Shown: in pieces, positions 1-64,000 of the stretch | Layout: each line of letters starts with the position of its first letter | How positions within the stretch are numbered: the first letter of the stretch is position 1 | Assembly: GCF_018100805.1 (NCBI RefSeq) | Contig: NZ_JAGJEA010000011.1 | Coordinates: 1 to 64,000 of the forward strand | Direction: 5' to 3' | Source: Aquimarina sp. MMG016 | Lineage (GTDB): Bacteria; Bacteroidota; Bacteroidia; Flavobacteriales; Flavobacteriaceae | DNA length: 64,000 bases | Translations under genes and position numbers: made by a program | The notes under the pieces: generated by a model | The model's database searches: none | What the model saw: only the letters and a program-made list of their open reading frames with translations | What the model was told of the DNA's origin: nothing

Positions 1-14
1 TAAAAAAAACTGTA

Positions 15-806
15 ATGATATTTTTAAGTCATAATTATAACGACAAACCAATTGTAGAGCCTGTTGCTATAAAATTATCCGAAGTCTTTGGAATGGATAA
101 AGTATTCTATGATAGTTGGTCTATGCAACCTGGAGAAGGAATAATAGACAAAATGAATGAAGGATTGGAAGCATGTGAATACTTCTTTTTCTTTGTTTCA
201 AAAAACAGTTTATCGAGTAATATGGTTAAACTTGAATGGCAAAATGCATTATATAAGGCGACTCAAAATAAAGTGAAGTTAATTCCGGTAAAACTTGATG
301 ATTGCATGATGCCTGCTATTTTAATTCAAACTCTTTACATTGATATCTTTGGTAAAGGTCTTGATTATGGATTGAGGCAAATGATAGATGTAATTAACAA
401 CAAAAACACTTTTAATAGTACTCATCAAACCTACGAAAATGTTAGAGGTTATGTAAAGGAAATAGTACCAAATATAGAGATGGAACTTGAGATTCGTGCA
501 GAAACGTACGTTGAACCTATGTCAAAATATATTATTCTTGTTGAGAACACGGAAACTGAAGTAGAAATCAATGTAACTTCGAAGGAATTATTAAATCCTA
601 CTGGGAAACGTTATATGGAAAATATTGACGTTACAGACGATTTCAAATGCAATGGTTTTTATTATTACGTTTCAAGGGCAACTCTTCCAAACTATCCAAT
701 AAGATTTTCTATTAAAAGCCTTGGTAATACATCCTTGAAATTTGTCGGTGTTTTTAGGTCTGTTGGTGAAAATACTGTTAGATTGATTCCAATTAATAAA
801 TTATAA
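15..806 (+). CDS. TIR-domain protein with C-terminal beta-rich domain
   Basis: The N-terminal part (about residues 1-130) reads as a TIR-like fold. It opens with the strand MIFLSHNYND, has a BB-loop-like stretch around residues 33-42 (DSWSMQPGEG), and carries a helix with Glu74 (KLEWQNAL) at the place of the catalytic Glu of NAD-cleaving TIR domains. Residues about 140-263 are a separate beta-rich region that I do not recognise. Bacterial TIR proteins often act as NADases in antiphage defence or as toxins; activity here is an inference. The ATG at 15 starts right at the first TIR strand, so the protein is probably complete, but the upstream context is outside the window. The gene ends about 10 bp before a cassette-type repeat, so it looks like the cargo of the first cassette. 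There is no signal peptide, so it should be cytoplasmic. Confidence 0.75.
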   Translation: MIFLSHNYNDKPIVEPVAIKLSEVFGMDKVFYDSWSMQPGEGIIDKMNEGLEACEYFFFFVSKNSLSSNMVKLEWQNALYKATQNKVKLIPVKLDDCMMPAILIQTLYIDIFGKGLDYGLRQMIDVINNKNTFNSTHQTYENVRGYVKEIVPNIEMELEIRAETYVEPMSKYIILVENTETEVEINVTSKELLNPTGKRYMENIDVTDDFKCNGFYYYVSRATLPNYPIRFSIKSLGNTSLKFVGVFRSVGENTVRLIPINKL

Positions 807-814
807 AACTACCT

Positions 815-943
815 ACAACACCGTGTATAATTCATTGCTAGTACTTGCCTACTTACGAAAATCCTCGCGGATTTTCTATTCGGTTTGTATTTGCTAAATT
901 AGTTGCTTAAATCACGCAACGAAATCATACACAAACACGTTGT
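815..943 (+). repeat. attC-like intergenic element A
   Basis: The left end has ACAAC then GTGTAT (815-828). The right end has ATACAC then CGTTGT (927-943), so the two ends can pair. Inside are a perfect 8-bp hairpin GAAAATCC/GGATTTTC with a TCGC loop (857-876) and a small GTTGC/GCAAC hairpin (902-920). The layout resembles an integron attC site (paired outer boxes, 129 bp). It separates the TIR gene from the SRPBCC-like gene. The attC identity is an inference. Confidence 0.6.
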
Positions 944-971
944 GCTTCATTTTGACCCATTAACAAAACAA

Positions 972-1499
972 ATGTCATCGAAAATTGAAAAAATAGATAT
1001 CAATTACAAAGGAAAAAAAGTCAATGGAAGAAAATTGACAGTTTCTTCTGAACTTAATATTGATATTGATAATGCTTGGAACGAAGTACAAAAAAGTTCA
1101 TTATTGGAATTTATCTGTAAAGGTAAAATAAAGTTCAAGCCTGTAAATTCGAATTTACCAAAACACTGGAAAACTGATATGGAAGTACAAGTCAAATTGC
1201 TCGTTTATGGCTTTATTCCATTTGGTGGTATTCACACTCTAAAATTGGTTGATATCATGCCAGAAAAATATACAGTCTTATCAAATGAAAAAAATTCTAT
1301 CGTTAAGGTTTGGAATCATAGAATTGAAATGGTGAAGCTAAATGAGAATCTAATAAAATACACTGATGAAATTGAATTATATGCTGGATTCTTAACTAGT
1401 TTTGTGGTAAAATGGGCCGAATCATTTTACAAATACCGACAAAGAAGATGGAATATAGTTGCGGAAAAAATAAAAACGAAAGCACAACAAAGTGTATGA
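972..1499 (+). CDS. SRPBCC-like (START/polyketide cyclase fold) protein
   Basis: A 175-residue cytoplasmic protein with no signal peptide. The C-terminal part (IEMVKLNENLIKYTDEIE, then a long helix ending KYRQRRWN) resembles SRPBCC-fold proteins, in which a curved sheet closes over a C-terminal helix. No ligand can be named. A TTG at 903 opens the frame earlier, but that stretch lies inside repeat A, so I start at the ATG at 972. The stop codon lies inside repeat B, as is common for integron cassette genes. The segment's first bases (GTTGTGCTTCATTTTG, 939-954) mirror its last bases (AAAACGAAAGCACAAC, 1473-1488), so gene and flanks look like one cassette. Confidence 0.5.
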   Translation: MSSKIEKIDINYKGKKVNGRKLTVSSELNIDIDNAWNEVQKSSLLEFICKGKIKFKPVNSNLPKHWKTDMEVQVKLLVYGFIPFGGIHTLKLVDIMPEKYTVLSNEKNSIVKVWNHRIEMVKLNENLIKYTDEIELYAGFLTSFVVKWAESFYKYRQRRWNIVAEKIKTKAQQSV

Positions 1500-1612
1500 A
1501 TTAATTGCGGCGGAATTTCCATATCGGAAATTCACACGCATTAATTATCTTTAGCAACGGCGGAAAGTACCTGCGTACTTTCTCGCAACTAATCATACAC
1601 AAACCGTTACCT
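1484..1612 (+). repeat. attC-like intergenic element B
   Basis: The left boxes are ACAAC (1484-1488) and GTGTAT (1492-1497). The right boxes are ATACAC (1595-1600) and GTTAC (1606-1610). Two internal perfect 8-bp hairpins are present: GAATTTCC/GGAAATTC (1513-1533) and GAAAGTAC/GTACTTTC (1563-1582). Length and layout match element A although the inner sequence differs, so structure is kept more than sequence, as in attC sites. Confidence 0.6.
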
Positions 1613-1707
1613 GTAATTTAGCACATTAGAATCCGATTAGTTTCTTAAGCTAATGGGCAGTTTTGAAGATTTTAAGAATAAAATTAAAGTCAGCAAAAGT
1701 TAGAAAT

Positions 1708-2175
1708 ATGAATGAAGACTTCATAAGTGGATATTTAGATTGTATATCAAGAGTTAAAAGTATTTATACCCCATTCTTAGGCGGACATAATTGTTTTTTT
1801 GGAGTTAATCGAAATGAAGGAAACGGTCTTCGAGAAGATTTAGTCGATTACTTGAATTCAAATTCTGAGCGTTACACAAAAGAGGAAATAAAAAATAAAA
1901 TTGAATTGATTGAAATAAAAAATTGGTCAATAGAATTTATTCCAACAATAGAAAAATGGACATGTGATAAGCTAATAGAAAAAGAAAATGGAAATAATGG
2001 AGATAGTTTATCAGAGTATTTGGTGATGTTATTAACAGAATTCTTACCTGATGATAGAAAACTCTATAAAATGAATCTTGAGATAAACTTGCCTTGGGGA
2101 GACAGCACTGAAGAAAATTTTCTTTTTGAAACCAAAAATAAGTTTTATATCCTGCATTTCGGTGAAAGTTCATAA
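1708..2175 (+). CDS. Conserved-looking cytoplasmic protein of unknown function
   Basis: A 155-residue protein, Glu/Asn/Lys rich, with no signal peptide or membrane segment; I do not recognise the family. The start is uncertain. A TTG at 1663 extends the frame, while an ATG at 1653 opens another frame (MGSFEDFKNKIKVSK) that stops at 1701. Removing one A from the run at 1695-1698 would join the two frames, which suggests either a frameshift in the N-terminal coding region or simply a start at the ATG at 1708. The gene fills a segment whose ends mirror each other perfectly over 8 bases (GTTACCTG at 1606, CAGGTAAC at 2184). Small single-gene cargo like this is typical of cassettes; immunity-type proteins are one possibility that I cannot support further. 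Confidence 0.55.
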   Translation: MNEDFISGYLDCISRVKSIYTPFLGGHNCFFGVNRNEGNGLREDLVDYLNSNSERYTKEEIKNKIELIEIKNWSIEFIPTIEKWTCDKLIEKENGNNGDSLSEYLVMLLTEFLPDDRKLYKMNLEINLPWGDSTEENFLFETKNKFYILHFGESS

Positions 2176-2182
2176 GACAAAA

Positions 2183-2355
2183 GCAGGTAACAATATTTAA
2201 AAAAACATAGGGCTTTTGGTCTTAATAGAAAGGTTCATGTTTGTTTGAAAAGTCGACAAATATAAAATTTGGCGTTTTCAAAAAATGATAAAAGTAAAAT
2301 ATTTATATTTGGCTTAGTACCAACCCAAAACGTATCGCTTATCACCTGTCCTACA
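2183..2355 (+). repeat. attC-like intergenic element C (second sequence type)
   Basis: It starts with GCAGGTAAC, the mirror of the 5' end of the preceding segment. An imperfect hairpin (2247-2279) pairs GAAAA..CGACAAAT with ATTTGGCG..TTTTC. The inner part resembles element J near 10,200-10,290 (both have a GACAAAT...ATTTGGC core followed by AT-rich DNA and a second GGCT). The right end is degenerate: I see no clear ATACACAAACC box. Confidence 0.4.
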
Positions 2356-2394
2356 TTTCTTATACGAGACTTTGTCTGTCATTAAAAAACAATT

Positions 2395-4053
2395 ATGATT
2401 AAAGTATTTTTTTTAAAGAAATCATTAGTATTCACACTACTCCTATATAGTTGTACATTAGTATTAGCACAGTCTACAAATTATACAACATCTACAGATA
2501 TTATCGCAAACCCCGAGAGAGGTTTACAAAAATATTCTATTACATCTAGTGACTATGCTACAACTACAGATTACAACAACCTTTCTGTTGCTACATTAAA
2601 TAATTGGAAGACAAGTACAGATAAAGTAACTGTGGTATATCGTTATTTTCTTTTGGATGCATTCCTGAATTCAGATATTAACGCAACTTTTTTAGAAAAT
2701 ATTCAAGGTGATTTCGATAATGTTAGAAATGCGGGTCTTAAAATCATTGTGAGATTTTCTTATTCTAATTCCCAAGGAACTACAGCACAACAACCAACCA
2801 AATCTCAAATATTAACACATATTTCTCAGCTTTCTCCAATATTAAATACAAATAAAGATGTTATTTTTTCTGTTCAAGCCGGCTTTATTGGTACTTGGGG
2901 AGAATGGTATTATACAAACTCTACAGAATTTGGTACCGATGGCAATATCTCCGAAATTCAATGGGCTAATCGCAAAGAAATAATAGACGCTATGTTAGCT
3001 GCTATACCTATAGAAATTCCTATTCAAGTCAGATATGCTGGAATTAAAACTAAAATGTATAGCACGACACAACTAACTGAGCAAACAGCTTATCAAAATA
3101 CACCCAATGCTAGGATTGGTTTTTATAACGATGCCTTTCTTAATGATTATGGTGATCAAGGGACTTATTCGGTATCCTCGCAATGTGAAAATCCGGTTGG
3201 AGCAATTGATTACTCCTATATTGCTAACGAAACCAAATATTTACCAATGACCGGAGAAACTAATGGACTAAATACTTGTGATAATGGGTTTAGAACTAGT
3301 GGCGCTAATGCGCTGAATGAATTGAATTTAACCAATTGGACAACTATAAATAGAGATTACTACACTCCCTTTTGGACTCAGGTAATTAATTCAGGCCACT
3401 ATAATGATATTGTAAAAAATATTGGATACAGATTTGTTTTAAATTCATCCACAATAACAACAAACACTAGTGATTTTGACTTAACTATAGATTTATCAAA
3501 TGTTGGTTATGCAAGACATTTTAAAGAAAGAAATGTATATTTAATTTTGAAGAACACCATAACTGATGAAATTACAACGGCATTAATCGATACTGATATT
3601 AGAACATGGGAATCTTCTGTTTCAATTACTCAAAATTTTAATTTAGGACTAACAGGAACATTTCAATTGTATCTTTGGTTACCAGATAAAGAAACTAATT
3701 TAGCAATGAATCCCGATTATAGTATTCAATTTGCAAATACGAATATATGGGAAACTGAAACAGGGTATAATAGTTTATTACAAACCATAACTCTAGATAG
3801 CACACTCAGTGTAGATGACATTTTAAACAACAATCACTTCTCTATTTATCCAAATCCATCATCAGACTTTATTACATTGAAGTTAAAAGAATCCAAAGAA
3901 GTAAGAATTCAAATTTTTGATATATATGGACAATTAATTGAAGAGGTTTCTATTTTTGATGATTACACATTAGATGTTTCTAATTTAGAAAATGGAGTAT
4001 ATTTTATAAGATTTAAAAATAAATTATTTGCCCATAAATTTATAAAACAGTAA
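2395..4053 (+). CDS. Secreted DUF4874/DUF4832 protein with T9SS sorting domain
   Basis: 552 residues. A signal peptide (cleavage likely after VLAQ, near residue 26) is followed by a DUF4874-like domain starting at NPERGLQ and a DUF4832-like domain. The pair is common in surface proteins and resembles glycoside-hydrolase-type TIM barrels (conserved GTWGEWYY near residue 165). The last ~80 residues (IYPNPSSDFITLKL to the C-terminus) are a type A C-terminal sorting domain, the tag for export and surface attachment through T9SS. Expected location is the cell surface or outside. The enzyme function is unproven. The gene lies between elements C and D, but its segment ends do not mirror each other, so it may not be a simple cassette. 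Confidence 0.75.
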   Translation: MIKVFFLKKSLVFTLLLYSCTLVLAQSTNYTTSTDIIANPERGLQKYSITSSDYATTTDYNNLSVATLNNWKTSTDKVTVVYRYFLLDAFLNSDINATFLENIQGDFDNVRNAGLKIIVRFSYSNSQGTTAQQPTKSQILTHISQLSPILNTNKDVIFSVQAGFIGTWGEWYYTNSTEFGTDGNISEIQWANRKEIIDAMLAAIPIEIPIQVRYAGIKTKMYSTTQLTEQTAYQNTPNARIGFYNDAFLNDYGDQGTYSVSSQCENPVGAIDYSYIANETKYLPMTGETNGLNTCDNGFRTSGANALNELNLTNWTTINRDYYTPFWTQVINSGHYNDIVKNIGYRFVLNSSTITTNTSDFDLTIDLSNVGYARHFKERNVYLILKNTITDEITTALIDTDIRTWESSVSITQNFNLGLTGTFQLYLWLPDKETNLAMNPDYSIQFANTNIWETETGYNSLLQTITLDSTLSVDDILNNNHFSIYPNPSSDFITLKLKESKEVRIQIFDIYGQLIEEVSIFDDYTLDVSNLENGVYFIRFKNKLFAHKFIKQ

Positions 4054-4070
4054 AGTACAGAAAATGAACA

Positions 4071-4151
4071 CACAACAAAAGTTATAATTAATATGGGTTT
4101 ATGTACTTAACCGAAAGTTCACTACTTTTAATTCCCGTACTAACCATAGCC
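4071..4151 (+). repeat. attC-like intergenic element D
   Basis: It begins ACACAACAAAAGTTATAATT and contains CCCGTACTAACCATA (4136-4150). The latter recurs exactly in element I (9508-9522), which shows the two elements share ancestry. The right end runs into the hairpin that follows the AraC gene. Confidence 0.45.
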
Positions 4152-4152
4152 T

Positions 4153-4193
4153 AAATGATGTACAACTGGAGAAAAGTTGTATGCTAATCATTT
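4153..4193 (-). terminator. Imperfect hairpin at 3' end of araC-type gene
   Basis: AAATGAT..TACAACT (4153-4167) pairs with AGTTGTA..ATCATTT (4175-4193), with a 4-base bulge. It overlaps the stop codon of the minus-strand AraC-family gene. It could terminate transcription or be the remains of a cassette recombination site; it lacks a long T run. Confidence 0.4.
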
Positions 4194-5048
4194 TTCTAGT
4201 TTAGCGAATCCTACTGTTTTTCTATACGTATCTGGAGAAACACCTACTTTCTTCTTGAAAAATCTACTAAAATAAAACTCGTCATCATAACCCAGACTAG
4301 CAGCAATTTGTTTCAAAGGTTTTGAAGTTAAGTAAAGTTCACGCTTGGCCTCCATAACAATTCTATTTGAAATTAATGTACTTGGTGTTTGATTCAAATA
4401 TTTTTTTACGATTCCTGCTAGCGTTTTAGGACTAATACACAAAACATCTGCATATTCCCTGGGAGAATGTAACTCATAATAATTACTCTCAATAGCATCT
4501 ACTAAATTTTGCAAAATCTCTGATTGACTATCAGAAAACCTTGGTACAACATTGTCATCAAATTGTTTTTTTTGTCTTACTGCTTCTATTAGGAATACCT
4601 TTAGGAAAGCTACAAGAACTTCATGTTGAGCGATAGAGTCTCTATCCATCTCTTTTGAAATTTGATCTATTAAATTAAAAAACAGGGATTCTTCAGAAAG
4701 CTGAAAATGTGGTAGTCCTTGAAAATTGTTAAAAAGAATACCTTCCGTTTCAATTTCATTCTGATGTCGATACGTACAAAAAAAATCAGGATGAAAGTTC
4801 AATAACCATCCCGAACAAGATCTTTCTGAAGTAATCATAAAAGGCTGGTAAGGTGACAAGCAAATCATTTGATTCCCTTTTAATTCATAAGTAGACAAAT
4901 CTGCATTTAACTTATAATTACTGCCATTTAATAGAATGATAGAATAATAATTCTTTCGTTGCAAATGATCAAACTGACTGAGATTTTCAAAATACTCTAA
5001 TCTAAACGCGAGTTCACCATTATGTTTATCAATAATAATTTGAGCCAC
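4188..5048 (-). CDS. AraC-family transcriptional regulator
   Basis: 286 residues. The N-terminal half is a cupin-like sensing region (FRLEYFENLSQFDHLQRKNY, then CLSPYQPF). The C-terminal ~100 residues hold the AraC double helix-turn-helix, ending with the typical LKQIAASLGYDDEFYFSRFF and GVSPDTYR motifs. The start is a GTG at 5048. It lies 80 bp downstream of the ABM-domain gene on the same strand, separated by a strong hairpin, so it may be partly uncoupled from it. These two are the only minus-strand genes in the repeat-rich first 17 kb. A regulatory role for the neighbouring oxidoreductase-like gene is an inference from position. Confidence 0.85.
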   Translation of the reverse strand: MAQIIIDKHNGELAFRLEYFENLSQFDHLQRKNYYSIILLNGSNYKLNADLSTYELKGNQMICLSPYQPFMITSERSCSGWLLNFHPDFFCTYRHQNEIETEGILFNNFQGLPHFQLSEESLFFNLIDQISKEMDRDSIAQHEVLVAFLKVFLIEAVRQKKQFDDNVVPRFSDSQSEILQNLVDAIESNYYELHSPREYADVLCISPKTLAGIVKKYLNQTPSTLISNRIVMEAKRELYLTSKPLKQIAASLGYDDEFYFSRFFKKKVGVSPDTYRKTVGFAKLEK

Positions 5049-5088
5049 AGGAATCTGTTTTTTCTTTTTAAAATCATTTATATAAAAA

Positions 5089-5117
5089 AGAAAGGAGTGT
5101 TTGCTACACTCCTTTCT
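5089..5117 (-). terminator. Intrinsic terminator after ABM gene
   Basis: Perfect 12-bp inverted repeat AGAAAGGAGTGT/ACACTCCTTTCT with a 5-nt loop, followed on the minus strand by a T run (the A run at 5084-5089). It sits between the ABM gene stop and the AraC gene start. Confidence 0.8.
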
Positions 5118-5128
5118 AAATATAACAA

Positions 5129-5848
5129 TTATTTGGAAGCTAAAATATCTATTTTTTGGATTGCTGATGATTCAAAACCTTCTAAAATAACAGGAGCGTT
5201 TTCCATAAGTGCTGCTGCTACTTTACCAGTTAGATGGGCATCTCTACCTGAATCTTCTACAAAAGTATCAAAAATCGCATATGTATTAGTATCTATTTTA
5301 ATAGCGTACCAAGATAAAGTCTTTGGTTCGTCACCAACTAATTGCTTGCCTACATTTAAGAAATTTTCTACATCTATTGTCTTAGCTTCCTTCGCTTTCA
5401 TAACAACCAACAAACCTTTGTTTTGTTTACCAGCTTTATGATTAGAAGCTAACACATGTACTGCTTGAATGCTTGTCTTTGGGTTGAAATCTTCTAACAA
5501 ATGGTTTGCATTAGCCAGTAAAGCTTTAGCAACTTCTCCTGTTAAATGTGCTTGCCTACCTTCTTCTACTTCAAAAGTATCATAGATTCCAAAAGTACTA
5601 TTGTCAATCTGAAAGGCAAACCAAGATACAGTTTGAGGTTCTTGATTCACTAGATCTAATCCTCCAAGCAAGAAGTTTTTTACGTCTTGTTCTTTTCCTG
5701 GTTTTGCTTTCATTGTTACTAATAATCCGATAGTTTCTTTTTTTGTGTCTTGCATAATGTTTGTGTTTTTAGAATTTGAAAATGTTTGAATTGTAAAACC
5801 CAGAGATAGAACTAGGAGTGTTAATTTTAATGGAATTTTAGTTTTCAT
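5129..5848 (-). CDS. Secreted protein with two ABM (monooxygenase-like) domains
   Basis: 239 residues. An N-terminal signal sequence (KLTLLVLSLGFTIQTFS) is followed by two copies of an antibiotic-biosynthesis-monooxygenase-like domain: GLLVTMKAKPGKEQDV to VHVLASN, and GLLVVMKAKEAKTIDV to IDILASK. Both repeats keep the pattern WFAF/WYAI, IYDTF/IFDTF and AHLTG. ABM domains form ferredoxin-like dimers, so the tandem copy may fold as an internal pseudo-dimer. Known members cover quinol monooxygenases and heme-degrading enzymes; no substrate can be read here. The product should be periplasmic. It is the first gene of a minus-strand pair with the AraC regulator. Confidence 0.75.
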   Translation of the reverse strand: MKTKIPLKLTLLVLSLGFTIQTFSNSKNTNIMQDTKKETIGLLVTMKAKPGKEQDVKNFLLGGLDLVNQEPQTVSWFAFQIDNSTFGIYDTFEVEEGRQAHLTGEVAKALLANANHLLEDFNPKTSIQAVHVLASNHKAGKQNKGLLVVMKAKEAKTIDVENFLNVGKQLVGDEPKTLSWYAIKIDTNTYAIFDTFVEDSGRDAHLTGKVAAALMENAPVILEGFESSAIQKIDILASK

Positions 5849-5964
5849 CTTTTCTTTTGTTTTTTTTACACTGCAAATTTGAGAAGGAATGAGAACCTAT
5901 GGAATGGATATCTATTACTATAGCATGGACAATTTTCAAAAAGATAATGCTGAAGAATGCAGTA

Positions 5965-6098
5965 TGCACATAACAATGTATATGGTTAATAGCTTCTTCT
6001 ACGTGGACTCTGAAAATCCTATGAATTTTCTTCTGGTTTGTTTTCTTTTACTAACTTAGTTATAGCCTACGCAGCTAACAACACACAAACACATTACC
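5965..6098 (+). repeat. attC-like intergenic element E
   Basis: Left end ATAACAATGTATATGG, right end ACACACAAACACATTACC (6081-6098). Inside is GAAAAT..ATTTTC (6012-6030), a degenerate version of the hairpin in element A. It separates the minus-strand ABM gene from the Coa1-like gene. Confidence 0.5.
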
Positions 6099-6117
6099 AG
6101 TAATTGAAAAAAGCTAT

Positions 6118-6567
6118 ATGAATAATGAAATAATTGAGAAAAAAAGTTGGTGGAATCGGAATTGGAAATGGTTTTTACCACTTATAACTTTCACTTCAAT
6201 TTCTGTGGTTTTGTTTTTTTCTTCTGGGATGGGAGGACATATGACTGATTTTGTTCAAGCATACTCAGATACTGAACTTTATGAAAATGCACTAGAAAAA
6301 GCGCAACAGAATAAAAAAGTAACTGATCTTTTGGGTGAATTAGAACCAATAAACAAATTAGCAATCTTAGAAGGTGAAGTTCGATATTCTGATGATCATA
6401 AATCAGTTGATTCATCTATTCGTGTTAAAGGGAGTAAAAGAAAAGCTTCTATAGATATTTCTGCTGACAGAATAAACGGAAAGTGGAATTATAGAAAAAT
6501 CAATATCCGAATTAAAAAGCCTATTGAGGAAAAACAAACGATTGAAATAATTAATCAATCAGAATAA
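6118..6567 (+). CDS. Coa1-family (cytochrome c oxidase assembly factor-like) membrane protein
   Basis: 149 residues with a short basic/aromatic start (KKSWWNRNWKWFLP), one transmembrane helix (about 19-37), then a small soluble domain with a KVTDLLGELEPI helix and a beta segment (VDSSIRVKGSKRKASIDI). Bacterial proteins of this layout are grouped with the mitochondrial Coa1/Tim21-like assembly factors. A direct role in oxidase assembly is not shown for such proteins. The start ATG follows element E by about 20 bp. The 5' end of its segment (CATTACCAGTAATTG) has no mirror at the 3' end, so the downstream part of this cassette seems lost. Confidence 0.6.
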   Translation: MNNEIIEKKSWWNRNWKWFLPLITFTSISVVLFFSSGMGGHMTDFVQAYSDTELYENALEKAQQNKKVTDLLGELEPINKLAILEGEVRYSDDHKSVDSSIRVKGSKRKASIDISADRINGKWNYRKINIRIKKPIEEKQTIEIINQSE

Positions 6568-6603
6568 ACAATGCCTGCAAAAATAAAAGTTAGCAACCAA
6601 TGC

Positions 6604-6667
6604 GTTGTAAAATCGAAACGAAAGGTAACATTTCGCCCTGTTACAACACATATATTCACTGTTGTGC
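6604..6667 (+). repeat. Mini-cassette: attC-like site without a gene (element F)
   Basis: GTTGTAA (6604-6610) is mirrored exactly by TTACAAC (6641-6647), and ACAACA (6643-6648) is mirrored by TGTTGT (6660-6665). The unit from one GTTG box to the next is 57 bp and has no room for a gene. It could be an empty cassette or the scar of a deletion. Confidence 0.4.
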
Positions 6668-6689
6668 GTCATATTCGAACCAAAAACTG

Positions 6690-7766
6690 ATGATAAAAAC
6701 TAAACTGACCATTGCCATAATTCTGGCGCTTATTTTAAACTCTTGTAATGGACAAAAAAATGAGATTGATATACAAAACCACGTAAACTCAGAAAAAAAA
6801 TTAAACGAGAATAAGCCAAAAGTCAACTACAATGAATACTCTTTATTCCATTCAGATTTTAAAAGTCAGATTAGTCAAGTCGTAAGAACCATTTTTCAAG
6901 ACAGTAAAGGGAATTTATGGTTTGGAACCCAAAACGGAGCATTTAAACTTAACGGAAATACATTAATCCACATTGATAGTATCGTTAGTGAATCTGGAAA
7001 AGATGTAACAATAAAAGAAATCACAGAAGGTAAGGATGGAAAAATATGGTTAGGACATACTGATGGTGTGAGTAGTATTGACGGAGAAATTGTAAATAAT
7101 TATTCTAAATCAGATGGACTAATTAGCAATGATGTTTGGTCTATTAATGCTGATAAGCATGGAAAAATATGGATTGGAACCATTAATGGTGTATGTGTTT
7201 ATGATGGTCAGGAGTTCACGAACTTTAGTCTTCCGGAAGGAAAAATCGACACAACTGTAGGGGTTTCAAGTACAAGAATGGTTCACAATATATTTGAAGA
7301 CAGTAAAGGTACATTGTGGTTTAGTTCAAATGCAGGTCTATTTTCATACCCTAATGACACTCTCATAAATGTTTCGAAAAAACTAGGAATCCAAACAAAT
7401 TTTATCAATCAAGTATTTGAAGACCAAAATGATCAATTATGGGTATCAACGAAAGTCGGGTTATATAGTTTAAAAAACAGTACAGCCCATAATATTACAA
7501 AAGGAAAAATTGAGAAAGGCAAAGGAATTGGAAGTATAGCAGAAGATAAAGACGGTAACATATGGTTTGTATCTAATCAACATTTCTTGTTTAAATACAA
7601 CAAAGAGAAGTTAACTGAAATTAAAAAAACCGAAAACAATAAACGACCAGTAATTTTTGAAATATTTAGGGATAAAGACAATAGACTTTGGTTTGTTGGT
7701 TTTGGAGGTGCTTTTCGAATGGAAAACGAAAAATTCATTAATATCACAAAAAATGGGCCTTGGTAA
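6690..7766 (+). CDS. Lipoprotein, single seven-bladed propeller (two-component regulator propeller type)
   Basis: 358 residues from the ATG at 6690. An upstream in-frame ATG at 6600 would place coding sequence in repeat F and bury the lipoprotein signal, so I reject it. The signal ends in the lipobox LNSC. Seven repeats of the form D-x-x-G-x-L/I-W-x-G/S-x-x-G-A/V follow, for example GNLWFGTQNGAF, GKIWLGHTDGV, GKIWIGTINGV and GTLWFSSNAGL, each about 40-45 residues apart, enough for one closed propeller. In hybrid two-component systems this domain senses carbohydrates outside the cytoplasm, but no kinase is attached here. It fills a complete cassette (ends at 6661 and 7786 mirror each other). 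Confidence 0.75.
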   Translation: MIKTKLTIAIILALILNSCNGQKNEIDIQNHVNSEKKLNENKPKVNYNEYSLFHSDFKSQISQVVRTIFQDSKGNLWFGTQNGAFKLNGNTLIHIDSIVSESGKDVTIKEITEGKDGKIWLGHTDGVSSIDGEIVNNYSKSDGLISNDVWSINADKHGKIWIGTINGVCVYDGQEFTNFSLPEGKIDTTVGVSSTRMVHNIFEDSKGTLWFSSNAGLFSYPNDTLINVSKKLGIQTNFINQVFEDQNDQLWVSTKVGLYSLKNSTAHNITKGKIEKGKGIGSIAEDKDGNIWFVSNQHFLFKYNKEKLTEIKKTENNKRPVIFEIFRDKDNRLWFVGFGGAFRMENEKFINITKNGPW

Positions 7767-7772
7767 AAATAC

Positions 7773-7897
7773 GAATGCACGACAACGTATATAAAACCTT
7801 TGTAAAACATTAAACAACTCATCAATAAAAAACAACAATTCAGAATTTTAAGCTTTCTAAACCAAAACTATAATCTGAATTTTGAACCGTTAAACTG
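7773..7897 (+). repeat. attC-like element G, degenerate right end
   Basis: GAATGCACGACAAC (7773-7786) mirrors the start of the preceding cassette and is followed by GTATATAAAACC, the usual left-side motif. The right boundary is probably GAACCGTTAAACTG (7884-7897), which has the CCGTTA box but lacks the ATACACAAA part. The DNA between is AT-rich without a gene. Confidence 0.4.
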
Positions 7898-7909
7898 AAT
7901 TAAAAATAA

Positions 7910-8569
7910 ATGGAAGAAACGATAAAAATTTTGATTTATATCCACGCATTCTTTGGTGGACTTGGATTAGTAACAGGAATTGGAAGTATAATTGTAAAAA
8001 AAGGAAGTAAACCTCATAAAAAAATGGGAAAATTATTTTCAATCGGAATGGTAATAAGTTCTCTAATCTCAATGCCAATTTCTTGGCTACCTAATCACGA
8101 AAATATATTTCTTTTTCTAATTGGACTATTTACTATTTATTTAGTAATTTCTGGGAATCAAATTTTGACTTTTAAATCAAAAAGCAAGAATCTTGCAAAA
8201 CCAATTGATAAAATCATTTCTGGAAGTATGTTAATTCTATCGATACTTATGATTTTATTTGGTGCTTATGGTGTGATTAAAGGAAATTTGACATATCTAT
8301 TATTTGTTTTCTTTGGTGGTTTTGGACTTTCATTAACAATTAGAGATTTTATTTTTTATAAAAATGTTGGAAAAACAAAAAACGGATGGCTCTCTAATCA
8401 TATCGGAAAAATGATTGGAGCATTTATTGCCTCAATTACTGCATTTATAGTTGCTGGGTTAGGAATAGGAAATCTAATTGCTTGGACTTTACCATCAATT
8501 TTGGGAACGATATATATTGTATACTGGAGAAGAAAACTGAAAACAAAAACTGTTATCAACACTATATAA
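7910..8569 (+). CDS. Multi-pass membrane protein, DUF2306-like
   Basis: 219 residues with about six to seven hydrophobic helices. Conserved-looking His residues sit at helix starts: His12 in the first helix (IYIHAFFGGLGLVTG), His36 in GSKPHKKMGK, and a late His in LSNHIGKMIGAF. The pattern resembles the DUF2306-type family of small membrane proteins; the function is unknown and a metal or heme ligand role for the His residues is speculative. It lies alone between element G and a broken half-site. Confidence 0.5.
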   Translation: MEETIKILIYIHAFFGGLGLVTGIGSIIVKKGSKPHKKMGKLFSIGMVISSLISMPISWLPNHENIFLFLIGLFTIYLVISGNQILTFKSKSKNLAKPIDKIISGSMLILSILMILFGAYGVIKGNLTYLLFVFFGGFGLSLTIRDFIFYKNVGKTKNGWLSNHIGKMIGAFIASITAFIVAGLGIGNLIAWTLPSILGTIYIVYWRRKLKTKTVINTI

Positions 8570-8600
8570 AATTAATTGGTTAGTACGAGCCTACTTACGA
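8551..8600 (+). repeat. Left half of an attC-like element, truncated
   Basis: TGTTATCAACACTATATAAA is the usual left end, and GCCTACTTACGA (8589-8600) repeats the same string found in element A (848-858, one base shorter there). The similarity stops at that point and a headless reading frame begins, so the right half has been lost. Confidence 0.5.
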
Positions 8601-8754
8601 TGATAAAACCGAAATCTTGATTGAATTAAGTATTTTTAATAAAAATTCGGATTTAGGAAAAGCTAATCTTGTTGGATTGACAAAAACGGAATTGGAATCG
8701 GAATTCGGAACGGACTATCTTAATTTAAACAAAAAGAATAGTTTACTCGAATAA
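8584..8754 (+). pseudogene. Headless gene fragment fused to a half-site
   Basis: A reading frame with coding character but no start codon runs from the half-site to a TAA at 8752. It ends in EILIELSIFNKNSD, then GLTKTELESEFGTDYLNL. It looks like the C-terminal ~50 residues of a protein joined to the element by deletion. I do not recognise the family. The rest of the gap to 8962 (AT-rich, with CGTTGT at 8935-8940 as the start box of the next cassette) contains no gene I can see. Confidence 0.5.
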
Positions 8755-8962
8755 AAACAAAGTTTTAATAATTGAACTTAACAATTCAAAAGTCTAATCT
8801 TACTATTATATCAAGTTGAATACTGAGAAAATCAATACTGATTTAACCGGACAAATAATAAAATAAAAATGTTGTACACCAATTTTTGTATATTATATAT
8901 GCCGCCTCCAGCAGATAAACGCATTATAAATAAACGTTGTGACCAATAAAGAACCTTAAGGA

Positions 8963-9406
8963 ATGAAAAGAATAATCCTGATTATTGTAATAATCTCAGC
9001 TTTAGGTTGCCAAACTAAAAAAGATATGAATGAACAACGAAAGCAAGTAATTGAAAGCTATATTAAATCATACAATAACTTTGATATTAATGGAATGACG
9101 AAAGACTTGACCGAAAATGTTGTTTTTGAAAATGTATCAAATGGAAATGTGGAATTAAGAACGGAAGGAATAAAGGAATTCATAAAACAAGCCGAATCAG
9201 CAAAACAATACTTTACTGAAAGAAAACAAACTGTTCAGTCTTGGGAATTTAATAACTCTAAGGTTATTGTAGGTATTGACTATAAAGCAATATTGGCAGT
9301 TGATTTACCGAATGGAATGAAAACAGGAGATACTTTAAAATTAAAGGGTAAATCAGAATTTGAATTTGCGAATGAAAAAATTAAAAGTATAACGGACAAA
9401 AGTTAA
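8963..9406 (+). CDS. NTF2/SnoaL-like lipoprotein
   Basis: 147 residues. The lipoprotein signal ends at Cys16 (ISALGC). The rest fits the NTF2-like cone fold: a start helix (VIESYIKSYNNFDINGM), VFENVSNG, an EGIKEFIKQAE helix, and strands ending in KSEFEFANEKIKSI. Such proteins may be enzymes or simple binding modules; no catalytic residue is evident. It should sit in the envelope. Segment ends GTTGTGACC (8936) and GGATACAAC (9412) mirror each other at 7 of 9 positions, so this is probably a single-gene cassette. Confidence 0.65.
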   Translation: MKRIILIIVIISALGCQTKKDMNEQRKQVIESYIKSYNNFDINGMTKDLTENVVFENVSNGNVELRTEGIKEFIKQAESAKQYFTERKQTVQSWEFNNSKVIVGIDYKAILAVDLPNGMKTGDTLKLKGKSEFEFANEKIKSITDKS

Positions 9407-9411
9407 ATACA

Positions 9412-9544
9412 GGATACAACAAGGTGTCCTAATGAGGATTCTGATGCTTTACCAAAATTTAGAACTTTACACCAAGTCCGCCAAATCCAAAGTTTACTAC
9501 CTTTATTCCCGTACTAACCATAACCGAGACATTGGCAGTAATTT
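9412..9544 (+). repeat. attC-like intergenic element I
   Basis: It starts GGATACAACAAGGTGTCC and contains CCCGTACTAACCATA (9508-9522), shared exactly with element D. It ends with ATTGGCAGTAATTT (9531-9544), which is mirrored at the far end of the next cassette (12 of 14 bases). Confidence 0.55.
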
Positions 9545-9554
9545 GAAAAACAAA

Positions 9555-9848
9555 ATGCAAACATTCAGAATTAAAGGAAAAAGATTAAAAAATTGGAAAA
9601 CATTCCACTCTGAATTTAAGAAAGAATTGAACTTCCCAGATTATTATGGACAAAATATGAATGCGTGGATTGACTGTGTCGACGAACTGACAGACGAACC
9701 AACTCTACTACAAATTGATAACGGAAAGTACTTAAAAGAAAATGCACCTGAATTATTGAACGCAATTTTGGAATGTGGAGCTTTCGTTAATTATAGAAAA
9801 ATAGAAGTTGGAGAAAAACCGAATTTGATAATTTCAACGGATTGTTAA
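9555..9848 (+). CDS. Barstar-like (ribonuclease inhibitor family) protein
   Basis: 97 residues from the ATG at 9555. An upstream ATG at 9432 is in frame but lies in repeat I and adds a non-homologous leader, so it is rejected. The sequence fits barstar: an N-terminal strand (MQTFRIKGKRL), the helix KTFHSEFKKELNFPDYYGQNMNAW with the typical YYG-N-WDA/AWID motif, a central strand and a C-terminal helix. Barstar binds and blocks barnase-type RNases. No barnase gene is seen next to it, so it may be an orphan immunity gene, as often seen in cassettes and beside polymorphic toxins. It ends directly at the ATG of the next gene (TAAATG). Confidence 0.8.
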   Translation: MQTFRIKGKRLKNWKTFHSEFKKELNFPDYYGQNMNAWIDCVDELTDEPTLLQIDNGKYLKENAPELLNAILECGAFVNYRKIEVGEKPNLIISTDC

Positions 9849-10130
9849 ATGAGAGAAAGTAAAACTTCAAAATGGACTTTGATTTCGATTTGCGGAATCG
9901 TAATGGTAATAACGAATTTTACTTTGTTATATGATTTGCTTATTCCAGACATTTGCTATTATCACATTCACGAAATGAATTCATTTTTGAACTTATTTTA
10001 TAGTGCTGGACCTGCTGACAATGGGCATCCAAGTCCAAATTTTTTGAACTTGATAATTTCATTAATTATTGGTGGAATTTTAGGTTATGGTATTTATAAA
10101 ATTTTGATAAATAAAACAAAAAGAAAATAA
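9849..10130 (+). CDS. Small two-helix membrane protein, unknown
   Basis: 93 residues with two hydrophobic helices (about 10-30 and 67-87) and a soluble loop between them holding DICYYHIHEMNS and PADNGHPSPNF. It ends in a basic tail (KTKRK). The ATG follows the barstar stop with no gap, so the two are co-translated. Both lie inside one cassette bounded at 9531 and 10144. I do not recognise the family. Confidence 0.6.
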   Translation: MRESKTSKWTLISICGIVMVITNFTLLYDLLIPDICYYHIHEMNSFLNLFYSAGPADNGHPSPNFLNLIISLIIGGILGYGIYKILINKTKRK

Positions 10131-10335
10131 AAACTACCGCCAATACGATGTATAAAACATAGCTAATAAGTATTTAATCAAAAGGTTTGTTCTTACTTAC
10201 AAAGACGGACAAATTTTTAATTTGGCTTTTAAAAGTGATAAATTAAAACAAAATATAAGAATTCGGCTCTGTGTTTATCCAAAAGTTAGTGTCTTTTTAC
10301 ACGTTACGTTTCATACACAAGCCATTACCATACAT
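10131..10335 (+). repeat. attC-like element J and gene-free stretch
   Basis: AAACTACCGCCAAT (10131-10144) mirrors the start of the barstar cassette. It is followed by GATGTATAAAACATAGCTAA, a GACAAAT...TTTGGC core resembling element C, and a right end TTCATACACAAGCCATTACC (10310-10329). From 10336 to 10458 I see only AT-rich DNA that should hold the promoter of the sigma-factor gene. Confidence 0.55.
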
Positions 10336-10458
10336 TCTCACTAGTTGAAATTTACTTATACAAACGGAATAGATTAAATTATAATTATTAATATTACTAA
10401 AGTCACTGAAATTCAATAATCTGAACTACGATTAGTTAGAGTAAAACAAGTAAACTCA

Positions 10459-11022
10459 TTGAGAACAGAAACCGAAATTATACAAGCTGTTGCTGATGGA
10501 GATGAACAAGCCTTAGCCGTATTGTATAAATTGTATTCGGAAAAAATCTATAATACAGCATTAAGCTATACCAAAATCGCAGAAGACGCAGAAGAAATCA
10601 CACAAGATGTTTTTTTAAAAATTTTAAAAAGTATTTCAAAGTTTAAACAGGAATCCTCATTGAATACATGGGTTTATCGAATTACGGTCAATACATCACT
10701 TAATTACTTAAAAAAAAAGAATAGGTTTAAATTCTTAAAGACACACATTAAAACACATCAACACATTGATTTTGAGCATCCCGGAGTTTTATTAGAAAAT
10801 AAAGAAAAAGCAGCAATACTTTACCAAGTAATCGATTGTCTGTCAAAAAATCAAAAAACAGCATTTATTTTAAGTTTTATTGAAGAACTGCCCCGACAAG
10901 AAGTTGCCAACATTATGGAAACTTCCCTAAAAGCTGTAGAATCCTTACTACAAAGAGCAAAACAAAATATGAGGACAGAATTGGAAAAAATTTACCCTCA
11001 CCGAAGGAAATCAAAAAAATAA
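10459..11022 (+). CDS. ECF-type RNA polymerase sigma factor
   Basis: 187 residues. Region 2 spans about 10-80 (ALAVLYKLYSEKIYNTALSY, then DAEEITQDVFLKI and LNTWVYRI). Region 4 spans about 120-175 (CLSKNQKTAFILSFIEELPRQEVA, then LKAVESLLQRAK). The start is a TTG at 10459; homologues begin at the equivalent point and no in-frame ATG lies near. It is followed at 20 bp by a small one-helix membrane protein in the place usual for an anti-sigma factor, and then by envelope/metal genes, so it probably controls its own module. Confidence 0.85.
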   Translation: MRTETEIIQAVADGDEQALAVLYKLYSEKIYNTALSYTKIAEDAEEITQDVFLKILKSISKFKQESSLNTWVYRITVNTSLNYLKKKNRFKFLKTHIKTHQHIDFEHPGVLLENKEKAAILYQVIDCLSKNQKTAFILSFIEELPRQEVANIMETSLKAVESLLQRAKQNMRTELEKIYPHRRKSKK

Positions 11023-11043
11023 TTGTCAAAATAAAAAAGTAAC

Positions 11044-11340
11044 ATGAATGACTCTAAAAAAAAATGGATGGAAGATGTCTTTCAAAGCATGAAAGGCAGT
11101 CAACGAGCGAAGCCTCAACAAGAGCTATTTGCAAAAATTAACAACCAATTTAAACTTGAAAAAACTGAGGTTGTTCCTTTGCATCAATGGAGGTATACTG
11201 CGGCTGTGGCCATTTTTCTTCTTTTGATGAACTCAACCGCACTGATTTACTATAACCTAAATAGACAAGTAGACTATGATTATGCTACATTTGAGGATAC
11301 CTATAAAGAATCACTAATTAGTTCATATCAAATTTATTAA
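11044..11340 (+). CDS. Small membrane protein in anti-sigma position
   Basis: 98 residues: a cytoplasmic N-terminal half (KKKWMEDVFQSMKGSQRAKP), one transmembrane helix (about 56-75, AAVAIFLLLMNSTALIYY) and a short acidic outer tail. It lacks a recognisable zinc anti-sigma motif. Position and topology suggest an anti-sigma partner for the upstream ECF factor, as seen in many Bacteroidota modules. It ends 2 bp before the next gene, so translation is likely coupled. Confidence 0.6.
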   Translation: MNDSKKKWMEDVFQSMKGSQRAKPQQELFAKINNQFKLEKTEVVPLHQWRYTAAVAIFLLLMNSTALIYYNLNRQVDYDYATFEDTYKESLISSYQIY

Positions 11341-11342
11341 TA

Positions 11343-11825
11343 ATGAACCAAGTAAGAATTTACAAATATATCATTTTAGGTTTAGTAGTCTTGAATATGA
11401 TAGTTTTAGCTTTTTTTTTGCTGACTAAACCACAGTTACGACATCAACCTCCTCCTAAAAACTTTCGGTCGGAAGTAATCGAAATGTTACGCTTAAACAA
11501 TCAACAAGCATCTCATTTTAACGAATTGGCTGATGAACATAAACAAAAAATGGAGGAAATCAATAAGCGACAGGCAAGATTGCTTTTCCCATATTTTGAA
11601 AGCCTTACGAACTCTGTTGATAGTATTGGTAAGGATAGCATATTGAATAAATATCAACAATTGGAAATGGAAAAAATAGAAATGACATATCAACATTTTC
11701 AAGACATAGAAAAATCTTTAAACAAAGAGCAACTATCTGATTTTAAATATTTTATAAAAAAAGCTACCAACAAACTTCTTTTAAGTAAGAAAAAACATTC
11801 ACCTCCCCCGAAGGATTTTGATTAA
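11343..11825 (+). CDS. Periplasmic CpxP/Spy-like heavy-metal-sensor family protein
   Basis: 160 residues. An N-terminal membrane anchor (IILGLVVLNMIVLAFFLL) is followed by an all-helical region. The motif MLRLNNQQASHFNELADEHK and the later LNKEQLSDFKYFIKK match the LTxxQ-type repeats of CpxP/Spy/CnrX proteins. Pro-rich PPPK segments flank the helical part at both ends (HQPPPKNF and SPPPKDFD). Such proteins bind metals or act as chaperone-like stress sensors in the periplasm. Within the sigma/anti-sigma operon it is a candidate sensor. Confidence 0.65.
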   Translation: MNQVRIYKYIILGLVVLNMIVLAFFLLTKPQLRHQPPPKNFRSEVIEMLRLNNQQASHFNELADEHKQKMEEINKRQARLLFPYFESLTNSVDSIGKDSILNKYQQLEMEKIEMTYQHFQDIEKSLNKEQLSDFKYFIKKATNKLLLSKKKHSPPPKDFD

Positions 11826-11863
11826 TTGATGGTCTAAAAGGAAATTAACTTAAAGAAATAGTT

Positions 11864-12646
11864 ATGACAAAATCAGTTTTTCCTTTTTTTACAGTCCTTT
11901 TAGGATCATTGATACTTTATACGTCCTGTAGCAACAATGATAACGATACAACAACTACAACTGATAACGATGTAGCCAAAACACCAGTATCGGCATTTGA
12001 TGAATTTAACAAGGATGCGGTTACAATTTCATTTGATGGAGATGAAATTACGATTGAAACAAATGGTATGCCTAACCATACATCACCTTATTGGGAGGAG
12101 ACAGCCCCTTTGTATATTGCTCCAGTAGTAGCTATTGCTCAAACACCTGGACGCATAGGAGACCGTAATTTAACTGTTACCATTCCTGCTGCACCAGAAA
12201 TAGCTGCTTCCAGTACAGCTACTGGGTTAGGTCCAATCGGTATTTCTGTAACGGGAGTTCCTATTTTCAATGATACCGAGGGACCAAACCGTCCAATAGA
12301 AGAACAAATTGTCGAAACGTTTGACTATGCTGGAGCTCACAACGGTCCTAGTGGTTATCACTATCATATTGAGTCATATGATGTTCCTGAAAATACTGTG
12401 CTTTCTCATAATGATGAAAAGTTGGTCGGTATAATGGCTGATGGATTCTTAATCTATGGAAGAAAATGTAATTCTCTTGGAGATCATCCAACGAACCTTG
12501 ATGTTTCAGGTGGTCATATCTCATCAACACAACATAGTGATGGTGAAGAATTTTATCACTATCATATCATTAACGAATTTTATTTAGGATCCATAATCGC
12601 ACTTTTTGCCGGTGATTTACAAGGTACTCCTAATAGTATCATGTAG
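11864..12646 (+). CDS. YHYH-domain lipoprotein
   Basis: 260 residues. The signal ends in the lipobox LYTSC. The body carries the YHYH-family motifs: AHNGPSGYHYHIESY, then LVGIMADGFLIYGRKC, and later EEFYHYHIINEF. YHYH proteins are secreted and of unknown biochemical role; the clustered His/Tyr suggest metal binding. A frequent neighbour is SCO-family protein, as here two genes downstream. The gap to the previous gene is about 38 bp. Confidence 0.8.
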   Translation: MTKSVFPFFTVLLGSLILYTSCSNNDNDTTTTTDNDVAKTPVSAFDEFNKDAVTISFDGDEITIETNGMPNHTSPYWEETAPLYIAPVVAIAQTPGRIGDRNLTVTIPAAPEIAASSTATGLGPIGISVTGVPIFNDTEGPNRPIEEQIVETFDYAGAHNGPSGYHYHIESYDVPENTVLSHNDEKLVGIMADGFLIYGRKCNSLGDHPTNLDVSGGHISSTQHSDGEEFYHYHIINEFYLGSIIALFAGDLQGTPNSIM

Positions 12647-12747
12647 CCCAATCTTAGATTATTGATTGAAATAAAAGTACCATTCATATTTCATTCATAA
12701 ATGGTAGCTTCTTCGTTAGATAAATTATTTAAGTTAGAATCATAAAA

Positions 12748-13371
12748 ATGAAAACAATTTTTCGGATGCTTTTGCTGATAAGCCTTTTATTAATGGCTTG
12801 TTCTCCTGTAGAGAAAAGAAAAACTTCTGGAAGTAATAGTGCTAAATGTTTTCTTGAGATACCAGAAATTACCATTGAAAAATCAGCTCTGCAGTATGAT
12901 CATGAAACATCATTATGGCTTTTAAACGGTCTACCCTATTCTGGATATGTTGTTAGTTATTATCCAGATAACAGTTTGAAGGAAAAGATTGGGATGTTAC
13001 ACGGGAAAAAGCAAAACAAGACTATCGAATGGTATCCGGACAGATATTTTAAAAATGTTTCCAATTATCATGAAGGAAAGTTACATGGAGAGAAAAAAGT
13101 ATGGACAAGAGATTCAACACATATTTTAATTGCACACTACAATTTTTATGAAGGCAGAGCACATGGAGAACAAAAAAAATGGTACCCAACTGGGGAGCTA
13201 TATAAAATTTTAAACCTAAATATGGGAAAAGAGGAAGGCCTACAAAGAGCATTTAGAAAAAATGGTGCTCTGTTTGCCAACTATGAAGCCAGAAAAGGTC
13301 GAATTTTCGGGTTAAAAAAAGCTGCTCTTTGTTATGGACTAGAAGGTGAAAGTATTAAATATGAAAATTAA
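12748..13371 (+). CDS. YwqK/MORN-like repeat lipoprotein
   Basis: 207 residues. Lipobox LLMAC. The body has repeated segments of the type G-x-x-x-x-W-Y-P-x-G-x-L, for example YSGYVVSYYPDNSLKEKIG, KQNKTIEWYPDRYFKNV and HGEQKKWYPTGELYKIL, each with a LHGK/AHGE turn. This matches the YwqK family, sometimes labelled antitoxin although that role is poorly supported. Its last codons overlap the start of the SCO gene (13361-13371), so the two are translationally coupled. Confidence 0.75.
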   Translation: MKTIFRMLLLISLLLMACSPVEKRKTSGSNSAKCFLEIPEITIEKSALQYDHETSLWLLNGLPYSGYVVSYYPDNSLKEKIGMLHGKKQNKTIEWYPDRYFKNVSNYHEGKLHGEKKVWTRDSTHILIAHYNFYEGRAHGEQKKWYPTGELYKILNLNMGKEEGLQRAFRKNGALFANYEARKGRIFGLKKAALCYGLEGESIKYEN

Positions 13372-14014
13372 AAACATTCTTTTTCTATTAATGATTTGCT
13401 TGATTGCTTGTAATGAATCAAAGCACAACCAAACTAGAGTCAAAACGCTTCCCTTTTATAACGAAGCTACCTTCACTCCTCATTGGATTTTACCTAACGA
13501 TGAAGCATTAGATTCCTTTCATAAAATCTCGCCTTTTAGCCTTACTAATCAGGAAGGAGAAATTATTACAGAGAAAAACTTTAAGGATAAAATATATGTA
13601 GTAGATTTTTTCTTTACGAGTTGCCCTGGTATTTGTCCCAAAATGACTACTAACATGATGGAATTACAGAATGAATTTTTAAAAGATGATGATGTGTTAT
13701 TATTATCACATTCAGTAACTCCAGAGCGAGACTCAGTCTCTGTTCTCAAACAATACGCCTTGAATAAAGGCATTTTATCTCACAAATGGTATTTAGTGAC
13801 TGGCACGCAACAAGAGATATACCACTTAGGTAGACAGGAATATTTTGTCGAAGAAGATTTAGGTTTGAATAAAGAAAAAGATGAATTTTTACACACTGAA
13901 AATTTTATATTGATTGATAAAAACAGGCAGATTAGAGGAATTTATAATGGTTTAAACAAAACCTCAATCAATCAATTAATAGCCGATATAAAAACATTAA
14001 AGAAGGAGAAATGA
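13361..14014 (+). CDS. SCO1/SenC-family lipoprotein (copper chaperone/thiol oxidoreductase)
   Basis: 217 residues from the ATG at 13361 (the GTG at 13346 is in frame but upstream of the signal). Lipobox LIAC. A thioredoxin-like fold follows with the metal/thiol motif C88-PGI-C92 in FFFTSCPGICPK, and the conserved His178 in FLHTENFILID. In respiratory systems SCO proteins deliver copper to the CuA site of oxidase. It closes the sigma-factor module, and element K begins at its stop codon. All three ligands are intact. Confidence 0.85.
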   Translation: MKIKNILFLLMICLIACNESKHNQTRVKTLPFYNEATFTPHWILPNDEALDSFHKISPFSLTNQEGEIITEKNFKDKIYVVDFFFTSCPGICPKMTTNMMELQNEFLKDDDVLLLSHSVTPERDSVSVLKQYALNKGILSHKWYLVTGTQQEIYHLGRQEYFVEEDLGLNKEKDEFLHTENFILIDKNRQIRGIYNGLNKTSINQLIADIKTLKKEK

Positions 14015-14156
14015 CTGTTGCTAACAAAGCGTATAATTAATTGCTAGAGTTTGGTCAGTTCTAATCGAAAAATACTATTCTGAATTATCATCATGCTCGT
14101 TCCCTTTTGCTATCTTTAGTCTCAACACAACTAACCATACACAAACCGTTAATAAC
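14013..14156 (+). repeat. attC-like intergenic element K
   Basis: Left end TGTTGCTAACAAAGCGTATA, then ATTAATTGCTAG as in element A. Right end CATACACAAACCGTTAATAA (14136-14155), identical to element B over CATACACAAACCGTTA. It separates the SCO module from the AraC/SDR group. Confidence 0.6.
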
Positions 14157-14167
14157 ATAAAAAGATA

Positions 14168-15031
14168 GTGGACACAATTAAAAGCTACGATCTTCATAAA
14201 GATGATTATTCAAAACTTCATTTTGAAATAAATGACACCAAGTCTTATTTCGATATCAATCAAAAACATGCATCAGTTCCTCACAGACATAGTTTTTATC
14301 AAATTATCTGGTTTAAAAAACCTGGCCGTCATTTTATAGACTATGAAACTATAAATCACGAAGAAAACACCATCTTCTTTATTAATCGTAATCAAATACA
14401 TTACTTCTGTTTAGATGCTCCAAATGAAGGATACTTGTTCCATTTTAATGACTATTTTATCAATAAAGGAAAAGAAGGTTTAATGAATAGATTATCGTTA
14501 TCTATATTTAATGAAATCGGAAGCAATCATTTAAAATTATCCAAAGAGGATAGTAAAAAAATAGGGTTACTAACCTCCTTTATAGAATCAGAAATCTTAA
14601 CAAGAGATAACTATTATAAAGAACAGATATATCATTATTTTCAAAATATTTTATTTCAAATTGAACGTTTACGAAAACTTGACAATAATTTTGATATTAA
14701 AACAAACCCAGGGTATAAGTTAGCTGCAGAGTTTAAAAAACTAGTATTTAAAGAAATAGAACACTTTCATAGTATAGAATATTTTGCAAACGAACTAGGT
14801 ACTAATACTAAAACACTCACTGACATTTCTAAGAAAGTGTTACTAGACACACCTGCCAATATCATTAGGCATAGTAAACTTCTAGAAGCCAAACGTATGT
14901 TATCTAGTCATACTACTTCAATTAAAGAAGTTGCCTATGGTTTAGGGTTTGATGATCCTACTTATTTTACTAAATATTTCAAAAAAGGAACTGGCTATAC
15001 TCCCAAACAGTTTCAAAAGACACATCTCTGA
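14168..15031 (+). CDS. AraC-family transcriptional regulator
   Basis: 287 residues. An N-terminal cupin sensing domain (ASVPHRHSFYQIIWFKKPGRH) precedes a C-terminal AraC double helix-turn-helix with IKEVAYGLGFDDPTYFTKYF and TGYTPKQF. The start is a GTG at 14168. It lies 86 bp upstream of an SDR oxidoreductase gene on the same strand, which it may regulate, an arrangement common in Flavobacteriaceae. Confidence 0.85.
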   Translation: MDTIKSYDLHKDDYSKLHFEINDTKSYFDINQKHASVPHRHSFYQIIWFKKPGRHFIDYETINHEENTIFFINRNQIHYFCLDAPNEGYLFHFNDYFINKGKEGLMNRLSLSIFNEIGSNHLKLSKEDSKKIGLLTSFIESEILTRDNYYKEQIYHYFQNILFQIERLRKLDNNFDIKTNPGYKLAAEFKKLVFKEIEHFHSIEYFANELGTNTKTLTDISKKVLLDTPANIIRHSKLLEAKRMLSSHTTSIKEVAYGLGFDDPTYFTKYFKKGTGYTPKQFQKTHL

Positions 15032-15117
15032 ATTACCATTCTCAGTTTCTGGATTACCATTTTTTACTTGGATTTGTATTGAAATTTGTACCAATATTAA
15101 TTTAAAAGGTAAAAAAT

Positions 15118-15873
15118 ATGAAAACACAAGCGTTGATTATTGGTGGAACTTCTGGAATAGGAAAAGCCACCGCAGAACTTTTATTAAAAGACGGCATTGA
15201 AACTATTATTGTGGGTAGAAATAATGCTAATTTAACAAATGCCGAAAGGGAGTTATCTAAATTGGGATCTGTAAAAACGATCAATGTAGATCTTAGTAAT
15301 GCTAATGCTGTAACATCTTTTGCAGGATCTCTAAAAAGTGTTGCTTCAAATTTAAAATATATTGTAAATGCAGCAGGTTACTTCAGTCCTAAACCTTTTT
15401 TAGAGCACGAAGAAGCGGATTACGATATTTATCACAACTTCAATCGTGCTTTCTTTTTTATTAACCAGGCAGCCTCTAATATACTTATTAAAAATGGTGG
15501 CGGATCTATAGTGAATATAGGCTCTATGTGGGCAAAACAAGCTATTAAAGCTACACCTTCTTCAGCTTATTCTATGGCAAAAGCAGGTCTTCATTCTTTA
15601 ACGCAACATCTTGCTATGGAATTAGCAGAATACAATATTCGGGTGAATGCCGTATCCCCAGCTGTAGTGGTAACACCAATTTATGGAGCTTTTATCGAAA
15701 AGGATAAAATCGAAGAAACACTACAAGGCTTTAATGATTTCCATCCTATTGGTCGAGTTGGTAGATCTGATGATATCGCAAAAACCATACGCTTCTTATT
15801 ATCAGATGAAAGTTCATGGGTAACTGGAGCAATTTGGGATATTGATGGTGGTATAATGGCAGGAAGAAATTAA
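15118..15873 (+). CDS. Short-chain dehydrogenase/reductase (SDR)
   Basis: 251 residues, the usual classical-SDR length. Cofactor motif GGTSGIGKA (9-17), NAAG at about 88-91, catalytic Ser in NIGSMW, and the Tyr-Lys pair in AYSMAKAG are all present. The C-terminal motif [12 protein letters not shown] is typical. The residue after the first strand (VGR near 38-40) suggests NADP preference, an inference. Substrate unknown. It is paired with the AraC regulator upstream. Confidence 0.85.
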
Positions 15874-15909
15874 ATGAAGTACTAGTTAAAAAATAAATCA
15901 AAAAATAGG

Positions 15910-16029
15910 TCGGAAGAAAAATCCTATGTTATATATAAGTCTGAAGACCTGGGTATGACTTGGTTTTCATTTGCTAAAGGAATTCTGGAGGATGCAAGAT
16001 TGATAAGTAAAACTATACATAAAAACTGA
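15910..16029 (+). pseudogene. Gene fragment with Asp-box (BNR-type) motif
   Basis: Between the SDR and methyltransferase genes an open frame without start reads YVIYKSEDLGMTWFSFAKGI to a TGA at 16027. KSEDLGMTW fits the Asp-box pattern S-x-D-x-G-x-T-W of BNR/sialidase-type propellers. It appears to be the leftover C-terminal piece of a larger gene. The rest of 15,874-16,177 shows nothing else that I recognise. Confidence 0.45.
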
Positions 16030-16177
16030 ACAGTTTATGGTAACGAAATTCTTTATCAAAATTTCTATTCACCTATACTATGGTTTCTACTCTATTTGCT
16101 ATCTTAGTGTTTATCGCAAAAAAACCATACTCTTAGGGGTGAGCTGCAATCTGCTTAAACTTAAAACCGAAACAGAA

Positions 16178-16888
16178 ATGAAAAAAATAGCTTTTATAAT
16201 TACATTTTTTCTATGGTTGGGATGTAAAAACAATCATCATGTTTCAGGTACTGACCAAGTAAAAGAAAATGTTCACGAGCACCACGAAGATGGGCAATCG
16301 AAACATAGTTCAGCTAATGAACATATGCTCCGATCCTCTATTAAAGATTTAATCGAACGATTTGAGTCTCCAGAAAGAGATGCTTATCAACAACCCCAAA
16401 AAGTATTGGAATATTTAGGGGACATACAAGGACAAACTATCATGGATATTGGAGCTGGTTCTGGTTATTTCTCTGTGAAATTAGCGGAAAAAGGAGCAAC
16501 AGTTATTGCTGCTGATGTAGATGATGAGTTTCAAGAGTTTCTAAAAAATCGAATTAAAAAAAACAATTTAAAAAACATTGAAACCCGTAAAATACCATAC
16601 GATTCTCCTAAATTGAAAGAAAAAGAGGCCGACATGGTATTCATTGTTAATACGTATCATCATATTGAAAATCGTATAGAATATTTTGCTAAAGTAAAAA
16701 AAGGTACAAAATCTAACGGAGATTTAGTTATTATCGATTTCTTTAAAACTGATATCCCTGTTGGCCCTCCTTTAAACCACAAGTTATCTATTGATGTAGT
16801 TGTTAATGAATTAAAAAAAGCAGGTTATACCTCTGTTAATGTAAACGTAGATTTGCTTCCGTATCAATATATTATTAAAGCGAAATAA
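16178..16888 (+). CDS. Lipoprotein class I SAM-dependent methyltransferase
   Basis: 236 residues from the ATG at 16178 (an in-frame ATG at 16037 would hide the signal). The lipobox is FFLWLGC. A His-rich spacer follows (NNHHVSG, then VHEHHEDGQSKHSS). The Rossmann part has motif I MDIGAGSGYFSVKLAEKG, the acidic AADVDDEF and the late VIIDFFK. A lipid-anchored methyltransferase is unexpected because SAM is cytoplasmic, but similar proteins occur in Bacteroidota. The His-rich leader hints at metal binding. Substrate unknown. Confidence 0.7.
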   Translation: MKKIAFIITFFLWLGCKNNHHVSGTDQVKENVHEHHEDGQSKHSSANEHMLRSSIKDLIERFESPERDAYQQPQKVLEYLGDIQGQTIMDIGAGSGYFSVKLAEKGATVIAADVDDEFQEFLKNRIKKNNLKNIETRKIPYDSPKLKEKEADMVFIVNTYHHIENRIEYFAKVKKGTKSNGDLVIIDFFKTDIPVGPPLNHKLSIDVVVNELKKAGYTSVNVNVDLLPYQYIIKAK

Positions 16889-16908
16889 TATCATATATCT
16901 AAAAGATA

Positions 16909-16960
16909 GCAGCTAATAACTTATAAAATTAAAACGTTTTTTATACAAACCGTTAGCACC
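16909..16960 (+). repeat. Short attC-like element L
   Basis: GCAGCTAATAACTTATAAAA, then the palindrome AAAACGTTTT (16931-16940), then TATACAAACCGTTAGCACC. It has the usual left and right boxes without the long middle part. It is the last element of this type that I can see in the window. Confidence 0.45.
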
Positions 16961-16976
16961 AATTAAAAAACGTACA

Positions 16977-17057
16977 ATGAAAGCTACAGCTTAATATTTG
17001 GTTGATGAGTTTGTAAAAGGAAAGAAGGTGGAAAAGATTTTATATGAAAAGAAATAA
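16977..17057 (+). pseudogene. Short interrupted coding remnant
   Basis: ATG at 16977, an in-frame stop after five codons, then YLVDEFVKGKKVEKILYEKK to a TAA at 17055. It looks like a decayed small gene directly after element L. The family is not recognised and coding origin is uncertain. Beyond it up to 17,165 there is nothing clear. Confidence 0.25.
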
Positions 17058-17165
17058 GAACCAATACGAACAAGGTTTATAATGTATCCCCTTCAGAATG
17101 TGTACTCTGCATAGAACATTGTAATGTAACAACAATTTGAAGCACTTAAAAAAATCTAATTAACG

Positions 17166-17173
17166 TATATTTG
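17166..17173 (+). promoter_or_regulatory. Bacteroidota-type -7 box of PLP-enzyme gene
   Basis: TATATTTG matches TAnnTTTG exactly and lies 24 bp before the chosen ATG at 17198. No well-spaced upstream TTTG box is evident. Confidence 0.4.
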
Positions 17174-17197
17174 TTGGCTTATTTAAAGGTGAAAATT

Positions 17198-19042
17198 ATG
17201 CAAGACAATAACACGCTAACTTATATTAACGATGTCTTAGAAAATATGCCAAATGATTGGTTGAGTCTAACAACCCATCGATTGGATATTTATGATGAAA
17301 AATTGGCTAAAATTCAATTTTTAGAACAGTTTGAGATTTTATATAATGACAATAATTCTCAATCATCAGCACTACATGGATTACCTACGGCTTTCGACTA
17401 TATTCGATTAGGGCATCCATTGTCTTGTGTACTAGAATGGAGCATTGCTAAATTACATCATCTAAACGCAGAAAATGTAATCAGTTTTTCATCAAAAACG
17501 GTTCCTGTTCTAGCAGTGCTAAGAAAAAATTTATTAGCTAATAAAAACACCTTAATTACCTATACAGGAGAATTACCTGATTTTTTTGATATTGATCTAC
17601 TAAAGCGTGTTTATGGATATCAATTTGATATAAAGCAGGTAGGAAGTGTATCAGCTATTCCTGAGTTTCGTGGTAGTACCATTTTCATTTCACAACAGGA
17701 TAATATTTGTAATTTTGAACTCAACCCTAACGTTGACTTTTTTATTAATATTCACCAGTATTTGGGAAGTGTTTTATTAGTACATACTGAACAAAACGAA
17801 AGTTATATTTCTGAAATTCAGCACGTAAGAAGAAGGGAAACCATAGCTATGACACCTGCCAACACTTTGGTTGCCTTACAGCATCTCATTAAACAACCTT
17901 CTGATCAGGAGAATACTAATATTGAGAACAACAAAAAACAGGTTCTAGATTCCATAAAGGATATTACTGGCACATATATAACTCCACTAGTGGGTTCTAG
18001 CGGATTATCTATGCAGTATGCCATTATGATGGGCTTAATTCACGATGCCATAGAAAAGTATAAAGGAAAGGCTATCAAAATTGTCGTCCCTCCAAATTGT
18101 TATGGAGGTACCAATGATCAGGCAAGACGTGTTGCTGTTTGTATTGATAATGTAGAAATCATGGATTTACCAGTAGATGGTGACAATGATATGGTACAAA
18201 GTATTGACATTGTTTTGAACAAAATTGCTCAAGAAGATGCTGTACCATACATCATTGCAGAAATTCCAACAAATCCAAGAGTCGAAGTTCCGGATCTTGA
18301 ACAATTAAAAGATGTTTTAAGTAAGGAACGTACAACTCCGGATGGTGATATTGCTATCGATCCGGTATTTATTTTAGATCAAACATTTTGCCCTAATGTA
18401 CATTTCCTTGGTGAAGGTGAAATACTCTCTAAGATTAGAGCTATTGCCTATGTAAGTGGATCTAAATTTCCAAGCGGTGGACGATGTACGGCAGGCTACT
18501 GTGTAGCAAACAAAAAATCCGAAGCCCTAATGGAGAAAATAGCATTGCATCTAAGACTTTGTGATAATGAGGCTACAGATCTTCAGGTGGAAATATTGGC
18601 CGAACAATTACCATCTATGAACCAGAGAATTCATGATGCCTATCAAAATACACGAGAATTTGTAAACTTTATCCGCGATACGTTACCTGAGGCGAAAATC
18701 AATTTTGTTTCAGAGAAATTAGCAGAACAAGGATTTACTCCATCTGTATTTTCATTGGATCTTCCTACAAAAGGTGCTACTGAAGAGGAAAAAGAATCCT
18801 ACAAAAGAGCATTAAATCATAGATTAATCAATCTAATGATTAACGAAATTCCTAATAAAAGTAAATACTGTGTGAGTTATGGACAATTAAAAGGTTGTTA
18901 TTGGACGATACCTGCTACATCTACTCAAGGGACCACTAAAGAAGGTGACAAAGATTATATTGCTCGAGTAGCGCTTTCTCCTAAGATGGATCTTGAACGT
19001 CATAAAAAAGTCTTTTTAGATTTTGTTGAAAGTATTGAATAA
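17198..19042 (+). CDS. Large PLP-dependent transferase of the Cys/Met metabolism fold
   Basis: 614 residues from the ATG at 17198; an in-frame TTG at 17171 overlaps the promoter box and is rejected. The C-terminal two thirds has the fold-type I core: a glycine loop (TPLVGSSGLSMQY), the PPNCYGGTNDQ segment, VFILDQTFCP before the cofactor Asp region, and the PLP lysine at about residue 423 (YVSGSKFPSGGR). The N-terminal ~200 residues are an extra domain not present in standard cystathionine gamma-synthases (about 380-400 residues). It is a lyase or transferase acting on sulfur amino acids by family; the substrate cannot be read. Cytoplasmic. Confidence 0.75.
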   Translation: MQDNNTLTYINDVLENMPNDWLSLTTHRLDIYDEKLAKIQFLEQFEILYNDNNSQSSALHGLPTAFDYIRLGHPLSCVLEWSIAKLHHLNAENVISFSSKTVPVLAVLRKNLLANKNTLITYTGELPDFFDIDLLKRVYGYQFDIKQVGSVSAIPEFRGSTIFISQQDNICNFELNPNVDFFINIHQYLGSVLLVHTEQNESYISEIQHVRRRETIAMTPANTLVALQHLIKQPSDQENTNIENNKKQVLDSIKDITGTYITPLVGSSGLSMQYAIMMGLIHDAIEKYKGKAIKIVVPPNCYGGTNDQARRVAVCIDNVEIMDLPVDGDNDMVQSIDIVLNKIAQEDAVPYIIAEIPTNPRVEVPDLEQLKDVLSKERTTPDGDIAIDPVFILDQTFCPNVHFLGEGEILSKIRAIAYVSGSKFPSGGRCTAGYCVANKKSEALMEKIALHLRLCDNEATDLQVEILAEQLPSMNQRIHDAYQNTREFVNFIRDTLPEAKINFVSEKLAEQGFTPSVFSLDLPTKGATEEEKESYKRALNHRLINLMINEIPNKSKYCVSYGQLKGCYWTIPATSTQGTTKEGDKDYIARVALSPKMDLERHKKVFLDFVESIE

Positions 19043-19154
19043 CTGGTTTTATTAATAATTAGTATTATCTACTTTTAGGTGTTTAATTCCTTCTTTTAAA
19101 TCATATTTGTATCTTACGAATGTTATTTAAAACAACCCCAAAAATTTACATACC

Positions 19155-20027
19155 ATGAAAATCTACTTTTTAGTACTGGTAGCTATTGCTATTACGTTCC
19201 TATCGTCATGCAGTAGTAACGATGATGCATCAGTGGAAAACAAGCCTAAACTAATTGTAAAACTTGCTGTGGATCCTAATCAGGTTCGGTTAGGCAATGA
19301 TGGATCACAAACGGATATTGAAGCTGGAAATGCAGGACAAAACCCTGTGTTTAATAGTATCTCGGCACATTATTTAGAGTTAGCACCCAATGCTAGTACC
19401 TTTTTAGGTCAAGGTACCATACTATATCAAGCACCGGAAACCGATACCGGAGGTGCTACAGCAATTGATTTCGATCAATCTAACATAGTAGCTCCTGGGG
19501 AAACTTTTTTAGAAATTCCTCTCAAAGATATTCAGGCGGGATCGTATGAGTGGGTTCGCCTATCCCTTTCGTATCAAAATTATGACGTCACATTTCATTT
19601 TAATGATGCTCCTTTTACTGGAACGGTAGCCAGTTTTGTAGGATTTAACACGTATATCACCGACTATACCGTTAAAAATGAACAGGTAACAGTCAACGAC
19701 AATAAACTTCAGGGATATTGGGGTTTTGAGACTATTACAGGTGTACAAACCGGGCAAGCACCAGAAGGTGCAACGACAGTACCTAATCCATTATTCAATA
19801 CCTCTCCTATTCCACAGGGTTCTTGTGTGGTGACAGGAAGTTTTGATACTAACTTGGTAATTACCGGAGAAGAAACGGAAGATATCGTGGTAACGCTATC
19901 TCTATCCATCAATAAAAGTTTTGAGTGGATAGACACTAATGGAAATGATAAATGGGATGTAAATCCAGGTACCGAAGAATCCATAGTGGATATGGGATTA
20001 AGAGGGTTAGTCCCCTCGTATGAATAA
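19155..20027 (+). CDS. Lipoprotein of unknown function, beta-rich
   Basis: 290 residues. Lipobox FLSSC followed by SSNDDASVE, a typical Bacteroidota surface-lipoprotein leader. The body looks all-beta (EWVRLSLSYQNYDVTFHF, VVTLSLSINKSFEWID) and has a Ca-binding-like DTNGNDKWDVNPG loop near the end, then MGLRGLVPSY. Not recognised beyond that. It lies alone, about 110 bp after the PLP gene. Confidence 0.65.
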   Translation: MKIYFLVLVAIAITFLSSCSSNDDASVENKPKLIVKLAVDPNQVRLGNDGSQTDIEAGNAGQNPVFNSISAHYLELAPNASTFLGQGTILYQAPETDTGGATAIDFDQSNIVAPGETFLEIPLKDIQAGSYEWVRLSLSYQNYDVTFHFNDAPFTGTVASFVGFNTYITDYTVKNEQVTVNDNKLQGYWGFETITGVQTGQAPEGATTVPNPLFNTSPIPQGSCVVTGSFDTNLVITGEETEDIVVTLSLSINKSFEWIDTNGNDKWDVNPGTEESIVDMGLRGLVPSYE

Positions 20028-20200
20028 GGTTTTAGATATTTCTTTATTAAAAAGAAATTCCGTTTAGTTTGTCCTATTAAAATTTTAATCGCTCAATCTA
20101 ACAATGAGAATTATACATTTATAAATGTTCACTTCGTAGATAAAAAAATATAAATTTACTTTTGGTAAGTGTGTAGTGGTAATAAACAATTAAAAAAAAC

Positions 20201-21118
20201 ATGAAGCGAATTCAAATACTAGTTCTGATTTTGTTACTTCCTACAACTACTATTTGCCAGGATAAAAGATATACTTCCTTTTTAACTGCTCTACAAGAAC
20301 CTGAAAAAGTGAAATGGTTAGATTTAGACTGTAAAGAATTAGATAAATTGCCCAATAACACAAAAAAATTACCAAATGTAAACTCTTTCTACCTGACGGA
20401 CTGCAAGTTAAAAGAAATACCTGAGGGAATAGAGAATTTGCAGAACTTAACACTATTAAATGTTCAAGGAAACAACTTGTCTACTTTACCGGATAATTTG
20501 ATCAGATTGAATATGCTTTCTGTAATAAATTTACGTAATAACAGCTTCAATAATTTACCTAAAGTACTAACCTCTTTTTCTAACCTAAGAGAGATCGACA
20601 TAGCTGAAAACCATAAATTAGATTTTGAACAGGCTTGTAAGGTCTTATCCGGTGTAAAAAACTTAGATTTTCTATACCTTAGCGGAAACCAATTTACAGA
20701 GCTTCCTACCGGAGTATCCACTCTAAAAAAATTAAAAGAACTTCATTTAGAAGACAATCCTGAGCTTAATTTCGAACAAGCTTTTGAAGTTATGGCCCAA
20801 ATCAAATCATTACGGATTCTTATAATCTCAAATAATAATTTGAGTAAAATCCCAAATAACATTGAAGTTCTTCAACAAATTGAAGGCTTAGTACTTGACA
20901 ATAATCCCAATATTAAAATTGAAGATTTAGTGCAACAGATTCAAAACTTAACGAACCTAAAAGTCCTTTTGATTAGAAATAATAATTTAGAATATTTGCC
21001 AGATGATTTAAACGGATTTGCATCTCTCAAATTATTAGAATTAAGCAAAAACAAATTTTCAGAAAAAGAAAAATCACGTATCATTAATAGATTACCAGCG
21101 ACAAAAATAATTTTCTAA
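20201..21118 (+). CDS. Secreted leucine-rich-repeat protein
   Basis: 305 residues. Signal peptide (ILVLILLLPTTTIC). About nine LRRs of 22-24 residues follow, of the form L-x-x-L-P-x-x-I-x-x-L-x-x-L-x-x-L-x-L-x-x-N, for example LSTLPDNLIRLNMLSVINLRN and LEYLPDDLNGFASLKLLELS. Some repeats are longer with a FEQA insertion (LDFEQACKV, LNFEQAFEV). It is probably a periplasmic or surface binding protein. No enzyme domain is attached. Confidence 0.85.
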   Translation: MKRIQILVLILLLPTTTICQDKRYTSFLTALQEPEKVKWLDLDCKELDKLPNNTKKLPNVNSFYLTDCKLKEIPEGIENLQNLTLLNVQGNNLSTLPDNLIRLNMLSVINLRNNSFNNLPKVLTSFSNLREIDIAENHKLDFEQACKVLSGVKNLDFLYLSGNQFTELPTGVSTLKKLKELHLEDNPELNFEQAFEVMAQIKSLRILIISNNNLSKIPNNIEVLQQIEGLVLDNNPNIKIEDLVQQIQNLTNLKVLLIRNNNLEYLPDDLNGFASLKLLELSKNKFSEKEKSRIINRLPATKIIF

Positions 21119-21209
21119 AAACTGTGGTTAAAACAAACCTCTAAAAATAAAACAGAGTAAGAAATGGGTTTTCTCTGCATAAATAGTATTTTAGTTTTAC
21201 TTAAAAGTT

Positions 21210-21581
21210 CTACACGTGTTGATCTACAAGAATAGCATTTCCATCAGGGTCGAGTACTACAAAACTTGCAGGTCCTGAAGTATTTTCATCTGCTTCTGAT
21301 TCTAGTTTTACTCCTTTACTTTTGAGGTGTTGTTGGATTTCTCTAACATCATCAAAGTTTTTTAAGGTATTTGCATTTTCATCCCATCCCGGATTAAAAG
21401 TCAAAATATTATTCTCAAACATTCCCTGGAATAATCCTACCAGAGCGTTTCCATTTTTCATAATGAGATAATTCTTCTCAATATCACCTGCAAAGACTTC
21501 AAAGCCAAGGTTTTCATAAAACGCTTTCGACACATTAATATCTTTGACACTAAGACTTATAGAAAATGCACCTAATTCCAT
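21210..21581 (-). CDS. Glyoxalase/bleomycin-resistance (VOC) family protein
   Basis: 123 residues, a single VOC module pair. It starts MELGAFSISLSVKDINVSKAFYENLGF, the classic first half, and ends GPASFVVLDPDGNAILVDQH. Metal-ligand positions (an early residue near Ser8, the late Asp/Gln segment) are not the full H-E-H-E set, so catalysis is uncertain. Cytoplasmic, monocistronic. Confidence 0.8.
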   Translation of the reverse strand: MELGAFSISLSVKDINVSKAFYENLGFEVFAGDIEKNYLIMKNGNALVGLFQGMFENNILTFNPGWDENANTLKNFDDVREIQQHLKSKGVKLESEADENTSGPASFVVLDPDGNAILVDQHV

Positions 21582-21887
21582 ACTCGTGTGTTTTTATTGG
21601 TTGTAATTATTATGTAGCCTATTGATATTTCGTTTTTTGGTTAACTGTTTTATTCCTTGTCTTTTGATCTAATGACAATTTTTAAACTTAATAAACTATT
21701 CTCCAAAGAATCGTCTTCCATATTGATTATTTAGATAATGCAACGTTTTAAACCCGAAAATTACAATAGACACTAAAAATAAACTTGTACTATTAACTCA
21801 TAGGAAAAGCATTATTTTTCATTCTTAAATGTAATGATAAAAATTTAAAATCATTATTCGTAAACTTAGATATCAAACTACCTCCGA
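21582..21887. other. Gene-free spacer
   Basis: About 300 bp of AT-rich DNA between two minus-strand genes. I see no gene, strong hairpin or repeat. It should contain the promoter of the VOC gene. Confidence 0.5.
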
Positions 21888-24272
21888 TTAAAATTCGATA
21901 TCAATCTCAGTAGACTCAGCAGAGTTCCAATCTAAATTAATAATCAACGATTTATCAGACTCGTTCCAGTTAAAATCTTTAGACTTTTCAGCAATAGTAA
22001 CTGAGTTTGGAGCAGCTTGAACGTTATGAATCATTAAGGTAAGTTTTCTATTAGTAGCTTTATAACTCTTACCTGTATCCGCGGATAGTATAATAGTAAG
22101 TTTTTCTGCAGTGGATTTACTAGCAAATTTTAGCAATTCATACTTTCCTTTTTCAAAAGCATTTGGTGTTTTTCCATCATCGTCATACAATTTTCCTTGA
22201 CCAGAACTAATCTCTGTATCATAATAGTAGTGTAAGGTCAAATCTTTAGTGGTATACTCTTCCGTAGTTTGTACCGGAGCTACCATTGGAATAAAAGATC
22301 CGGCTTTAACAAATACAGGGATATAATCTTCAGCAATTTCTACGCTTGTATACTTTCCTCCTTTATAAGACTTTCCTGTAAAGAAATCATACCAATTTGA
22401 TCCTTTTGGAAATGGAATATCCATAGATGCAACACCCGGTTTTACTACCGGAGATACCAAAAAGTTATCTCCCCAGTAATAAGCAAAGCTTACTTCTTGT
22501 AATTCTTTATCTGCAGTAGTATCAAAAAATAACGGACGCATTAACGGCATACCAGTTTGATTATTCTCAAAAGCAAGTGTATAATTATATGGCAATAAGC
22601 TATATCTAAGCTCTATACTTTTTTTGGCTAATGCCTTAGTTTTATCATCGTGAAAAACAGGCTCGGGAGCAATATGCTCTTGTGCATGTGGTCTAAAAAT
22701 GGGGTGAAATACTCCATACTGCAACCAACGTGTATATAATTCCGGATCAAACACCTCTCCTCCTGCAAATCCGCCAAGGTCTGAGTGCATATATCCTAAT
22801 CCTTGCATTCCCATGGATAGAGCGATTTCCGTTTGTGGTTGTAATCCTTCCCAACTGCGGCTTACGTCCCCAGACCAAGGAATCATACCAAATCGCTGTG
22901 ACCCAGAGTACCCCGCACGCATAAGAATGAATGGTCTTTGATCGGGAAAATCTTTTTGATACCCTTCCTGAACCAACCTTGCCCAATCGTGCCCGTAAAT
23001 ATTATGCACCTCATCTGCGCTTCCTGTAGCGTGTTGTAAATCTGACGGATGAACCTCTGGTTCTCCCAAATCTCCCCACCATCCGGCTACTCCAAAATCC
23101 TGGGTATACTCTTTATAGATATTCCAAAACCATTCTTTTCCTTTTGGGTCATAAATATCCACAATTCCGGTATTACCAAAATAGAAATCATATTTAAATG
23201 GATTACCAACAGAATCTTTACCCAAAACTGCTTTTTCCACAGCCTCATCCCACTTTTTAGAAGTCGTTAATATAAATGGTTCTGTAATCAAAATAGTTTT
23301 TACTCCCTTATCTTTAAAGTCATTAATCATCTGCTTTGGGTTAGGAAAAGAATCTTTTAGAAATTCAAGATTCCCCATATGTCCCTTGATATCCTTACCA
23401 AACCAGTAAATATCTAGAATTATTGCATCTAACGGAATACTATCAGTTTTGAACCTAGCAACAATTTCCTTAGTTTCTCTTTCTGAATGATACCCAAAAC
23501 GACTGGCAAAATTACCAAAAGCCCAACGTGGTGGTAAAGGTTGCTTACCTGTTAAGTCTGTGTATTGGTACATTAATTCTTTCCAATCATCTCCGGCTAT
23601 TACTTGATAAGTTTTTCTTCCGTTTATGGTTTCATAACTTAGTGTATTGTCTTTTTTACTATCAATATCTAAAAACCCTATCGGTGCATTATCAAAATGT
23701 ACAGCATACTTCTTAGAAGAAAGAACTAAGGGCATGGTATAATTCATTAATTCGGAATGTGTTCCGTAACCATAGTGAGCCTTATTATATAATTCTAATC
23801 TTTTGCCTCTTCGGTTCATTCCTACTACCCTAGATCCTGCTCCATAGATTACCTCGTCTTTATCTAAATTAAAATTCAGAATTTCAGTTGAATCAGTTTT
23901 GATATACCCTTTTTTCTCAGAAATTAATTCTTTTCCTTTATAAATATATGAAATATGAAAGGGTTCTTTGGTCACCTTAATCTTTATTCCATCTGTTCCA
24001 TACGTAAAACCATTTTCGGTTTTTACTAAATCTGCCTCAATACTTTTATCCTTTATTACGGCATGAGATTCTAGATTTATGGTCTCACCAGTAGGAATAA
24101 AAGAAGTTTCTATAATATGATCAGAATATAGTTTTATAATATACTTACCATTTTCTCTTGGGATTTCTATATACTCATTTTTATCTACAACGAATCCATC
24201 TCCTTTTTTACAAGAAAAGTTAAAAGTAATAACAAATAAGAGCAGTAGAATAGAAAGAAATTTGGTTTTCAT
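21888..24272 (-). CDS. Glycoside hydrolase family 31 lipoprotein (alpha-glucosidase/xylosidase type)
   Basis: 794 residues. The lipobox at VITFNFSC anchors it in the envelope. An N-terminal beta-sandwich (about 30-230) leads into the TIM barrel, which begins at QPLPPRWAFGNFASRFGYHS. The catalytic nucleophile is Asp401 (AGWWGDLGEPEVH) and the acid/base is Asp469 (IPWSGDVSRSWEGL). The C-terminal beta domains include the acidic KLYDDDGKTPNAFEKG. GH31 enzymes release alpha-linked glucose or xylose from the non-reducing end; the exact linkage cannot be predicted. No SusCD pair is next to it, so this is not an obvious PUL. Confidence 0.9.
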   Translation of the reverse strand: MKTKFLSILLLLFVITFNFSCKKGDGFVVDKNEYIEIPRENGKYIIKLYSDHIIETSFIPTGETINLESHAVIKDKSIEADLVKTENGFTYGTDGIKIKVTKEPFHISYIYKGKELISEKKGYIKTDSTEILNFNLDKDEVIYGAGSRVVGMNRRGKRLELYNKAHYGYGTHSELMNYTMPLVLSSKKYAVHFDNAPIGFLDIDSKKDNTLSYETINGRKTYQVIAGDDWKELMYQYTDLTGKQPLPPRWAFGNFASRFGYHSERETKEIVARFKTDSIPLDAIILDIYWFGKDIKGHMGNLEFLKDSFPNPKQMINDFKDKGVKTILITEPFILTTSKKWDEAVEKAVLGKDSVGNPFKYDFYFGNTGIVDIYDPKGKEWFWNIYKEYTQDFGVAGWWGDLGEPEVHPSDLQHATGSADEVHNIYGHDWARLVQEGYQKDFPDQRPFILMRAGYSGSQRFGMIPWSGDVSRSWEGLQPQTEIALSMGMQGLGYMHSDLGGFAGGEVFDPELYTRWLQYGVFHPIFRPHAQEHIAPEPVFHDDKTKALAKKSIELRYSLLPYNYTLAFENNQTGMPLMRPLFFDTTADKELQEVSFAYYWGDNFLVSPVVKPGVASMDIPFPKGSNWYDFFTGKSYKGGKYTSVEIAEDYIPVFVKAGSFIPMVAPVQTTEEYTTKDLTLHYYYDTEISSGQGKLYDDDGKTPNAFEKGKYELLKFASKSTAEKLTIILSADTGKSYKATNRKLTLMIHNVQAAPNSVTIAEKSKDFNWNESDKSLIINLDWNSAESTEIDIEF

Positions 24273-24555
24273 CTTTTAGGATTAAGTTTATGATTCAAAT
24301 GAAGTCAAATATAAAAGAATCCCTATAAAATTAAGCGATAACCAAAGTATAGCAAGCAGAATTATTGAATTCTCAATGATACGCCTTTCTCTTTGAAGAG
24401 ATTTCATCTCATACGCTATAAATTTCCTTTTCGGGTCGTAAAATCATATCGTTTCCCTTTTAGGGTAACAAAAATTAACTCCAATTGATATGAAGATAAC
24501 AAAGAAGGAGGAACCGAAAATCCTAAAAAGAGTAGGCAAATCAAATCTTATTATT

Positions 24556-25155
24556 ATGAAAAATTTGAACTCAAAAAACACTAACCATTTATTTTTCTTA
24601 CTATTATTAAGTCTATTCATTTTCTCTTCGTGCGAAAGAGATGAATTAACATCTATTGAAACTGAAAGTGATTATATTGAACAATCTGACACTAAAAACC
24701 TGGAGCACGAAACTCAAACTTCATCTCAATGTTATAGTACAAATAGAGGTTCTTGTGATGATAACCTGACCAATAATGGCTGTAATTTTACCACAGGACA
24801 AGGTAGAAAAGGTAGGGATATGCCAAATCAGTATCTAATGGTAAATATGTTAGATAATTGTCGCACTGAACAGCTTCCTGCCAATTGTAGTTGGGTTGGA
24901 AATCATACTCAAACCCGAGTAATCGAGGTTGATCTAAATAACTGTTGTTCTCCAGCATATGCGCTTAACTCTAGATTAGATAATTGGAGAGATCTGGCAA
25001 TTGCTAACAAACCAGATTCTTCATACTTAATAACCGACTATGAAAGAATTTATGGATTTATGGTAACCTCTTATGGACCATATAGAATGCGTATAAGAGT
25101 TACCTATCGCAAAAAAATCTGTTCCATAGGAACAGTAGATGTTATCAGAAAGTAA
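24556..25155 (+). CDS. Cysteine-rich lipoprotein, unknown
   Basis: 199 residues from the ATG at 24556; an ATG at 24490 is in frame and would only lengthen the leader. Lipobox LFIFSSC. The mature part has about ten Cys in closely spaced groups (SSQCYSTNRGSCDDN, NNGCNFTT, DNCRTEQLPANCSW, NNCCSPAY), which suggests disulfides in the periplasm or on the surface. It ends in a strand-rich stretch (YRMRIRVTYRKKIC). I do not recognise the family. Confidence 0.6.
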   Translation: MKNLNSKNTNHLFFLLLLSLFIFSSCERDELTSIETESDYIEQSDTKNLEHETQTSSQCYSTNRGSCDDNLTNNGCNFTTGQGRKGRDMPNQYLMVNMLDNCRTEQLPANCSWVGNHTQTRVIEVDLNNCCSPAYALNSRLDNWRDLAIANKPDSSYLITDYERIYGFMVTSYGPYRMRIRVTYRKKICSIGTVDVIRK

Positions 25156-25185
25156 TATTTTCAAAAAAATATAATATTGCGGTCG

Positions 25186-25216
25186 AAGCTGTCTGGAAAT
25201 TATTTCAGGCAGCTTT
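25186..25216 (+). terminator. Intrinsic terminator
   Basis: AAGCTGTCTGGAAAT pairs with ATTTCAGGCAGCTT (one mismatch and one bulge), followed by a short T-rich end. It lies between convergent genes, about 30 bp after the Cys-rich lipoprotein stop. Confidence 0.65.
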
Positions 25217-25237
25217 ATTATTCAAAACCCATAAAGC

Positions 25238-25747
25238 TTAGCTTCTAGGATACAAAAACGATTTTTCTACCTCAAAGTCCACTACTCCATCCTCACGAAC
25301 ATCGTATACAATAAAAAGTTGCCCCCAATACACACCATCTGTAAAATCAGCAATAATCCATCTATGATTAAGTAATCTCACTTTATTAATACTCATATTT
25401 CCTTCCATACCTACAAAAGGAACAATCGGATTATCTTTTCCGGCTTTATTCTGGCTTATGATTTGATCGCTAATTGTTAACTCCAGCTTCTTAGCATCAT
25501 ATCCTTTTTCTTCAAAATATGTTTTAGCTTCTTCATCACTATCCAAGGAAAAATAAGTAAGATCCAGATTAGCATCTATTAATGAATCTATAGTTGTTTG
25601 CGCAGATGCTTCATTCTCCCTAATTCGTTCTTGTAGGTTTATAATTTTAGCATCATAAGATTCTTTAGCTTTCTTTGCATTCATGAATTGAAAAAGTATA
25701 AACAATAAGGCAAAGATGAATAGATACAAAAATATTTTACTTCTCAT
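25238..25747 (-). CDS. Membrane-anchored coiled-coil protein, unknown
   Basis: 169 residues. One N-terminal helix (IFLYLFIFALLFILFQF) leads into a coiled-coil (AKKAKESYDAKIINLQERIRENEA), then a small alpha/beta domain (LNHRWIIADFTDGVYWGQLFIVYDV). It begins 2 bp after the MBL-fold gene on the same strand, so both are made from one transcript. The pairing suggests a link, but the role is unknown. Confidence 0.65.
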   Translation of the reverse strand: MRSKIFLYLFIFALLFILFQFMNAKKAKESYDAKIINLQERIRENEASAQTTIDSLIDANLDLTYFSLDSDEEAKTYFEEKGYDAKKLELTISDQIISQNKAGKDNPIVPFVGMEGNMSINKVRLLNHRWIIADFTDGVYWGQLFIVYDVREDGVVDFEVEKSFLYPRS

Positions 25748-25749
25748 TT

Positions 25750-26520
25750 TTATATAATTATTTTAAGATTATCGTACGCAATATGTACATTTTCCGGTAA
25801 TTGTTCTTCAACTTCTGCATGAAAGCCTAGCATATGACTAATATGAGTTAAATATGCTCTTTCTGGTTGTATTTCTGAAATAAACTCTAGAGCTTCTTCC
25901 AGGTTAAAATGTGAATGATGTGGTTCTATTCGCAATGCATTAACCACCAAAACCTTAACTCCTTTTAACTTCTCTCGTTCCTGTTGCTCAATGGTTTTCA
26001 CATCTGTTAAATATGCAAAATCTTCAAAACGAAATCCAAATACCTGCAAACGATTATGCATTGTATTTATAGGAATCACATCCAGATTACCCAGCGCAAA
26101 CGGTTGGTTAGTTAGTTCGTGTTCTATAACGCTGGGCGCGCCTGGATATTTATTTTCTGAAGAAAAAATATAGTTAAATCTTGATCTTAACGAGTCTAAA
26201 ACACGCTGATGCGCATAAATAGGGATATCTCCTTGCCTAAAAAAGAAAGGTCTGATATCATCTAATCCCATAGTGTGATCTGCATGTTCATGAGTAAATA
26301 CTATACCATCAATCTTCATTACATTATTGGCTAACATCTGCTGCCTAAAGTCCGGACCGCAGTCTACCACATAAGTATAATCATCCCAAGAAATCAATAC
26401 GGATACTCGCAAACGCTTATCTCTTGGGTCTTCGCTTAGACATACGGGGTGAGTACTTCCTATAATTGGAATTCCCTGAGATGTACCTGTACCAAGAAAT
26501 ATTACTTCCATCCTTTTCAA
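25750..26520 (-). CDS. MBL-fold metallohydrolase (PhnP/RNase Z-like)
   Basis: 256 residues. The start FLGTGTSQGIPIIGS and the metal motif THEHADHTMGLDDIRPF (HxHxDH) are intact; a further ligand Asp sits in the FAYLTDVKT segment and a His in TMHN and LTHISHMLG. This layout fits the PhnP-type phosphodiesterase branch. An ATG three codons in (26511) is an alternative start. It is the first gene of a two-gene operon and diverges from the gene at 26683. Confidence 0.85.
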   Translation of the reverse strand: MKRMEVIFLGTGTSQGIPIIGSTHPVCLSEDPRDKRLRVSVLISWDDYTYVVDCGPDFRQQMLANNVMKIDGIVFTHEHADHTMGLDDIRPFFFRQGDIPIYAHQRVLDSLRSRFNYIFSSENKYPGAPSVIEHELTNQPFALGNLDVIPINTMHNRLQVFGFRFEDFAYLTDVKTIEQQEREKLKGVKVLVVNALRIEPHHSHFNLEEALEFISEIQPERAYLTHISHMLGFHAEVEEQLPENVHIAYDNLKIII

Positions 26521-26682
26521 AAAAAGTGCAAGACAAATGTAAAACTATTTTTAAGCAAAAAAGTAATTGATTTTTGCAAAAGTGATTTATATCAATCTTA
26601 TTACACAAAAATCTGTGATACAACTTTTATTATAATGAAGGTATTAGTACCTTTACAGTAAACAAAAAAAGCCCGATTCACT

Positions 26683-28128
26683 ATGCCTATTACTATCATG
26701 GGAGATAAGGAATTCGAATCTGTTCCCTCTATAAAAAGTAAAGCCTTACGCATCAACCTCAATCAGAATATCTATGGTACATTCGCCGAGATAGGTGCCG
26801 GACAAGAAACTGTACGTAACTTCTTTAGAGCTGGTGGCGCTTCTGGTACAATCGCCAAAGCAATGAGTGCCTATGATAAAGACTTCAGTGATGCGATATA
26901 TGGTATTGAAGATGATAAACGCTATGTTACTGAAGCAAGGTTAAAAAAAATGCTTAAACATGAAGTTGGGCTCATTGAAAAACGTATTACCAGAGAAAAA
27001 CATCCGAATAAATTATTTTTTAGTTATGCAAATACTGTAGCTACTATAGATTTTGCCAAAAAGTATAAAGGTCATGGCTGGGTCGGTATTCGTTATCAAG
27101 TTACTCCAAATGAAGATTATAATGAAATTACACTTCATATACGATTTCATGAAAATGATGCCCGTTTACAACAGATGACTCTTGGAGTTCTTGGAGTAAA
27201 CCTTATCTATGGTGCATATTATAAGTATGACAACCCAAAAAAATTACTTCGATATCTTTATGACCACTTAGATAAAGATCAGATAGAAATTGATACAATT
27301 AACTTTTCGGGCCCAAGATTTAAGAAAGTTGATAATCGCTTAATGAGTTTACAACTTGTTAAAAACGGGATGACAGAAGCAGTAATGTTCGGCCCTGATG
27401 GTAATAATATTTTACCTGCTGCGATTCTATATAAAAAGAATATCCTGGCGCTTAGAGGAAGTTTCAGACCGGTTACCAGAGTAAATATGGATATTTACAA
27501 GAAATCACTTAATATGTTTTTAAATGAAAACAAAGTGAATAAAGATAAAACTGTGGTCATATTCGAGATTACACTATCCAATCTTAGAGCAGAAGGAGAA
27601 ATTGATGAAGTAGATTTTATGTCTAGAGCAAGACTATTATGTTCTTTGGGACAAACTGTTATGATCTCTAACTTTAAGGAGTATTATCGTGTAGTTGATT
27701 ATTTCTCTAATTATACAAAGGAGCGAATGGCATTATCCATGGGGGTCAATAATTTAATAGATATTTTTGACGAAAAGTATTATAGACATCTTAGCGGTGG
27801 TATCTTAGAAGCTTTTGGTAAATTATTCTTTAAAGATTTAAAAGTTTACCTATATCCATTAAAGGATCATAAAACCGGAGAGCTTAGAACTAGTGAAAAC
27901 CTAAAAGTACATCCAAGAATGAAAGAGTTATACAAGTTCTTTAAATACAATGGTAAACTTCAGGATATCACAGATTATGATTCTGAAATTATGGATATTT
28001 TCTCTCGAGAAGTACTACAAATGATACAAGAAGGAGAATCTGGATGGGAAGATAAATTACCAGAGCTTATTCCTGAAATGATTAAAGAAAATAATTTCTT
28101 TGGATATAAAACCAAAGAAACTGTTTAA
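26683..28128 (+). CDS. Conserved cytoplasmic protein of uncertain function (481 aa)
   Basis: 481 residues with no signal or membrane segment. Notable parts are INLNQNIYGTFAEIGAGQET near the N-terminus, NFFRAGGASGTIAKAMSAYD, and a long alpha/beta middle. I recall that this protein is conserved across Flavobacteriia and carries inconsistent database labels (TonB-related or nicotinate-nucleotide adenylyltransferase). Nothing I can see supports either: no beta-barrel character and no clear HxGH nucleotidyltransferase motif. An ATG at 26698 is an alternative start. Confidence 0.7.
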   Translation: MPITIMGDKEFESVPSIKSKALRINLNQNIYGTFAEIGAGQETVRNFFRAGGASGTIAKAMSAYDKDFSDAIYGIEDDKRYVTEARLKKMLKHEVGLIEKRITREKHPNKLFFSYANTVATIDFAKKYKGHGWVGIRYQVTPNEDYNEITLHIRFHENDARLQQMTLGVLGVNLIYGAYYKYDNPKKLLRYLYDHLDKDQIEIDTINFSGPRFKKVDNRLMSLQLVKNGMTEAVMFGPDGNNILPAAILYKKNILALRGSFRPVTRVNMDIYKKSLNMFLNENKVNKDKTVVIFEITLSNLRAEGEIDEVDFMSRARLLCSLGQTVMISNFKEYYRVVDYFSNYTKERMALSMGVNNLIDIFDEKYYRHLSGGILEAFGKLFFKDLKVYLYPLKDHKTGELRTSENLKVHPRMKELYKFFKYNGKLQDITDYDSEIMDIFSREVLQMIQEGESGWEDKLPELIPEMIKENNFFGYKTKETV

Positions 28129-28150
28129 AAATAAATTTACTGTTTGTAAA

Positions 28151-28195
28151 AGAAAAAGCATTAGCCTGTTGTAAAATACAGTTAATGCTTTTTCT
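28151..28195. terminator. Bidirectional terminator hairpin
   Basis: AGAAAAAGCATTA (28151-28163) pairs perfectly with TAATGCTTTTTCT (28183-28195), with an inner CTGT/ACAG pair. It lies between convergent genes. Confidence 0.75.
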
Positions 28196-28213
28196 GCTTC
28201 TAACACTTAAGAA

Positions 28214-28663
28214 TTATAATATTTGTGCAGCGTGATCTTTGGTTTTTACTTTTGTAATTACTTCAGATATTACAGCATTTTCGTCTATAACAAATGTGGT
28301 ACGATGAATTCCATCATATTCTTTACCCATAAATTTCTTTGGACCCCACACACCAAAAGCTTCGATTACACTTTTATCTTCATCGGCTAGAAGAGGGTAA
28401 GGAAGCTCGAATTTATTCTTGAAATTCTGTTGACGTTTCGCACTATCAGCGCTAACTCCTAATATTTCATATCCCTGAGCCTGAAATGTTTGATAATTAT
28501 CTCTGAGGTTGCAAGCCTCAGCCGTACATCCAGGTGTACTAGCTTTTGGATAGAAAAAAACCACAAGTTTCTTTCCTTTATATGTGTTCAAAGTAATAGT
28601 GTTACCTTCTTGATCTAATGCTGAAAAATTAGGAGCTTTATCCCCTACTTTTAATGTTGTCAT
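28214..28663 (-). CDS. bcp: Thioredoxin-dependent thiol peroxidase (peroxiredoxin, Bcp/PrxQ)
   Basis: 149 residues, normal Bcp length. The peroxidatic cysteine is Cys46 in STPGCTAEACNL and the resolving Cys51 is five residues on, the PrxQ/Bcp arrangement. The start KVGDKAPNFSALDQEGN is typical. It reduces peroxides with electrons from thioredoxin in the cytoplasm. It is divergent from nth with 150 bp between. Confidence 0.95.
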   Translation of the reverse strand: MTTLKVGDKAPNFSALDQEGNTITLNTYKGKKLVVFFYPKASTPGCTAEACNLRDNYQTFQAQGYEILGVSADSAKRQQNFKNKFELPYPLLADEDKSVIEAFGVWGPKKFMGKEYDGIHRTTFVIDENAVISEVITKVKTKDHAAQIL

Positions 28664-28817
28664 TCTTTATAATATATTAAATTAAGTTTTGTTTAAAGTT
28701 ATGTTATAAAAATAAAACAAAAAGATCAATTCAATCATAGTTTTATCAAAAATTTAATGATTCAAAGCTGTTATATTAGATTGATATTTTAATTTTAGCA
28801 CAAATACCTTTTAACAC

Positions 28818-29468
28818 ATGACTAAACAGGAAAAAGTAGATTTCACAATTAAAACATTACAAGAATTATACCCAAAAATTCCAATTCCTTTAGATCACAA
28901 AGATCCTTATACTTTACTAATTGCAGTATTAATGAGTGCCCAAAGCACTGATGTAAGAGTAAACCAAATCACCCCTCTTTTATTCGAACGTGCTGACAAC
29001 CCATACGCAATGGTAAAATTATCGGTAGAAGAAATACGAGAGATTATAAAACCTGTTGGATTGAGTCCCATGAAGTCTAAAGGTATTCATGGTTTGTCAA
29101 AAATTCTTATTGACAAACATAATGGAGAAGTTCCTCAAAGTTTTGAAGCATTAGAAGAATTACCTGCTGTTGGTCATAAAACTGCTAGTGTAGTAATGTC
29201 TCAAGCGTTTGGTGTACCTGCATTTCCGGTAGACACACATATTCATAGATTAATGTATAGATGGGGCTTGAGTAATGGAAAAAATGTAACTCAAACCGAA
29301 AAAGATGCAAAAAGGCTATTCCCTAAAGAATTATGGAATGATCTACATCTTCAAATTATCTGGTACGGAAGAGAATATTCTCCTGCTCGAGGTTGGAATC
29401 TTGAAAAAGATATTATTACTAAAACTATAGGCAGAAAAACAGTATTAGCTGATTATTATAAAAAATAA
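28818..29468 (+). CDS. nth: Endonuclease III homologue lacking the iron-sulfur cluster
   Basis: 216 residues. The helix-hairpin-helix LEELPAVGHKTASVV carries the catalytic Lys121 and the catalytic Asp139 is in FPVDTHIHR, so base-excision activity on oxidised pyrimidines is expected. The C-terminal loop that normally holds four Cys for a 4Fe-4S cluster is replaced (YGREYSPARGWNLEKDI), and the whole protein contains no Cys. The ORF is followed by a strong hairpin terminator that begins at its stop codon. Confidence 0.9.
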   Translation: MTKQEKVDFTIKTLQELYPKIPIPLDHKDPYTLLIAVLMSAQSTDVRVNQITPLLFERADNPYAMVKLSVEEIREIIKPVGLSPMKSKGIHGLSKILIDKHNGEVPQSFEALEELPAVGHKTASVVMSQAFGVPAFPVDTHIHRLMYRWGLSNGKNVTQTEKDAKRLFPKELWNDLHLQIIWYGREYSPARGWNLEKDIITKTIGRKTVLADYYKK

Positions 29469-29497
29469 AAGACCTGTTACAAAATAACAGGTCTTTT
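29467..29497. terminator. Terminator hairpin after nth
   Basis: AAAAGACCTGTTA pairs perfectly with TAACAGGTCTTTT (13 bp, 5-nt loop). It serves nth on the plus strand and probably the small gene at 29506 on the minus strand. Confidence 0.85.
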
Positions 29498-29505
29498 ATC
29501 AAAGT

Positions 29506-29652
29506 TTAGTTTAGAAGCGTTTCAAACTTCAAATTTTTATAATCTATAACACTTAAAGCCTTTGAATAGTTCAAAAGAAAATCTACTGTAGATTGTTTTG
29601 GAACTAATTGTTTTTCTTCTCTTTTAGAGGACGTAAAGTAAAATTTTGCCAT
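29506..29652 (-). CDS. Small conserved-looking protein (48 aa) downstream of the sigma-factor gene
   Basis: ATG at 29652 to TAA at 29506: begins MAKFYFTSSKREEKQ and ends DYKNLKFETLLN. It is 72 bp downstream of the ECF sigma gene on the same strand and is closed by the terminator at 29467. I recall near-identical small proteins (MAKFY..., ending KFETLLN) in this position in other Flavobacteriaceae, so I take it as real. No domain is known; it is Lys/Leu rich and soluble. Confidence 0.6.
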   Translation of the reverse strand: MAKFYFTSSKREEKQLVPKQSTVDFLLNYSKALSVIDYKNLKFETLLN

Positions 29653-29724
29653 ATTAATGATCTTAAATTAGGGTTATTTAAGATGATAACGGGGCTAATG
29701 TTACTTTTATTGTATAAATAAATA

Positions 29725-30309
29725 TTAATTTGTTAATACAATATTATTTTTTTCAATAACCTTTCTCAAATTAATTAATGCATAACGCATACGACCAAGC
29801 GCTGTATTAATACTTACACCTGTTTTATCAGATATTTCTTTGAAACTCATATCACGATACATACGCATTACCAAAACTTCTTTTTGATCCTCTGGCAACT
29901 CCTGAATCAGGTTACGTAAGTCTTCTTCTACTTGACTTTTAATCAATTTTTTTTCTGCATTAAGATCTCCATCACTGATCACAGAAAAAATACTAAACTC
30001 TCCGTTATCTTCGAATTTAGGCATACGATTTCCTTTTCTAAAGTGATCAATTACCAAATTATGAGCAATACGCATCACCCAAGGCAAAAACTTTCCTTCT
30101 TCGTTATATTTTCCATTTTTCAGAGTACGGATAACTTTGATAAAAGTATCCTGAAAAATATCTTCAGAAACATCTCGATCAAAAACTTTGGAATAAATAA
30201 AACTGTAGATACGTTGTTTGTGGCGTTCAATAAGGATAGACAAAGCACCTTCATCTCCTTTGATGTAATCATTTACCAAATGTGCATCTGATAGCGTGTA
30301 ATCTTTCAT
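29725..30309 (-). CDS. ECF-type RNA polymerase sigma factor
   Basis: 194 residues. Region 2 includes LIERHKQRIYSFIYSKVFD, SEDIFQDTFIKVIRTL and FLPWVMRIAHNLVIDHFRK; region 4 includes LPEDQKEVLVMRMYRDMSFKEIS and SINTALGRMRYALINLRK. No anti-sigma gene is adjacent. It resembles the widely conserved sigma factor of Flavobacteriia that sits divergent to uvrA, with about 230 bp between the two start codons. Confidence 0.9.
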   Translation of the reverse strand: MKDYTLSDAHLVNDYIKGDEGALSILIERHKQRIYSFIYSKVFDRDVSEDIFQDTFIKVIRTLKNGKYNEEGKFLPWVMRIAHNLVIDHFRKGNRMPKFEDNGEFSIFSVISDGDLNAEKKLIKSQVEEDLRNLIQELPEDQKEVLVMRMYRDMSFKEISDKTGVSINTALGRMRYALINLRKVIEKNNIVLTN

Positions 30310-30520
30310 ACCTTTGACTTTGTTTTAGTACCAACAAGCTTGGGGCTCGGGCTATGTTAAACTTAAAAAGTAAAGGTTCGCTATAGGCTATTCTTTTAAT
30401 TAGATTTGGTTATTTCTGGGTGCAATATAACAACAATCATTCAAAATCAAACAATTTTCTGTTAATTTTTTTAACTAAACTTTCATTATCAACCAGTTAT
30501 CATACTTCTTTTGTAATCAT

Positions 30521-30528
30521 TATCTTTG
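30521..30528 (+). promoter_or_regulatory. -7 box of uvrA promoter
   Basis: TATCTTTG matches TAnnTTTG and lies 12 bp before the ATG at 30541, giving a very short leader. Confidence 0.45.
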
Positions 30529-30540
30529 CGCTCTTACCGC

Positions 30541-33330
30541 ATGATTACTATGATTCAAGATATAACGACCTTAGATCCAAAAAAGAATATATTAATAAAA
30601 GGGGCTAAACTTCATAACCTTAAAAATTTAGACGCTGCTATACCAAGGAATAAGTTGGTCGTCATTACTGGACTATCCGGATCTGGTAAATCAAGCCTTG
30701 CTTTTGATACTTTATATGCAGAAGGACAACGTAGATATGTAGAAAGTCTTTCTTCTTATGCCAGACAATTCTTAGGACGTCTTAATAAACCTAAAGTTGA
30801 CTATATAAAGGGTATAGCCCCTGCCATTGCAATAGAACAAAAGGTAAATTCTACTAATCCACGATCTACTGTGGGAACAACTACAGAAATATATGATTAT
30901 CTGAAGTTACTTTTTGCTAGAATTGGTAAGACCTACTCTCCTATTTCTGGAAATCAGGTAAAAAAAGATCGAGTTACGGATGTAATAGAATATGTAAAAT
31001 CTTTTGAAGAAGGAGAGAAACTACTTCTAAATTCACCAATCCAGGTAGAAAATGGACGTACTATTGAAGGTAAACTAAAAGTGCTACAACAACAAGGGTA
31101 TGCTCGTGTAAAAGTTAATGACTCTGTAATTAGAATAGAAGAGGCAGAAATCAAAGACAAAGACAAGTTGTTTCTGGTTGTAGATCGTATAGTGAAACGA
31201 AATGATGAAGATTTCTATAATCGATTAGCAGATGCAGTGGATTCTGCCTTTTTTGAGGGAAAAGGAACTTGTTCTATTGAGACATTAAGTGATGGGAAAC
31301 TTCGTCAGTTTAGTAATAAGTTTGAACTTGACGGAATGACTTTTCTAGAACCTAATGTCCACCTTTTTAGTTTTAACAACCCTTATGGAGCCTGTCCTGA
31401 ATGTGAAGGATATGGAGATGTGATCGGTATAGATGAAGATCTTGTGATTCCTAATACTGCATTGAGCGTATACGAAAGTGCTGTATTTCCTTGGCGTGGT
31501 GATAGTATGAGTTGGTATAAAGATCAGTTGGTCAATAGCGCATATAAATTTGATTTCCCGATTCATAAACCATATTTTGAACTATCAGAAGAACAGAAAG
31601 AATTACTTTGGACAGGTAATGAATATTTTGAAGGAATCAATACTTTCTTCGAAGAATTAGAGGCCAAAGCATATAAAATTCAAAATCGTGTAATGCTTTC
31701 TCGCTATCGCGGAAAAACTAAATGTAATACGTGCAAAGGAAAACGCTTACGACAAGAAACTAATTATATCAAAGTAGGCGATGCTACTCTTAATGATTTG
31801 GTAGAATTACCTCTTAATGAGTTAGCTGACTTCTTCAAAAAGCTAAAACTTAACGAATATGATGCTGCAATTGCCAAGCGATTACTTAAGGAAATTAATA
31901 ATCGATTAGAGTTTCTACAAAACGTAGGATTAGAATACTTAACCCTTAACAGAAAATCCAACACCCTTTCTGGAGGAGAATCACAACGTATTAATCTGGC
32001 AACCTCCTTGGGTAGTAGCTTAGTAGGTTCTATGTACATTCTTGACGAACCAAGTATTGGTTTACACCCAAAGGATACAGAAAAATTAATCAACGTACTC
32101 TTATCACTTCGTGATCTTGGCAATACCGTTATTGTTGTAGAGCACGATGAGGATATTATGAAAGCCGCAGATGAGATTATAGATATTGGCCCAGAAGCAG
32201 GAACTTTTGGCGGAAATGTTGTTGCTACAGGCGATTTTGAGGAAATTCTAAAGGCAGATTCCTTAACTGCAAAGTATCTTAATGGTAATTTGGAAATTGA
32301 AGTTCCGAAGGAACGCAGAACCTCTAAATATTTTATAGAGATTATTGGAGCCAGAGAAAATAATCTAAATAATATTGATGTTAAAATACCATTAGGAATC
32401 TTTACAGCCATTACCGGAGTATCCGGAAGCGGGAAAAGCACTTTGGTTAAAAAGATTGTTTACCCATCTATATTAAAAGAATTAGGTGGTTACGGAGAAA
32501 AAGCTGGTCAGTTTACTGAAATAAAAGGAAATTACAGCAACATAAAACATGTAGAATTTGTAGATCAAAATCCTATTGGGCGATCATCACGTTCCAACCC
32601 TGTCACTTACATCAAAGCCTATGATGATATTCGAAGTCTATTTGCTAACCAGAAATTATCATCTATTCGTAATTATAAGTCCAAACACTTTTCATTTAAT
32701 GTAGATGGTGGTCGCTGTGAAACCTGTAAAGGAGAAGGTGAAGTTACAATCGAAATGCAGTTTATGGCGGATGTTCATCTAGAATGTGAAACCTGTGGAG
32801 GAAAACGATTTAAAAAAGATGTACTGGAAGTAACTTTTCATGATAAAAGTATTCATGATATCCTTACCATGACTATTGATAATGCTATAGATTTTTTTAC
32901 AGAACATAATCAGACTAAGATTCAAAGAAAACTTCAACCCTTACAAGATGTTGGTTTAGGATATGTGCAATTGGGGCAAAGTTCTTCTACCCTTTCCGGA
33001 GGTGAAGCGCAACGTATAAAACTAGCTTCATTTCTTGTAAAAGGAAATACTAAGGACAAAGCACTTTTTATCTTTGACGAACCTACAACAGGACTTCATT
33101 TTCATGATATCAAAAAACTACTCAAATCATTTAACGAACTGATATCCAAAGGACATTCTATTCTGGTGATAGAACACAATATGGATCTCGTAAAATGTGC
33201 TGATTACATTATTGATTTAGGGCCAGAAGGAGGAAAAAATGGTGGAACTGTTGTTGCCGAAGGTACTCCTGAAGAAATTGCAAAAAACAAAGATTCTTAT
33301 ACTGGGAAATATTTAAAGGAAAAAGTGTAG
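30541..33330 (+). CDS. uvrA: Excinuclease ABC subunit A
   Basis: 929 residues from the ATG at 30541; an ATG at 30526 overlaps the -7 box and is rejected. All expected parts are present in order: first Walker A GLSGSGKSSLAF, first zinc module CPECEGYGD and CNTCKGKR, first signature LSGGESQRI, second Walker A GVSGSGKSTLVKK, second zinc module CETCKGEGE and CETCGGKR, second signature LSGGEAQRI and Walker B LFIFDEPTTGLH. UvrA recognises bulky DNA damage and loads UvrB in nucleotide excision repair. Length and motifs are normal. Confidence 0.98.
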   Translation: MITMIQDITTLDPKKNILIKGAKLHNLKNLDAAIPRNKLVVITGLSGSGKSSLAFDTLYAEGQRRYVESLSSYARQFLGRLNKPKVDYIKGIAPAIAIEQKVNSTNPRSTVGTTTEIYDYLKLLFARIGKTYSPISGNQVKKDRVTDVIEYVKSFEEGEKLLLNSPIQVENGRTIEGKLKVLQQQGYARVKVNDSVIRIEEAEIKDKDKLFLVVDRIVKRNDEDFYNRLADAVDSAFFEGKGTCSIETLSDGKLRQFSNKFELDGMTFLEPNVHLFSFNNPYGACPECEGYGDVIGIDEDLVIPNTALSVYESAVFPWRGDSMSWYKDQLVNSAYKFDFPIHKPYFELSEEQKELLWTGNEYFEGINTFFEELEAKAYKIQNRVMLSRYRGKTKCNTCKGKRLRQETNYIKVGDATLNDLVELPLNELADFFKKLKLNEYDAAIAKRLLKEINNRLEFLQNVGLEYLTLNRKSNTLSGGESQRINLATSLGSSLVGSMYILDEPSIGLHPKDTEKLINVLLSLRDLGNTVIVVEHDEDIMKAADEIIDIGPEAGTFGGNVVATGDFEEILKADSLTAKYLNGNLEIEVPKERRTSKYFIEIIGARENNLNNIDVKIPLGIFTAITGVSGSGKSTLVKKIVYPSILKELGGYGEKAGQFTEIKGNYSNIKHVEFVDQNPIGRSSRSNPVTYIKAYDDIRSLFANQKLSSIRNYKSKHFSFNVDGGRCETCKGEGEVTIEMQFMADVHLECETCGGKRFKKDVLEVTFHDKSIHDILTMTIDNAIDFFTEHNQTKIQRKLQPLQDVGLGYVQLGQSSSTLSGGEAQRIKLASFLVKGNTKDKALFIFDEPTTGLHFHDIKKLLKSFNELISKGHSILVIEHNMDLVKCADYIIDLGPEGGKNGGTVVAEGTPEEIAKNKDSYTGKYLKEKV

Positions 33331-33407
33331 AGACATTCCTCCTTTTAAAAAAATATTCTACTGAAAAACAAACAATTACACTTCATTTTTCATAATCTCT
33401 AAATTTT

Positions 33408-33422
33408 TGGCACGCCATTTGA
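33408..33422 (+). promoter_or_regulatory. Sigma-54-like promoter of Tyr/Arg-rich protein gene
   Basis: TGGCACG-CCAT-TTGA with a T-run before it. The GG and the TTG element have the -24/-12 spacing of sigma-54 promoters (consensus TGGCACG-N4-TTGC). The same box stands before the related gene at 37453. Leader about 69 bp. Confidence 0.55.
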
Positions 33423-33490
33423 AACTACACTGATCAAATAGCGGAAGCCGAAAAGCTAATGAGTAGGCATTAACCCAAAACATTTAGGTT

Positions 33491-34135
33491 ATGAAAAAAA
33501 TGATACTTTTTATGGCAGCTATGTTACTAGTTGGAACAGCTGCTCAAGCGACGACCGATCACAAACATTTGGATCACAATGATAGGGTTGCCAATCGCTA
33601 TCATCATAAGCAAGAAATTGCTTTTGTTCAAGGAGGTGTAAAATTCTTTATCAATACGGATGGAGGAATTGATTTCAAAATTTTAAACAGAAGAACAAGG
33701 TTCAGACAATCTAACTGGTATAGTTATAACACTCCTGGAACTTATAGATATAACAGATATCATAACTTAGTAAGATATGACTACTACGGAAGATTAAAAA
33801 GAGTAAAGTCTAATTACATTAGCTATAATAGATATAATCAAGTAAGAAGAGTTGGTAATATCATCATAAGATATAATAGAAGAGGATTAGTATCTCAAAT
33901 CGGTGGGTTGCATATCTATTATAAGAAACACGGTAGAATCAAATTTATAGAAGGAGATGTTCATTATAGAGGATGTGGATATTGCGGAATTGATGGATGT
34001 ACTGTAACACACGATCCATATTTTGACCTCAACCGAAATCAAAATCATCATAACCAAGATGAGTACTTCTATAAGAATAGAAAAAGAAAGAAAAAATATC
34101 GTAATGACGATGATGATGACAGAGATGATGATTAA
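33491..34135 (+). CDS. Secreted Tyr/Arg/Asn-rich repeat protein
   Basis: 214 residues. Signal peptide (ILFMAAMLLVGTAAQA). After IAFVQGGVKFFINTDGGIDFKI come short repeats of the kind VRYDYYGRLKRVKSNYISYNR, VGNIIIRYNRRGLVSQIGGLHI, each made of a strand, a turn with Y-x-x-x-G/R, and another strand. A CGYCGIDGC cluster and an acidic end (NDDDDDRDDD) follow. The first part is clearly related to the gene at 37453 (GGIEFSVYADGQFDF, YDDYGAVVQIEDVPI). The function is unknown; the composition suits a structural or envelope matrix protein. Confidence 0.7.
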   Translation: MKKMILFMAAMLLVGTAAQATTDHKHLDHNDRVANRYHHKQEIAFVQGGVKFFINTDGGIDFKILNRRTRFRQSNWYSYNTPGTYRYNRYHNLVRYDYYGRLKRVKSNYISYNRYNQVRRVGNIIIRYNRRGLVSQIGGLHIYYKKHGRIKFIEGDVHYRGCGYCGIDGCTVTHDPYFDLNRNQNHHNQDEYFYKNRKRKKKYRNDDDDDRDDD

Positions 34136-34166
34136 AAAATAAGATTTAGTTGTTGGTTAGTTGTTT

Positions 34167-34204
34167 AAAATCCCGTTACCTAATACTTCTGGTAGCGGGA
34201 TTTT
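34167..34204 (+). terminator. Intrinsic terminator
   Basis: AAAATCCCGTTACC pairs with GGTAGCGGGATTTT (one T-to-G wobble position) and is followed by TCTTTTTT. It ends the transcript of the Tyr/Arg-rich gene. Confidence 0.85.
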
Positions 34205-34212
34205 CTTTTTTG

Positions 34213-34334
34213 GGCGTTCGAGCCGGACTACTTGTCTGCCAGTAGGTAGATCCGCTACAATTCCTCGCATTGTACATCCTTCAACAAGTTCAGGATGTAC
34301 AATGCTGTGGGATTTTCACTACTATCCCTAACGC
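34213..34334. repeat. Palindromic intergenic repeat (GCGTT...AACGC) with nested hairpins
   Basis: The outer ends GCGTT (34214) and AACGC (34330) mirror each other. Inside are the hairpin TCTGCC/GGTAGA (34235-34250) and a perfect 13-bp inverted repeat CATTGTACATCCT/AGGATGTACAATG with an 11-nt loop (34268-34304). The inner CATCCTTCAACAAGTTCAGG is close to a dispersed hairpin often seen in Bacteroidota genomes. REP-like; no gene here. Confidence 0.55.
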
Positions 34335-34414
34335 ATTAAAGTGTTGTTAAGGTTTTTTAGAGTGAAAAGTATTCTTCTATATTTATAAATCAAATTTCAA
34401 AAAACCCGATAGAT

Positions 34415-35509
34415 ATGAAGTTTATTCAATCCTTTCTATTACTCATTTTTATAACTACTACATCAATTACCGCACAAAAAATGGAATTCGAGGATTATGA
34501 CCCTCCCTCTACTCTAGTCGTTCCGGGAAAAGAAATCAAAAAAGCTAAATTTCCTTTTATAGACGTGCATAATCATCAATTCAGGATGCCAACACAAAAT
34601 CTGCAAAAAGTTGTTTCTGAAATGGATAAGCTCAATATGGCAGTAATGGTTAACCTATCCGGAAGAGGAAGAGGATCAGACGAACATCTCATTAAATCCT
34701 TAGAAAATGTAAAAACTAATCACCCCAACCGCTTTATTGTTTTTACAAATATTAGTCTTACAGGAATTGATGAACCCGGATGGACCAAAAAAACGGTACA
34801 ACAGCTAGAAAACGATGTAGCTCTTGGTGCTAATGGGTTAAAAATCTATAAAAGCCAAGGAATGGATAATAAAGATAGTAACGGTAATCGTATTAAAATA
34901 GATGATCCACGTATCGGGCCTGTTTGGGAAAAGTGTGGCGAATTAGGAATTCCAGTATTGATTCATTCCGCTGATCCAAAACCATTCTGGGACGCTCACG
35001 ATAATCAAAATGAGCGTTGGTTAGAATTGAAATTACGCTCTAGGAGAAAAAGAGATTCCAAGGTAACAGGTTCTTGGGAAACTATTATACAAGAGCAACA
35101 TAATATCTTCAGAAAGCATAAGAATACTAAGTTTATAAATGCCCACTTAGGTTGGTATGGAAACAATCTAGCTAAACTAGCTAAGTTGATGGATGAAATA
35201 CCAAATATGTATACAGAAATTGGTGCTGTTATTGCAGAATTAGGTAGACAACCTCGTAATGCTAAAAAATTTCTTACCAAGTATCAAGATCGTGTAATGT
35301 TTGGTAAAGACTCTTGGAAACCTGAAGAATATTATACTTATTTCAGGGTATTAGAATCTGATGATGAATATTTCCCATATTACAAAAGATACCATGCCTT
35401 CTGGAAAATGTATGGTTTAGACTTAAGTGATGAAGTTTTGAAGAAATTGTATTACAAAAATGCCCTGAAAGTAATTCCTAACATTGATAAAAGTTTGTTT
35501 CCAAAGTAA
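34415..35509 (+). CDS. Secreted amidohydrolase (metal-dependent TIM-barrel hydrolase)
   Basis: 364 residues. Signal peptide (FLLLIFITTTSITAQ). The metal motif is FIDVHNHQFRM (HxH). A GLKIYKSQGM strand holds a Lys, IPVLIHSADP and FINAHLGWYG supply the further His, and VMFGKDSWKPEEYY gives the late Asp, in the order of amidohydrolase-2 barrels. The substrate is unknown; family members are decarboxylases, lactonases or deacetylases. The stop overlaps the ATG of the next gene (TAATG), so the two are coupled. Confidence 0.85.
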   Translation: MKFIQSFLLLIFITTTSITAQKMEFEDYDPPSTLVVPGKEIKKAKFPFIDVHNHQFRMPTQNLQKVVSEMDKLNMAVMVNLSGRGRGSDEHLIKSLENVKTNHPNRFIVFTNISLTGIDEPGWTKKTVQQLENDVALGANGLKIYKSQGMDNKDSNGNRIKIDDPRIGPVWEKCGELGIPVLIHSADPKPFWDAHDNQNERWLELKLRSRRKRDSKVTGSWETIIQEQHNIFRKHKNTKFINAHLGWYGNNLAKLAKLMDEIPNMYTEIGAVIAELGRQPRNAKKFLTKYQDRVMFGKDSWKPEEYYTYFRVLESDDEYFPYYKRYHAFWKMYGLDLSDEVLKKLYYKNALKVIPNIDKSLFPK

Positions 35510-36075
35510 TGGCTAAAAAACATCAAAACACCAGAGTATTAATATTTTTAATAATTCCAATTTCGATTATTTTTTTAGTTAGTATGTTTTTTTATAATTC
35601 TGCAATTGGCTTTGGCAAAGCGATCACAAATGGCACTATAGAAATATCTAAAATATTAAAAGAAGATCATAAAGAAAATTCTACCATAAAACCTAAGATC
35701 GTTCAACTTAAACCATATCATTGTGATATGGATTTCAAGTCTTTTTTTACAAAATTTTCATCAGATAGTATCTTTCAGATAAGAAGAATTAAATTTCCTC
35801 TAAAAAATATATCATATGATATTTATGGTGAAGACCAAACCACTCCAATAGAAGATTTTACTGCACCTGAGAGTTTTTCTTTTATGGATTTTAGCGTTGA
35901 TCATAAAGCCATGGATAAAGAAGTTGATGCCTATAAGGTAGAAATTGAAAAAAAGAAAGATGACTTTTATGTATATCATATAATCGGTATTGATAATGGT
36001 ATAATGGTAGATTTTGGATTTAAAAAAGAAAATGGTTGCTGGCTTCTTATATATATTGAAGACTTTTCAACCTAA
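35509..36075 (+). CDS. DUF4348-like membrane-anchored protein
   Basis: 188 residues. One N-terminal helix (VLIFLIIPISIIFLVSMFFY) and then a soluble domain with DFKSFFTKFSSDSIFQIRRIKFPL, which matches the F-x-x-FF-x-x-F-x-x-D-x-x-FQ pattern of DUF4348. The end (MVDFGFKKENGCWLLIYIED) is also typical. Function unknown. It is translationally coupled to the amidohydrolase. Confidence 0.65.
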   Translation: MAKKHQNTRVLIFLIIPISIIFLVSMFFYNSAIGFGKAITNGTIEISKILKEDHKENSTIKPKIVQLKPYHCDMDFKSFFTKFSSDSIFQIRRIKFPLKNISYDIYGEDQTTPIEDFTAPESFSFMDFSVDHKAMDKEVDAYKVEIEKKKDDFYVYHIIGIDNGIMVDFGFKKENGCWLLIYIEDFST

Positions 36076-36079
36076 TCAT

Positions 36080-36118
36080 AAAAAAATGCAGACCAAAATA
36101 CAAAAGTTGCATTTTTTT
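36080..36118. terminator. Bidirectional terminator
   Basis: AAAAAAATGCA (36080-36090) pairs with TGCATTTTTTT (36108-36118), between convergent genes. Confidence 0.65.
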
Positions 36119-36135
36119 ATCACAAACACTAAATA

Positions 36136-37140
36136 TTACCAAACCCGACTATCCCCCGATTCATCATTAAAATTCTGAAGTTCCGTCCATATAAAATCAA
36201 TAATACCCTGATAATTTTCTCTAACCCCACTATGAATTATAGTCGGAATTTCTAAATCTGCAGGAGGTTGCACTCCATACATTGCAGAATAGGTGATCAA
36301 ACCAGCTAGAAAATAAATAGTAGGACGACCGTGTGGAGCATCATCTTCGTACAATTCAGTAACAGGAATATCAATTAATGCAGAATCAGCAAGAAGTCCG
36401 GTTATTATCGGTCCAACCGGAATCATTTTTACATTGGCATCAGGTCTACTATCTATAATAGTATCGTGATACTCCAACCACCAATTATGAAAATCTCCTG
36501 TGGTATAGTTATTATAAGTATTGAATTCTTCTTCTGTGGGCGGAAAAGAATTAATGAATCCCATATCGGGCCAATTTTCATAAATATAAATGGTAATTCC
36601 TTCTTCTTGCTCTAGCAACCAATCTATTATAGTAGTTGTAGCGCCAATCGGAGTAGTATTATCTGGATTATCTCCATCATAAGGAATGTTTGAAGATTGA
36701 TATTGAATGAAGTTAGCAGCCGTTAATAACACAGTATTAAAGTCAGCTTCGGCAAAAGGAGTTGTATCAGAATTCCATACTCCAGGCACAATATCAAATC
36801 CCCATTGTGCAATTGGAGGAAGGTTATCGTGCTGAGGAAGAAAACCATATTGTCCATCCACGGCATATGAATATCCTGCTGAATTAGATAAAACTTTCAT
36901 CCAATGAGGTACCGTAGTTTCATTGCTGGGTGTAGGAATTAATGGAGGCTCATGAACAATAAGACTATGACCAAATATAAAAGTCCGCATATCCGTAAGT
37001 AACGGTGTTCCTGGTTCAACCGTTATTGGATTGGAATCACCAGAATTTGGAATGGTATCTGGAGTATCGTCTGTACTAGTACAGTTATATAAAGCAGTTA
37101 AAAATATTAGGTTAATGCATATTAAAAATATTCTTTTCAT
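36136..37140 (-). CDS. SGNH/GDSL-like lipoprotein
   Basis: 334 residues. Lipobox ALYNC. FIFGHSLIVHE near the N-terminus has the place and form of the SGNH block I Ser, and DDAPHGRPTIYFLAGLITYS near the C-terminus fits the block V Asp-His pair (D-x-x-H). NTVLLTAAN could be the block III-like segment. These suggest an esterase or acyl hydrolase in the envelope, but blocks II and III are not classic, so this is a moderate call. Confidence 0.55.
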   Translation of the reverse strand: MKRIFLICINLIFLTALYNCTSTDDTPDTIPNSGDSNPITVEPGTPLLTDMRTFIFGHSLIVHEPPLIPTPSNETTVPHWMKVLSNSAGYSYAVDGQYGFLPQHDNLPPIAQWGFDIVPGVWNSDTTPFAEADFNTVLLTAANFIQYQSSNIPYDGDNPDNTTPIGATTTIIDWLLEQEEGITIYIYENWPDMGFINSFPPTEEEFNTYNNYTTGDFHNWWLEYHDTIIDSRPDANVKMIPVGPIITGLLADSALIDIPVTELYEDDAPHGRPTIYFLAGLITYSAMYGVQPPADLEIPTIIHSGVRENYQGIIDFIWTELQNFNDESGDSRVW

Positions 37141-37378
37141 AAATAAGCTTTTGGTTAAAGTACATTTGGGTTATTCATCTCTTCATAATCAGAAGAATTT
37201 TTGATGAATACATTAATAAAACGCCAACAATTGATTCTACCCTACCACATCATACCTGAATAATTTACTTTTTTTCATATAACAAAAGACTAAAAGGTAT
37301 ATGACTAACAACTAAAAAAGATAATAAACACAATAGATTAAAAACTTTTTAAAACTGTAATGCATACTATTTAATTTT

Positions 37379-37393
37379 TGGCACGTTGCTTGA
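37379..37393 (+). promoter_or_regulatory. Sigma-54-like promoter of Arg/Ser-rich protein gene
   Basis: TGGCACG-TTGC-TTGA after a T-run, identical at the fixed positions to the box at 33408. Leader about 60 bp. The rest of the 37,141-37,452 gap shows no gene. Confidence 0.55.
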
Positions 37394-37452
37394 TAATATA
37401 AAAGTGAGTATCAAAAAAACAAATTGGAGATGCTCCATTAAAATCACAAATT

Positions 37453-38763
37453 ATGAAAAATGTTGTTTTACTTTTTACCGGTTTATTATTAGCATCCTTC
37501 TCTGCTAATGCTTTCGATACTAAAGCAGAATCGACTGCACGTTATAATTATGGAAAATCATTCATCTTTAACGAAGGTGGAATTGAGTTTTCAGTTTATG
37601 CAGATGGGCAATTTGATTTTTATCTTAACAGACCTAGAAACGGTGTAAGTGTTAATATAAATCGTCCCGGAGTGAACATCAGTTTTAATTCAGGATATGA
37701 TTATGATGCTTATGTGCAATATGATGATTATGGCGCTGTAGTTCAAATAGAAGATGTACCTATTTTTTATGATTATTATGGTAGAATAACCCAGGCCGGC
37801 GATATATATATTGGGTATAATAGTTTTGGTCGTGTATCCAGAGTAGGTGGATTATATGTTAACTATAATATCCACGGAAATTTTATTAACTATACGGGAT
37901 ATATCAACAATTACAATAGATACTACACATACAGACCATTTCATGCATATTTTAGCATTCCGATAGTAAGTAGATGTATTGTTTTTAACAGACCATACAG
38001 AAGATTTTATACACCTTATAGATGTTCTTATAATCTATACAGAAACAACTATTATAGTGGATACTATAGCAGATCATACAGAAACCGTAATTACTATAGA
38101 CCACATCAGAGAGTAAGAAGTTATAATAGAGGTACCAGAATTTCTAGAGCGCGAAGTTTGGATTATAGAAATCGTGATTACAGAAGAAACATGTATAAAC
38201 GTAATGATAGAAACTTTAGCACTGTAAATAGAAGTAGATCAAGATCAAATAATGATGTAGTTCGAAGTGTAAACAGATCACGATCAGTTACTACTAACAA
38301 TAGAACTAGAAATATTAACAGAAATCGTTCCGTAACATCTGAAAATAGATCTAGATCAATAAACAGAAATTCTCAGTCTAGAAACAGAGTGCAATCTAAT
38401 AAAAGGAGCACTCCTAATAATAGAGCAAGAGTTCAATCGGATAGAAGAACCAGAAACACCGTAGCTACAAGATCGAATAGATCTTCTTATAAAAAAGATA
38501 ATAGAAGTAGATCCAACAGAGTCGAAAGAACGCAAAGAAGCACCAGAGCTCAAAAACCTGTTACAAGAAATAATAGAGTTCAGAGACAACAAGGAACAAG
38601 TAGAAATCGTTCTGGTAATGTAACAAAACGTTCCAATAACAGTCGTTATAGTAGTAAAGGAAATAGTTCTAGAACAAACATAAAAAAACAAAGAAGTAAT
38701 ACTTCTAATAGAGCAGCAAGATCAGGAAACCCTCGTTCTCGTTCTGCCAGAAGTAGAAGCTAG
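37453..38763 (+). CDS. Secreted protein with Tyr-rich repeats and a long Arg/Ser/Asn tail
   Basis: 436 residues. Signal peptide (VVLLFTGLLLASFSANA). Residues about 30-150 are strand-turn repeats related to the gene at 33491 (VQYDDYGAVVQIEDVPIFYD, DYYGRITQAGDIYIGY). Residues about 155-215 are Tyr/Asn/Arg rich. The last ~220 residues are almost only Arg, Ser, Asn and Thr, with many RSRS, NRSRS and RNR units, strongly basic and presumably disordered. A secreted polycation of this sort could bind nucleic acid, polysaccharide or the cell surface; this is inference. No database function is known to me. Confidence 0.7.
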   Translation: MKNVVLLFTGLLLASFSANAFDTKAESTARYNYGKSFIFNEGGIEFSVYADGQFDFYLNRPRNGVSVNINRPGVNISFNSGYDYDAYVQYDDYGAVVQIEDVPIFYDYYGRITQAGDIYIGYNSFGRVSRVGGLYVNYNIHGNFINYTGYINNYNRYYTYRPFHAYFSIPIVSRCIVFNRPYRRFYTPYRCSYNLYRNNYYSGYYSRSYRNRNYYRPHQRVRSYNRGTRISRARSLDYRNRDYRRNMYKRNDRNFSTVNRSRSRSNNDVVRSVNRSRSVTTNNRTRNINRNRSVTSENRSRSINRNSQSRNRVQSNKRSTPNNRARVQSDRRTRNTVATRSNRSSYKKDNRSRSNRVERTQRSTRAQKPVTRNNRVQRQQGTSRNRSGNVTKRSNNSRYSSKGNSSRTNIKKQRSNTSNRAARSGNPRSRSARSRS

Positions 38764-38803
38764 AAAACATATATAATTTTTATTTTTTTGGTTGGTTAGT
38801 TGG

Positions 38804-38846
38804 AAAATCCCTCAGAGTTGAATGCCTAGGCACCTCGAGGGATTTT
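38804..38846. terminator. Bidirectional terminator
   Basis: AAAATCCCTC (38804-38813) pairs perfectly with GAGGGATTTT (38837-38846), followed by CTTTTTTT. It lies between convergent genes. Confidence 0.8.
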
Positions 38847-38861
38847 CTTTTTTTAGTATGA

Positions 38862-40316
38862 TTACTTAATCAAATATTTTTTGATTAAACTATTAATATC
38901 AGGTGATATCTTTAATCCATAAATAACAATTGCATAACTGATTCCGATTAAAACACTCTTAATACCAATATTGAATATTGGATGAAATGGTAATTCCCAA
39001 TAGTAAAATCCAAAAACGAAAGTTAAGATTAGTATTAAGGTCAAAAATGTTTTCTTTGAAAACGGATGCATTTTAAACTTAGCATTCACAATCCATAATT
39101 TTGCAACGTTATAACAAAAAACTGCAGTAAAAGTAGCTATTGCAGCCCCTGTTACACCATAAACCGGAATACATAGTATATTCAATACAAAAGTAAGAAT
39201 TGCCATCCCTAATCCGATATAAAGAATTATCCTATAGTAATCAGAATTGTAAATTATCGAATTATTATTTCCTAAAAGGTTATCAAAGAGCTTTGCGCTT
39301 CCTATTAAAACTACAATCCATATATACAACTCATAATCATCAGGAATAATCTCAAAAAGTTGTTTTACATTACAAATGATTAGCACAAACAACAAACCAC
39401 TGGTAACTAATAGATTTATTGAACTTTTCTTATACAATTCGTGCAACTGATCACGTTTTTTTTCATTAATCAATTTAGCAGTCAACGGATACGTAATTTG
39501 ATGCATTGCCCGTGATGGAATTATAATTACAATAGCGATAAAAGCACATAGTTGATAATCTGCAAGGTTTTCGATCGGTAAGTAACGTTCGATCATCGCC
39601 TTATCAAGATCAATTAATAAAGTAGCCACAGATCCAGCTATTAATATTAAACTAGAATATTTAAAAATTGAGACATAATTATCCGGTAATGATAAGCGAA
39701 ACTTAAAACTATGCAAACCAAAAGCATATATCATCATCACTATAGTTCTTAGTATATAGGAAATGACCAAACCATAAATAAACTCTTCTACCGAGAGTAT
39801 TTTAGCATAAACCAAAATCAAAAGAATACTTGTGCTGACCCTAAGAAATAACTCTTTCATAAAGTTGCCAAAAACACTTTTCAGCTTTACTTTGGACCAG
39901 GCAAAAAATATTTCGAAATAAGATACCGCAAAGGCAAGTATAAAAATTGTCCATATATAAGGCTGAACTACAGTATTTTCATCATCAAAGAACCCTTGTA
40001 ACGTAGTGTAAAATATAGTTCCGAATACGCCTAAAAACAATGAAATCCCAAACGGCACGATCAAAAGCAGCGTTAAAAACTTATTTTGTTGATCCTTATC
40101 TTTATATGAAGAAAAAAACTTGACCAAAGTATTCTGCATACCGAATGCCATAAGTGGCCAAATTAAATTCGAAGCAGAAATCAAATATGAAACCAATCCA
40201 TAGTATTCCTTTTCCATAAAATTGGTAAATAAAAACAGTGTATTTACTGCTCCTATGCCAAAACCAAAAAAGGTAATGATTACATTTTTTATGGATTGAT
40301 TAATGACTACTCCCAT
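38862..40316 (-). CDS. Polysaccharide flippase (Wzx/MATE-like oligosaccharide transporter)
   Basis: 484 residues with about 14 hydrophobic helices, starting VINQSIKNVIITFFGFGIGAVNTLFLF as in Wzx/RfbX proteins. It should move lipid-linked oligosaccharides across the inner membrane. It begins 4 bp after the GT4 gene and ends the four-gene minus-strand operon; a strong terminator follows. Confidence 0.85.
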   Translation of the reverse strand: MGVVINQSIKNVIITFFGFGIGAVNTLFLFTNFMEKEYYGLVSYLISASNLIWPLMAFGMQNTLVKFFSSYKDKDQQNKFLTLLLIVPFGISLFLGVFGTIFYTTLQGFFDDENTVVQPYIWTIFILAFAVSYFEIFFAWSKVKLKSVFGNFMKELFLRVSTSILLILVYAKILSVEEFIYGLVISYILRTIVMMIYAFGLHSFKFRLSLPDNYVSIFKYSSLILIAGSVATLLIDLDKAMIERYLPIENLADYQLCAFIAIVIIIPSRAMHQITYPLTAKLINEKKRDQLHELYKKSSINLLVTSGLLFVLIICNVKQLFEIIPDDYELYIWIVVLIGSAKLFDNLLGNNNSIIYNSDYYRIILYIGLGMAILTFVLNILCIPVYGVTGAAIATFTAVFCYNVAKLWIVNAKFKMHPFSKKTFLTLILILTFVFGFYYWELPFHPIFNIGIKSVLIGISYAIVIYGLKISPDINSLIKKYLIK

Positions 40317-40320
40317 TACA

Positions 40321-41610
40321 TTAGTTTCCGTTTCCTTTTAACACTTTTGCCAATTCCCTGGTTAGTTCTCTCCTGCTATACTTTTCTATTCCTGTAACCT
40401 CAGATTTTAGTTTTCCTTCCTTATACTTTTCAAAATACTGAAGCAATTTCATCTTTATATCTTCATACTCTCGATATTCAAAGAAATTTCCAGAATTGGT
40501 TTCAATTATTAATCTTGAAATATCAGCGCCCTTTGGACCAATCGCTAAAATTGGCCTTTTAGAAACCATATACTCAAACAATTTACCTGGAATAATACAT
40601 CGGGTTTCTTCTGTATCAATTTCAATAAGCAATAATACTTGTGAACTCCTTTGAATTTCGATTGCTCTAGTATGTGAGACATATCCTTTTAACTCCAAAA
40701 AAGCCTCTAAACCAGACGCTTTAATCGATGCTAATACGTCATCACTCACTGCGCCTACTAACTGTAATTGGAACGCTTCCGCGAAAGCATTATTTTCATT
40801 TGTAAGATCATATAATGCTTTCCAAAGGTTTTTAGGGTTTCGTCCGGACAATAATGAACCTATATGAGAAACCGTGAATTTTGCGTCTAAATCAACTTCA
40901 GCAACTTCTTCCTGATCATAACCATTAGTAATCACGGATATTTGTTTATCCGTAATTTCCTGAAACTCCTTTTGAGTGGTAAAACTTGTAACCACAATAT
41001 GATCAGCTTTATTAAGAACCTCTTTTTCTAAAGTTTTATGCTTTTTTATAGATTTTTTAGAGAGTTTCAGTTGATCATGATAGCCAATCGTTGTCCACGG
41101 ATCTCTAAAATCAGCAACCCAACTGACTGACAATTGAGATTTTAACTCTTCCCCTATTAAATGCACACTATGTGGTGGTCCTGTGGTGATAATAGTCCTG
41201 ATATCATTTTCTTTGATATAGCTTTTCAAAAACTTTACAGATGGTTTTACCCAAAATTTACGAGCATCAGGAATAAAGAAGTTGCCTCTGATGTATAATA
41301 AAAACCGCTGTATAAGAGATTGCTTTTCTTTTCCTGCAATAATCCCTTTACTAATAGTTTTGGTTTCCTTCCTGGAAAAAAGTTGCGCAAAACGGTAAGG
41401 TTCAAAAATAGGATAACTAATAATCTTAATTCCTTCAGGAACTTCAGAAAGTAAAGAAGCGTCTTCAAGGGGATAGGTAGGATTCTCCGGAATATACACT
41501 ATTGGTTCTACATCAAAATCCCTAAAATATTTTACAAATTTAAGCCATCGTTGCACGCCGGGACCTCCTGCAGGTGGCCAATAATATGTAATGATCAGGA
41601 TTTTTTTCAA
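40321..41610 (-). CDS. Glycosyltransferase family 4
   Basis: 429 residues. The GT-B N-terminal signature is MKKILIITYYWPPAGGPGVQRW; the C-terminal domain has VTNGYDQEEV, FTVSHIGSLLSGRNPKNLWKAL, and GKLFEYMVSKRPILAIGP with a CIIPGKLFEY donor loop. A conserved E of the EX7E type may be in ETRCIIPGKLFE. It transfers sugar from a nucleotide donor, presumably in surface-glycan synthesis, between the YfhO-like and flippase genes (gaps of 8 and 4 bp). Confidence 0.85.
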   Translation of the reverse strand: MKKILIITYYWPPAGGPGVQRWLKFVKYFRDFDVEPIVYIPENPTYPLEDASLLSEVPEGIKIISYPIFEPYRFAQLFSRKETKTISKGIIAGKEKQSLIQRFLLYIRGNFFIPDARKFWVKPSVKFLKSYIKENDIRTIITTGPPHSVHLIGEELKSQLSVSWVADFRDPWTTIGYHDQLKLSKKSIKKHKTLEKEVLNKADHIVVTSFTTQKEFQEITDKQISVITNGYDQEEVAEVDLDAKFTVSHIGSLLSGRNPKNLWKALYDLTNENNAFAEAFQLQLVGAVSDDVLASIKASGLEAFLELKGYVSHTRAIEIQRSSQVLLLIEIDTEETRCIIPGKLFEYMVSKRPILAIGPKGADISRLIIETNSGNFFEYREYEDIKMKLLQYFEKYKEGKLKSEVTGIEKYSRRELTRELAKVLKGNGN

Positions 41611-41618
41611 AACGAATA

Positions 41619-44066
41619 TTACTTCTCTTCTTTTGTTAAAGATAGTAAACTCCCAGTTCTCTTATATTGATAAAACAATCCTCCTATCATTAATAAGATA
41701 AAAACAATTGTACTCGTCAATGTTATAACACCTCCTGTTTTTATAACCTGAGGATCAAACCTGAACTCGATTTTATGCTTCCCTGCAGGAATCGGTAATC
41801 CGCGTAGTGTATAATTTACTTGTGCATGACCAACCTCTTTTCCATCTATAGAAGCTTTCCAGCCCGGATAATATACTTCAGAAAATACCGCAAATCCATC
41901 TTGTGTATTATTAGATTCATATACCAAATGATTAGGCTTATGAGAAGTAAGCTCTATAGTAGATAAACTATCAGATTCATACTTAGCTTTAGAAACGATA
42001 TCTCTAAACTTGGTATTGACTATAGCTTCAGACTTATTATCCAGTTCCTTTAATCCTAAAATTTCATCGTTTGCTGTATCTACAAACTTTAGATCACTGA
42101 CAAACCAAGCATTACCATTAGCATAAGGGTTGAGCTGTGCTTGTGGGCCTTCTTTTTGATCTGTAGTAATGATATATTTTACATTATACATGTTTAGAAT
42201 ACTTACATCTCCATTGGCAATATAAAATTCGAATAAATCTTGCGCTCTCCCTGGCTTTGCAGCATGATATCCTCCAAAAGCATTATGAAAATAAGAAGCC
42301 CTACCCGAGTTAAATGGATTTGTAGTTAAATCATAAACCTTAAAATGTCCTTTATCCTTTAAAATTTCTTTATCTGCATTATTTACTATAAATGGTCTAT
42401 CGAACTCTCTTGCTGTAACAAAATTATCTTTGTTAACATAATTCCAATCCACTAGTACGAGATCAAGAACTATTAAAGTTCCAACACCAATCAATAGAAT
42501 GTTTTCTTTTACTTTACCTTTTAGATAAAACCAGCATCCACTGGCTATTAATAATATAAAAATTAAAGAACGTAGCGTATCTGAAGTAAACATCGCCTTT
42601 CTATCTTCTTTTATCGCTCGCAGAAAGTCAGGACCTCCTTGCTGAATTATCATATTATCTCCTAATCCACTAAAGCTAAACAAAGTAGATTTGAATAATA
42701 AAAAGACAAGAGAAATACCACCAATAATAGCTGTAGTGTATTTTAAAGCTTTTTCTTTCTCTTCTTTAGTAACTGAATCACTAAAAAGTTTATGTATGCC
42801 AATAACAGCCATAATTGGTAGACACAATTCTATAATTACTTGTATCGATGAAACTGCTCTAAATTTATCATATAGAGGAAAGTAATTAATAAATAACTTT
42901 GTTAGAAAACCAAAATTATGCCCCCAAGATAATAGTAAAGCTAAAATTGATCCTCCGACAATCCACCATTTAAGTCTTCCTCTAACTAAAAACAATGCGA
43001 AAACAAATAAAAATATAACTGTTGCACCAATATATGCTGGAGCTCCAACAATAGGTTGATCTCCCCAATAAGTCTGAGAATATTGTACAACAGATTTTGC
43101 TTGTCCTGGTGACACTCCTAGTTTCAACAGTTCTTCATAGGTATTAGAGTCTGTTCTCAGGTCCTCATATGAAGCCCCACCCATAAATCTTGGGATAAAA
43201 AGATTAAAACTTTCTAATATGCCATAGCTGTACTGAGTGATATATTCATAATCCAACCCAGAACTTTCTTTCTCTTTTCCATTTGGTTGAATGGTAATGC
43301 CTGTATCCCCACGAGTACTAAATTTAGCATACTCTCTAGTTGCCAATAAACTTGTAGCATTTAATAATACAGAGAAGAATACCGCAATAATCATTACTCC
43401 AAGTGCTTTAAAATAATCTGATAATTCTTTCTTTTTATAAGCATCAACTAAATAAGATACTCCCAATACCAGCACTAATAAAAACAAGTAATACGTCATC
43501 TGGAAATGGTTAGCAGCGATCTCCAATGCCATAGAAATTGCTAACAAAATAAATCCCCAAATATATTTCTTTCTAAACGTGAGTATGATTCCACTTAAAA
43601 CCAAAGGCATATATCCTATAGCGTGAGCCTTGGCATTATGCCCTACGCCTAAAATGATAATAAAATATGTAGAAAAACCAAATGCTAAACTTCCTAAAAA
43701 AGCTAATTTATAATCAACTTTCAGAACTAATAACAATATATAAAAGCCAATAAAATATAGAAAAAGATAATCTGCCGGTCTTGGTAGAAAACGAATTAAT
43801 CTATCCAATTTTTTAATATAACTATGAGGATATTGGGCACCCATTTGGTAAGTAGGCATTCCTCCAAACGCATTATCTGCCCAGTAAGGCTCTTCTCCTG
43901 TTTGATTTCTAAAGTCAGTTTGTTGCCTGGCCATCCCGGTATATTGTACGATATCATTCTGGCGCATTTTTTTTCCACTAAGAACAGGATTAAAATACGC
44001 TAATGAAGCAATGATAAAACCTAAGACAACAAAAAAGTGAGGTAAGAATCTTTTAATTAAAGACAT
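41619..44066 (-). CDS. YfhO-family multi-spanning membrane protein
   Basis: 815 residues. About 11-13 transmembrane helices form the N-terminal two thirds, with LSGKKMRQNDIVQYTGMARQ after the first helix. A periplasmic domain follows (VYYPGWKASIDGKEVGHAQVNY), typical of YfhO, and a last helix near the C-terminus. YfhO-type proteins act in glycosylation of surface polymers in Firmicutes (GT-C-like); in Bacteroidota the role is inferred. It is in one operon with the GT4 and flippase genes. Confidence 0.8.
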   Translation of the reverse strand: MSLIKRFLPHFFVVLGFIIASLAYFNPVLSGKKMRQNDIVQYTGMARQQTDFRNQTGEEPYWADNAFGGMPTYQMGAQYPHSYIKKLDRLIRFLPRPADYLFLYFIGFYILLLVLKVDYKLAFLGSLAFGFSTYFIIILGVGHNAKAHAIGYMPLVLSGIILTFRKKYIWGFILLAISMALEIAANHFQMTYYLFLLVLVLGVSYLVDAYKKKELSDYFKALGVMIIAVFFSVLLNATSLLATREYAKFSTRGDTGITIQPNGKEKESSGLDYEYITQYSYGILESFNLFIPRFMGGASYEDLRTDSNTYEELLKLGVSPGQAKSVVQYSQTYWGDQPIVGAPAYIGATVIFLFVFALFLVRGRLKWWIVGGSILALLLSWGHNFGFLTKLFINYFPLYDKFRAVSSIQVIIELCLPIMAVIGIHKLFSDSVTKEEKEKALKYTTAIIGGISLVFLLFKSTLFSFSGLGDNMIIQQGGPDFLRAIKEDRKAMFTSDTLRSLIFILLIASGCWFYLKGKVKENILLIGVGTLIVLDLVLVDWNYVNKDNFVTAREFDRPFIVNNADKEILKDKGHFKVYDLTTNPFNSGRASYFHNAFGGYHAAKPGRAQDLFEFYIANGDVSILNMYNVKYIITTDQKEGPQAQLNPYANGNAWFVSDLKFVDTANDEILGLKELDNKSEAIVNTKFRDIVSKAKYESDSLSTIELTSHKPNHLVYESNNTQDGFAVFSEVYYPGWKASIDGKEVGHAQVNYTLRGLPIPAGKHKIEFRFDPQVIKTGGVITLTSTIVFILLMIGGLFYQYKRTGSLLSLTKEEK

Positions 44067-44099
44067 GATGAGTGCTGGTTTACTAAATGAAGCGCCAAA

Positions 44100-44384
44100 T
44101 TAATCAATTTCCTCAAAATCGATATATTCTCCTACATCTTTATTAGAAGAATTTTGTTTTGACTTTTTATCAATAGTAACCTCTCCTTGCGCAGATTGCT
44201 CAGGGTTTTGATACTGATTAAACTGCTGCTGAAACTTTTCACCGGCTTTCTTTGTTACATACTTAAGCAATAGAGGACCAAATAAACGCGTTAATATCTT
44301 TAGTCCATAATATACCAGTAATATAATGAGAAGAACCTTTAATACTCCTTGCAATGAAGACTCTTGCATATTATTTTTTTTCAA
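44100..44384 (-). CDS. DUF4834-family small membrane protein
   Basis: 94 residues with one helix (VLKVLLIILLVYYGLKILTRL) followed by a charged cytoplasmic tail (KKAGEKFQQQFNQYQ, then an acidic end DVGEYIDFEEID). The layout matches the Bacteroidota family DUF4834. It leads the glycan operon, 33 bp before the YfhO gene. Confidence 0.75.
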   Translation of the reverse strand: MKKNNMQESSLQGVLKVLLIILLVYYGLKILTRLFGPLLLKYVTKKAGEKFQQQFNQYQNPEQSAQGEVTIDKKSKQNSSNKDVGEYIDFEEID

Positions 44385-44444
44385 AAATAAAGAACTCTCT
44401 ACACAATTACAGCCCTACTGTCCTAAAAAAATGATAAAATCTGC

Positions 44445-44452
44445 TATATTTG
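44445..44452 (+). promoter_or_regulatory. -7 box before outer-membrane barrel gene
   Basis: TATATTTG (TAnnTTTG) 17 bp before the ATG at 44470. It supports that start over the in-frame ATG at 44326. Confidence 0.4.
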
Positions 44453-44469
44453 AACCAAAAGTATTGGAT

Positions 44470-46131
44470 ATGAGCCCTAAATCAATTCTATTACTGGTTA
44501 GCCTCCTTTTATTAAGTTTTATAGGATCGGCACAGTACACAGAAAAAATTAACTCTAATAGACCAGGAACATCTCAGGGTGCTTTTTCTGTTGGTAACAA
44601 TGTACTTCAATTCGAAGGCGGTTTTGGTTTTGGGAAACAGAAACACAAAATTTTAAATACAAGAACAAACACTTTTAATTTCGATTATACTGCTAGGTAT
44701 GGACTGCTAATCGAGCAATTAGAAATTAGGTTCAATGGTAAATATAGAAGTGATGGTGTAAGAATAGCGGTTGGAGGTACTGAGGAGAAAATACGTCAAA
44801 GTAATTTTGAACTAAACACCATCGGAGCAAAATATCTAATTTATGATCCTTATAAAAAACCTAAAGAAAAGGATTCTATAGATTATGAAGACTTAAAAAG
44901 CTGGAGAAGAACACATCGTTTTAAGTGGAAATCATTAATTCCTGCGGTATCTGCATATGTAGGAGCTAATTTTGTTACTAAAAACAATCCATTCACAGCA
45001 TCTGGAGATGAAGGCTTTAGCCCAAAAGTTGTATTAGCTACTCAAAATAACTGGAATACCCGTCTTAGTGGTGACTGGGCTTTAGTTACTAACTTAATTT
45101 TTGACAAAATAACAACCGATGATCTTGTTATAGGATGGATTATAACTTCTACCCATACCATTAGAGATAAATGGGCTGTTTTCGGAGAATATCAAGGTCA
45201 AAAAAGTGATTTCTATAGTGACGATATATTGCGATTAGGTGGAGCATATCTATTTAATAAAGATTTGCAAATTGACACTAATGTCGCGTTTAATTTTAAG
45301 GACACTCCTTCAATCTTTACTTTTAGTGTTGGTGCATCTTATCGTTTTGATTGGCATACCAAAGATGAAATTATAGAAAAACCTGGACTAGAAGGTGGCG
45401 TTAAAGAAAAAGAAGAAGAAGGAGAAGGAGAAGACGGATTGGAACTTGATGAATTCGAACAAGAAGAAAATGATAGCCTCAAGCTAGGAAAAACACCTTT
45501 TATTAATGAATTCGAAGATGATAGTTTTAGAGATGCGATAGAACAAGACCTTGACGAAAGAAGAACCGAAGAGCGATTAGAACGTGAACGTATTGAAGCT
45601 GAAAAAATAGCTAAAAAAGAAGACAAAAAGTTCCAGAAAGAAGAACGCAGAAGGTTAAAACGTGAAGAAAAAGAAGCTAAAAAAGCAGAAAAAGCTCGTC
45701 TTAAAGAAGAGAAAGAAAAACAGAAAATGATTGATGATATCGATGCAGAATTAGATAAGATAGAACAAGATGAAGGCATAGATAATCAATTGGATGACTT
45801 GGATGCAGAACTTAAAAAACTGGAAGAAGAAGAAGCTCAATTTAAATCTGAAGAAGAGAAACTAAAAGAAGCCGAGCAAAAACAAGCTGAAGAGGATCAA
45901 AACATAGACGACGAATACGAAAAGCTTCAACAAGAACAAGCAAAAGCAGAGAAAGAAGAAGCTAAACGCAGAAAGAAAGCAGAAGCTAAACGTAAAAAGG
46001 AAGAAAGGAAAAGAAAAAAAGAAGAGGCAAAGCGTAAAAAGCAAGAAGCTAAAAAGAAAAAGCAAGAAGCTAATAACGAAAAAACCAAAGAAGAAATTGA
46101 TGAAGAGCTAAAAATACTGGACGATCAATAA
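44470..46131 (+). CDS. Outer-membrane transporter-like beta-barrel with long charged coiled-coil tail
   Basis: 553 residues from the ATG at 44470. Signal peptide (ILLLVSLLLLSFIGSAQ). Residues about 25-300 are a beta-barrel of the transporter/MetA-pathway type (INSNRPGTSQGAFSVGNN, then alternating strands ending FSVGASYRFDWHTKDE). The last ~250 residues are low-complexity Glu/Lys/Arg heptads (RKKEERKRKKEEAKRKK), predicted as a long helix or coiled coil on the periplasmic side. Such a barrel-plus-rod architecture could reach the peptidoglycan or inner membrane. The tail is lengthened by internal repeats. Function unknown. Confidence 0.7.
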   Translation: MSPKSILLLVSLLLLSFIGSAQYTEKINSNRPGTSQGAFSVGNNVLQFEGGFGFGKQKHKILNTRTNTFNFDYTARYGLLIEQLEIRFNGKYRSDGVRIAVGGTEEKIRQSNFELNTIGAKYLIYDPYKKPKEKDSIDYEDLKSWRRTHRFKWKSLIPAVSAYVGANFVTKNNPFTASGDEGFSPKVVLATQNNWNTRLSGDWALVTNLIFDKITTDDLVIGWIITSTHTIRDKWAVFGEYQGQKSDFYSDDILRLGGAYLFNKDLQIDTNVAFNFKDTPSIFTFSVGASYRFDWHTKDEIIEKPGLEGGVKEKEEEGEGEDGLELDEFEQEENDSLKLGKTPFINEFEDDSFRDAIEQDLDERRTEERLERERIEAEKIAKKEDKKFQKEERRRLKREEKEAKKAEKARLKEEKEKQKMIDDIDAELDKIEQDEGIDNQLDDLDAELKKLEEEEAQFKSEEEKLKEAEQKQAEEDQNIDDEYEKLQQEQAKAEKEEAKRRKKAEAKRKKEERKRKKEEAKRKKQEAKKKKQEANNEKTKEEIDEELKILDDQ

Positions 46132-46226
46132 ATTGTCTCAGTAATAGCTAACAGGTATAAGCCCTCGAAAACTATTAAATATACTGTAATTGAAACTTTA
46201 TAGTTACAATATTTAAAAAAGGGTTA

Positions 46227-46234
46227 TATATTTG
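46227..46234 (+). promoter_or_regulatory. -7 box before GNAT-like gene
   Basis: TATATTTG, 21 bp before the ATG at 46256; the alternative TTG start at 46232 lies inside the box. Confidence 0.4.
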
Positions 46235-46255
46235 CTATGTTTTAGTTCATATTAT

Positions 46256-47386
46256 ATGATTACAATAAAAGAAATTACTTCGAAAGGAGATTTAACTACA
46301 TTTGTTAAGTTTCCTTTTCAATTATATAAAGATTCCCCCTATTACGTTCCTTCTATTATCAAAGAAGAACTTGATGTAATGAATCCTCAAAAGAATCCTG
46401 TTTTTAAAAATGCAGACGCTAAATACTTTTTAGCATATAAAAACAATGTTATAGTTGGAAGAATTGCTGCTATTATAAATTGGATCGAAGTAAAAGAACA
46501 GAAAAAACCAAAAGTTCGTTTCGGATGGTTTGATGTAATTGATGATATTGAAGTTACTAAAGCTTTACTAAAAAAAGTCGGAGAATATGGCGCAAAGCAT
46601 GACTTAACCTATATGGAAGGCCCCGTAGGGTTTTCCAACATGGACAAAGCTGGTATTTTGATCAAAGGTTTTGATGAACTAAATACTATGATTACCTGGT
46701 ATAATTATCCATATTATGCCAAACATATGGAAGAATTAGGTTTTGAAAAAGCGGCTACCTGGGTAGAATATAAAATTAAAGTTCCCAAAGAGACTAAGGA
46801 GAAAGTTATTAAATTTTCACAGATCATTAAAGAACGTTACCAATTAAAACTCCTTAAATTCAACAAAAGCAAAGAGCTTCTGGTCTATGCCGATGATATG
46901 TTTGATCTTTTGAATAAGACATATAGTAGTCTACAGACTTTTGTTCCTATACAACCCTATCAAATCGAAATGTATAAGAAAAAGTACTTACCATATCTAA
47001 ATCCAGAATACATAACGTGTATTGCCGATAAGGAAGGTAAACTAATTGCTTTTTCTATTGTTATGCCTTCATTTTCTAAAGCACTAAAAAAAATGAACGG
47101 CAAAATATATCCACTTCGTTTTTTACATATTCTTAAAGCACAGCGTAGAAACGATACTGCAGCCTTTTACCTTATTGGAGTAGATCCGGAATATCAGAAC
47201 AAAGGAGTTACTGCTCTCATTTTTAAAGAAATGAATGAAGCCTTTATACGTAATGGTATTGAAGTAGTAGAAACCAATCCAGAATTAGAAGAAAATAAAG
47301 CTATCCAGGCTTTATGGAATGGTTATGAGCATGAACAACATAAAAAAAGAAGAACTTTTAGAAAAGAACTTAAGGATTTATCCTAA
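46256..47386 (+). CDS. GNAT-like acetyltransferase-fold protein
   Basis: 376 residues from the ATG at 46256. The N-terminal half has FPFQLYKDSPYYVPSIIKEE and FLAYKNNVIVGRIAAI, and the C-terminal half FYLIGVDPEYQNKGVTALIF, where the YQNKGV turn resembles the acetyl-CoA loop (Q/R-x-x-G-x). Two GNAT-like halves may be present. Cytoplasmic. The substrate is unknown; a terminator follows 29 bp downstream. Confidence 0.65.
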   Translation: MITIKEITSKGDLTTFVKFPFQLYKDSPYYVPSIIKEELDVMNPQKNPVFKNADAKYFLAYKNNVIVGRIAAIINWIEVKEQKKPKVRFGWFDVIDDIEVTKALLKKVGEYGAKHDLTYMEGPVGFSNMDKAGILIKGFDELNTMITWYNYPYYAKHMEELGFEKAATWVEYKIKVPKETKEKVIKFSQIIKERYQLKLLKFNKSKELLVYADDMFDLLNKTYSSLQTFVPIQPYQIEMYKKKYLPYLNPEYITCIADKEGKLIAFSIVMPSFSKALKKMNGKIYPLRFLHILKAQRRNDTAAFYLIGVDPEYQNKGVTALIFKEMNEAFIRNGIEVVETNPELEENKAIQALWNGYEHEQHKKRRTFRKELKDLS

Positions 47387-47414
47387 AAACAAGAACGTCT
47401 ACAACTCCCCACAT

Positions 47415-47448
47415 AAAAAAAATCCGCTATTGATAGCGGATTTTTTTT
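47415..47448. terminator. Bidirectional terminator
   Basis: AAAAAAAATCCGCTAT pairs perfectly with ATAGCGGATTTTTTTT (16 bp, 2-nt loop) between convergent genes. Confidence 0.9.
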
Positions 47449-47468
47449 ATGTAAGAAGAAGGAAAACT

Positions 47469-48728
47469 TTATTCTCCCATTGCCTCTGCAACTGCTGCAG
47501 AAACTCTTTTATAAGTACCATTTTCAAGTCTTTCTCTAATTGACGAAAAAGCATTTAGTGTCTCTTCTACATCCTCTAGAGTATGCGATGCAGTAGGAAT
47601 TAATCGCAATAAGATCAATCCCTTTGGTATTACAGGATATACAACTATAGAGCAAAAAATCCCATAATTTTCTCGTAAATCCTTTACTAAAGCCATTGCT
47701 TCAGGAATACTACCTTTTAGATATACAGGTGTAACACAACTTTGAGTGGTCCCCAAGTCAAACCCTCTATCCCTAAGACCATTCTGTAAAGCATTTACGT
47801 TTTCCCAAAGCTTAGCTTTAAGCTCAGGCATAGTTCTCAGCATATCTAGACGCTTCAAAGCACCAACCACTAACTGCATTTGTAATGATTTAGCAAACAT
47901 CTGAGAACGTAGATTATATTTTAGATAGTCAATAATCTCCTGATCTGCAGCAATAAATGCTCCAGTACTAGCCATTGATTTTGCAAAAGTGGCAAAATAC
48001 ACATCTATCTCATCCTGAACTCCTTGTTCTTCTCCAGTTCCTGCACCAGTAGCTCCCAGAGTACCAAATCCATGAGCATCATCAACAAAAATCCTGAAAT
48101 TAAATTTTTCCTTTAAAGCAACAATCTCTTTAAGTTTACCTTGTTCACCACGCATACCAAAAACACCTTCAGAAATCAATAAAATTCCTCCTCCAGTCTT
48201 TTCAGCCATTTTTGTGGCTCTCATCAAGTTTTTCTCTATGCTTTCGATATCATTATGTCGGTATGTATATCGTTGTCCTTGATGAAGTCTTACACCATCA
48301 ATTATACAAGCATGGGCATCCACATCATATACAATAATATCATCTTTACTTACCAGGGCATCGATTGTAGAAACCATTCCTTGATAACCAAAGTTTAAAA
48401 GATAAGCTGCTTCTTTATCCACAAATGTCGCTAACTCATCCTGTAATTGCTCATGAAGATCAGTATGACCACTCATCATTCTTGCCCCCATAGGATATGC
48501 AGAACCATAAGCTGCCGCTGCCTCAGCATCAACTTTACGAACTTCTTCTTTATTAGCTAAGCCCAAATAGTCATTTATACTCCAAGTAATTACTTCTCTC
48601 CCTTGAAACTTCATTCTATTTGATATTGGGCCTTCCAGCTTTGGAAACACAAAATATCCTTCTGCCTGATCTGCCCATTTCCCTAAAGGACCTTTGTCCT
48701 TATATATCTTATCAAATAAATCTCTCAT
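47469..48728 (-). CDS. Alpha-oxoamine synthase, probable cysteate fatty acyltransferase (capnine synthesis)
   Basis: 419 residues, fold-type I PLP enzyme. Cofactor elements: FVDDAHGFGTLGA with the Asp/His pair, and the PLP Lys250 in YFATFAKSMASTGAF. The family joins an amino acid to an acyl-CoA (serine palmitoyltransferase, Kbl, BioF). The neighbour upstream on the same strand is a cysteine-synthase-like enzyme. In sulfonolipid-making Bacteroidota a cysteate synthase and a cysteate-acyl-CoA transferase of this family make the capnine base, and the pairing here fits that. Serine palmitoyltransferase or Kbl remain possible because motifs alone do not separate them. The gap between the genes is 148 bp and contains a terminator. 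Confidence 0.6.
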   Translation of the reverse strand: MRDLFDKIYKDKGPLGKWADQAEGYFVFPKLEGPISNRMKFQGREVITWSINDYLGLANKEEVRKVDAEAAAAYGSAYPMGARMMSGHTDLHEQLQDELATFVDKEAAYLLNFGYQGMVSTIDALVSKDDIIVYDVDAHACIIDGVRLHQGQRYTYRHNDIESIEKNLMRATKMAEKTGGGILLISEGVFGMRGEQGKLKEIVALKEKFNFRIFVDDAHGFGTLGATGAGTGEEQGVQDEIDVYFATFAKSMASTGAFIAADQEIIDYLKYNLRSQMFAKSLQMQLVVGALKRLDMLRTMPELKAKLWENVNALQNGLRDRGFDLGTTQSCVTPVYLKGSIPEAMALVKDLRENYGIFCSIVVYPVIPKGLILLRLIPTASHTLEDVEETLNAFSSIRERLENGTYKRVSAAVAEAMGE

Positions 48729-48830
48729 CTACCAAAAATTTGATTTCTTTAAGTTTGCGAAAATACAGAAAATTGATGTGATCACATAATTATATCAAAA
48801 AACACTGCTATAAATAATAAATTCACAAAA

Positions 48831-48856
48831 AAGCATCTGTAAAGTGCCAGATGCTT
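48831..48856 (-). terminator. Intrinsic terminator
   Basis: On the minus strand AAGCATCTG..CAGATGCTT is followed by TTTTTTG. It ends the transcript of the gene at 48877, so the downstream acyltransferase gene may have its own promoter or depend on readthrough. Confidence 0.75.
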
Positions 48857-48876
48857 CAATTTTCTAGATTCTGAAC

Positions 48877-49917
48877 TTACTTAATAAATTCAACTTTCAT
48901 TTCTTCTAATTCGTTTTGACCATCAAAAAAACCTTGTTCGGTCATCCAATCGTCACTATATACTTTACTCATATACCTGGATCCATGATCCGGAAGAATA
49001 ACTATTACATTACTATTTTCATCAAACTCTCCTTGCATAGCCATTTGCTTTACTCCTTGCAAAGCTGCTCCACTGGTATATCCTAAAAACATACCTTCTT
49101 TCCTTACTAATTCACGTGCAGTGAGGGCACTATCCTCATCATTTACCTTTTCAAACTTATCAATTACATCAAAGTCCGTAGCTGTGGGAATCAGGTTTTT
49201 TCCTAACCCTTCTATTCTATATGGATAAATTTCATCTTTATCAAACTCTCGAGTTTCGTGATACTTTTTTAGAACCGAACCATATGCATCGATTCCTAAA
49301 ATACGAATGTCATTATTCTTTTCTTTCAGGTATCTTCCTGTACCGGAAATGGTTCCTCCTGTACCACAACAAGCTACAAGATGTGTAATCAGACCATTGG
49401 TCTGATTCCATATCTCAGGCCCCATAGAATTGTAATGGGCATCAATATTTAATTGATTAAAATATTGATTAATGTACACAGAATTTTCTGTTTCTTCATG
49501 AAGTCTTTTAGCTACCTGATAATACGACCTAGGATCATCTGCACTTACATGAGCAGGGCAAACATATACCTTAGCACCCATATTTTTAAGCATGTCAATC
49601 TTATCATTAGAAGATTTTGAACTTACAGCTAGAATACAGTCATAACCTTTAATCACACTAACCATAGCTAAACTAAACCCTGTATTTCCACTTGTCGTTT
49701 CAATAATAGTACTACCAGGTTTAAGAATACCTTTTCTTTCGGCTTCTTCAATAATATAAAGTGCGATTCTATCTTTGGTGGAGTGTCCCGGGTTAAAAGA
49801 TTCTATTTTAGCATAGAAATTGCCAGGAAAGTCGTTCATAATACTGTTTAGTTTTACAAGTGGGGTATCACCTATAAGCTCCAAAACATTATTATAAGCC
49901 CTTATGTTTTCTTTCAT
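48877..49917 (-). CDS. Cysteine-synthase-fold PLP enzyme, possible cysteate synthase
   Basis: 346 residues from the ATG at 49917; a longer start at 49962 adds a non-homologous leader. Fold-type II PLP enzyme: PLP Lys48 in [13 protein letters not shown], substrate loop [15 protein letters not shown], phosphate-binding [15 protein letters not shown], and C-terminal [14 protein letters not shown]. The lysine motif is GHSTKDR rather than the GSVKDR of OAS sulfhydrylase/CBS, a sign of a different substrate. Next to the alpha-oxoamine synthase it could be the PLP cysteate synthase of capnine synthesis (sulfite plus O-phosphoserine). A cystathionine beta-synthase-like role is the alternative. Confidence 0.6.
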
Positions 49918-50005
49918 ATAGTTGCGTTTTAACAAGTAAATGATATAAATATGGGGAATCATTTACCGCCTAAAAAACGGTACGAAGTTACATTAAATTT
50001 TTCAA

Positions 50006-52141
50006 TTAACTCCTTATTCCTTCTAAATCGAATAAAAAAGCGTATTCTTTTGCAACCTCTTTTAAAGCCTCGAATCTTCCTGAAGCGCCACCGTGACCAG
50101 TATCCATATTGGTGTGTAATAACAAGATATTATCATCTGTTTTTAATTCTCTTAGCTTCGCTACCCATTTGGCGGGTTCCCAATATTGCACTTGAGAATC
50201 ATGTAATCCTGTTGTAACTAGCATATTAGGATATTCTTGAGCAACGATATTATCATATGGAGAATATGACTTCATATATCCATAATACTCTTTTTCATTT
50301 GGGTTACCCCATTCATCATACTCTCCTGTAGTTAATGGAATGCTATCATCTAACATCGTAGTGACCACATCTACAAAAGGTACAGCCGCCACTACTCCAT
50401 TATATAATTTTGAAGTCATATTTATTATCGCCCCCATTAAAAGTCCACCAGCCGAACCACCCATGGCGTATAAATGATCCTGAGAGGTATATCCATCTTC
50501 TATCAAAAATTTAGAACAATCGATAAAATCAGTAAAAGTATTTTTTTTCTTTAATAGCTTTCCATCTTCATACCAGGATCTACCCAAATACTCGCTTCCG
50601 CGTATATGTGCAATTGCATAAATAAACCCTCTATCAAGTAAACTTAATCTAACAGAAGAAAAATAAGGATCAATGGTTGAACCATAAGAACCATAACCGT
50701 ATTGTAATAAAGGATTCTTTCCGTTTTTTTCTATACCTTTTCTATATACCAAAGAAATCGGAATTTTGGTTCCATCGGTGGCGGTAGCCCATACTCGCTC
50801 TGATATATAATTATTTTTATTAAACTTCCCTCCTAAAACCTCTTGTTCTTTCTTTACTTCTTTCTTTTTGGTTTCCATATCAAAGTCGATCACAGAATTG
50901 GGAGTAGTAAGAGAGTTATAAGAATATCTTAAGTGTTTTGTGTCAAAATCTGGATTGGTACTTACTCCAGCAGTATAAGTTTCATTATCAAAAGGAAGGT
51001 AATAATCGGCAGAGCCATCCCATCTTTTAATATTAATCATATTCAAACCATTATTCCGCTCGCTGATAACTAAATAATCTTTAAAAATCTCTACATCTTC
51101 AATCAAAACATCCTTGCGATGAGGAATAAGATCTACCCAATTTTCCTTAGCAGTATTTTCTTCACTAACTTTCATTAATTTAAAGTTGGAAGCTTTATCT
51201 GCATTGGTTAACACATAAAAATGATCTTCATAATGTGCAATACCATATTCTACCCCCCTAATTCTAGGTTGAAAAACCTTAAACTCACCTTGAGGATCAT
51301 CTGCTCTTAGAAATCTATATTCTGAAGTCAAAGTACTATAAGAACCAATAATGATATATTTCCTAGATTTTGTTTTATAAACGAACGTATTGAAAGTATC
51401 ATCTTTTTCATTATAAACTTCTACATCCTTGGTTACTGGTGTATTTAGTATATGTCTATAAATTCTATCAGAGCGCAAGGTTTCTTCATCTTTTTTAGTA
51501 TAAAAAAGTGTTTTACCATCAGCAGCCCAGGTACTCCCGCCAGTAGTGTTTTCTATTTTTTCCGGATAAATTTCTCCGGTTACCAGGTTTTTGATACTAA
51601 TATTATATTTACGTCGACTTACCGTATCCACTCCAAAAGCTATAAGCGTATTATCGGGGCTTACATTTAAACCTACCATTCTGAAATAGCTATGTCCTTC
51701 TGCTTCTATGTTACAGTCAAAAAGTATTTCTTCCTCTGCCTCTAATGTTTCTTTCTTTCTAGAGTAAATAGGATAATCTTTCCCTTTCTCATATCTGGTA
51801 ATATACCAATATCCATTTTTCTTATAAGGCACAGATGCATCTTCTTCTTTAACTCTACCCTTCATCTCTTCAAAAAGTGATTCTTGAAAATCTTTGGTAT
51901 GCGAAGTCATTTTGTCGTTATAATCATTCTCACGTTCCAGATAGTCAATAACATTAGCATCTTCTCTTTCTTTTAGCCAAAAATAATTATCAACACGAAC
52001 ATCGTCATGTTTTTCCAGATTAGTTGGGTTCTTATCTGCTATTGGAGGCTTTATATCTGTATCAATTGTTGACATGGTTATACATTTATATGAAGTTGCT
52101 AAAATAATAGATAACAGAAATATAATACATAGTCTTTTCAT
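50006..52141 (-). CDS. Prolyl oligopeptidase-family serine peptidase (oligopeptidase B-like, S9A)
   Basis: 711 residues from the ATG at 52141 (an in-frame start at 52249 lies across the divergent promoter). An N-terminal hydrophobic stretch ([15 protein letters not shown]) suggests export. A seven-bladed propeller (about 80-430) covers the C-terminal alpha/beta-hydrolase: Ser563 in [11 protein letters not shown], Asp in [10 protein letters not shown], His in [12 protein letters not shown]9A enzymes cut short peptides, often after Arg/Lys for the B branch. All catalytic residues are intact. It is divergent from the YbaB gene. Confidence 0.9.
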
Positions 52142-52174
52142 ATTATTATACTGGTTTATTAACAGGCAAAATGC

Positions 52175-52182
52175 TAATTTTG
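52175..52182 (+). promoter_or_regulatory. -7 box before ybaB-like gene
   Basis: TAATTTTG (TAnnTTTG) 30 bp before the ATG at 52212. Confidence 0.35.
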
Positions 52183-52211
52183 CCTTAATAATTTTAAAAA
52201 AAGATATACTC

Positions 52212-52538
52212 ATGTTTGGAGATATGATGGGAATGATGGGCAAACTCAAAGAAGCTCAACAAAAAGTGGAAGAGACAAAAAAAAGATTAGATACTGTACT
52301 TATCGATGAAAATAGTTCTGATAATGCATTAAAAGTTACCATAACTGCAAATCGAGAAATAAAAAACATTTCGATTTCTGATACATTATTAGAGGACAAA
52401 GAGCAGTTAGAGGATTATTTGGTACTTACTATTAATAAAGCTATTGCAAAAGCTACTCAAATCAATGAAGCAGAACTTGCGGCGGCGGCTAAAGAAGGGA
52501 TGCCCAATATTCCTGGATTAGGCAACTTTATGAAATAG
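52212..52538 (+). CDS. YbaB/EbfC nucleoid-associated DNA-binding protein
   Basis: 108 residues from the ATG at 52212; an ATG at 52074 in the same frame runs through the opposite gene and is rejected. It opens [20 protein letters not shown], the helical dimer arm of YbaB, followed by the beta core [15 protein letters not shown] and a C-terminal helix. YbaB proteins are small dimers that bind DNA in tweezer fashion. It is normally next to dnaX/recR in many bacteria, but not here. Confidence 0.9.
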
Positions 52539-52581
52539 TTGGAATAGTTTTTGGTAATTCAATAATAAAAATTCATAGTCT

Positions 52582-53031
52582 ATGAAAAATCTTTTGTTCA
52601 TTTTTATTTTTATTGGTTTCTCAGCATCTGCACAGTTTGATCAAGGAAATTCATTATGGATACAGAATTGGAAAAGTGCAAAGATAAAAGCAAAAAAGGA
52701 ACGAAAACCTATCCTTATGTACTTTAGCGGAAGTGATTGGTGTAGACCTTGCAAAATGCTACAAGAAGATTTTTTTAACAGTCAAAAATTTGAGCAATAT
52801 AAAAACTCTTTTATTTTCCTATATATTGATATTCCTAGAAATAAGGACTTATTATCTAAAGAGCAGAATATTGAAAACAACAAACTTGTAGAATTATACA
52901 ATAAGGAAAAATCGTTTCCTTTAATAAATATAATGGATGATAAAGGAAAAGTCTTGGATAAAATTTCTGGATACAGCTCTCTAAGAGACACCAAATATCA
53001 TTTTGAGTTACTGGATAAATTCAAAAACTAA
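52582..53031 (+). CDS. Periplasmic thioredoxin-like protein
   Basis: 149 residues. Signal peptide (LLFIFIFIGFSASAQ). The active site is SDWCRPCKMLQ (CxxC, Cys-Arg-Pro-Cys) after ILMYFSG, followed by YIDIPRN. This is the thioredoxin_7/DUF953-like secreted branch used for disulfide reduction or cytochrome maturation. A strong terminator follows. Confidence 0.85.
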   Translation: MKNLLFIFIFIGFSASAQFDQGNSLWIQNWKSAKIKAKKERKPILMYFSGSDWCRPCKMLQEDFFNSQKFEQYKNSFIFLYIDIPRNKDLLSKEQNIENNKLVELYNKEKSFPLINIMDDKGKVLDKISGYSSLRDTKYHFELLDKFKN

Positions 53032-53033
53032 AT

Positions 53034-53065
53034 AAAAATGCCTGATAACTTTATCAGGCATTTTT
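53034..53065. terminator. Bidirectional terminator
   Basis: AAAAATGCCTGATAA pairs perfectly with TTATCAGGCATTTTT (15 bp, 2-nt loop) between convergent genes. Confidence 0.9.
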
Positions 53066-53089
53066 TAAATTAATGATTATAACAACTTC

Positions 53090-54193
53090 TTATTGAATTA
53101 ACCTAAATTCTGTTCTTCTATTAGAAGCATGCTGTCTTTCTGTACAAGTAACACCATCTGAACATCTATTCTTAAGCCTTGTTTCTCCATATCCGTTTGC
53201 AACTAAACGGCTAGAGTTAACTCCCTTAGAAATCAGATAAGTAACAACAGATTGTGCTCTTCTATCAGAAAGCGCTTTATTACTTGATTTCGAACCTCTT
53301 GAATCCGTATGCGAAGCAATTTCCATTTTAGCACCAGGGTTGTTAGCTAATACCGGCATTAATCTGGTGTCAATTATACTTTTTGCCTGTGGTGTTAACG
53401 TTGCACTCCCTAAATCCCAATTAATTGGTAAAGCTGAATATTCAACCAAAGAACACTCTACTTCTTTCCAGGTCGTAAGTCCGCCTTTTTGAGTAAGCAC
53501 CTCTTTTGTAACGGTTTTAAATGTTGCAGGAACAACAACTTCTTCTGTATAAGCATCTTTTACCAATACTGTTTTGGTAACCGTACCGTATTCTGCTGGA
53601 ATCTCTTCCTCAATAACCCTTGCAGGTTCAACCACTACTCTTTTTGAATAAGTGCCCGATTGTTCAGGAATTGGATTACTAGAAGTAGTTGCATCAGCAT
53701 TTAAAACCTGAGTTGGAACAGTTGTAAATTCAGCAGGGTAACCTTTATAACACCAATAACGACAGTCATCAGGGTTACCTGAAGCACAATCCGGTGCGGG
53801 CGAACCTAATTCCCATTGTGCATATGCAGGCTTTATCTCCACAGTTTCTGCTCCTGTACCTAATTTAGCAGGAATAACTTTAAGCGTAGAAGCCCCTTGT
53901 TTTTTAAGAAAAGTAATTGTTTCCGTGCGATACTTAGCCGGAACAACCGTAAGTTTCTTTGATGCTTCTTTAATAATTACTTCTTCAGTTACTTTTTTGT
54001 ATTCTGCAGGTACTACCTTTAGTTTTTTGAACTCAGGAGTAACTTGCACTTGCACAGTTTGGTTTTCATAAACATCAGGAGTGGTACAACGTACATAACA
54101 CTTTCCTGGTTCTGGATTTGGTGGTAAATCCTGAGCATAAGTAGTACTAAACCCCAGTACTAACAAAATCGAAAATAAGATCTGTTTTTTCAT
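53090..54193 (-). CDS. OmpA-family protein with repeated N-terminal segments
   Basis: 367 residues. Signal peptide (LFSILLVLGFSTTYAQ). Residues about 40-250 carry repeats of the form VVPAEYKKVTEEVIIKEA, VVPAKYRTETITFLKKQ, VIPAKLGTGAETVEIK, and VVEPARVIEEEIPAEYGTVT. The C-terminal ~110 residues are the OmpA/MotB peptidoglycan-binding domain (MEIASHTDSRGSKSSNKALS, then the Arg motif SDRRAQSVVTYL). A disulfide-like CSDGVTC loop interrupts it. It anchors the outer membrane to peptidoglycan; the repeated part is unusual. Confidence 0.85.
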   Translation of the reverse strand: MKKQILFSILLVLGFSTTYAQDLPPNPEPGKCYVRCTTPDVYENQTVQVQVTPEFKKLKVVPAEYKKVTEEVIIKEASKKLTVVPAKYRTETITFLKKQGASTLKVIPAKLGTGAETVEIKPAYAQWELGSPAPDCASGNPDDCRYWCYKGYPAEFTTVPTQVLNADATTSSNPIPEQSGTYSKRVVVEPARVIEEEIPAEYGTVTKTVLVKDAYTEEVVVPATFKTVTKEVLTQKGGLTTWKEVECSLVEYSALPINWDLGSATLTPQAKSIIDTRLMPVLANNPGAKMEIASHTDSRGSKSSNKALSDRRAQSVVTYLISKGVNSSRLVANGYGETRLKNRCSDGVTCTERQHASNRRTEFRLIQ

Positions 54194-54420
54194 AGTTGAT
54201 CATTTGTGGTTATTAAATATTTATAATAAGATACGAAATTACCATCGGGGAAAATATAGTCTTATAAAGTAATATTAGAAAATCTTATATTTTCGACAAT
54301 CTGTTTTCTTTTTCGATGAAAAGCACAAAAAACAAACCTTCATAATTTATAAATTTTTCTTTCTCATAAGAATTATATAATTTTAACAATGTCATATTAA
54401 TTTAATTAAAACTTAAAAAC

Positions 54421-54741
54421 ATGTTTGAACTTAAAAATAAAGAAGGATCTAGTTACCATTTTACACTAAAAGCTAAAAACGGGCAAGTAATCTTGAGTAG
54501 TGAGGTATATAATAGTAAAGCTGCTGCTCAGAACGGAATCGCTTCTGTACAAAAAAACGCTTCTGAAGATGGTAGATATGAACGCAAAACTGCGAAAGAT
54601 GGTAGATTCTTTTTTAATTTAAAAGCTACTAATGGACAAGTTATCGGTAGTAGCCAAATGTATTCTTCTGAATCCGGAATGGAAAACGGAATCAATTCAG
54701 TAAAAGAAAATGCACCTGGCGCAGGTACTAAAGAAGTTTAA
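54421..54741 (+). CDS. DUF1508/YegP-family protein (two repeats)
   Basis: 106 residues made of two ~48-residue repeats: FELKNKEGSSYHFTLKAKNG with SSEVYNSKAAAQNGIASVQ, and GRFFFNLKATNGQVIGSSQMYSSE with GINSVKENA. This matches the YegP fold. Function unknown; cytoplasmic. Confidence 0.85.
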   Translation: MFELKNKEGSSYHFTLKAKNGQVILSSEVYNSKAAAQNGIASVQKNASEDGRYERKTAKDGRFFFNLKATNGQVIGSSQMYSSESGMENGINSVKENAPGAGTKEV

Positions 54742-54770
54742 TCTTTTAAGTGTTTAATGTATAAAATTGA

Positions 54771-54803
54771 ATAAAGCTGTTTAGAGTTTCTGAACAGCTT
54801 TAT
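54771..54803. terminator. Terminator overlapping ltaE 3' end
   Basis: ATAAAGCTGTT pairs perfectly with AACAGCTTTAT with an 11-nt loop; the right arm covers the last codons of the minus-strand gene. Confidence 0.6.
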
Positions 54804-55821
54804 TTATTTCAAAGGACTTCAACAATTTCAAGAAATGCTCATGCATTATTGGAGTATAATCAAGATGAGTGACAAATCTTAATTTCCCTTGTCCCATTCC
54901 ATAAAAATGCACATCTTTAGTTTCCATTTTTGAAATAAAATCTTCTTCATCACCATCAATAGTAAAAATAACGATATTAGTATCTATTGGCTCTACTTTT
55001 TTTACGAAAGATAAATTTTCTAATACTTCTCCAATTTCTTGAGCTCGTTTATGATCTTCGTCTAAACGTTCTATATGGTTTTCTATCGCATATAAACCAG
55101 CAGCAGCAAGGTACCCAACTTGTCTCATCCCTCCACCTAAAACTTTCCTAACACGCATCGCGTTATTCATGATTTCTGTATTACCTATCAATACTGATCC
55201 GATCGGAGCTCCCAAACCTTTGCTTAAGCAAACCGAAATTGTATCAAAAGCTTCTCCATATTGCAAAGGACTCTCTTTTTTTGCTACCAAAGCATTCCAT
55301 AATCGAGCACCATCTAAATGATACCCTAAATTATGATCATCACATACTTTTCTGATTTTTCTTATTTCTTCAAAATTATAACAAGCCCCACCTCCTTTAT
55401 TTGTTGTATTTTCGATACATACCAAACTTGTTAACGGACTATGATAAAAATCCGGTGGATTAATTGACTGCTCTACTTGTGAAGCTGTGATCATCCCTCT
55501 ATATCCTTTAATTAATTTACAAGAAACAGCACTATTAAAAGAAACCCCTCCTCCTTCATAATTATAAACATGGGCATATTCATCAGCTATCAGTTGCTCT
55601 CCAGGTTGTGTATGTAATTTTATAGCAGTCTGATTGGCCATACTCCCAGTAGGAAAGAATAAAGCTTTTTCTTTACCAAACATATTGGCTACTCTTTTTT
55701 CTAATTCATTTACCGTAGGATCCTCTTTATACACATCATCTCCAACTTCAGCATTCATCATAGCACTAAGCATACCAGAGGTAGGTTTAGTAACCGTATC
55801 ACTTCTTAAATCTATTCTCAT
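54781..55821 (-). CDS. ltaE: Low-specificity threonine aldolase family enzyme
   Basis: 346 residues, typical length. It starts IDLRSDTVTKPTSGMLSAM, the threonine aldolase signature. The PLP lysine is Lys201 in VCLSKGLGAPIGS, and YHLDGARLWNA supplies the Asp. The enzyme splits threonine to glycine and acetaldehyde. An active-site loop NEGDDVYKEDPT is present as GDDVYKEDPTV. All key residues are intact. Confidence 0.9.
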   Translation of the reverse strand: MRIDLRSDTVTKPTSGMLSAMMNAEVGDDVYKEDPTVNELEKRVANMFGKEKALFFPTGSMANQTAIKLHTQPGEQLIADEYAHVYNYEGGGVSFNSAVSCKLIKGYRGMITASQVEQSINPPDFYHSPLTSLVCIENTTNKGGGACYNFEEIRKIRKVCDDHNLGYHLDGARLWNALVAKKESPLQYGEAFDTISVCLSKGLGAPIGSVLIGNTEIMNNAMRVRKVLGGGMRQVGYLAAAGLYAIENHIERLDEDHKRAQEIGEVLENLSFVKKVEPIDTNIVIFTIDGDEEDFISKMETKDVHFYGMGQGKLRFVTHLDYTPIMHEHFLKLLKSFEINKAVQKL

Positions 55822-55850
55822 CTATCTTTTTATTTTGCTTACGCGAAAAT

Positions 55851-58274
55851 TCAATTCCTTTTATAAAATTCACATTGATAACTTCCTATTGGAGAACCAT
55901 CAGGAATTTTTGGTGAAGGTAATATTTTAAATTTCTCGGGTTTCTCTATGAAGTCATTAATTTGTTTTAAATAATAGCCTGTATACATTTTATCTACACC
56001 GTTGCTTTTATCATTTTTAAGCAATAAGCCTATATCTCTAATTTTCCCAAAAGCAATTGCATTCACCTGCGAATATGCTTGTTTGTTATTACCAAGACTC
56101 ATTATATGTTTTAAGACATTTGACTTCACCATATATTGAATCTCTTTATGATAATTATTTTGAGTTTTAGCTTTAAAAGTTACATCAATCAATTCATCAA
56201 GCGTTTCTGACAATCCTAACTGTTTTTCATCCAAACTCTTTTGTTTTACCAATCTAGAAGCTCTTTGAGGATGTAATAACAATGACAAACTCATATCGCT
56301 AGCTGTTGAAGCTACACTTAATGGATCAAACCCAACTCCAGTTTTTCCTTTAAAAGATTCTCTGGTTCTATTATACCCAAAAGCCCTTGGCGGAAAAAGC
56401 TCTAGTTTATCTTCAGGGATTACCAAAACTTCGGGGAATAAGGTTTTTAAGACTTGTTTTAATGCTTCTTTTTGTTGTCTTACATCAACAGTCTCCACAA
56501 TAGTTTGCTGATCTCCTTTTACCGAATAATTGTAATTTAATCCTCCGATTAGTTTTACCGCGGCTTCTGTTTGATACCTATGAAAGAAATATAATGGAAC
56601 AAAAACATCTTCTAAAATCGAATAAGGTTCATTACTTCTAATATTTTCAGCAGAGAAATTACGAATTCCCACTTCTCGAACTTTTAACACCTCTTCTAAT
56701 TCCTCGGCTGCATTTTTTCCATTATCCCAAAGATGTGCCAAAGCATGAGCCCCTCCCGGAGGTCTGGCATCACTATCAGAAATAAAACGTAAACCAGACT
56801 GATAGGCTTCATCTAAAATTTGGTTTAGCTTCTCTTGTTCTTCGAGGTCTTCATTGAATTCAGAATAACTGTAAGCTACGGTGACCTTATCCCATACCCC
56901 TATTTTGGTATCATAAGCATCGGATAAGTCAATTTCACCATCTCTAAGCGTAACTTTAGGATGAGGATAATCCATTACAGAAGCTCTACCATTAGTACTA
57001 GCTGCAAAATTATGAGCAAATCCAATAGTATGCCCTACTTCATGAGCTGATAATTGACGAATTCTAGCTAGAGCCATTTCTAACATAGGTTGATAATTAT
57101 CATCATTATTTTTAAAAGGTTGGTTCATTAATGCTTGAGCGATCAAAAAATCTTGACGAATACGCAAACTACCTAAACTCACATGTCCTTTTAAGATCTC
57201 ACCCGTCCTTGGATCCACTACACTCGCTCCATAACTCCAACCTCTTGTGGATCGATGCACCCATTGAATTACATTGTATCGCAAATCCATCGGATCAGCA
57301 TCAGATGGCAATATCTTTACCTGGAAGGCATCTTTAAAACCTATAGCCTCAAAAGCTTGATTCCACCATCTTGCACCATCTAATAAAGCTGATCTAACAG
57401 GTTCAGGAGTGCCTGGATCCAAATAATAAATGATTGGTTCTTTAGCTTCACTAATAGCTTGATCAGGATTTTCTTTTTCTAATCGATGTCTTATAATATA
57501 ACGTTTGGTAATTGACTCTTGTACGGGAGTAGCATAATCCATATAAGAAATAGATATAGCTCCACTTCTAGGATCAAACTCTCTCTTTTTGTAATTGTTA
57601 TCCGGTAACTCCACAAATGAATGATGCTGAACTACTGAAAGAAATTTAGCATCGGGAGCCACAGATCTAATATGTTCTCCTTTTGGAGCACCTTTATAGG
57701 TTAATAAAACTTCAAACTCAACATTCTTAGGGAAAGCTTTAGTTCTTTCTAAACTCAAAGCACTTTTAGACTTATCAATACTATAAGTCCCTTCTTTTTT
57801 AAATTTTAACCTAGATATAACCTCATGGGCATCCTGCATTAAGAAAGGAGTGAAATCAATAATATACTTACCAGAATTTTCTTGCTTTATGGGAAACCCA
57901 AACAAAACAGATTTAGCAAATGCTTGTTCTATACTTTTCTTTTCAAGTTCATTATTTGTTTCAGCCCGATATCGCTGATTTGGTTGAATAAGTAATAGTT
58001 TATTCCCACTCTTTTGGAATTTTACTACTACCCCATCTCCAATTTGACCTCTATCTAAACCGATATCATTGGACCCAAGACCGGTAGTTAATGAATGAAC
58101 ATACAGAAACTCTTCACCTATTTTATCAACCTCTAAATAAATTTCATCCTTCGATTCATTATAATAAAAATTAAAATATCCTTTGTAAGGTTTAAGATCT
58201 TTTTGTTTTTCTAAAAATTGAGCTGAAATTGAACTAGTTATAATTAAGAACAAATAAAAGAGATGTGGTTTCAT
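55851..58274 (-). CDS. Secreted zinc-dependent metalloprotease (DUF5117/DUF4953 type)
   Basis: 807 residues from the ATG at 58274 (a longer in-frame start at 58331 is rejected). Signal peptide (LFYLFLIITSSISA). N-terminal DUF5117-like region, then a metzincin-type site SAHEVGHTIGFAHNFAAS (HExxHxxGxxH), followed by ASVMDYPHP with the Met-turn. The C-terminal DUF4953-like part ends at PIGSYQCEFYKRN. It is widespread in Bacteroidota; the substrate is unknown. Confidence 0.85.
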   Translation of the reverse strand: MKPHLFYLFLIITSSISAQFLEKQKDLKPYKGYFNFYYNESKDEIYLEVDKIGEEFLYVHSLTTGLGSNDIGLDRGQIGDGVVVKFQKSGNKLLLIQPNQRYRAETNNELEKKSIEQAFAKSVLFGFPIKQENSGKYIIDFTPFLMQDAHEVISRLKFKKEGTYSIDKSKSALSLERTKAFPKNVEFEVLLTYKGAPKGEHIRSVAPDAKFLSVVQHHSFVELPDNNYKKREFDPRSGAISISYMDYATPVQESITKRYIIRHRLEKENPDQAISEAKEPIIYYLDPGTPEPVRSALLDGARWWNQAFEAIGFKDAFQVKILPSDADPMDLRYNVIQWVHRSTRGWSYGASVVDPRTGEILKGHVSLGSLRIRQDFLIAQALMNQPFKNNDDNYQPMLEMALARIRQLSAHEVGHTIGFAHNFAASTNGRASVMDYPHPKVTLRDGEIDLSDAYDTKIGVWDKVTVAYSYSEFNEDLEEQEKLNQILDEAYQSGLRFISDSDARPPGGAHALAHLWDNGKNAAEELEEVLKVREVGIRNFSAENIRSNEPYSILEDVFVPLYFFHRYQTEAAVKLIGGLNYNYSVKGDQQTIVETVDVRQQKEALKQVLKTLFPEVLVIPEDKLELFPPRAFGYNRTRESFKGKTGVGFDPLSVASTASDMSLSLLLHPQRASRLVKQKSLDEKQLGLSETLDELIDVTFKAKTQNNYHKEIQYMVKSNVLKHIMSLGNNKQAYSQVNAIAFGKIRDIGLLLKNDKSNGVDKMYTGYYLKQINDFIEKPEKFKILPSPKIPDGSPIGSYQCEFYKRN

Positions 58275-58360
58275 GAACGATGGTTTGTATAGAGATATTT
58301 GCAAAAGTTTTAAAGCTATAAAATAATCCAAAAATTGTTTCTTACTGAACTGTTAAATCC

Positions 58361-58368
58361 TATTTTTG
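58361..58368 (+). promoter_or_regulatory. -7 box of prfB promoter
   Basis: TATTTTTG (TAnnTTTG) with a TTG at 58335-58337 upstream and the ATG 19 bp downstream. Confidence 0.4.
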
Positions 58369-58386
58369 CTATAAATTAAAACTACT

Positions 58387-59485
58387 ATGATTAACACAGA
58401 ATCTATATTAGATCTGAGAAAGCGCCTGGTTGCGTTAAGGAGGTATCTTTGACATTGATGCCAAACTAATTGAAATAGCCAACGAAGAAGAAAAAACTTT
58501 TGCTCCTAATTTTTGGGATAACGCCCAAGAAGCCGAAAAAATAATGCGGGCTCTTAATGCAGAAAAAAAATGGGTTTCGGATTATGAAAAAGGAGAAACT
58601 CTGGTTGATGATCTAGAAGTATTATATGAATTCTACAAAGAAGGAGATACTACGGAAACTGAAGTTAATGAAAGACACACCGAAGCATTAGAGCAGATCG
58701 AAGAGCTTGAATTTAAAAACATGCTCAGTGACGAAGGAGATAGCATGAGTGCTGTATTACAAATTACTGCTGGTGCTGGTGGTACCGAAAGTTGTGATTG
58801 GGCCAGTATGCTAATGCGAATGTACTTAATGTGGGCTGAAAAACAAGGCTTTAAGATTAGAGAATTAAATTATCAAGGAGGAGATGTTGCCGGAATAAAA
58901 ACTGTAACTCTAGAAATTGAAGGAGATTATGCTTTTGGATGGCTTAAAGGAGAAAATGGTGTACATCGCCTAGTCCGAATCTCGCCATTTGATAGTAATG
59001 CAAAACGACATACCTCTTTTGCTTCAATTTATGTCTATCCTCTTGCCGATGATAGTATTGAGATCGATATCAACCCTGCAGATTATGAAATTATAACATC
59101 TCGATCTAGCGGAGCTGGAGGGCAAAATGTGAATAAAGTTGAAACTAAAGTACAACTTACACACTTCCCTACCGGAATTCAGATCTCATGTTCCGATACC
59201 AGGTCACAACAAGAAAACAGGTTAAAAGCATTGCAGATGCTAAAATCACAGTTATTCGAGATTGAACTTCAAAAACAAAGAGCGCAACGAGATGAAATAG
59301 AGGCTTCTAAAATGAAAATTGAGTGGGGTTCTCAGATTCGTAATTATGTAATGCACCCTTATAAACTGGTAAAAGATGTCAGAACTGCAGAGGAAACTGG
59401 TAATGTAGATGCAGTTATGGATGGAAATATTGATGCTTTCCTAAAGGCCTATCTCATGATGATGGGGCAAAAAAATGAAGACTAA
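58387..59485 (+). CDS. prfB: Peptide chain release factor 2, programmed +1 frameshift
   Basis: The first 21 codons (58387-58449) end at an in-frame TGA (58450-58452); reading continues in the +1 frame from GAC at 58451 to 59485, giving 365 residues. The shift site is the classic CTT-TGA-C, and an SD-like AGGAGG lies just before it (58438-58443). The release-factor GGQ motif is in [17 protein letters not shown]2 recognises UGA/UAA, and the shift makes its own level control synthesis. The frameshift is intended, not a defect. Length is normal for RF2. Confidence 0.97.
58438..58453 (+). promoter_or_regulatory. prfB recoding signal
   Basis: AGGAGGTATCTTTGAC: SD-like element, slippery CTT, UGA stop and following C, as in the E. 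coli autoregulatory site. High RF2 causes termination at the UGA, low RF2 favours the +1 shift. Confidence 0.95.
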
Positions 59486-59497
59486 AAAACAATTACA

Positions 59498-59839
59498 ATG
59501 GTTAAAATATATCACAATCCAAGATGTAGCAAATCCAGACAGGCTCTTTCTATTCTAGAAGAGCAAAATCAAGATATACATATTATTAAATATTTGGAAA
59601 ACGTTCCTACTGAACAAGAATTATCTGAACTCATTAGTCTTTTAAACATTTCTCCAATTGAACTTGTGAGAAAAAATGAAGCTATTTGGAAAGAAAAATA
59701 TAAAAGTAAAGAGCTTTCAGATCAAGACTTGATAAAAGCTATGGTTGAAAACCCTAAATTGATAGAGAGACCTATTATCGTTAAAAACAAAAAAGCAGTT
59801 ATTGGAAGACCTCCAGAGAAAGTTATAACAATATTATAA
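59498..59839 (+). CDS. ArsC/Spx-family glutaredoxin-type arsenate reductase-like protein
   Basis: 113 residues. The active Cys10 is in IYHNPRCSKSRQAL, typical of glutaredoxin-linked ArsC (also YffB/Spx type). The middle has LIELVRKNEAIWKEK and LIERPIIVKNKKAVIGRPPE, where the Arg and Pro fit the anion-binding set. Arsenate reduction is the family function but not proven here; no ars operon is adjacent. It starts 12 bp after prfB, so it may be cotranscribed. Confidence 0.85.
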   Translation: MVKIYHNPRCSKSRQALSILEEQNQDIHIIKYLENVPTEQELSELISLLNISPIELVRKNEAIWKEKYKSKELSDQDLIKAMVENPKLIERPIIVKNKKAVIGRPPEKVITIL

Positions 59840-59890
59840 AAGAGAAAAACCCTTTATTTTATAGCATAAAATAAAGGGTTTTTCTCTTTT
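59838..59890. terminator. Long perfect terminator hairpin
   Basis: A 25-bp perfect inverted repeat (59838-59862 and 59866-59890) with a 3-nt loop AGC. The arms begin AAAAGAGAAAAACCC and end GGGTTTTTCTCTTTT. It separates convergent genes and serves both strands. Confidence 0.9.
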
Positions 59891-59909
59891 ATCTAAATCT
59901 TTAAACCTT

Positions 59910-62309
59910 TTAGAGTAAGCATCTATCTATTTGTCCTTCCGGAACACATTCACAAAATGGAAGGTCTGGGCAAGGTACAAAGCCAGGATCACAAACACAT
60001 TGTACTCTAACAGTTCTAACTTTTTCCTGAGCAGCATTACCAGCATTATCAGAGACATTATACCTAACAGTATAAACTCCTGCTATATTTGTATTAACAT
60101 TAGACGTGGTTTGAATTCGAGAAGTAATATTTCCATCTCTATTATCAGTTGCTGTTGCTCCTGCATCCACGTAATTAGTTCCAACTTCTATCGTTACATT
60201 CGTGAAACCTTGAATTGTAATAACTGGTGGAGTAGTATCTGGAGGATTAGTCACCGTAATCCTTACCGTAGCCGTATCTTCTCCTCCTCGGCCATCCCTA
60301 ACAGTCATTGTCACATCGTATGTCCCTGCACTATTAAAGGTAAAGCTTCTATTATTTGGAAAACCGCCAGTATTATTACCGTTACCAAAATTCCAAGTTG
60401 AATTCTGTATCGCATCATCAGGGTCAGTAGATCCAGAATTATTAAATGAAACCGTCAACGGAGCTGGTCCAGAGGTTGTATTTGTTGTAATTCTAGCTAC
60501 AGGCGGAGCATTTACGATAACAGTCCTTGTAGCTGTAGCTGTATTATTTGCAGCATCTCTAGCAGTATATGTAATAATATATGAGCCAGCAACACTGGTA
60601 TTTACTGTTCCGGAAGGAGTTGCAGTTACTGTACCATCTACATCATCTAATGCGGTTGCTCCTAATTCAGTATAGGTTCCTCCTAACTGTATTATTTGAG
60701 GGTTTTGAGCCGGACTATTCAAGGTTATTACAGGTGCAGTTGAGTCTGGGTTTATAGACTCTATTTGCACAGTTGCAGTTCCTACTCCACCTAAATTATC
60801 TGTTACAGTTAAAATAGCAGTATAATTACCCGCAGCGTACTCATGAGTTGTAGCTAAAGGAAATACACCAGATGTGCCTTCTCCATCCCCAAAATCCCAA
60901 GAAGACGATACAATACTACCATCACTATCAGTTGATCCAGAATTATTAAAAGATGTAGACAAAGGCGCTAATCCAGATAGTGGACTTGCACTAATCACAG
61001 CTACCGGAGGTGCATTAACAATTACCGTTCTAGTAATTGAGGCTGTATTTTGTGCAGCGTCTGTTGCGGTATACGTGATAGTATACTCCCCAGGAACATT
61101 AACATCCACATTATTAGACGCTATAACCTCAACTACACTGTCTCTATCATCTGTAGCGGTAGCTCCAGGATCAACAAGAGCATTCCCTTGCTGCACAATA
61201 AGGGGATTTTTATCCTCATCAACCAATACAATTACAGGAGCAGTAACATCTGGATCCTGAATCACGAAATTAATCATTGCTGTTCTAACAACAGGTGTCT
61301 GATTTGCATTAGAAACAGTAAAAACAAGCTCATGAGTTGCTGCTACCGTTCCTGTATACTGTCCTGTGATTTCATCAAGTACAAAAGGAATTTCTTGTCC
61401 TGGTTGATAAGATGTTCCGTTATATAATAAACTTCCTTCACTAGATGTTGTATAGGTCATGGTATACGTCGAAGAGCCTGCCGTTTCTTCAATACTAAAA
61501 CCAAGACTATTTGGGACCCCTGTAATAGGAGGAGCACTTGTTCTAAAGACACTAAATTCAAAATCAGGAGTATCTGTTACTTGTAAAGTAACTGTAGCCT
61601 CTCTAATTATACCAAAAGTTTTACTTTCAGTTGTAAATAAGATTTGAACTCTTCCTAAAGTAAGTCCTTCAAATTGCCAAACAAAATTTCCAGCAGGTGT
61701 ATCTACTAATGTATCCGGAGCAGCATCCTCGCCATTAATCAATACTTTAGCTGTACCAGTATTCTCATCAGCAACGACAAACGAATACCTCGTCTCATAA
61801 GTATCTGGGCTTACCTGTGTAGTATTTTGAGTTAGCTCTTTTACTTCTCCAATATAAGCAGAACCTTCCTGAGGTTCAATTTGGTAAGTAAATGCAGTAT
61901 CTTGAACATTATAAGTTAATTCTATTTGTTCTTCTCTTTGTTGAATATTCCTTATCGTGATTAAAACTTTATGGGTTCCTACTGTAGTCCCTGTATAACT
62001 CACAGAAATAGAACCACTAGGGAAATCTATGAATTCATCTTCCGGAATTTCTTCAGAATTAATGGTATATGAACCTGTTCCTTCTATAACTTCGTATTTG
62101 AACATATAGTCACCAGCCTGAATACCATCAATACCGGTAATGTTAAACTGAATATCATCAGATGTATTAACAAAAGTCTGAATAGCACCAGTTTTACTTA
62201 CTTCAACCTTAAAAAACACTAAAAGATCTTCAGTTATTTCTTTAGTACAAGCGATTGCTAACAAAAGAAAAACTAACATCCCAGAAATATATTTGTAACT
62301 CTTTTTCAT
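59910..62309 (-). CDS. Surface lipoprotein with repeated Ig-like/PKD domains
   Basis: 799 residues. Lipobox MLVFLLLAIAC. The N-terminal ~370 residues hold four TraQ/DUF3872-like beta modules (each ending AxVTLQVTDTP or similar). Then come three DUF5011 Ig-like modules (VEVIASNNVDVNVPGEYTIT, TVTATPSGTVNTSVAGSYII, ITSRIQTTSNVNTNIAGVY), alternating with two PKD domains (GLAPLSTSFNNSGSTDSDGS and GPAPLTVSFNNSGSTDPDDA). The end is Cys-rich (CVCDPGFVPCPDLPFCEC). It is an adhesin or matrix-type protein exposed at the surface, paired with the barrel gene upstream. Confidence 0.85.
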   Translation of the reverse strand: MKKSYKYISGMLVFLLLAIACTKEITEDLLVFFKVEVSKTGAIQTFVNTSDDIQFNITGIDGIQAGDYMFKYEVIEGTGSYTINSEEIPEDEFIDFPSGSISVSYTGTTVGTHKVLITIRNIQQREEQIELTYNVQDTAFTYQIEPQEGSAYIGEVKELTQNTTQVSPDTYETRYSFVVADENTGTAKVLINGEDAAPDTLVDTPAGNFVWQFEGLTLGRVQILFTTESKTFGIIREATVTLQVTDTPDFEFSVFRTSAPPITGVPNSLGFSIEETAGSSTYTMTYTTSSEGSLLYNGTSYQPGQEIPFVLDEITGQYTGTVAATHELVFTVSNANQTPVVRTAMINFVIQDPDVTAPVIVLVDEDKNPLIVQQGNALVDPGATATDDRDSVVEVIASNNVDVNVPGEYTITYTATDAAQNTASITRTVIVNAPPVAVISASPLSGLAPLSTSFNNSGSTDSDGSIVSSSWDFGDGEGTSGVFPLATTHEYAAGNYTAILTVTDNLGGVGTATVQIESINPDSTAPVITLNSPAQNPQIIQLGGTYTELGATALDDVDGTVTATPSGTVNTSVAGSYIITYTARDAANNTATATRTVIVNAPPVARITTNTTSGPAPLTVSFNNSGSTDPDDAIQNSTWNFGNGNNTGGFPNNRSFTFNSAGTYDVTMTVRDGRGGEDTATVRITVTNPPDTTPPVITIQGFTNVTIEVGTNYVDAGATATDNRDGNITSRIQTTSNVNTNIAGVYTVRYNVSDNAGNAAQEKVRTVRVQCVCDPGFVPCPDLPFCECVPEGQIDRCLL

Positions 62310-62323
62310 AGTTCTAAAATTTT

Positions 62324-62875
62324 TTAGAATAATATTAATTTTCCACCAACGCCAATATATGGGCTAAATTCTCCGATATCACTATTGACATGGTACATTT
62401 CATTAATCTTTATGTTTATGGTAAACGTCGGAATAATAAAAATATCTGCATCTATTCCTGCATAAGCACCATAGACAAACTTACTATCAATAAGTAATAA
62501 TTGACCATTATCAAGTTTGTCATCTCCGTTATTTATAACTTCATATCCTAAAGTAGCGCCCGCACCAAGTGATAAAGCAAATTTTCTACTGTTATTTCTT
62601 ATAACATCAAAGAAAAAACCAGGATTAAATGCATACAAGTTTACAGGAACATCAACATCCTGAACTTCTAAATTAGAAAAGCTGGCTTGTACATTAAACT
62701 GAAGAAAATCAAAATCATTAACCTTATAATCTAATGTAGCCACAACACCAAATCCGTCTTGAACTATTCCCCCAGTCAATGATAAATCTGTTTTATGACT
62801 TTGTGCATTCAATGAGTGTGTAAAAACTGAAATAATAAAAACTAATAAAAGCTTATTAATCAACTGTATTTTCAT
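62324..62875 (-). CDS. Outer-membrane beta-barrel protein, small
   Basis: 183 residues from the ATG at 62875 (a TTG at 62881 is in frame). Signal peptide (LLLVFIISVFTHSLNAQ). Alternating strands with aromatic ends (FDFLQFNVQASF, FFFDVIRNNSRKFALSLGAGATLGYEV, VYGAYAGIDADIFIIPTFTINIKI) fit an 8-stranded barrel. It lies 14 bp upstream of the Ig-like lipoprotein on the same strand, so the two are probably cotranscribed and may act together. Confidence 0.75.
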   Translation of the reverse strand: MKIQLINKLLLVFIISVFTHSLNAQSHKTDLSLTGGIVQDGFGVVATLDYKVNDFDFLQFNVQASFSNLEVQDVDVPVNLYAFNPGFFFDVIRNNSRKFALSLGAGATLGYEVINNGDDKLDNGQLLLIDSKFVYGAYAGIDADIFIIPTFTINIKINEMYHVNSDIGEFSPYIGVGGKLILF

Positions 62876-63236
62876 AAACAATTATTTGACGATTAGTATG
62901 TTAATTTTTTAAAAACAAAGTGCAAATGTAAATACTCGAAACGTAATGACAACAAGAATTATTGTGTTTTTTTTATGTGGAAAAACCGTAAAGAAATTTT
63001 ATGTTTTAAAATTACATTAACAAAAACCTCAACATTTCATTTAAAGCACTGTAAGACAATACCTTATAAATTAACAAGAATTTTCATACTAAAAAAATCA
63101 AAAAAAAGATTTTTTCGATTAAACCATATATCAATTAGTTAGTGCAAAAATTGTATTAAATCATATTTAACAGACAATTAACCTCATCGTTATATGTACT
63201 TCGATACTTTTGGTCAAAAAGCTATACTTGCTAAGC
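62876..63236. other. Gene-free divergent intergenic region
   Basis: About 360 bp of AT-rich DNA between two divergently read genes. A weak hairpin AAAAAATC/GATTTTTT (63092-63115) is the only structure; I see no gene. It should carry the promoters of both neighbours; CTATACTTG (63222-63230) is near the -7 consensus but close to the start codon. Confidence 0.5.
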
Positions 63237-64000
63237 ATGAGAAAACCTATATTTATTGTAATTTTCATCTCTACATTTTTAATTTCTGCACAACAAAGAA
63301 ATTTCCAAGAGGAATCCGTAGTTATTTCTGGTTTGATATTAGATCAAGACACTAATAAACCATTGGAATATGCAACTGTATCTTTCTATAACTCTAGATT
63401 GCAAAAAATAATAACCGGTGGTATTACAGATAAAAATGGAAAATTTAGTATCGAAGTCAATAGAGGAATTTATGATATCAATATTGAATTCATTTCTTTT
63501 AAAACTAAAAAGCTTCCCAAGCAAAAATTATTCAAATCTAAAGATATAGGTACAATAACATTAAGCTTAGATAGAGAAACTCTTGATGATGTGGTAGTAG
63601 TTGCAGAAAAAACTACCGTAGAAATCAAATTGGATAAAAAAATCTATAATGTGGGTAAAGATCTTACCATAAGGGGTGGGACTGTTAGTGATGTATTAGA
63701 TAATGTGCCTTCTGTATCTGTAGATGTTGAGGGTAATGTCGCTTTACGCGGAAACGACAATGTTAGAATATTGATTAATGGAAAACCTTCTGGATTAGTC
63801 GGATTGAATAGTACAGATGCATTGCGACAACTACCTGCAGAATCCATTGAACGTGTAGAAGTAATCACATCTCCTTCTGCACGGTATGATGCTGAAGGAA
63901 CAGCAGGAATATTAAATATTATTCTAAGACGAAGTAAACTTCAGGGATTGAACGGTGCTCTAACTATGAACTCTGGATTTCCATTTCAGGCTGGTATATC
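63237..64000 (+). CDS. TonB-dependent receptor, N-terminal part (cut by the window end)
   Basis: The ATG at 63237 opens a frame that stays open to the last base (254 codons). Signal peptide (IFIVIFISTFLISAQ), then a carboxypeptidase-like regulatory domain (SGLILDQDTNKPLEYATVSF to FKTKKLPK), then the start of the TonB plug (VSDVLDNVPSVSVDVEGNVA, ALRGNDNVRILINGKPSGL, IERVEVITSPSARYDAEGTAG). This is the OMP_b-brl_3 type of Bacteroidota receptor. The barrel lies beyond the window. Substrate unknown. Confidence 0.85.
   Translation, partial: MRKPIFIVIFISTFLISAQQRNFQEESVVISGLILDQDTNKPLEYATVSFYNSRLQKIITGGITDKNGKFSIEVNRGIYDINIEFISFKTKKLPKQKLFKSKDIGTITLSLDRETLDDVVVVAEKTTVEIKLDKKIYNVGKDLTIRGGTVSDVLDNVPSVSVDVEGNVALRGNDNVRILINGKPSGLVGLNSTDALRQLPAESIERVEVITSPSARYDAEGTAGILNIILRRSKLQGLNGALTMNSGFPFQAGI

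Follow-up and report, generated by a model that had tools for sequence, protein, structure and literature searches.

The window, the opening 64 kb of contig C3 in the draft genome of Aquimarina sp. MMG016, carries a partly eroded array of swappable gene cassettes from an integron-like system that is common in Bacteroidota. More important is what lies beyond the window: the same genome encodes an IntI-like tyrosine recombinase (C28:71424-72587) with its own cassette array behind it. We are confident that the eroded window array belongs to this system, which the IntI/XerA-like recombinase on C28 probably serves in cis and in trans. The first-pass annotation had described an integrase-less, CALIN-like cassette array with attC-like sites. 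The array and its sites are upheld by a covariance model, covariation, a circular-cassette signature and recombinase linkage. "Integrase-less" is accurate for the window, since all six PF00589 matches in the genome (Pfam search) are on other contigs, but not for the genome, where attI-like and attC-like sites directly follow the C28 gene. The draft does not link C28, which has the integrase, to C3, which has the window array. Because the window is the start of C3, the left end of the array is cut off.

Sites were scored with two covariance models. The training set of R1 was 11 elements, of which five (A, B, E, J and K) come from the window, and that of R2 was 150 sites of other genomes, none from MMG016. 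The letters of R2 are independent of the window but the choice of its sites is not, because they were found with R1. With filters off, the best R1 score in the window is just 19.4 bits. Six window matches to R2 reach E<1e-5; they are confined to 0.8-14.2 kb and to the bottom strand, and they confirm that the repeated elements are real (Table 1). The weak matches to L and H are on this strand too, and in the 64 kb scanned there is none beyond 17 kb, even at E≤5. The whole genome, which the annotation had proposed searching for an integrase and further elements, contains 26 R2 sites at E≤0.001 besides the C28 gene.

Table 1. attC-like sites, half-sites and gene segments of the window array, in order of position.
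Feature	Position	Strand	Evidence
attC-like site A, complete	814-943	+	R2 101.8 bits, E 4e-22, bottom strand; repeated in genus
A-B gene segment, product without Pfam match	944-1482	+	ends GTTGTGCTTC / AAAGCACAAC
attC-like site B, complete, exact ATACACAAACCGTTA	1483-1610	+	R2 82 bits, E 2e-17; repeated in genus
B-C gene segment, product without Pfam match	1611-2188	+	ends GTTACCTG / CAGGTAAC, 8/8
attC-like site C, long-loop type	2186-2376	+	repeated in genus; relatives in L204, L205, L196
attC-like site D, shortened, degenerate right end	4071-4161	+	R2 33.8 bits, E 7e-6; relatives in L205
attC-like site E, right triplet ATT	5969-6097	+	R2 40.2 bits, E 2e-7
Coa1-like gene, former cassette	6118-6567	+	Pfam Coa1; right end lost in window
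F-type attC-like site, right half	6569-6664	+	F-type sequence in L204/L205
Left half-site G (..GCACGACAACGTATATAA)	7774-7800	+	direct reading
Left half-site H	8552-8600	+	R2 10.7 bits, E 2.5 (weak); direct reading
Right half-site I, end ..AAACGTTGTGACC	8870-8945	+	direct reading
Cassette, SnoaL-like gene	8936-9420	+	domain match; 85% identical copy in G202
attC-like site, right arm CCCGTACTAACCATA, right triplet ATT	9412-9538	+	relatives in L205
Cassette, barstar-like gene and small protein without Pfam match	9531-10141	+	Barstar PF01337; ends 12/14 complementary (ATTGGCAGTAATTT/AAACTACCGCCAAT)
attC-like site J, long-loop type	10139-10328	+	R2 33.9 bits, E 7e-6; 83% match in L205
attC-like site K, complete, exact right box	14020-14152	+	R2 66.5 bits, E 1e-13
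Short site L	16912-16956	+	R2 16.2 bits, E 0.12 (weak)

The roughly eleven elements counted earlier are supported by R2, by recurrence in the genus or by direct reading, but several are half-sites rather than complete sites and the array is partly eroded. The right box is exact in B and K, as had been noted (ATACACAAACCGTTA at 1595-1609 and 14137-14151). The reported complementarity of segment starts and ends holds for GTTACCTG/CAGGTAAC, GTTGTGCTT/..GCACAAC and ATTGGCAGTAATTT/AAACTACCGCCAAT, the last running from the start in the site at 9412 to the end in site J; by direct reading, segments D-E, E-F and J-K do not have matching ends and K-L matches poorly. Neither site C nor right half-site F has an R2 match in the window. 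The crossover triplet of C is TTT, not GTT, and its relatives terminate in ..TAC-5 nt-GTT. The F-type sequence has nine copies within one 19-kb stretch in L204, and in L196 it has the left arm that the window copy is without. The end of half-site G is partly complementary to the segment start at 6661 (GTTGTGCG). The Coa1-like gene lies within a unit GTTACCAG...CTGGTAAC in G226:C6. In G202 the gene that follows half-site I in the window sits behind an F-type site and GTT, and the match to this SnoaL-like cassette covers window positions 8928-9411. At least 50 of the 52 genomes of the genus (own included) have DNA matching window positions 806-9410, and many of the genomes listed match A, B or C.

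The sites are linked to a recombinase. Around 60 homologous recombinases from 52 genomes of the family, 217 sites were matched, 206 of them at ≥22 bits, and 200 of these 206 are downstream of the recombinase and in the same direction. Arrays follow 39 of the 60 genes. Where at least 1.5 kb of downstream sequence was available, 37 of 42 neighbourhoods have a site, in one case only at 10.7 kb; the five without a downstream site are L120, L134, L164, L177 and L178, and in L177 and L178 the sites are upstream and point the other way. Among 80 named loci, R1 has 29 matches in just nine, all downstream and in the same direction, and none in the relatives from Archaea, Patescibacteria and Pseudomonadota (named locus L226 is from the same genome as neighbourhood L169). 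In 30 of 38 arrays an attI-like site, often palindromic, follows the stop codon of the recombinase gene at 26-135 nt (range searched, 10-140 nt; shuffled mean 1.5, maximum 6). Its position beside the integrase gene is that of a putative attI.

The active site of the recombinase is complete, with R225, K250, H314, R317, H340 and Y349 invariant in the 13 proteins of alignment A4. In most of the aligned recombinases some 100 additional residues form an N-terminal domain. Among solved structures, XerA and an archaeal Xer come closest, followed by IntI4, and XerA is the best match of the predicted structure. The best NCBIfam match of P0001 is NF040815, "site-specific tyrosine recombinase/integron integrase" (221 bits; cut-off 220); L209 is above this cut-off and L216 and L226 are slightly below it. 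The cited part of PMC8138268 counts XerA among chromosome-dimer recombinases. Such an enzyme would act at a single dif-like site, whereas the Bacteroidota recombinases are tied to cassette arrays and most of those aligned carry the N-terminal extension. The sites might instead be attachment sites of the host XerC/XerD, used in IMEX-like integration, with the linked recombinase incidental. For Xer recombinases an I2 helix is not needed to integrate folded single-stranded phage DNA (PMC4792948, in part), and the genome encodes XerD and a XerC-like protein. This is nevertheless very unlikely: the attI-like site and arrays come after the IntI-like gene, none of the 29 own-genome sites listed is on C5 with the XerC-like gene, the one nearest to xerD (C12) is 41 kb away, and in the tree a supported branch separates all 34 site-bearing recombinases from the two Xer proteins.

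IntI forms a separate, supported group in the same tree. Motif spacing, TIGR02249 and alignment with IntI4 show that the I2 helix near patch III, the additional domain of IntI and published hallmark of integrons, is absent. The distance between boxes I and II is 89-90 in each of the 53 neighbourhood proteins that were measured. In the named Bacteroidota proteins with recognisable motifs (L223 and L265 gave none) it is 88-94. Five IntI have 131, XerD has 96 and XerC 108. With TIGR02249 (cut-off 265), six IntI references score 391-489 bits, whereas the scores of P0001 and of three named recombinases that have arrays are 186-205, with model positions 179-240 unmatched in P0001. In the stretch that separates the two aligned pieces, IntI4 has 62 residues and the family profile 19 positions. 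These values and the separate placement of IntI make it highly improbable that the array is a classical integron or CALIN whose integrase lost the domain in this species alone, or in which it was missed, even though the array anatomy is integron-like, integrons have been reported from Bacteroidota (PMC9024848 and PMC8618304, in part), and the IntI-like reference L285 exceeds the TIGR02249 cut-off with a distance of only 112.

The sites have the R''/L''/L'/R' anatomy, a bottom-strand fold and an unpaired central spacer. In the first 11 elements 92.8% of positions are paired with 25 both-side changes, and neither value is reached in 500 shuffles; in the 150 sites of relatives the values are 99.1% and 414, against 101.6 changes in shuffles (0/500). 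Counts of bulges and wobbles lean to symmetry because R1 was built from bottom-strand readings of symmetric arms. Within this limit, the L stem has 349 G.T and 4 A.C among 2390 bottom-strand cells, and one of its pairs is G.T in 147 of 150 sites. The R stem consists of GTT and 7 bp, an unpaired position 8 on the top strand and about 3 bp more; another wobble position, with A facing C in the top strand, occurs in 137 of 161 cassettes. In classical attC sites the L stem carries two or three extrahelical bases (EHBs; PMC2727003, in part). Most of the 150 L stems here are without them: bulges are absent in 117, and one arm is bulged in 32 and the other in one, counts biased by the symmetric model with which the sites were found.

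Cassettes carry complementary ends. GTT and AAC triplets are each present in 213 of 217 sites, and the start and end of a cassette are complementary at 5.88 of 7 positions (161 consecutive pairs; shuffled 2.56, 0/2000), as expected of circular cassettes exchanged between the G and TT of GTT. The crossover would thus place R' in the following cassette. In 157 of 161 cassettes the longest ORF has the strand of the array. Another genus has an 89% end-to-end match to an 849-nt cassette, and cassettes are common to different species. Direct repeats in the 20-nt flanks of 215 sites are not in excess of shuffles: 99 against 88.1 (sd 6.4) at 5 nt, 36 against 30.1 (sd 4.1) at 6 nt, 8 against 9.5 at 7 nt and 2 against 2.3 at 8 nt. 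MITEs or small inverted-repeat elements, randomly inserted between genes with target duplications as the matching ends, are scarcely credible even though the elements are repeated, hairpin-forming, AT-rich, scattered in the genus and often at contig ends, because besides the flanks, the ORF strand and the one-way orientation behind the recombinase, the matching ends are part of the gene segment and the two ends of one physical site pair at the random level (2.76 of 7, against 2.53).

The preferred reading is therefore an integron-like cassette system, for which these features suggest the following mechanism. A cassette consists of one gene and one attC-like site, and its start (GTT and 7 bases) is complementary to its end (7 bases and AAC), so that the circularised cassette would have a complete R stem. 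The bottom strand of the site, in single-stranded form the probable substrate, folds into a hairpin: above the R stem come an unpaired spacer of unequal sides (3 nt against 5-6 nt), some 16 bp of L stem, in which the two conserved G.T wobbles lie, and a variable loop at the top. Excision and insertion would take place between G and TT of the right box. The C28-type recombinase, which appears to be dedicated and lies just upstream of its own array, is the candidate enzyme for cassette exchange. It would recognise the attI at the 3' end of its gene and attC sites in cis and in trans, the window array presumably in trans.

The layout of recombinase, attI and one-way array is shared with IntI integrons (TIGR02249; IntI4 structure 2a3v), as are the attC anatomy with its variable terminal structure, the hairpin of the bottom strand with an unpaired spacer at its centre, the GTT/AAC triplets and the R'/R'' complementarity carried by the cassette. 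Unlike IntI integrons, this system has no I2, a longer R stem, an often palindromic attI-like site past the integrase stop, mostly an N-terminal extension, and two conserved wobbles in place of EHBs; the wobbles may stand in for EHBs as the cue for strand and orientation. Judged from these characters it appears integron-like in its working but outside the formal definition, and it is not a classical integron because the additional domain and, mostly, the EHBs are missing. A CALIN is defined by at least two attC sites under the IntegronFinder model with no integrase nearby. The window resembles one in its several sites (six at E<1e-5 under our own model, not that of IntegronFinder) with no recombinase in 64 kb, but the sites are a distinct family, the contig is cut at the left, beginning at base 1, and a related integrase is encoded elsewhere in the genome. 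An integron-like subgroup of simple tyrosine recombinases has been described, and the cited part of PMC8138268 does not mention arrays or attC sites for its insertion-less members. Xer-dependent CTXphi integration likewise uses a folded single strand without EHBs and a recombinase without I2, but it involves neither a dedicated integrase nor cassette arrays (PMC4792948, in part). Searches of open-access papers turned up no description of this I2-less cassette system.

attC-like sites are present in 156 of 199 genomes of the family and 111 of 247 of the class. A recombinase homologue at E≤1e-40 is present in 125 of the 199, so at least 31 genomes have sites but no listed homologue; G007, G008 and G018 are among those with a homologue but no site. 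Outside the phylum none of 12 genomes has a site at E≤0.1, a weak control (nine with few first-look candidates). On balance we lean towards a second, phylum-wide kind of integron with attC-like single-stranded hairpins, an integrase that never had I2 and G.T wobbles rather than EHBs marking strand and orientation, either invented independently or surviving from before I2. The I2 insertion is termed necessary or essential for integron function in the cited parts of PMC9668308 and PMC8138268, which argues against full activity of a recombinase without it.

The numbers of family and class genomes with sites suggest that a large gene-capture reservoir may be overlooked by searches that require the additional domain. 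The absence of I2 and the rarity of EHBs make it testable whether single-strand cassette recombination needs I2. Whether I2 or attC arose first is a stated paradox (PMC4792948, in part), and if the system is a second kind of integron, a survivor from before I2 would answer this chicken-and-egg problem.

Between 0.8 and 17 kb of the window, genes are divided by attC-like elements (A-L), and the system to which this array belongs very probably works like an integron. The genome, a 5.35-Mb draft of 33 contigs, was searched with two covariance models. For R1 the training set was 11 elements from this genome, read on the bottom strand; five of these lie in the window. R2 was built from 150 sites, all from other genomes and found via R1; it has no letters in common with the window, yet its sites were chosen by likeness to R1. 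With filters off R1 scored the window poorly, and default filters were used from then on. R2 matches elements A, B, K, E, J and D (E 4e-22 to 7e-6), L weakly and one half-site very weakly, on the minus strand without exception, and it has no match at E≤5 in the window beyond 17 kb. The six strong matches bear out the array of attC-like elements described in the first-pass annotation. The genome-wide search for more elements proposed there gave 26 R2 sites (E≤0.001). Types C and F, and one further site (see table), differ from the R2-matched sites but recur in stretches of the same genus. No Rfam RNA family reaches its gathering score in window positions 1-20000. One half, left or right, is lost in F, G, H and I, D is without an intact right end, and some crossover triplets are altered to ATT or TTT. 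These half-sites and changed triplets indicate that the window array is worn.

Coordinates of features in the window, which opens contig C3, and of related features elsewhere
Feature	Location	Observation
TIR-domain protein gene	window 15-806	just before site A, at the contig start
Cassette start	window 1606	14 nt shared with the start following the C12 site
DUF4832 gene	window 2395-4053	present in several genus members
attC-like site	window 9412-9538	differs from the R2-matched sites
Barstar-like gene	window 9558-9848	in a cassette
attC-like site, own genome	C12:10-137	leads into cassette start GTTACCTGTAATTT, 14 nt of which are identical to the start at window 1606
Recombinase N-terminus	L052:7424-7750	about 100 residues before the usual core domain

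The ends of the cassettes are related to one another. Across 161 pairs of consecutive sites, the 7 nt that follow GTT are complementary to the 7 nt ahead of the next site's AAC at 5.88 of 7 positions, against 2.76 for the two ends of one physical site, 2.53 for random ends and 2.56 for shuffled ones; none of 2000 shuffles reached 5.88. A cassette that circularises and carries R' and R'' of its own would produce such complementarity, which extends to these pairs a property first noticed in the window. Position 8 after GTT is unpaired on the top strand, with A against C in 137 of the 161 pairs, which is T.G on the bottom strand. GTT and AAC triplets are each present in 213 of 217 sites. Cassettes are 304-2835 nt long (median 709), and the array strand carries the longest ORF in 157 of 161. 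The whole of one 849-nt cassette in an Algibacter genome (G145) has an 89% match within an array segment of a different genus (G034). MITEs inserted with target duplications, the alternative raised in the first-pass annotation, were rejected on the cassette-end complementarity and on the lack of any excess of direct repeats around 215 sites.

Covariation backs a 16-bp L stem and three R pairs. Pairing is 92.8% in the first 11 elements, with 25 both-side changes (0 of 500 shuffles reach either value), and 99.1% in the 150 sites of relatives, with 414 both-side changes compared with 101.6 after shuffling. Bottom-strand G.T pairs occupy two L-stem positions in 118 and 147 of the 150 sites and a third in 60. 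Over all L-stem cells read on the bottom strand (n=2390) there are 349 G.T and 4 A.C, a result favoured by R1 having been read on the bottom strand itself. In the first 11 elements, which were found by the right box or by eye, both wobble positions are G.U in nine. A bottom-strand G.T is an A.C mismatch on the top strand, which suggests that it is the bottom strand that is under selection. The strand-level mechanism is inferred. The L stem has no bulged base in 117 of the 150 sites, all found with the bottom-strand-trained R1, and the unpaired spacer is asymmetric, with 3 nt facing 5-6 nt (in rare cases 4 or 7).

The array had been called integrase-less, which holds for the window but not for the genome. 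Six proteins match PF00589: XerD, a XerC-like protein (XerC is its best model, below cut-off), three others, and an IntI-like recombinase, P0001, on contig C28; two of the six (L004, L005) are known via PF00589 and weak TIGR02249 scores only. The best NCBIfam model for P0001 is NF040815, the XerA/integron integrase model (221 bits, cut-off 220). TIGR02249, the integron integrase model, matches it in two pieces at 186.5 (cut-off 265), with model positions 179-240 unmatched. A classical IntI in this genome was rejected, as no TIGR02249 match exceeds the cut-off. The N-terminal 100 or so residues of the recombinase have no Pfam match and are predicted, from a homologue's model, to form two strands, a helix, two strands and a helix. 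Directly downstream of P0001 are an attI-like palindrome, with its GTT 40 nt past the stop codon (6/8 to a site placed by eye), and attC-like sites with co-directional genes.

The same arrangement recurs around P0001 homologues. We compared 60 neighbourhoods from 52 genomes of the same family, picked in homologue-listing order rather than for having sites, with our own genome kept apart and four fragments omitted (G088 C13, G138 C56 and G086 C12 twice); upstream served as the internal control for downstream. After 11 of 217 hits (<22 bits) were dropped, 200 of 206 sites lie downstream in the same direction, one downstream opposite, one upstream in the same direction and four upstream opposite. 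At least one downstream same-direction site is present in 39 of the 60 neighbourhoods; among the 42 that have 1.5 kb or more of sequence on that side, the number is 37. On the array side the contig breaks off less than 1.5 kb away in 18 of 60, on the other side in none, as expected if repeated sites break assemblies. Among 80 named loci, nine have hits, 29 in all, and every one is on the expected strand downstream of the recombinase; these nine include Winogradskyella, Seonamhaeicola, Algibacter (the G145 genome), Zunongwangia, Rufibacter and a Bacteroidales MAG. Of 38 arrays, 30 have an attI-like GTT as predicted from the first cassette end, at 26-135 nt beyond the recombinase stop codon (range searched, 10-140 nt), and 24 match 7/7; shuffled means are 1.5 and 0.29, respectively. 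Mean palindromicity of the preceding stretch peaks about 17 nt before this GTT.

Compared with IntI-type integrons, the array-linked Bacteroidota recombinases are without the I2 helix, the IntI additional domain. The box I arginine and box II histidine are 89-90 residues apart in all 53 neighbourhood proteins measured. The distance is 88-94 in the named Bacteroidota proteins in which both motifs could be located (all but L223 and L265). For comparison, five IntI have 131 residues, a further one (L285) has 112, XerD 96 and XerC 108. Six IntI score 391-489 bits with TIGR02249, and three named array-bearing recombinases 189-205, under the cut-off. A 21-homologue profile has 19 positions between its aligned pieces, versus 62 residues in IntI4. 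The AlphaFold2 model of the Winogradskyella ursingii protein (mean pLDDT 81.7, pTM 0.54) resembles XerA best, then IntI4, with modest TM-scores of 0.43-0.58. Published work describes the additional domain as found only in IntI (PMC8352920) and as required for recombination by integrons (PMC9668308), has I2 docking the extrahelical bases (PMC7790495), treats the question of whether I2 or attC came first as a paradox (PMC4792948), and reports that the insertion "is not fully conserved" in one integron-like subgroup (PMC8138268). Formal membership among IntI-type integrons fails on the additional domain and mostly also on the extrahelical bases, and the system is therefore classed as an integron variant. 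No description of it was found in the titles, opening abstract lines and passages of the open-access papers listed.

A tree of 95 proteins comprised 25 of the 60 neighbourhood proteins, 67 of the 80 named loci (13 short or broken ones were skipped), our own integrase, XerC and XerD. A supported branch (99/87) sets apart 60 rows that include all 34 site-bearing recombinases; for the other 26, sites were not detected or the protein is outside the site set. IntI form another group (100/98). Grouping IntI with the Bacteroidota recombinases in a single clade is compatible with the AU test (p 0.228), so there may have been one origin or two.

Among more distant relatives, the recombinase open frames of L238, L243 and L244 (Marinilabiliaceae and a Bacteroidetes MAG) have 676-720 aa, where the match exceeds the query part by about 180 residues, and L244 has attC-like sites downstream. 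Related recombinases with a box I-II distance of 87-91 come from Archaea and Patescibacteria MAGs (L233, L246, L250-L252, L254, L259, L267). The flavobacterial model found no sites near them, and their sites might differ from it.

In the family, sites are present in 156 of 199 genomes (R1, E≤0.01) and a recombinase homologue in 125 (E≤1e-40), with family labels inferred from named relatives. At least 31 family genomes have sites without a listed homologue; three (G007, G008, G018) have a homologue and no site. In the class, scanned for sites only, 111 of 247 genomes have them (R2, E≤0.001). Outside the phylum none of 12 genomes did (E≤0.1), a weak control in which nine gave 13-108 first-look candidates. 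Arrays of our own genome are often at contig ends (the starts of C3 and C12 and the ends of C10, C2, C23 and C29), perhaps because cassette duplications broke up the assembly.

Genes at or between the window sites encode TIR-domain, Coa1-like, two-component-propeller, SnoaL, barstar, AraC, SCO1/SenC, SDR and methyltransferase proteins, and several others have no Pfam match. The Coa1-like gene lies within a unit GTTACCAG...CTGGTAAC in contig C6 of genome G226. The SDR protein has no relative among the viral contigs searched. The DUF4832 gene was not counted as a cassette, since R1 found no adjoining site at four places (L195, L197-L199); short D- and J-type sequence matches are near it at two of them. 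In contig C22 of G226 a 65-bp stretch without a site separates this gene from the Coa1-like gene downstream, so this place was dropped as proof of cassette loss. The TIR-domain gene may be a cassette-borne defence gene. No barnase-like gene was found among the window proteins scanned to accompany the barstar-like one, and a survey of orphan immunity genes in cassettes may be worthwhile.
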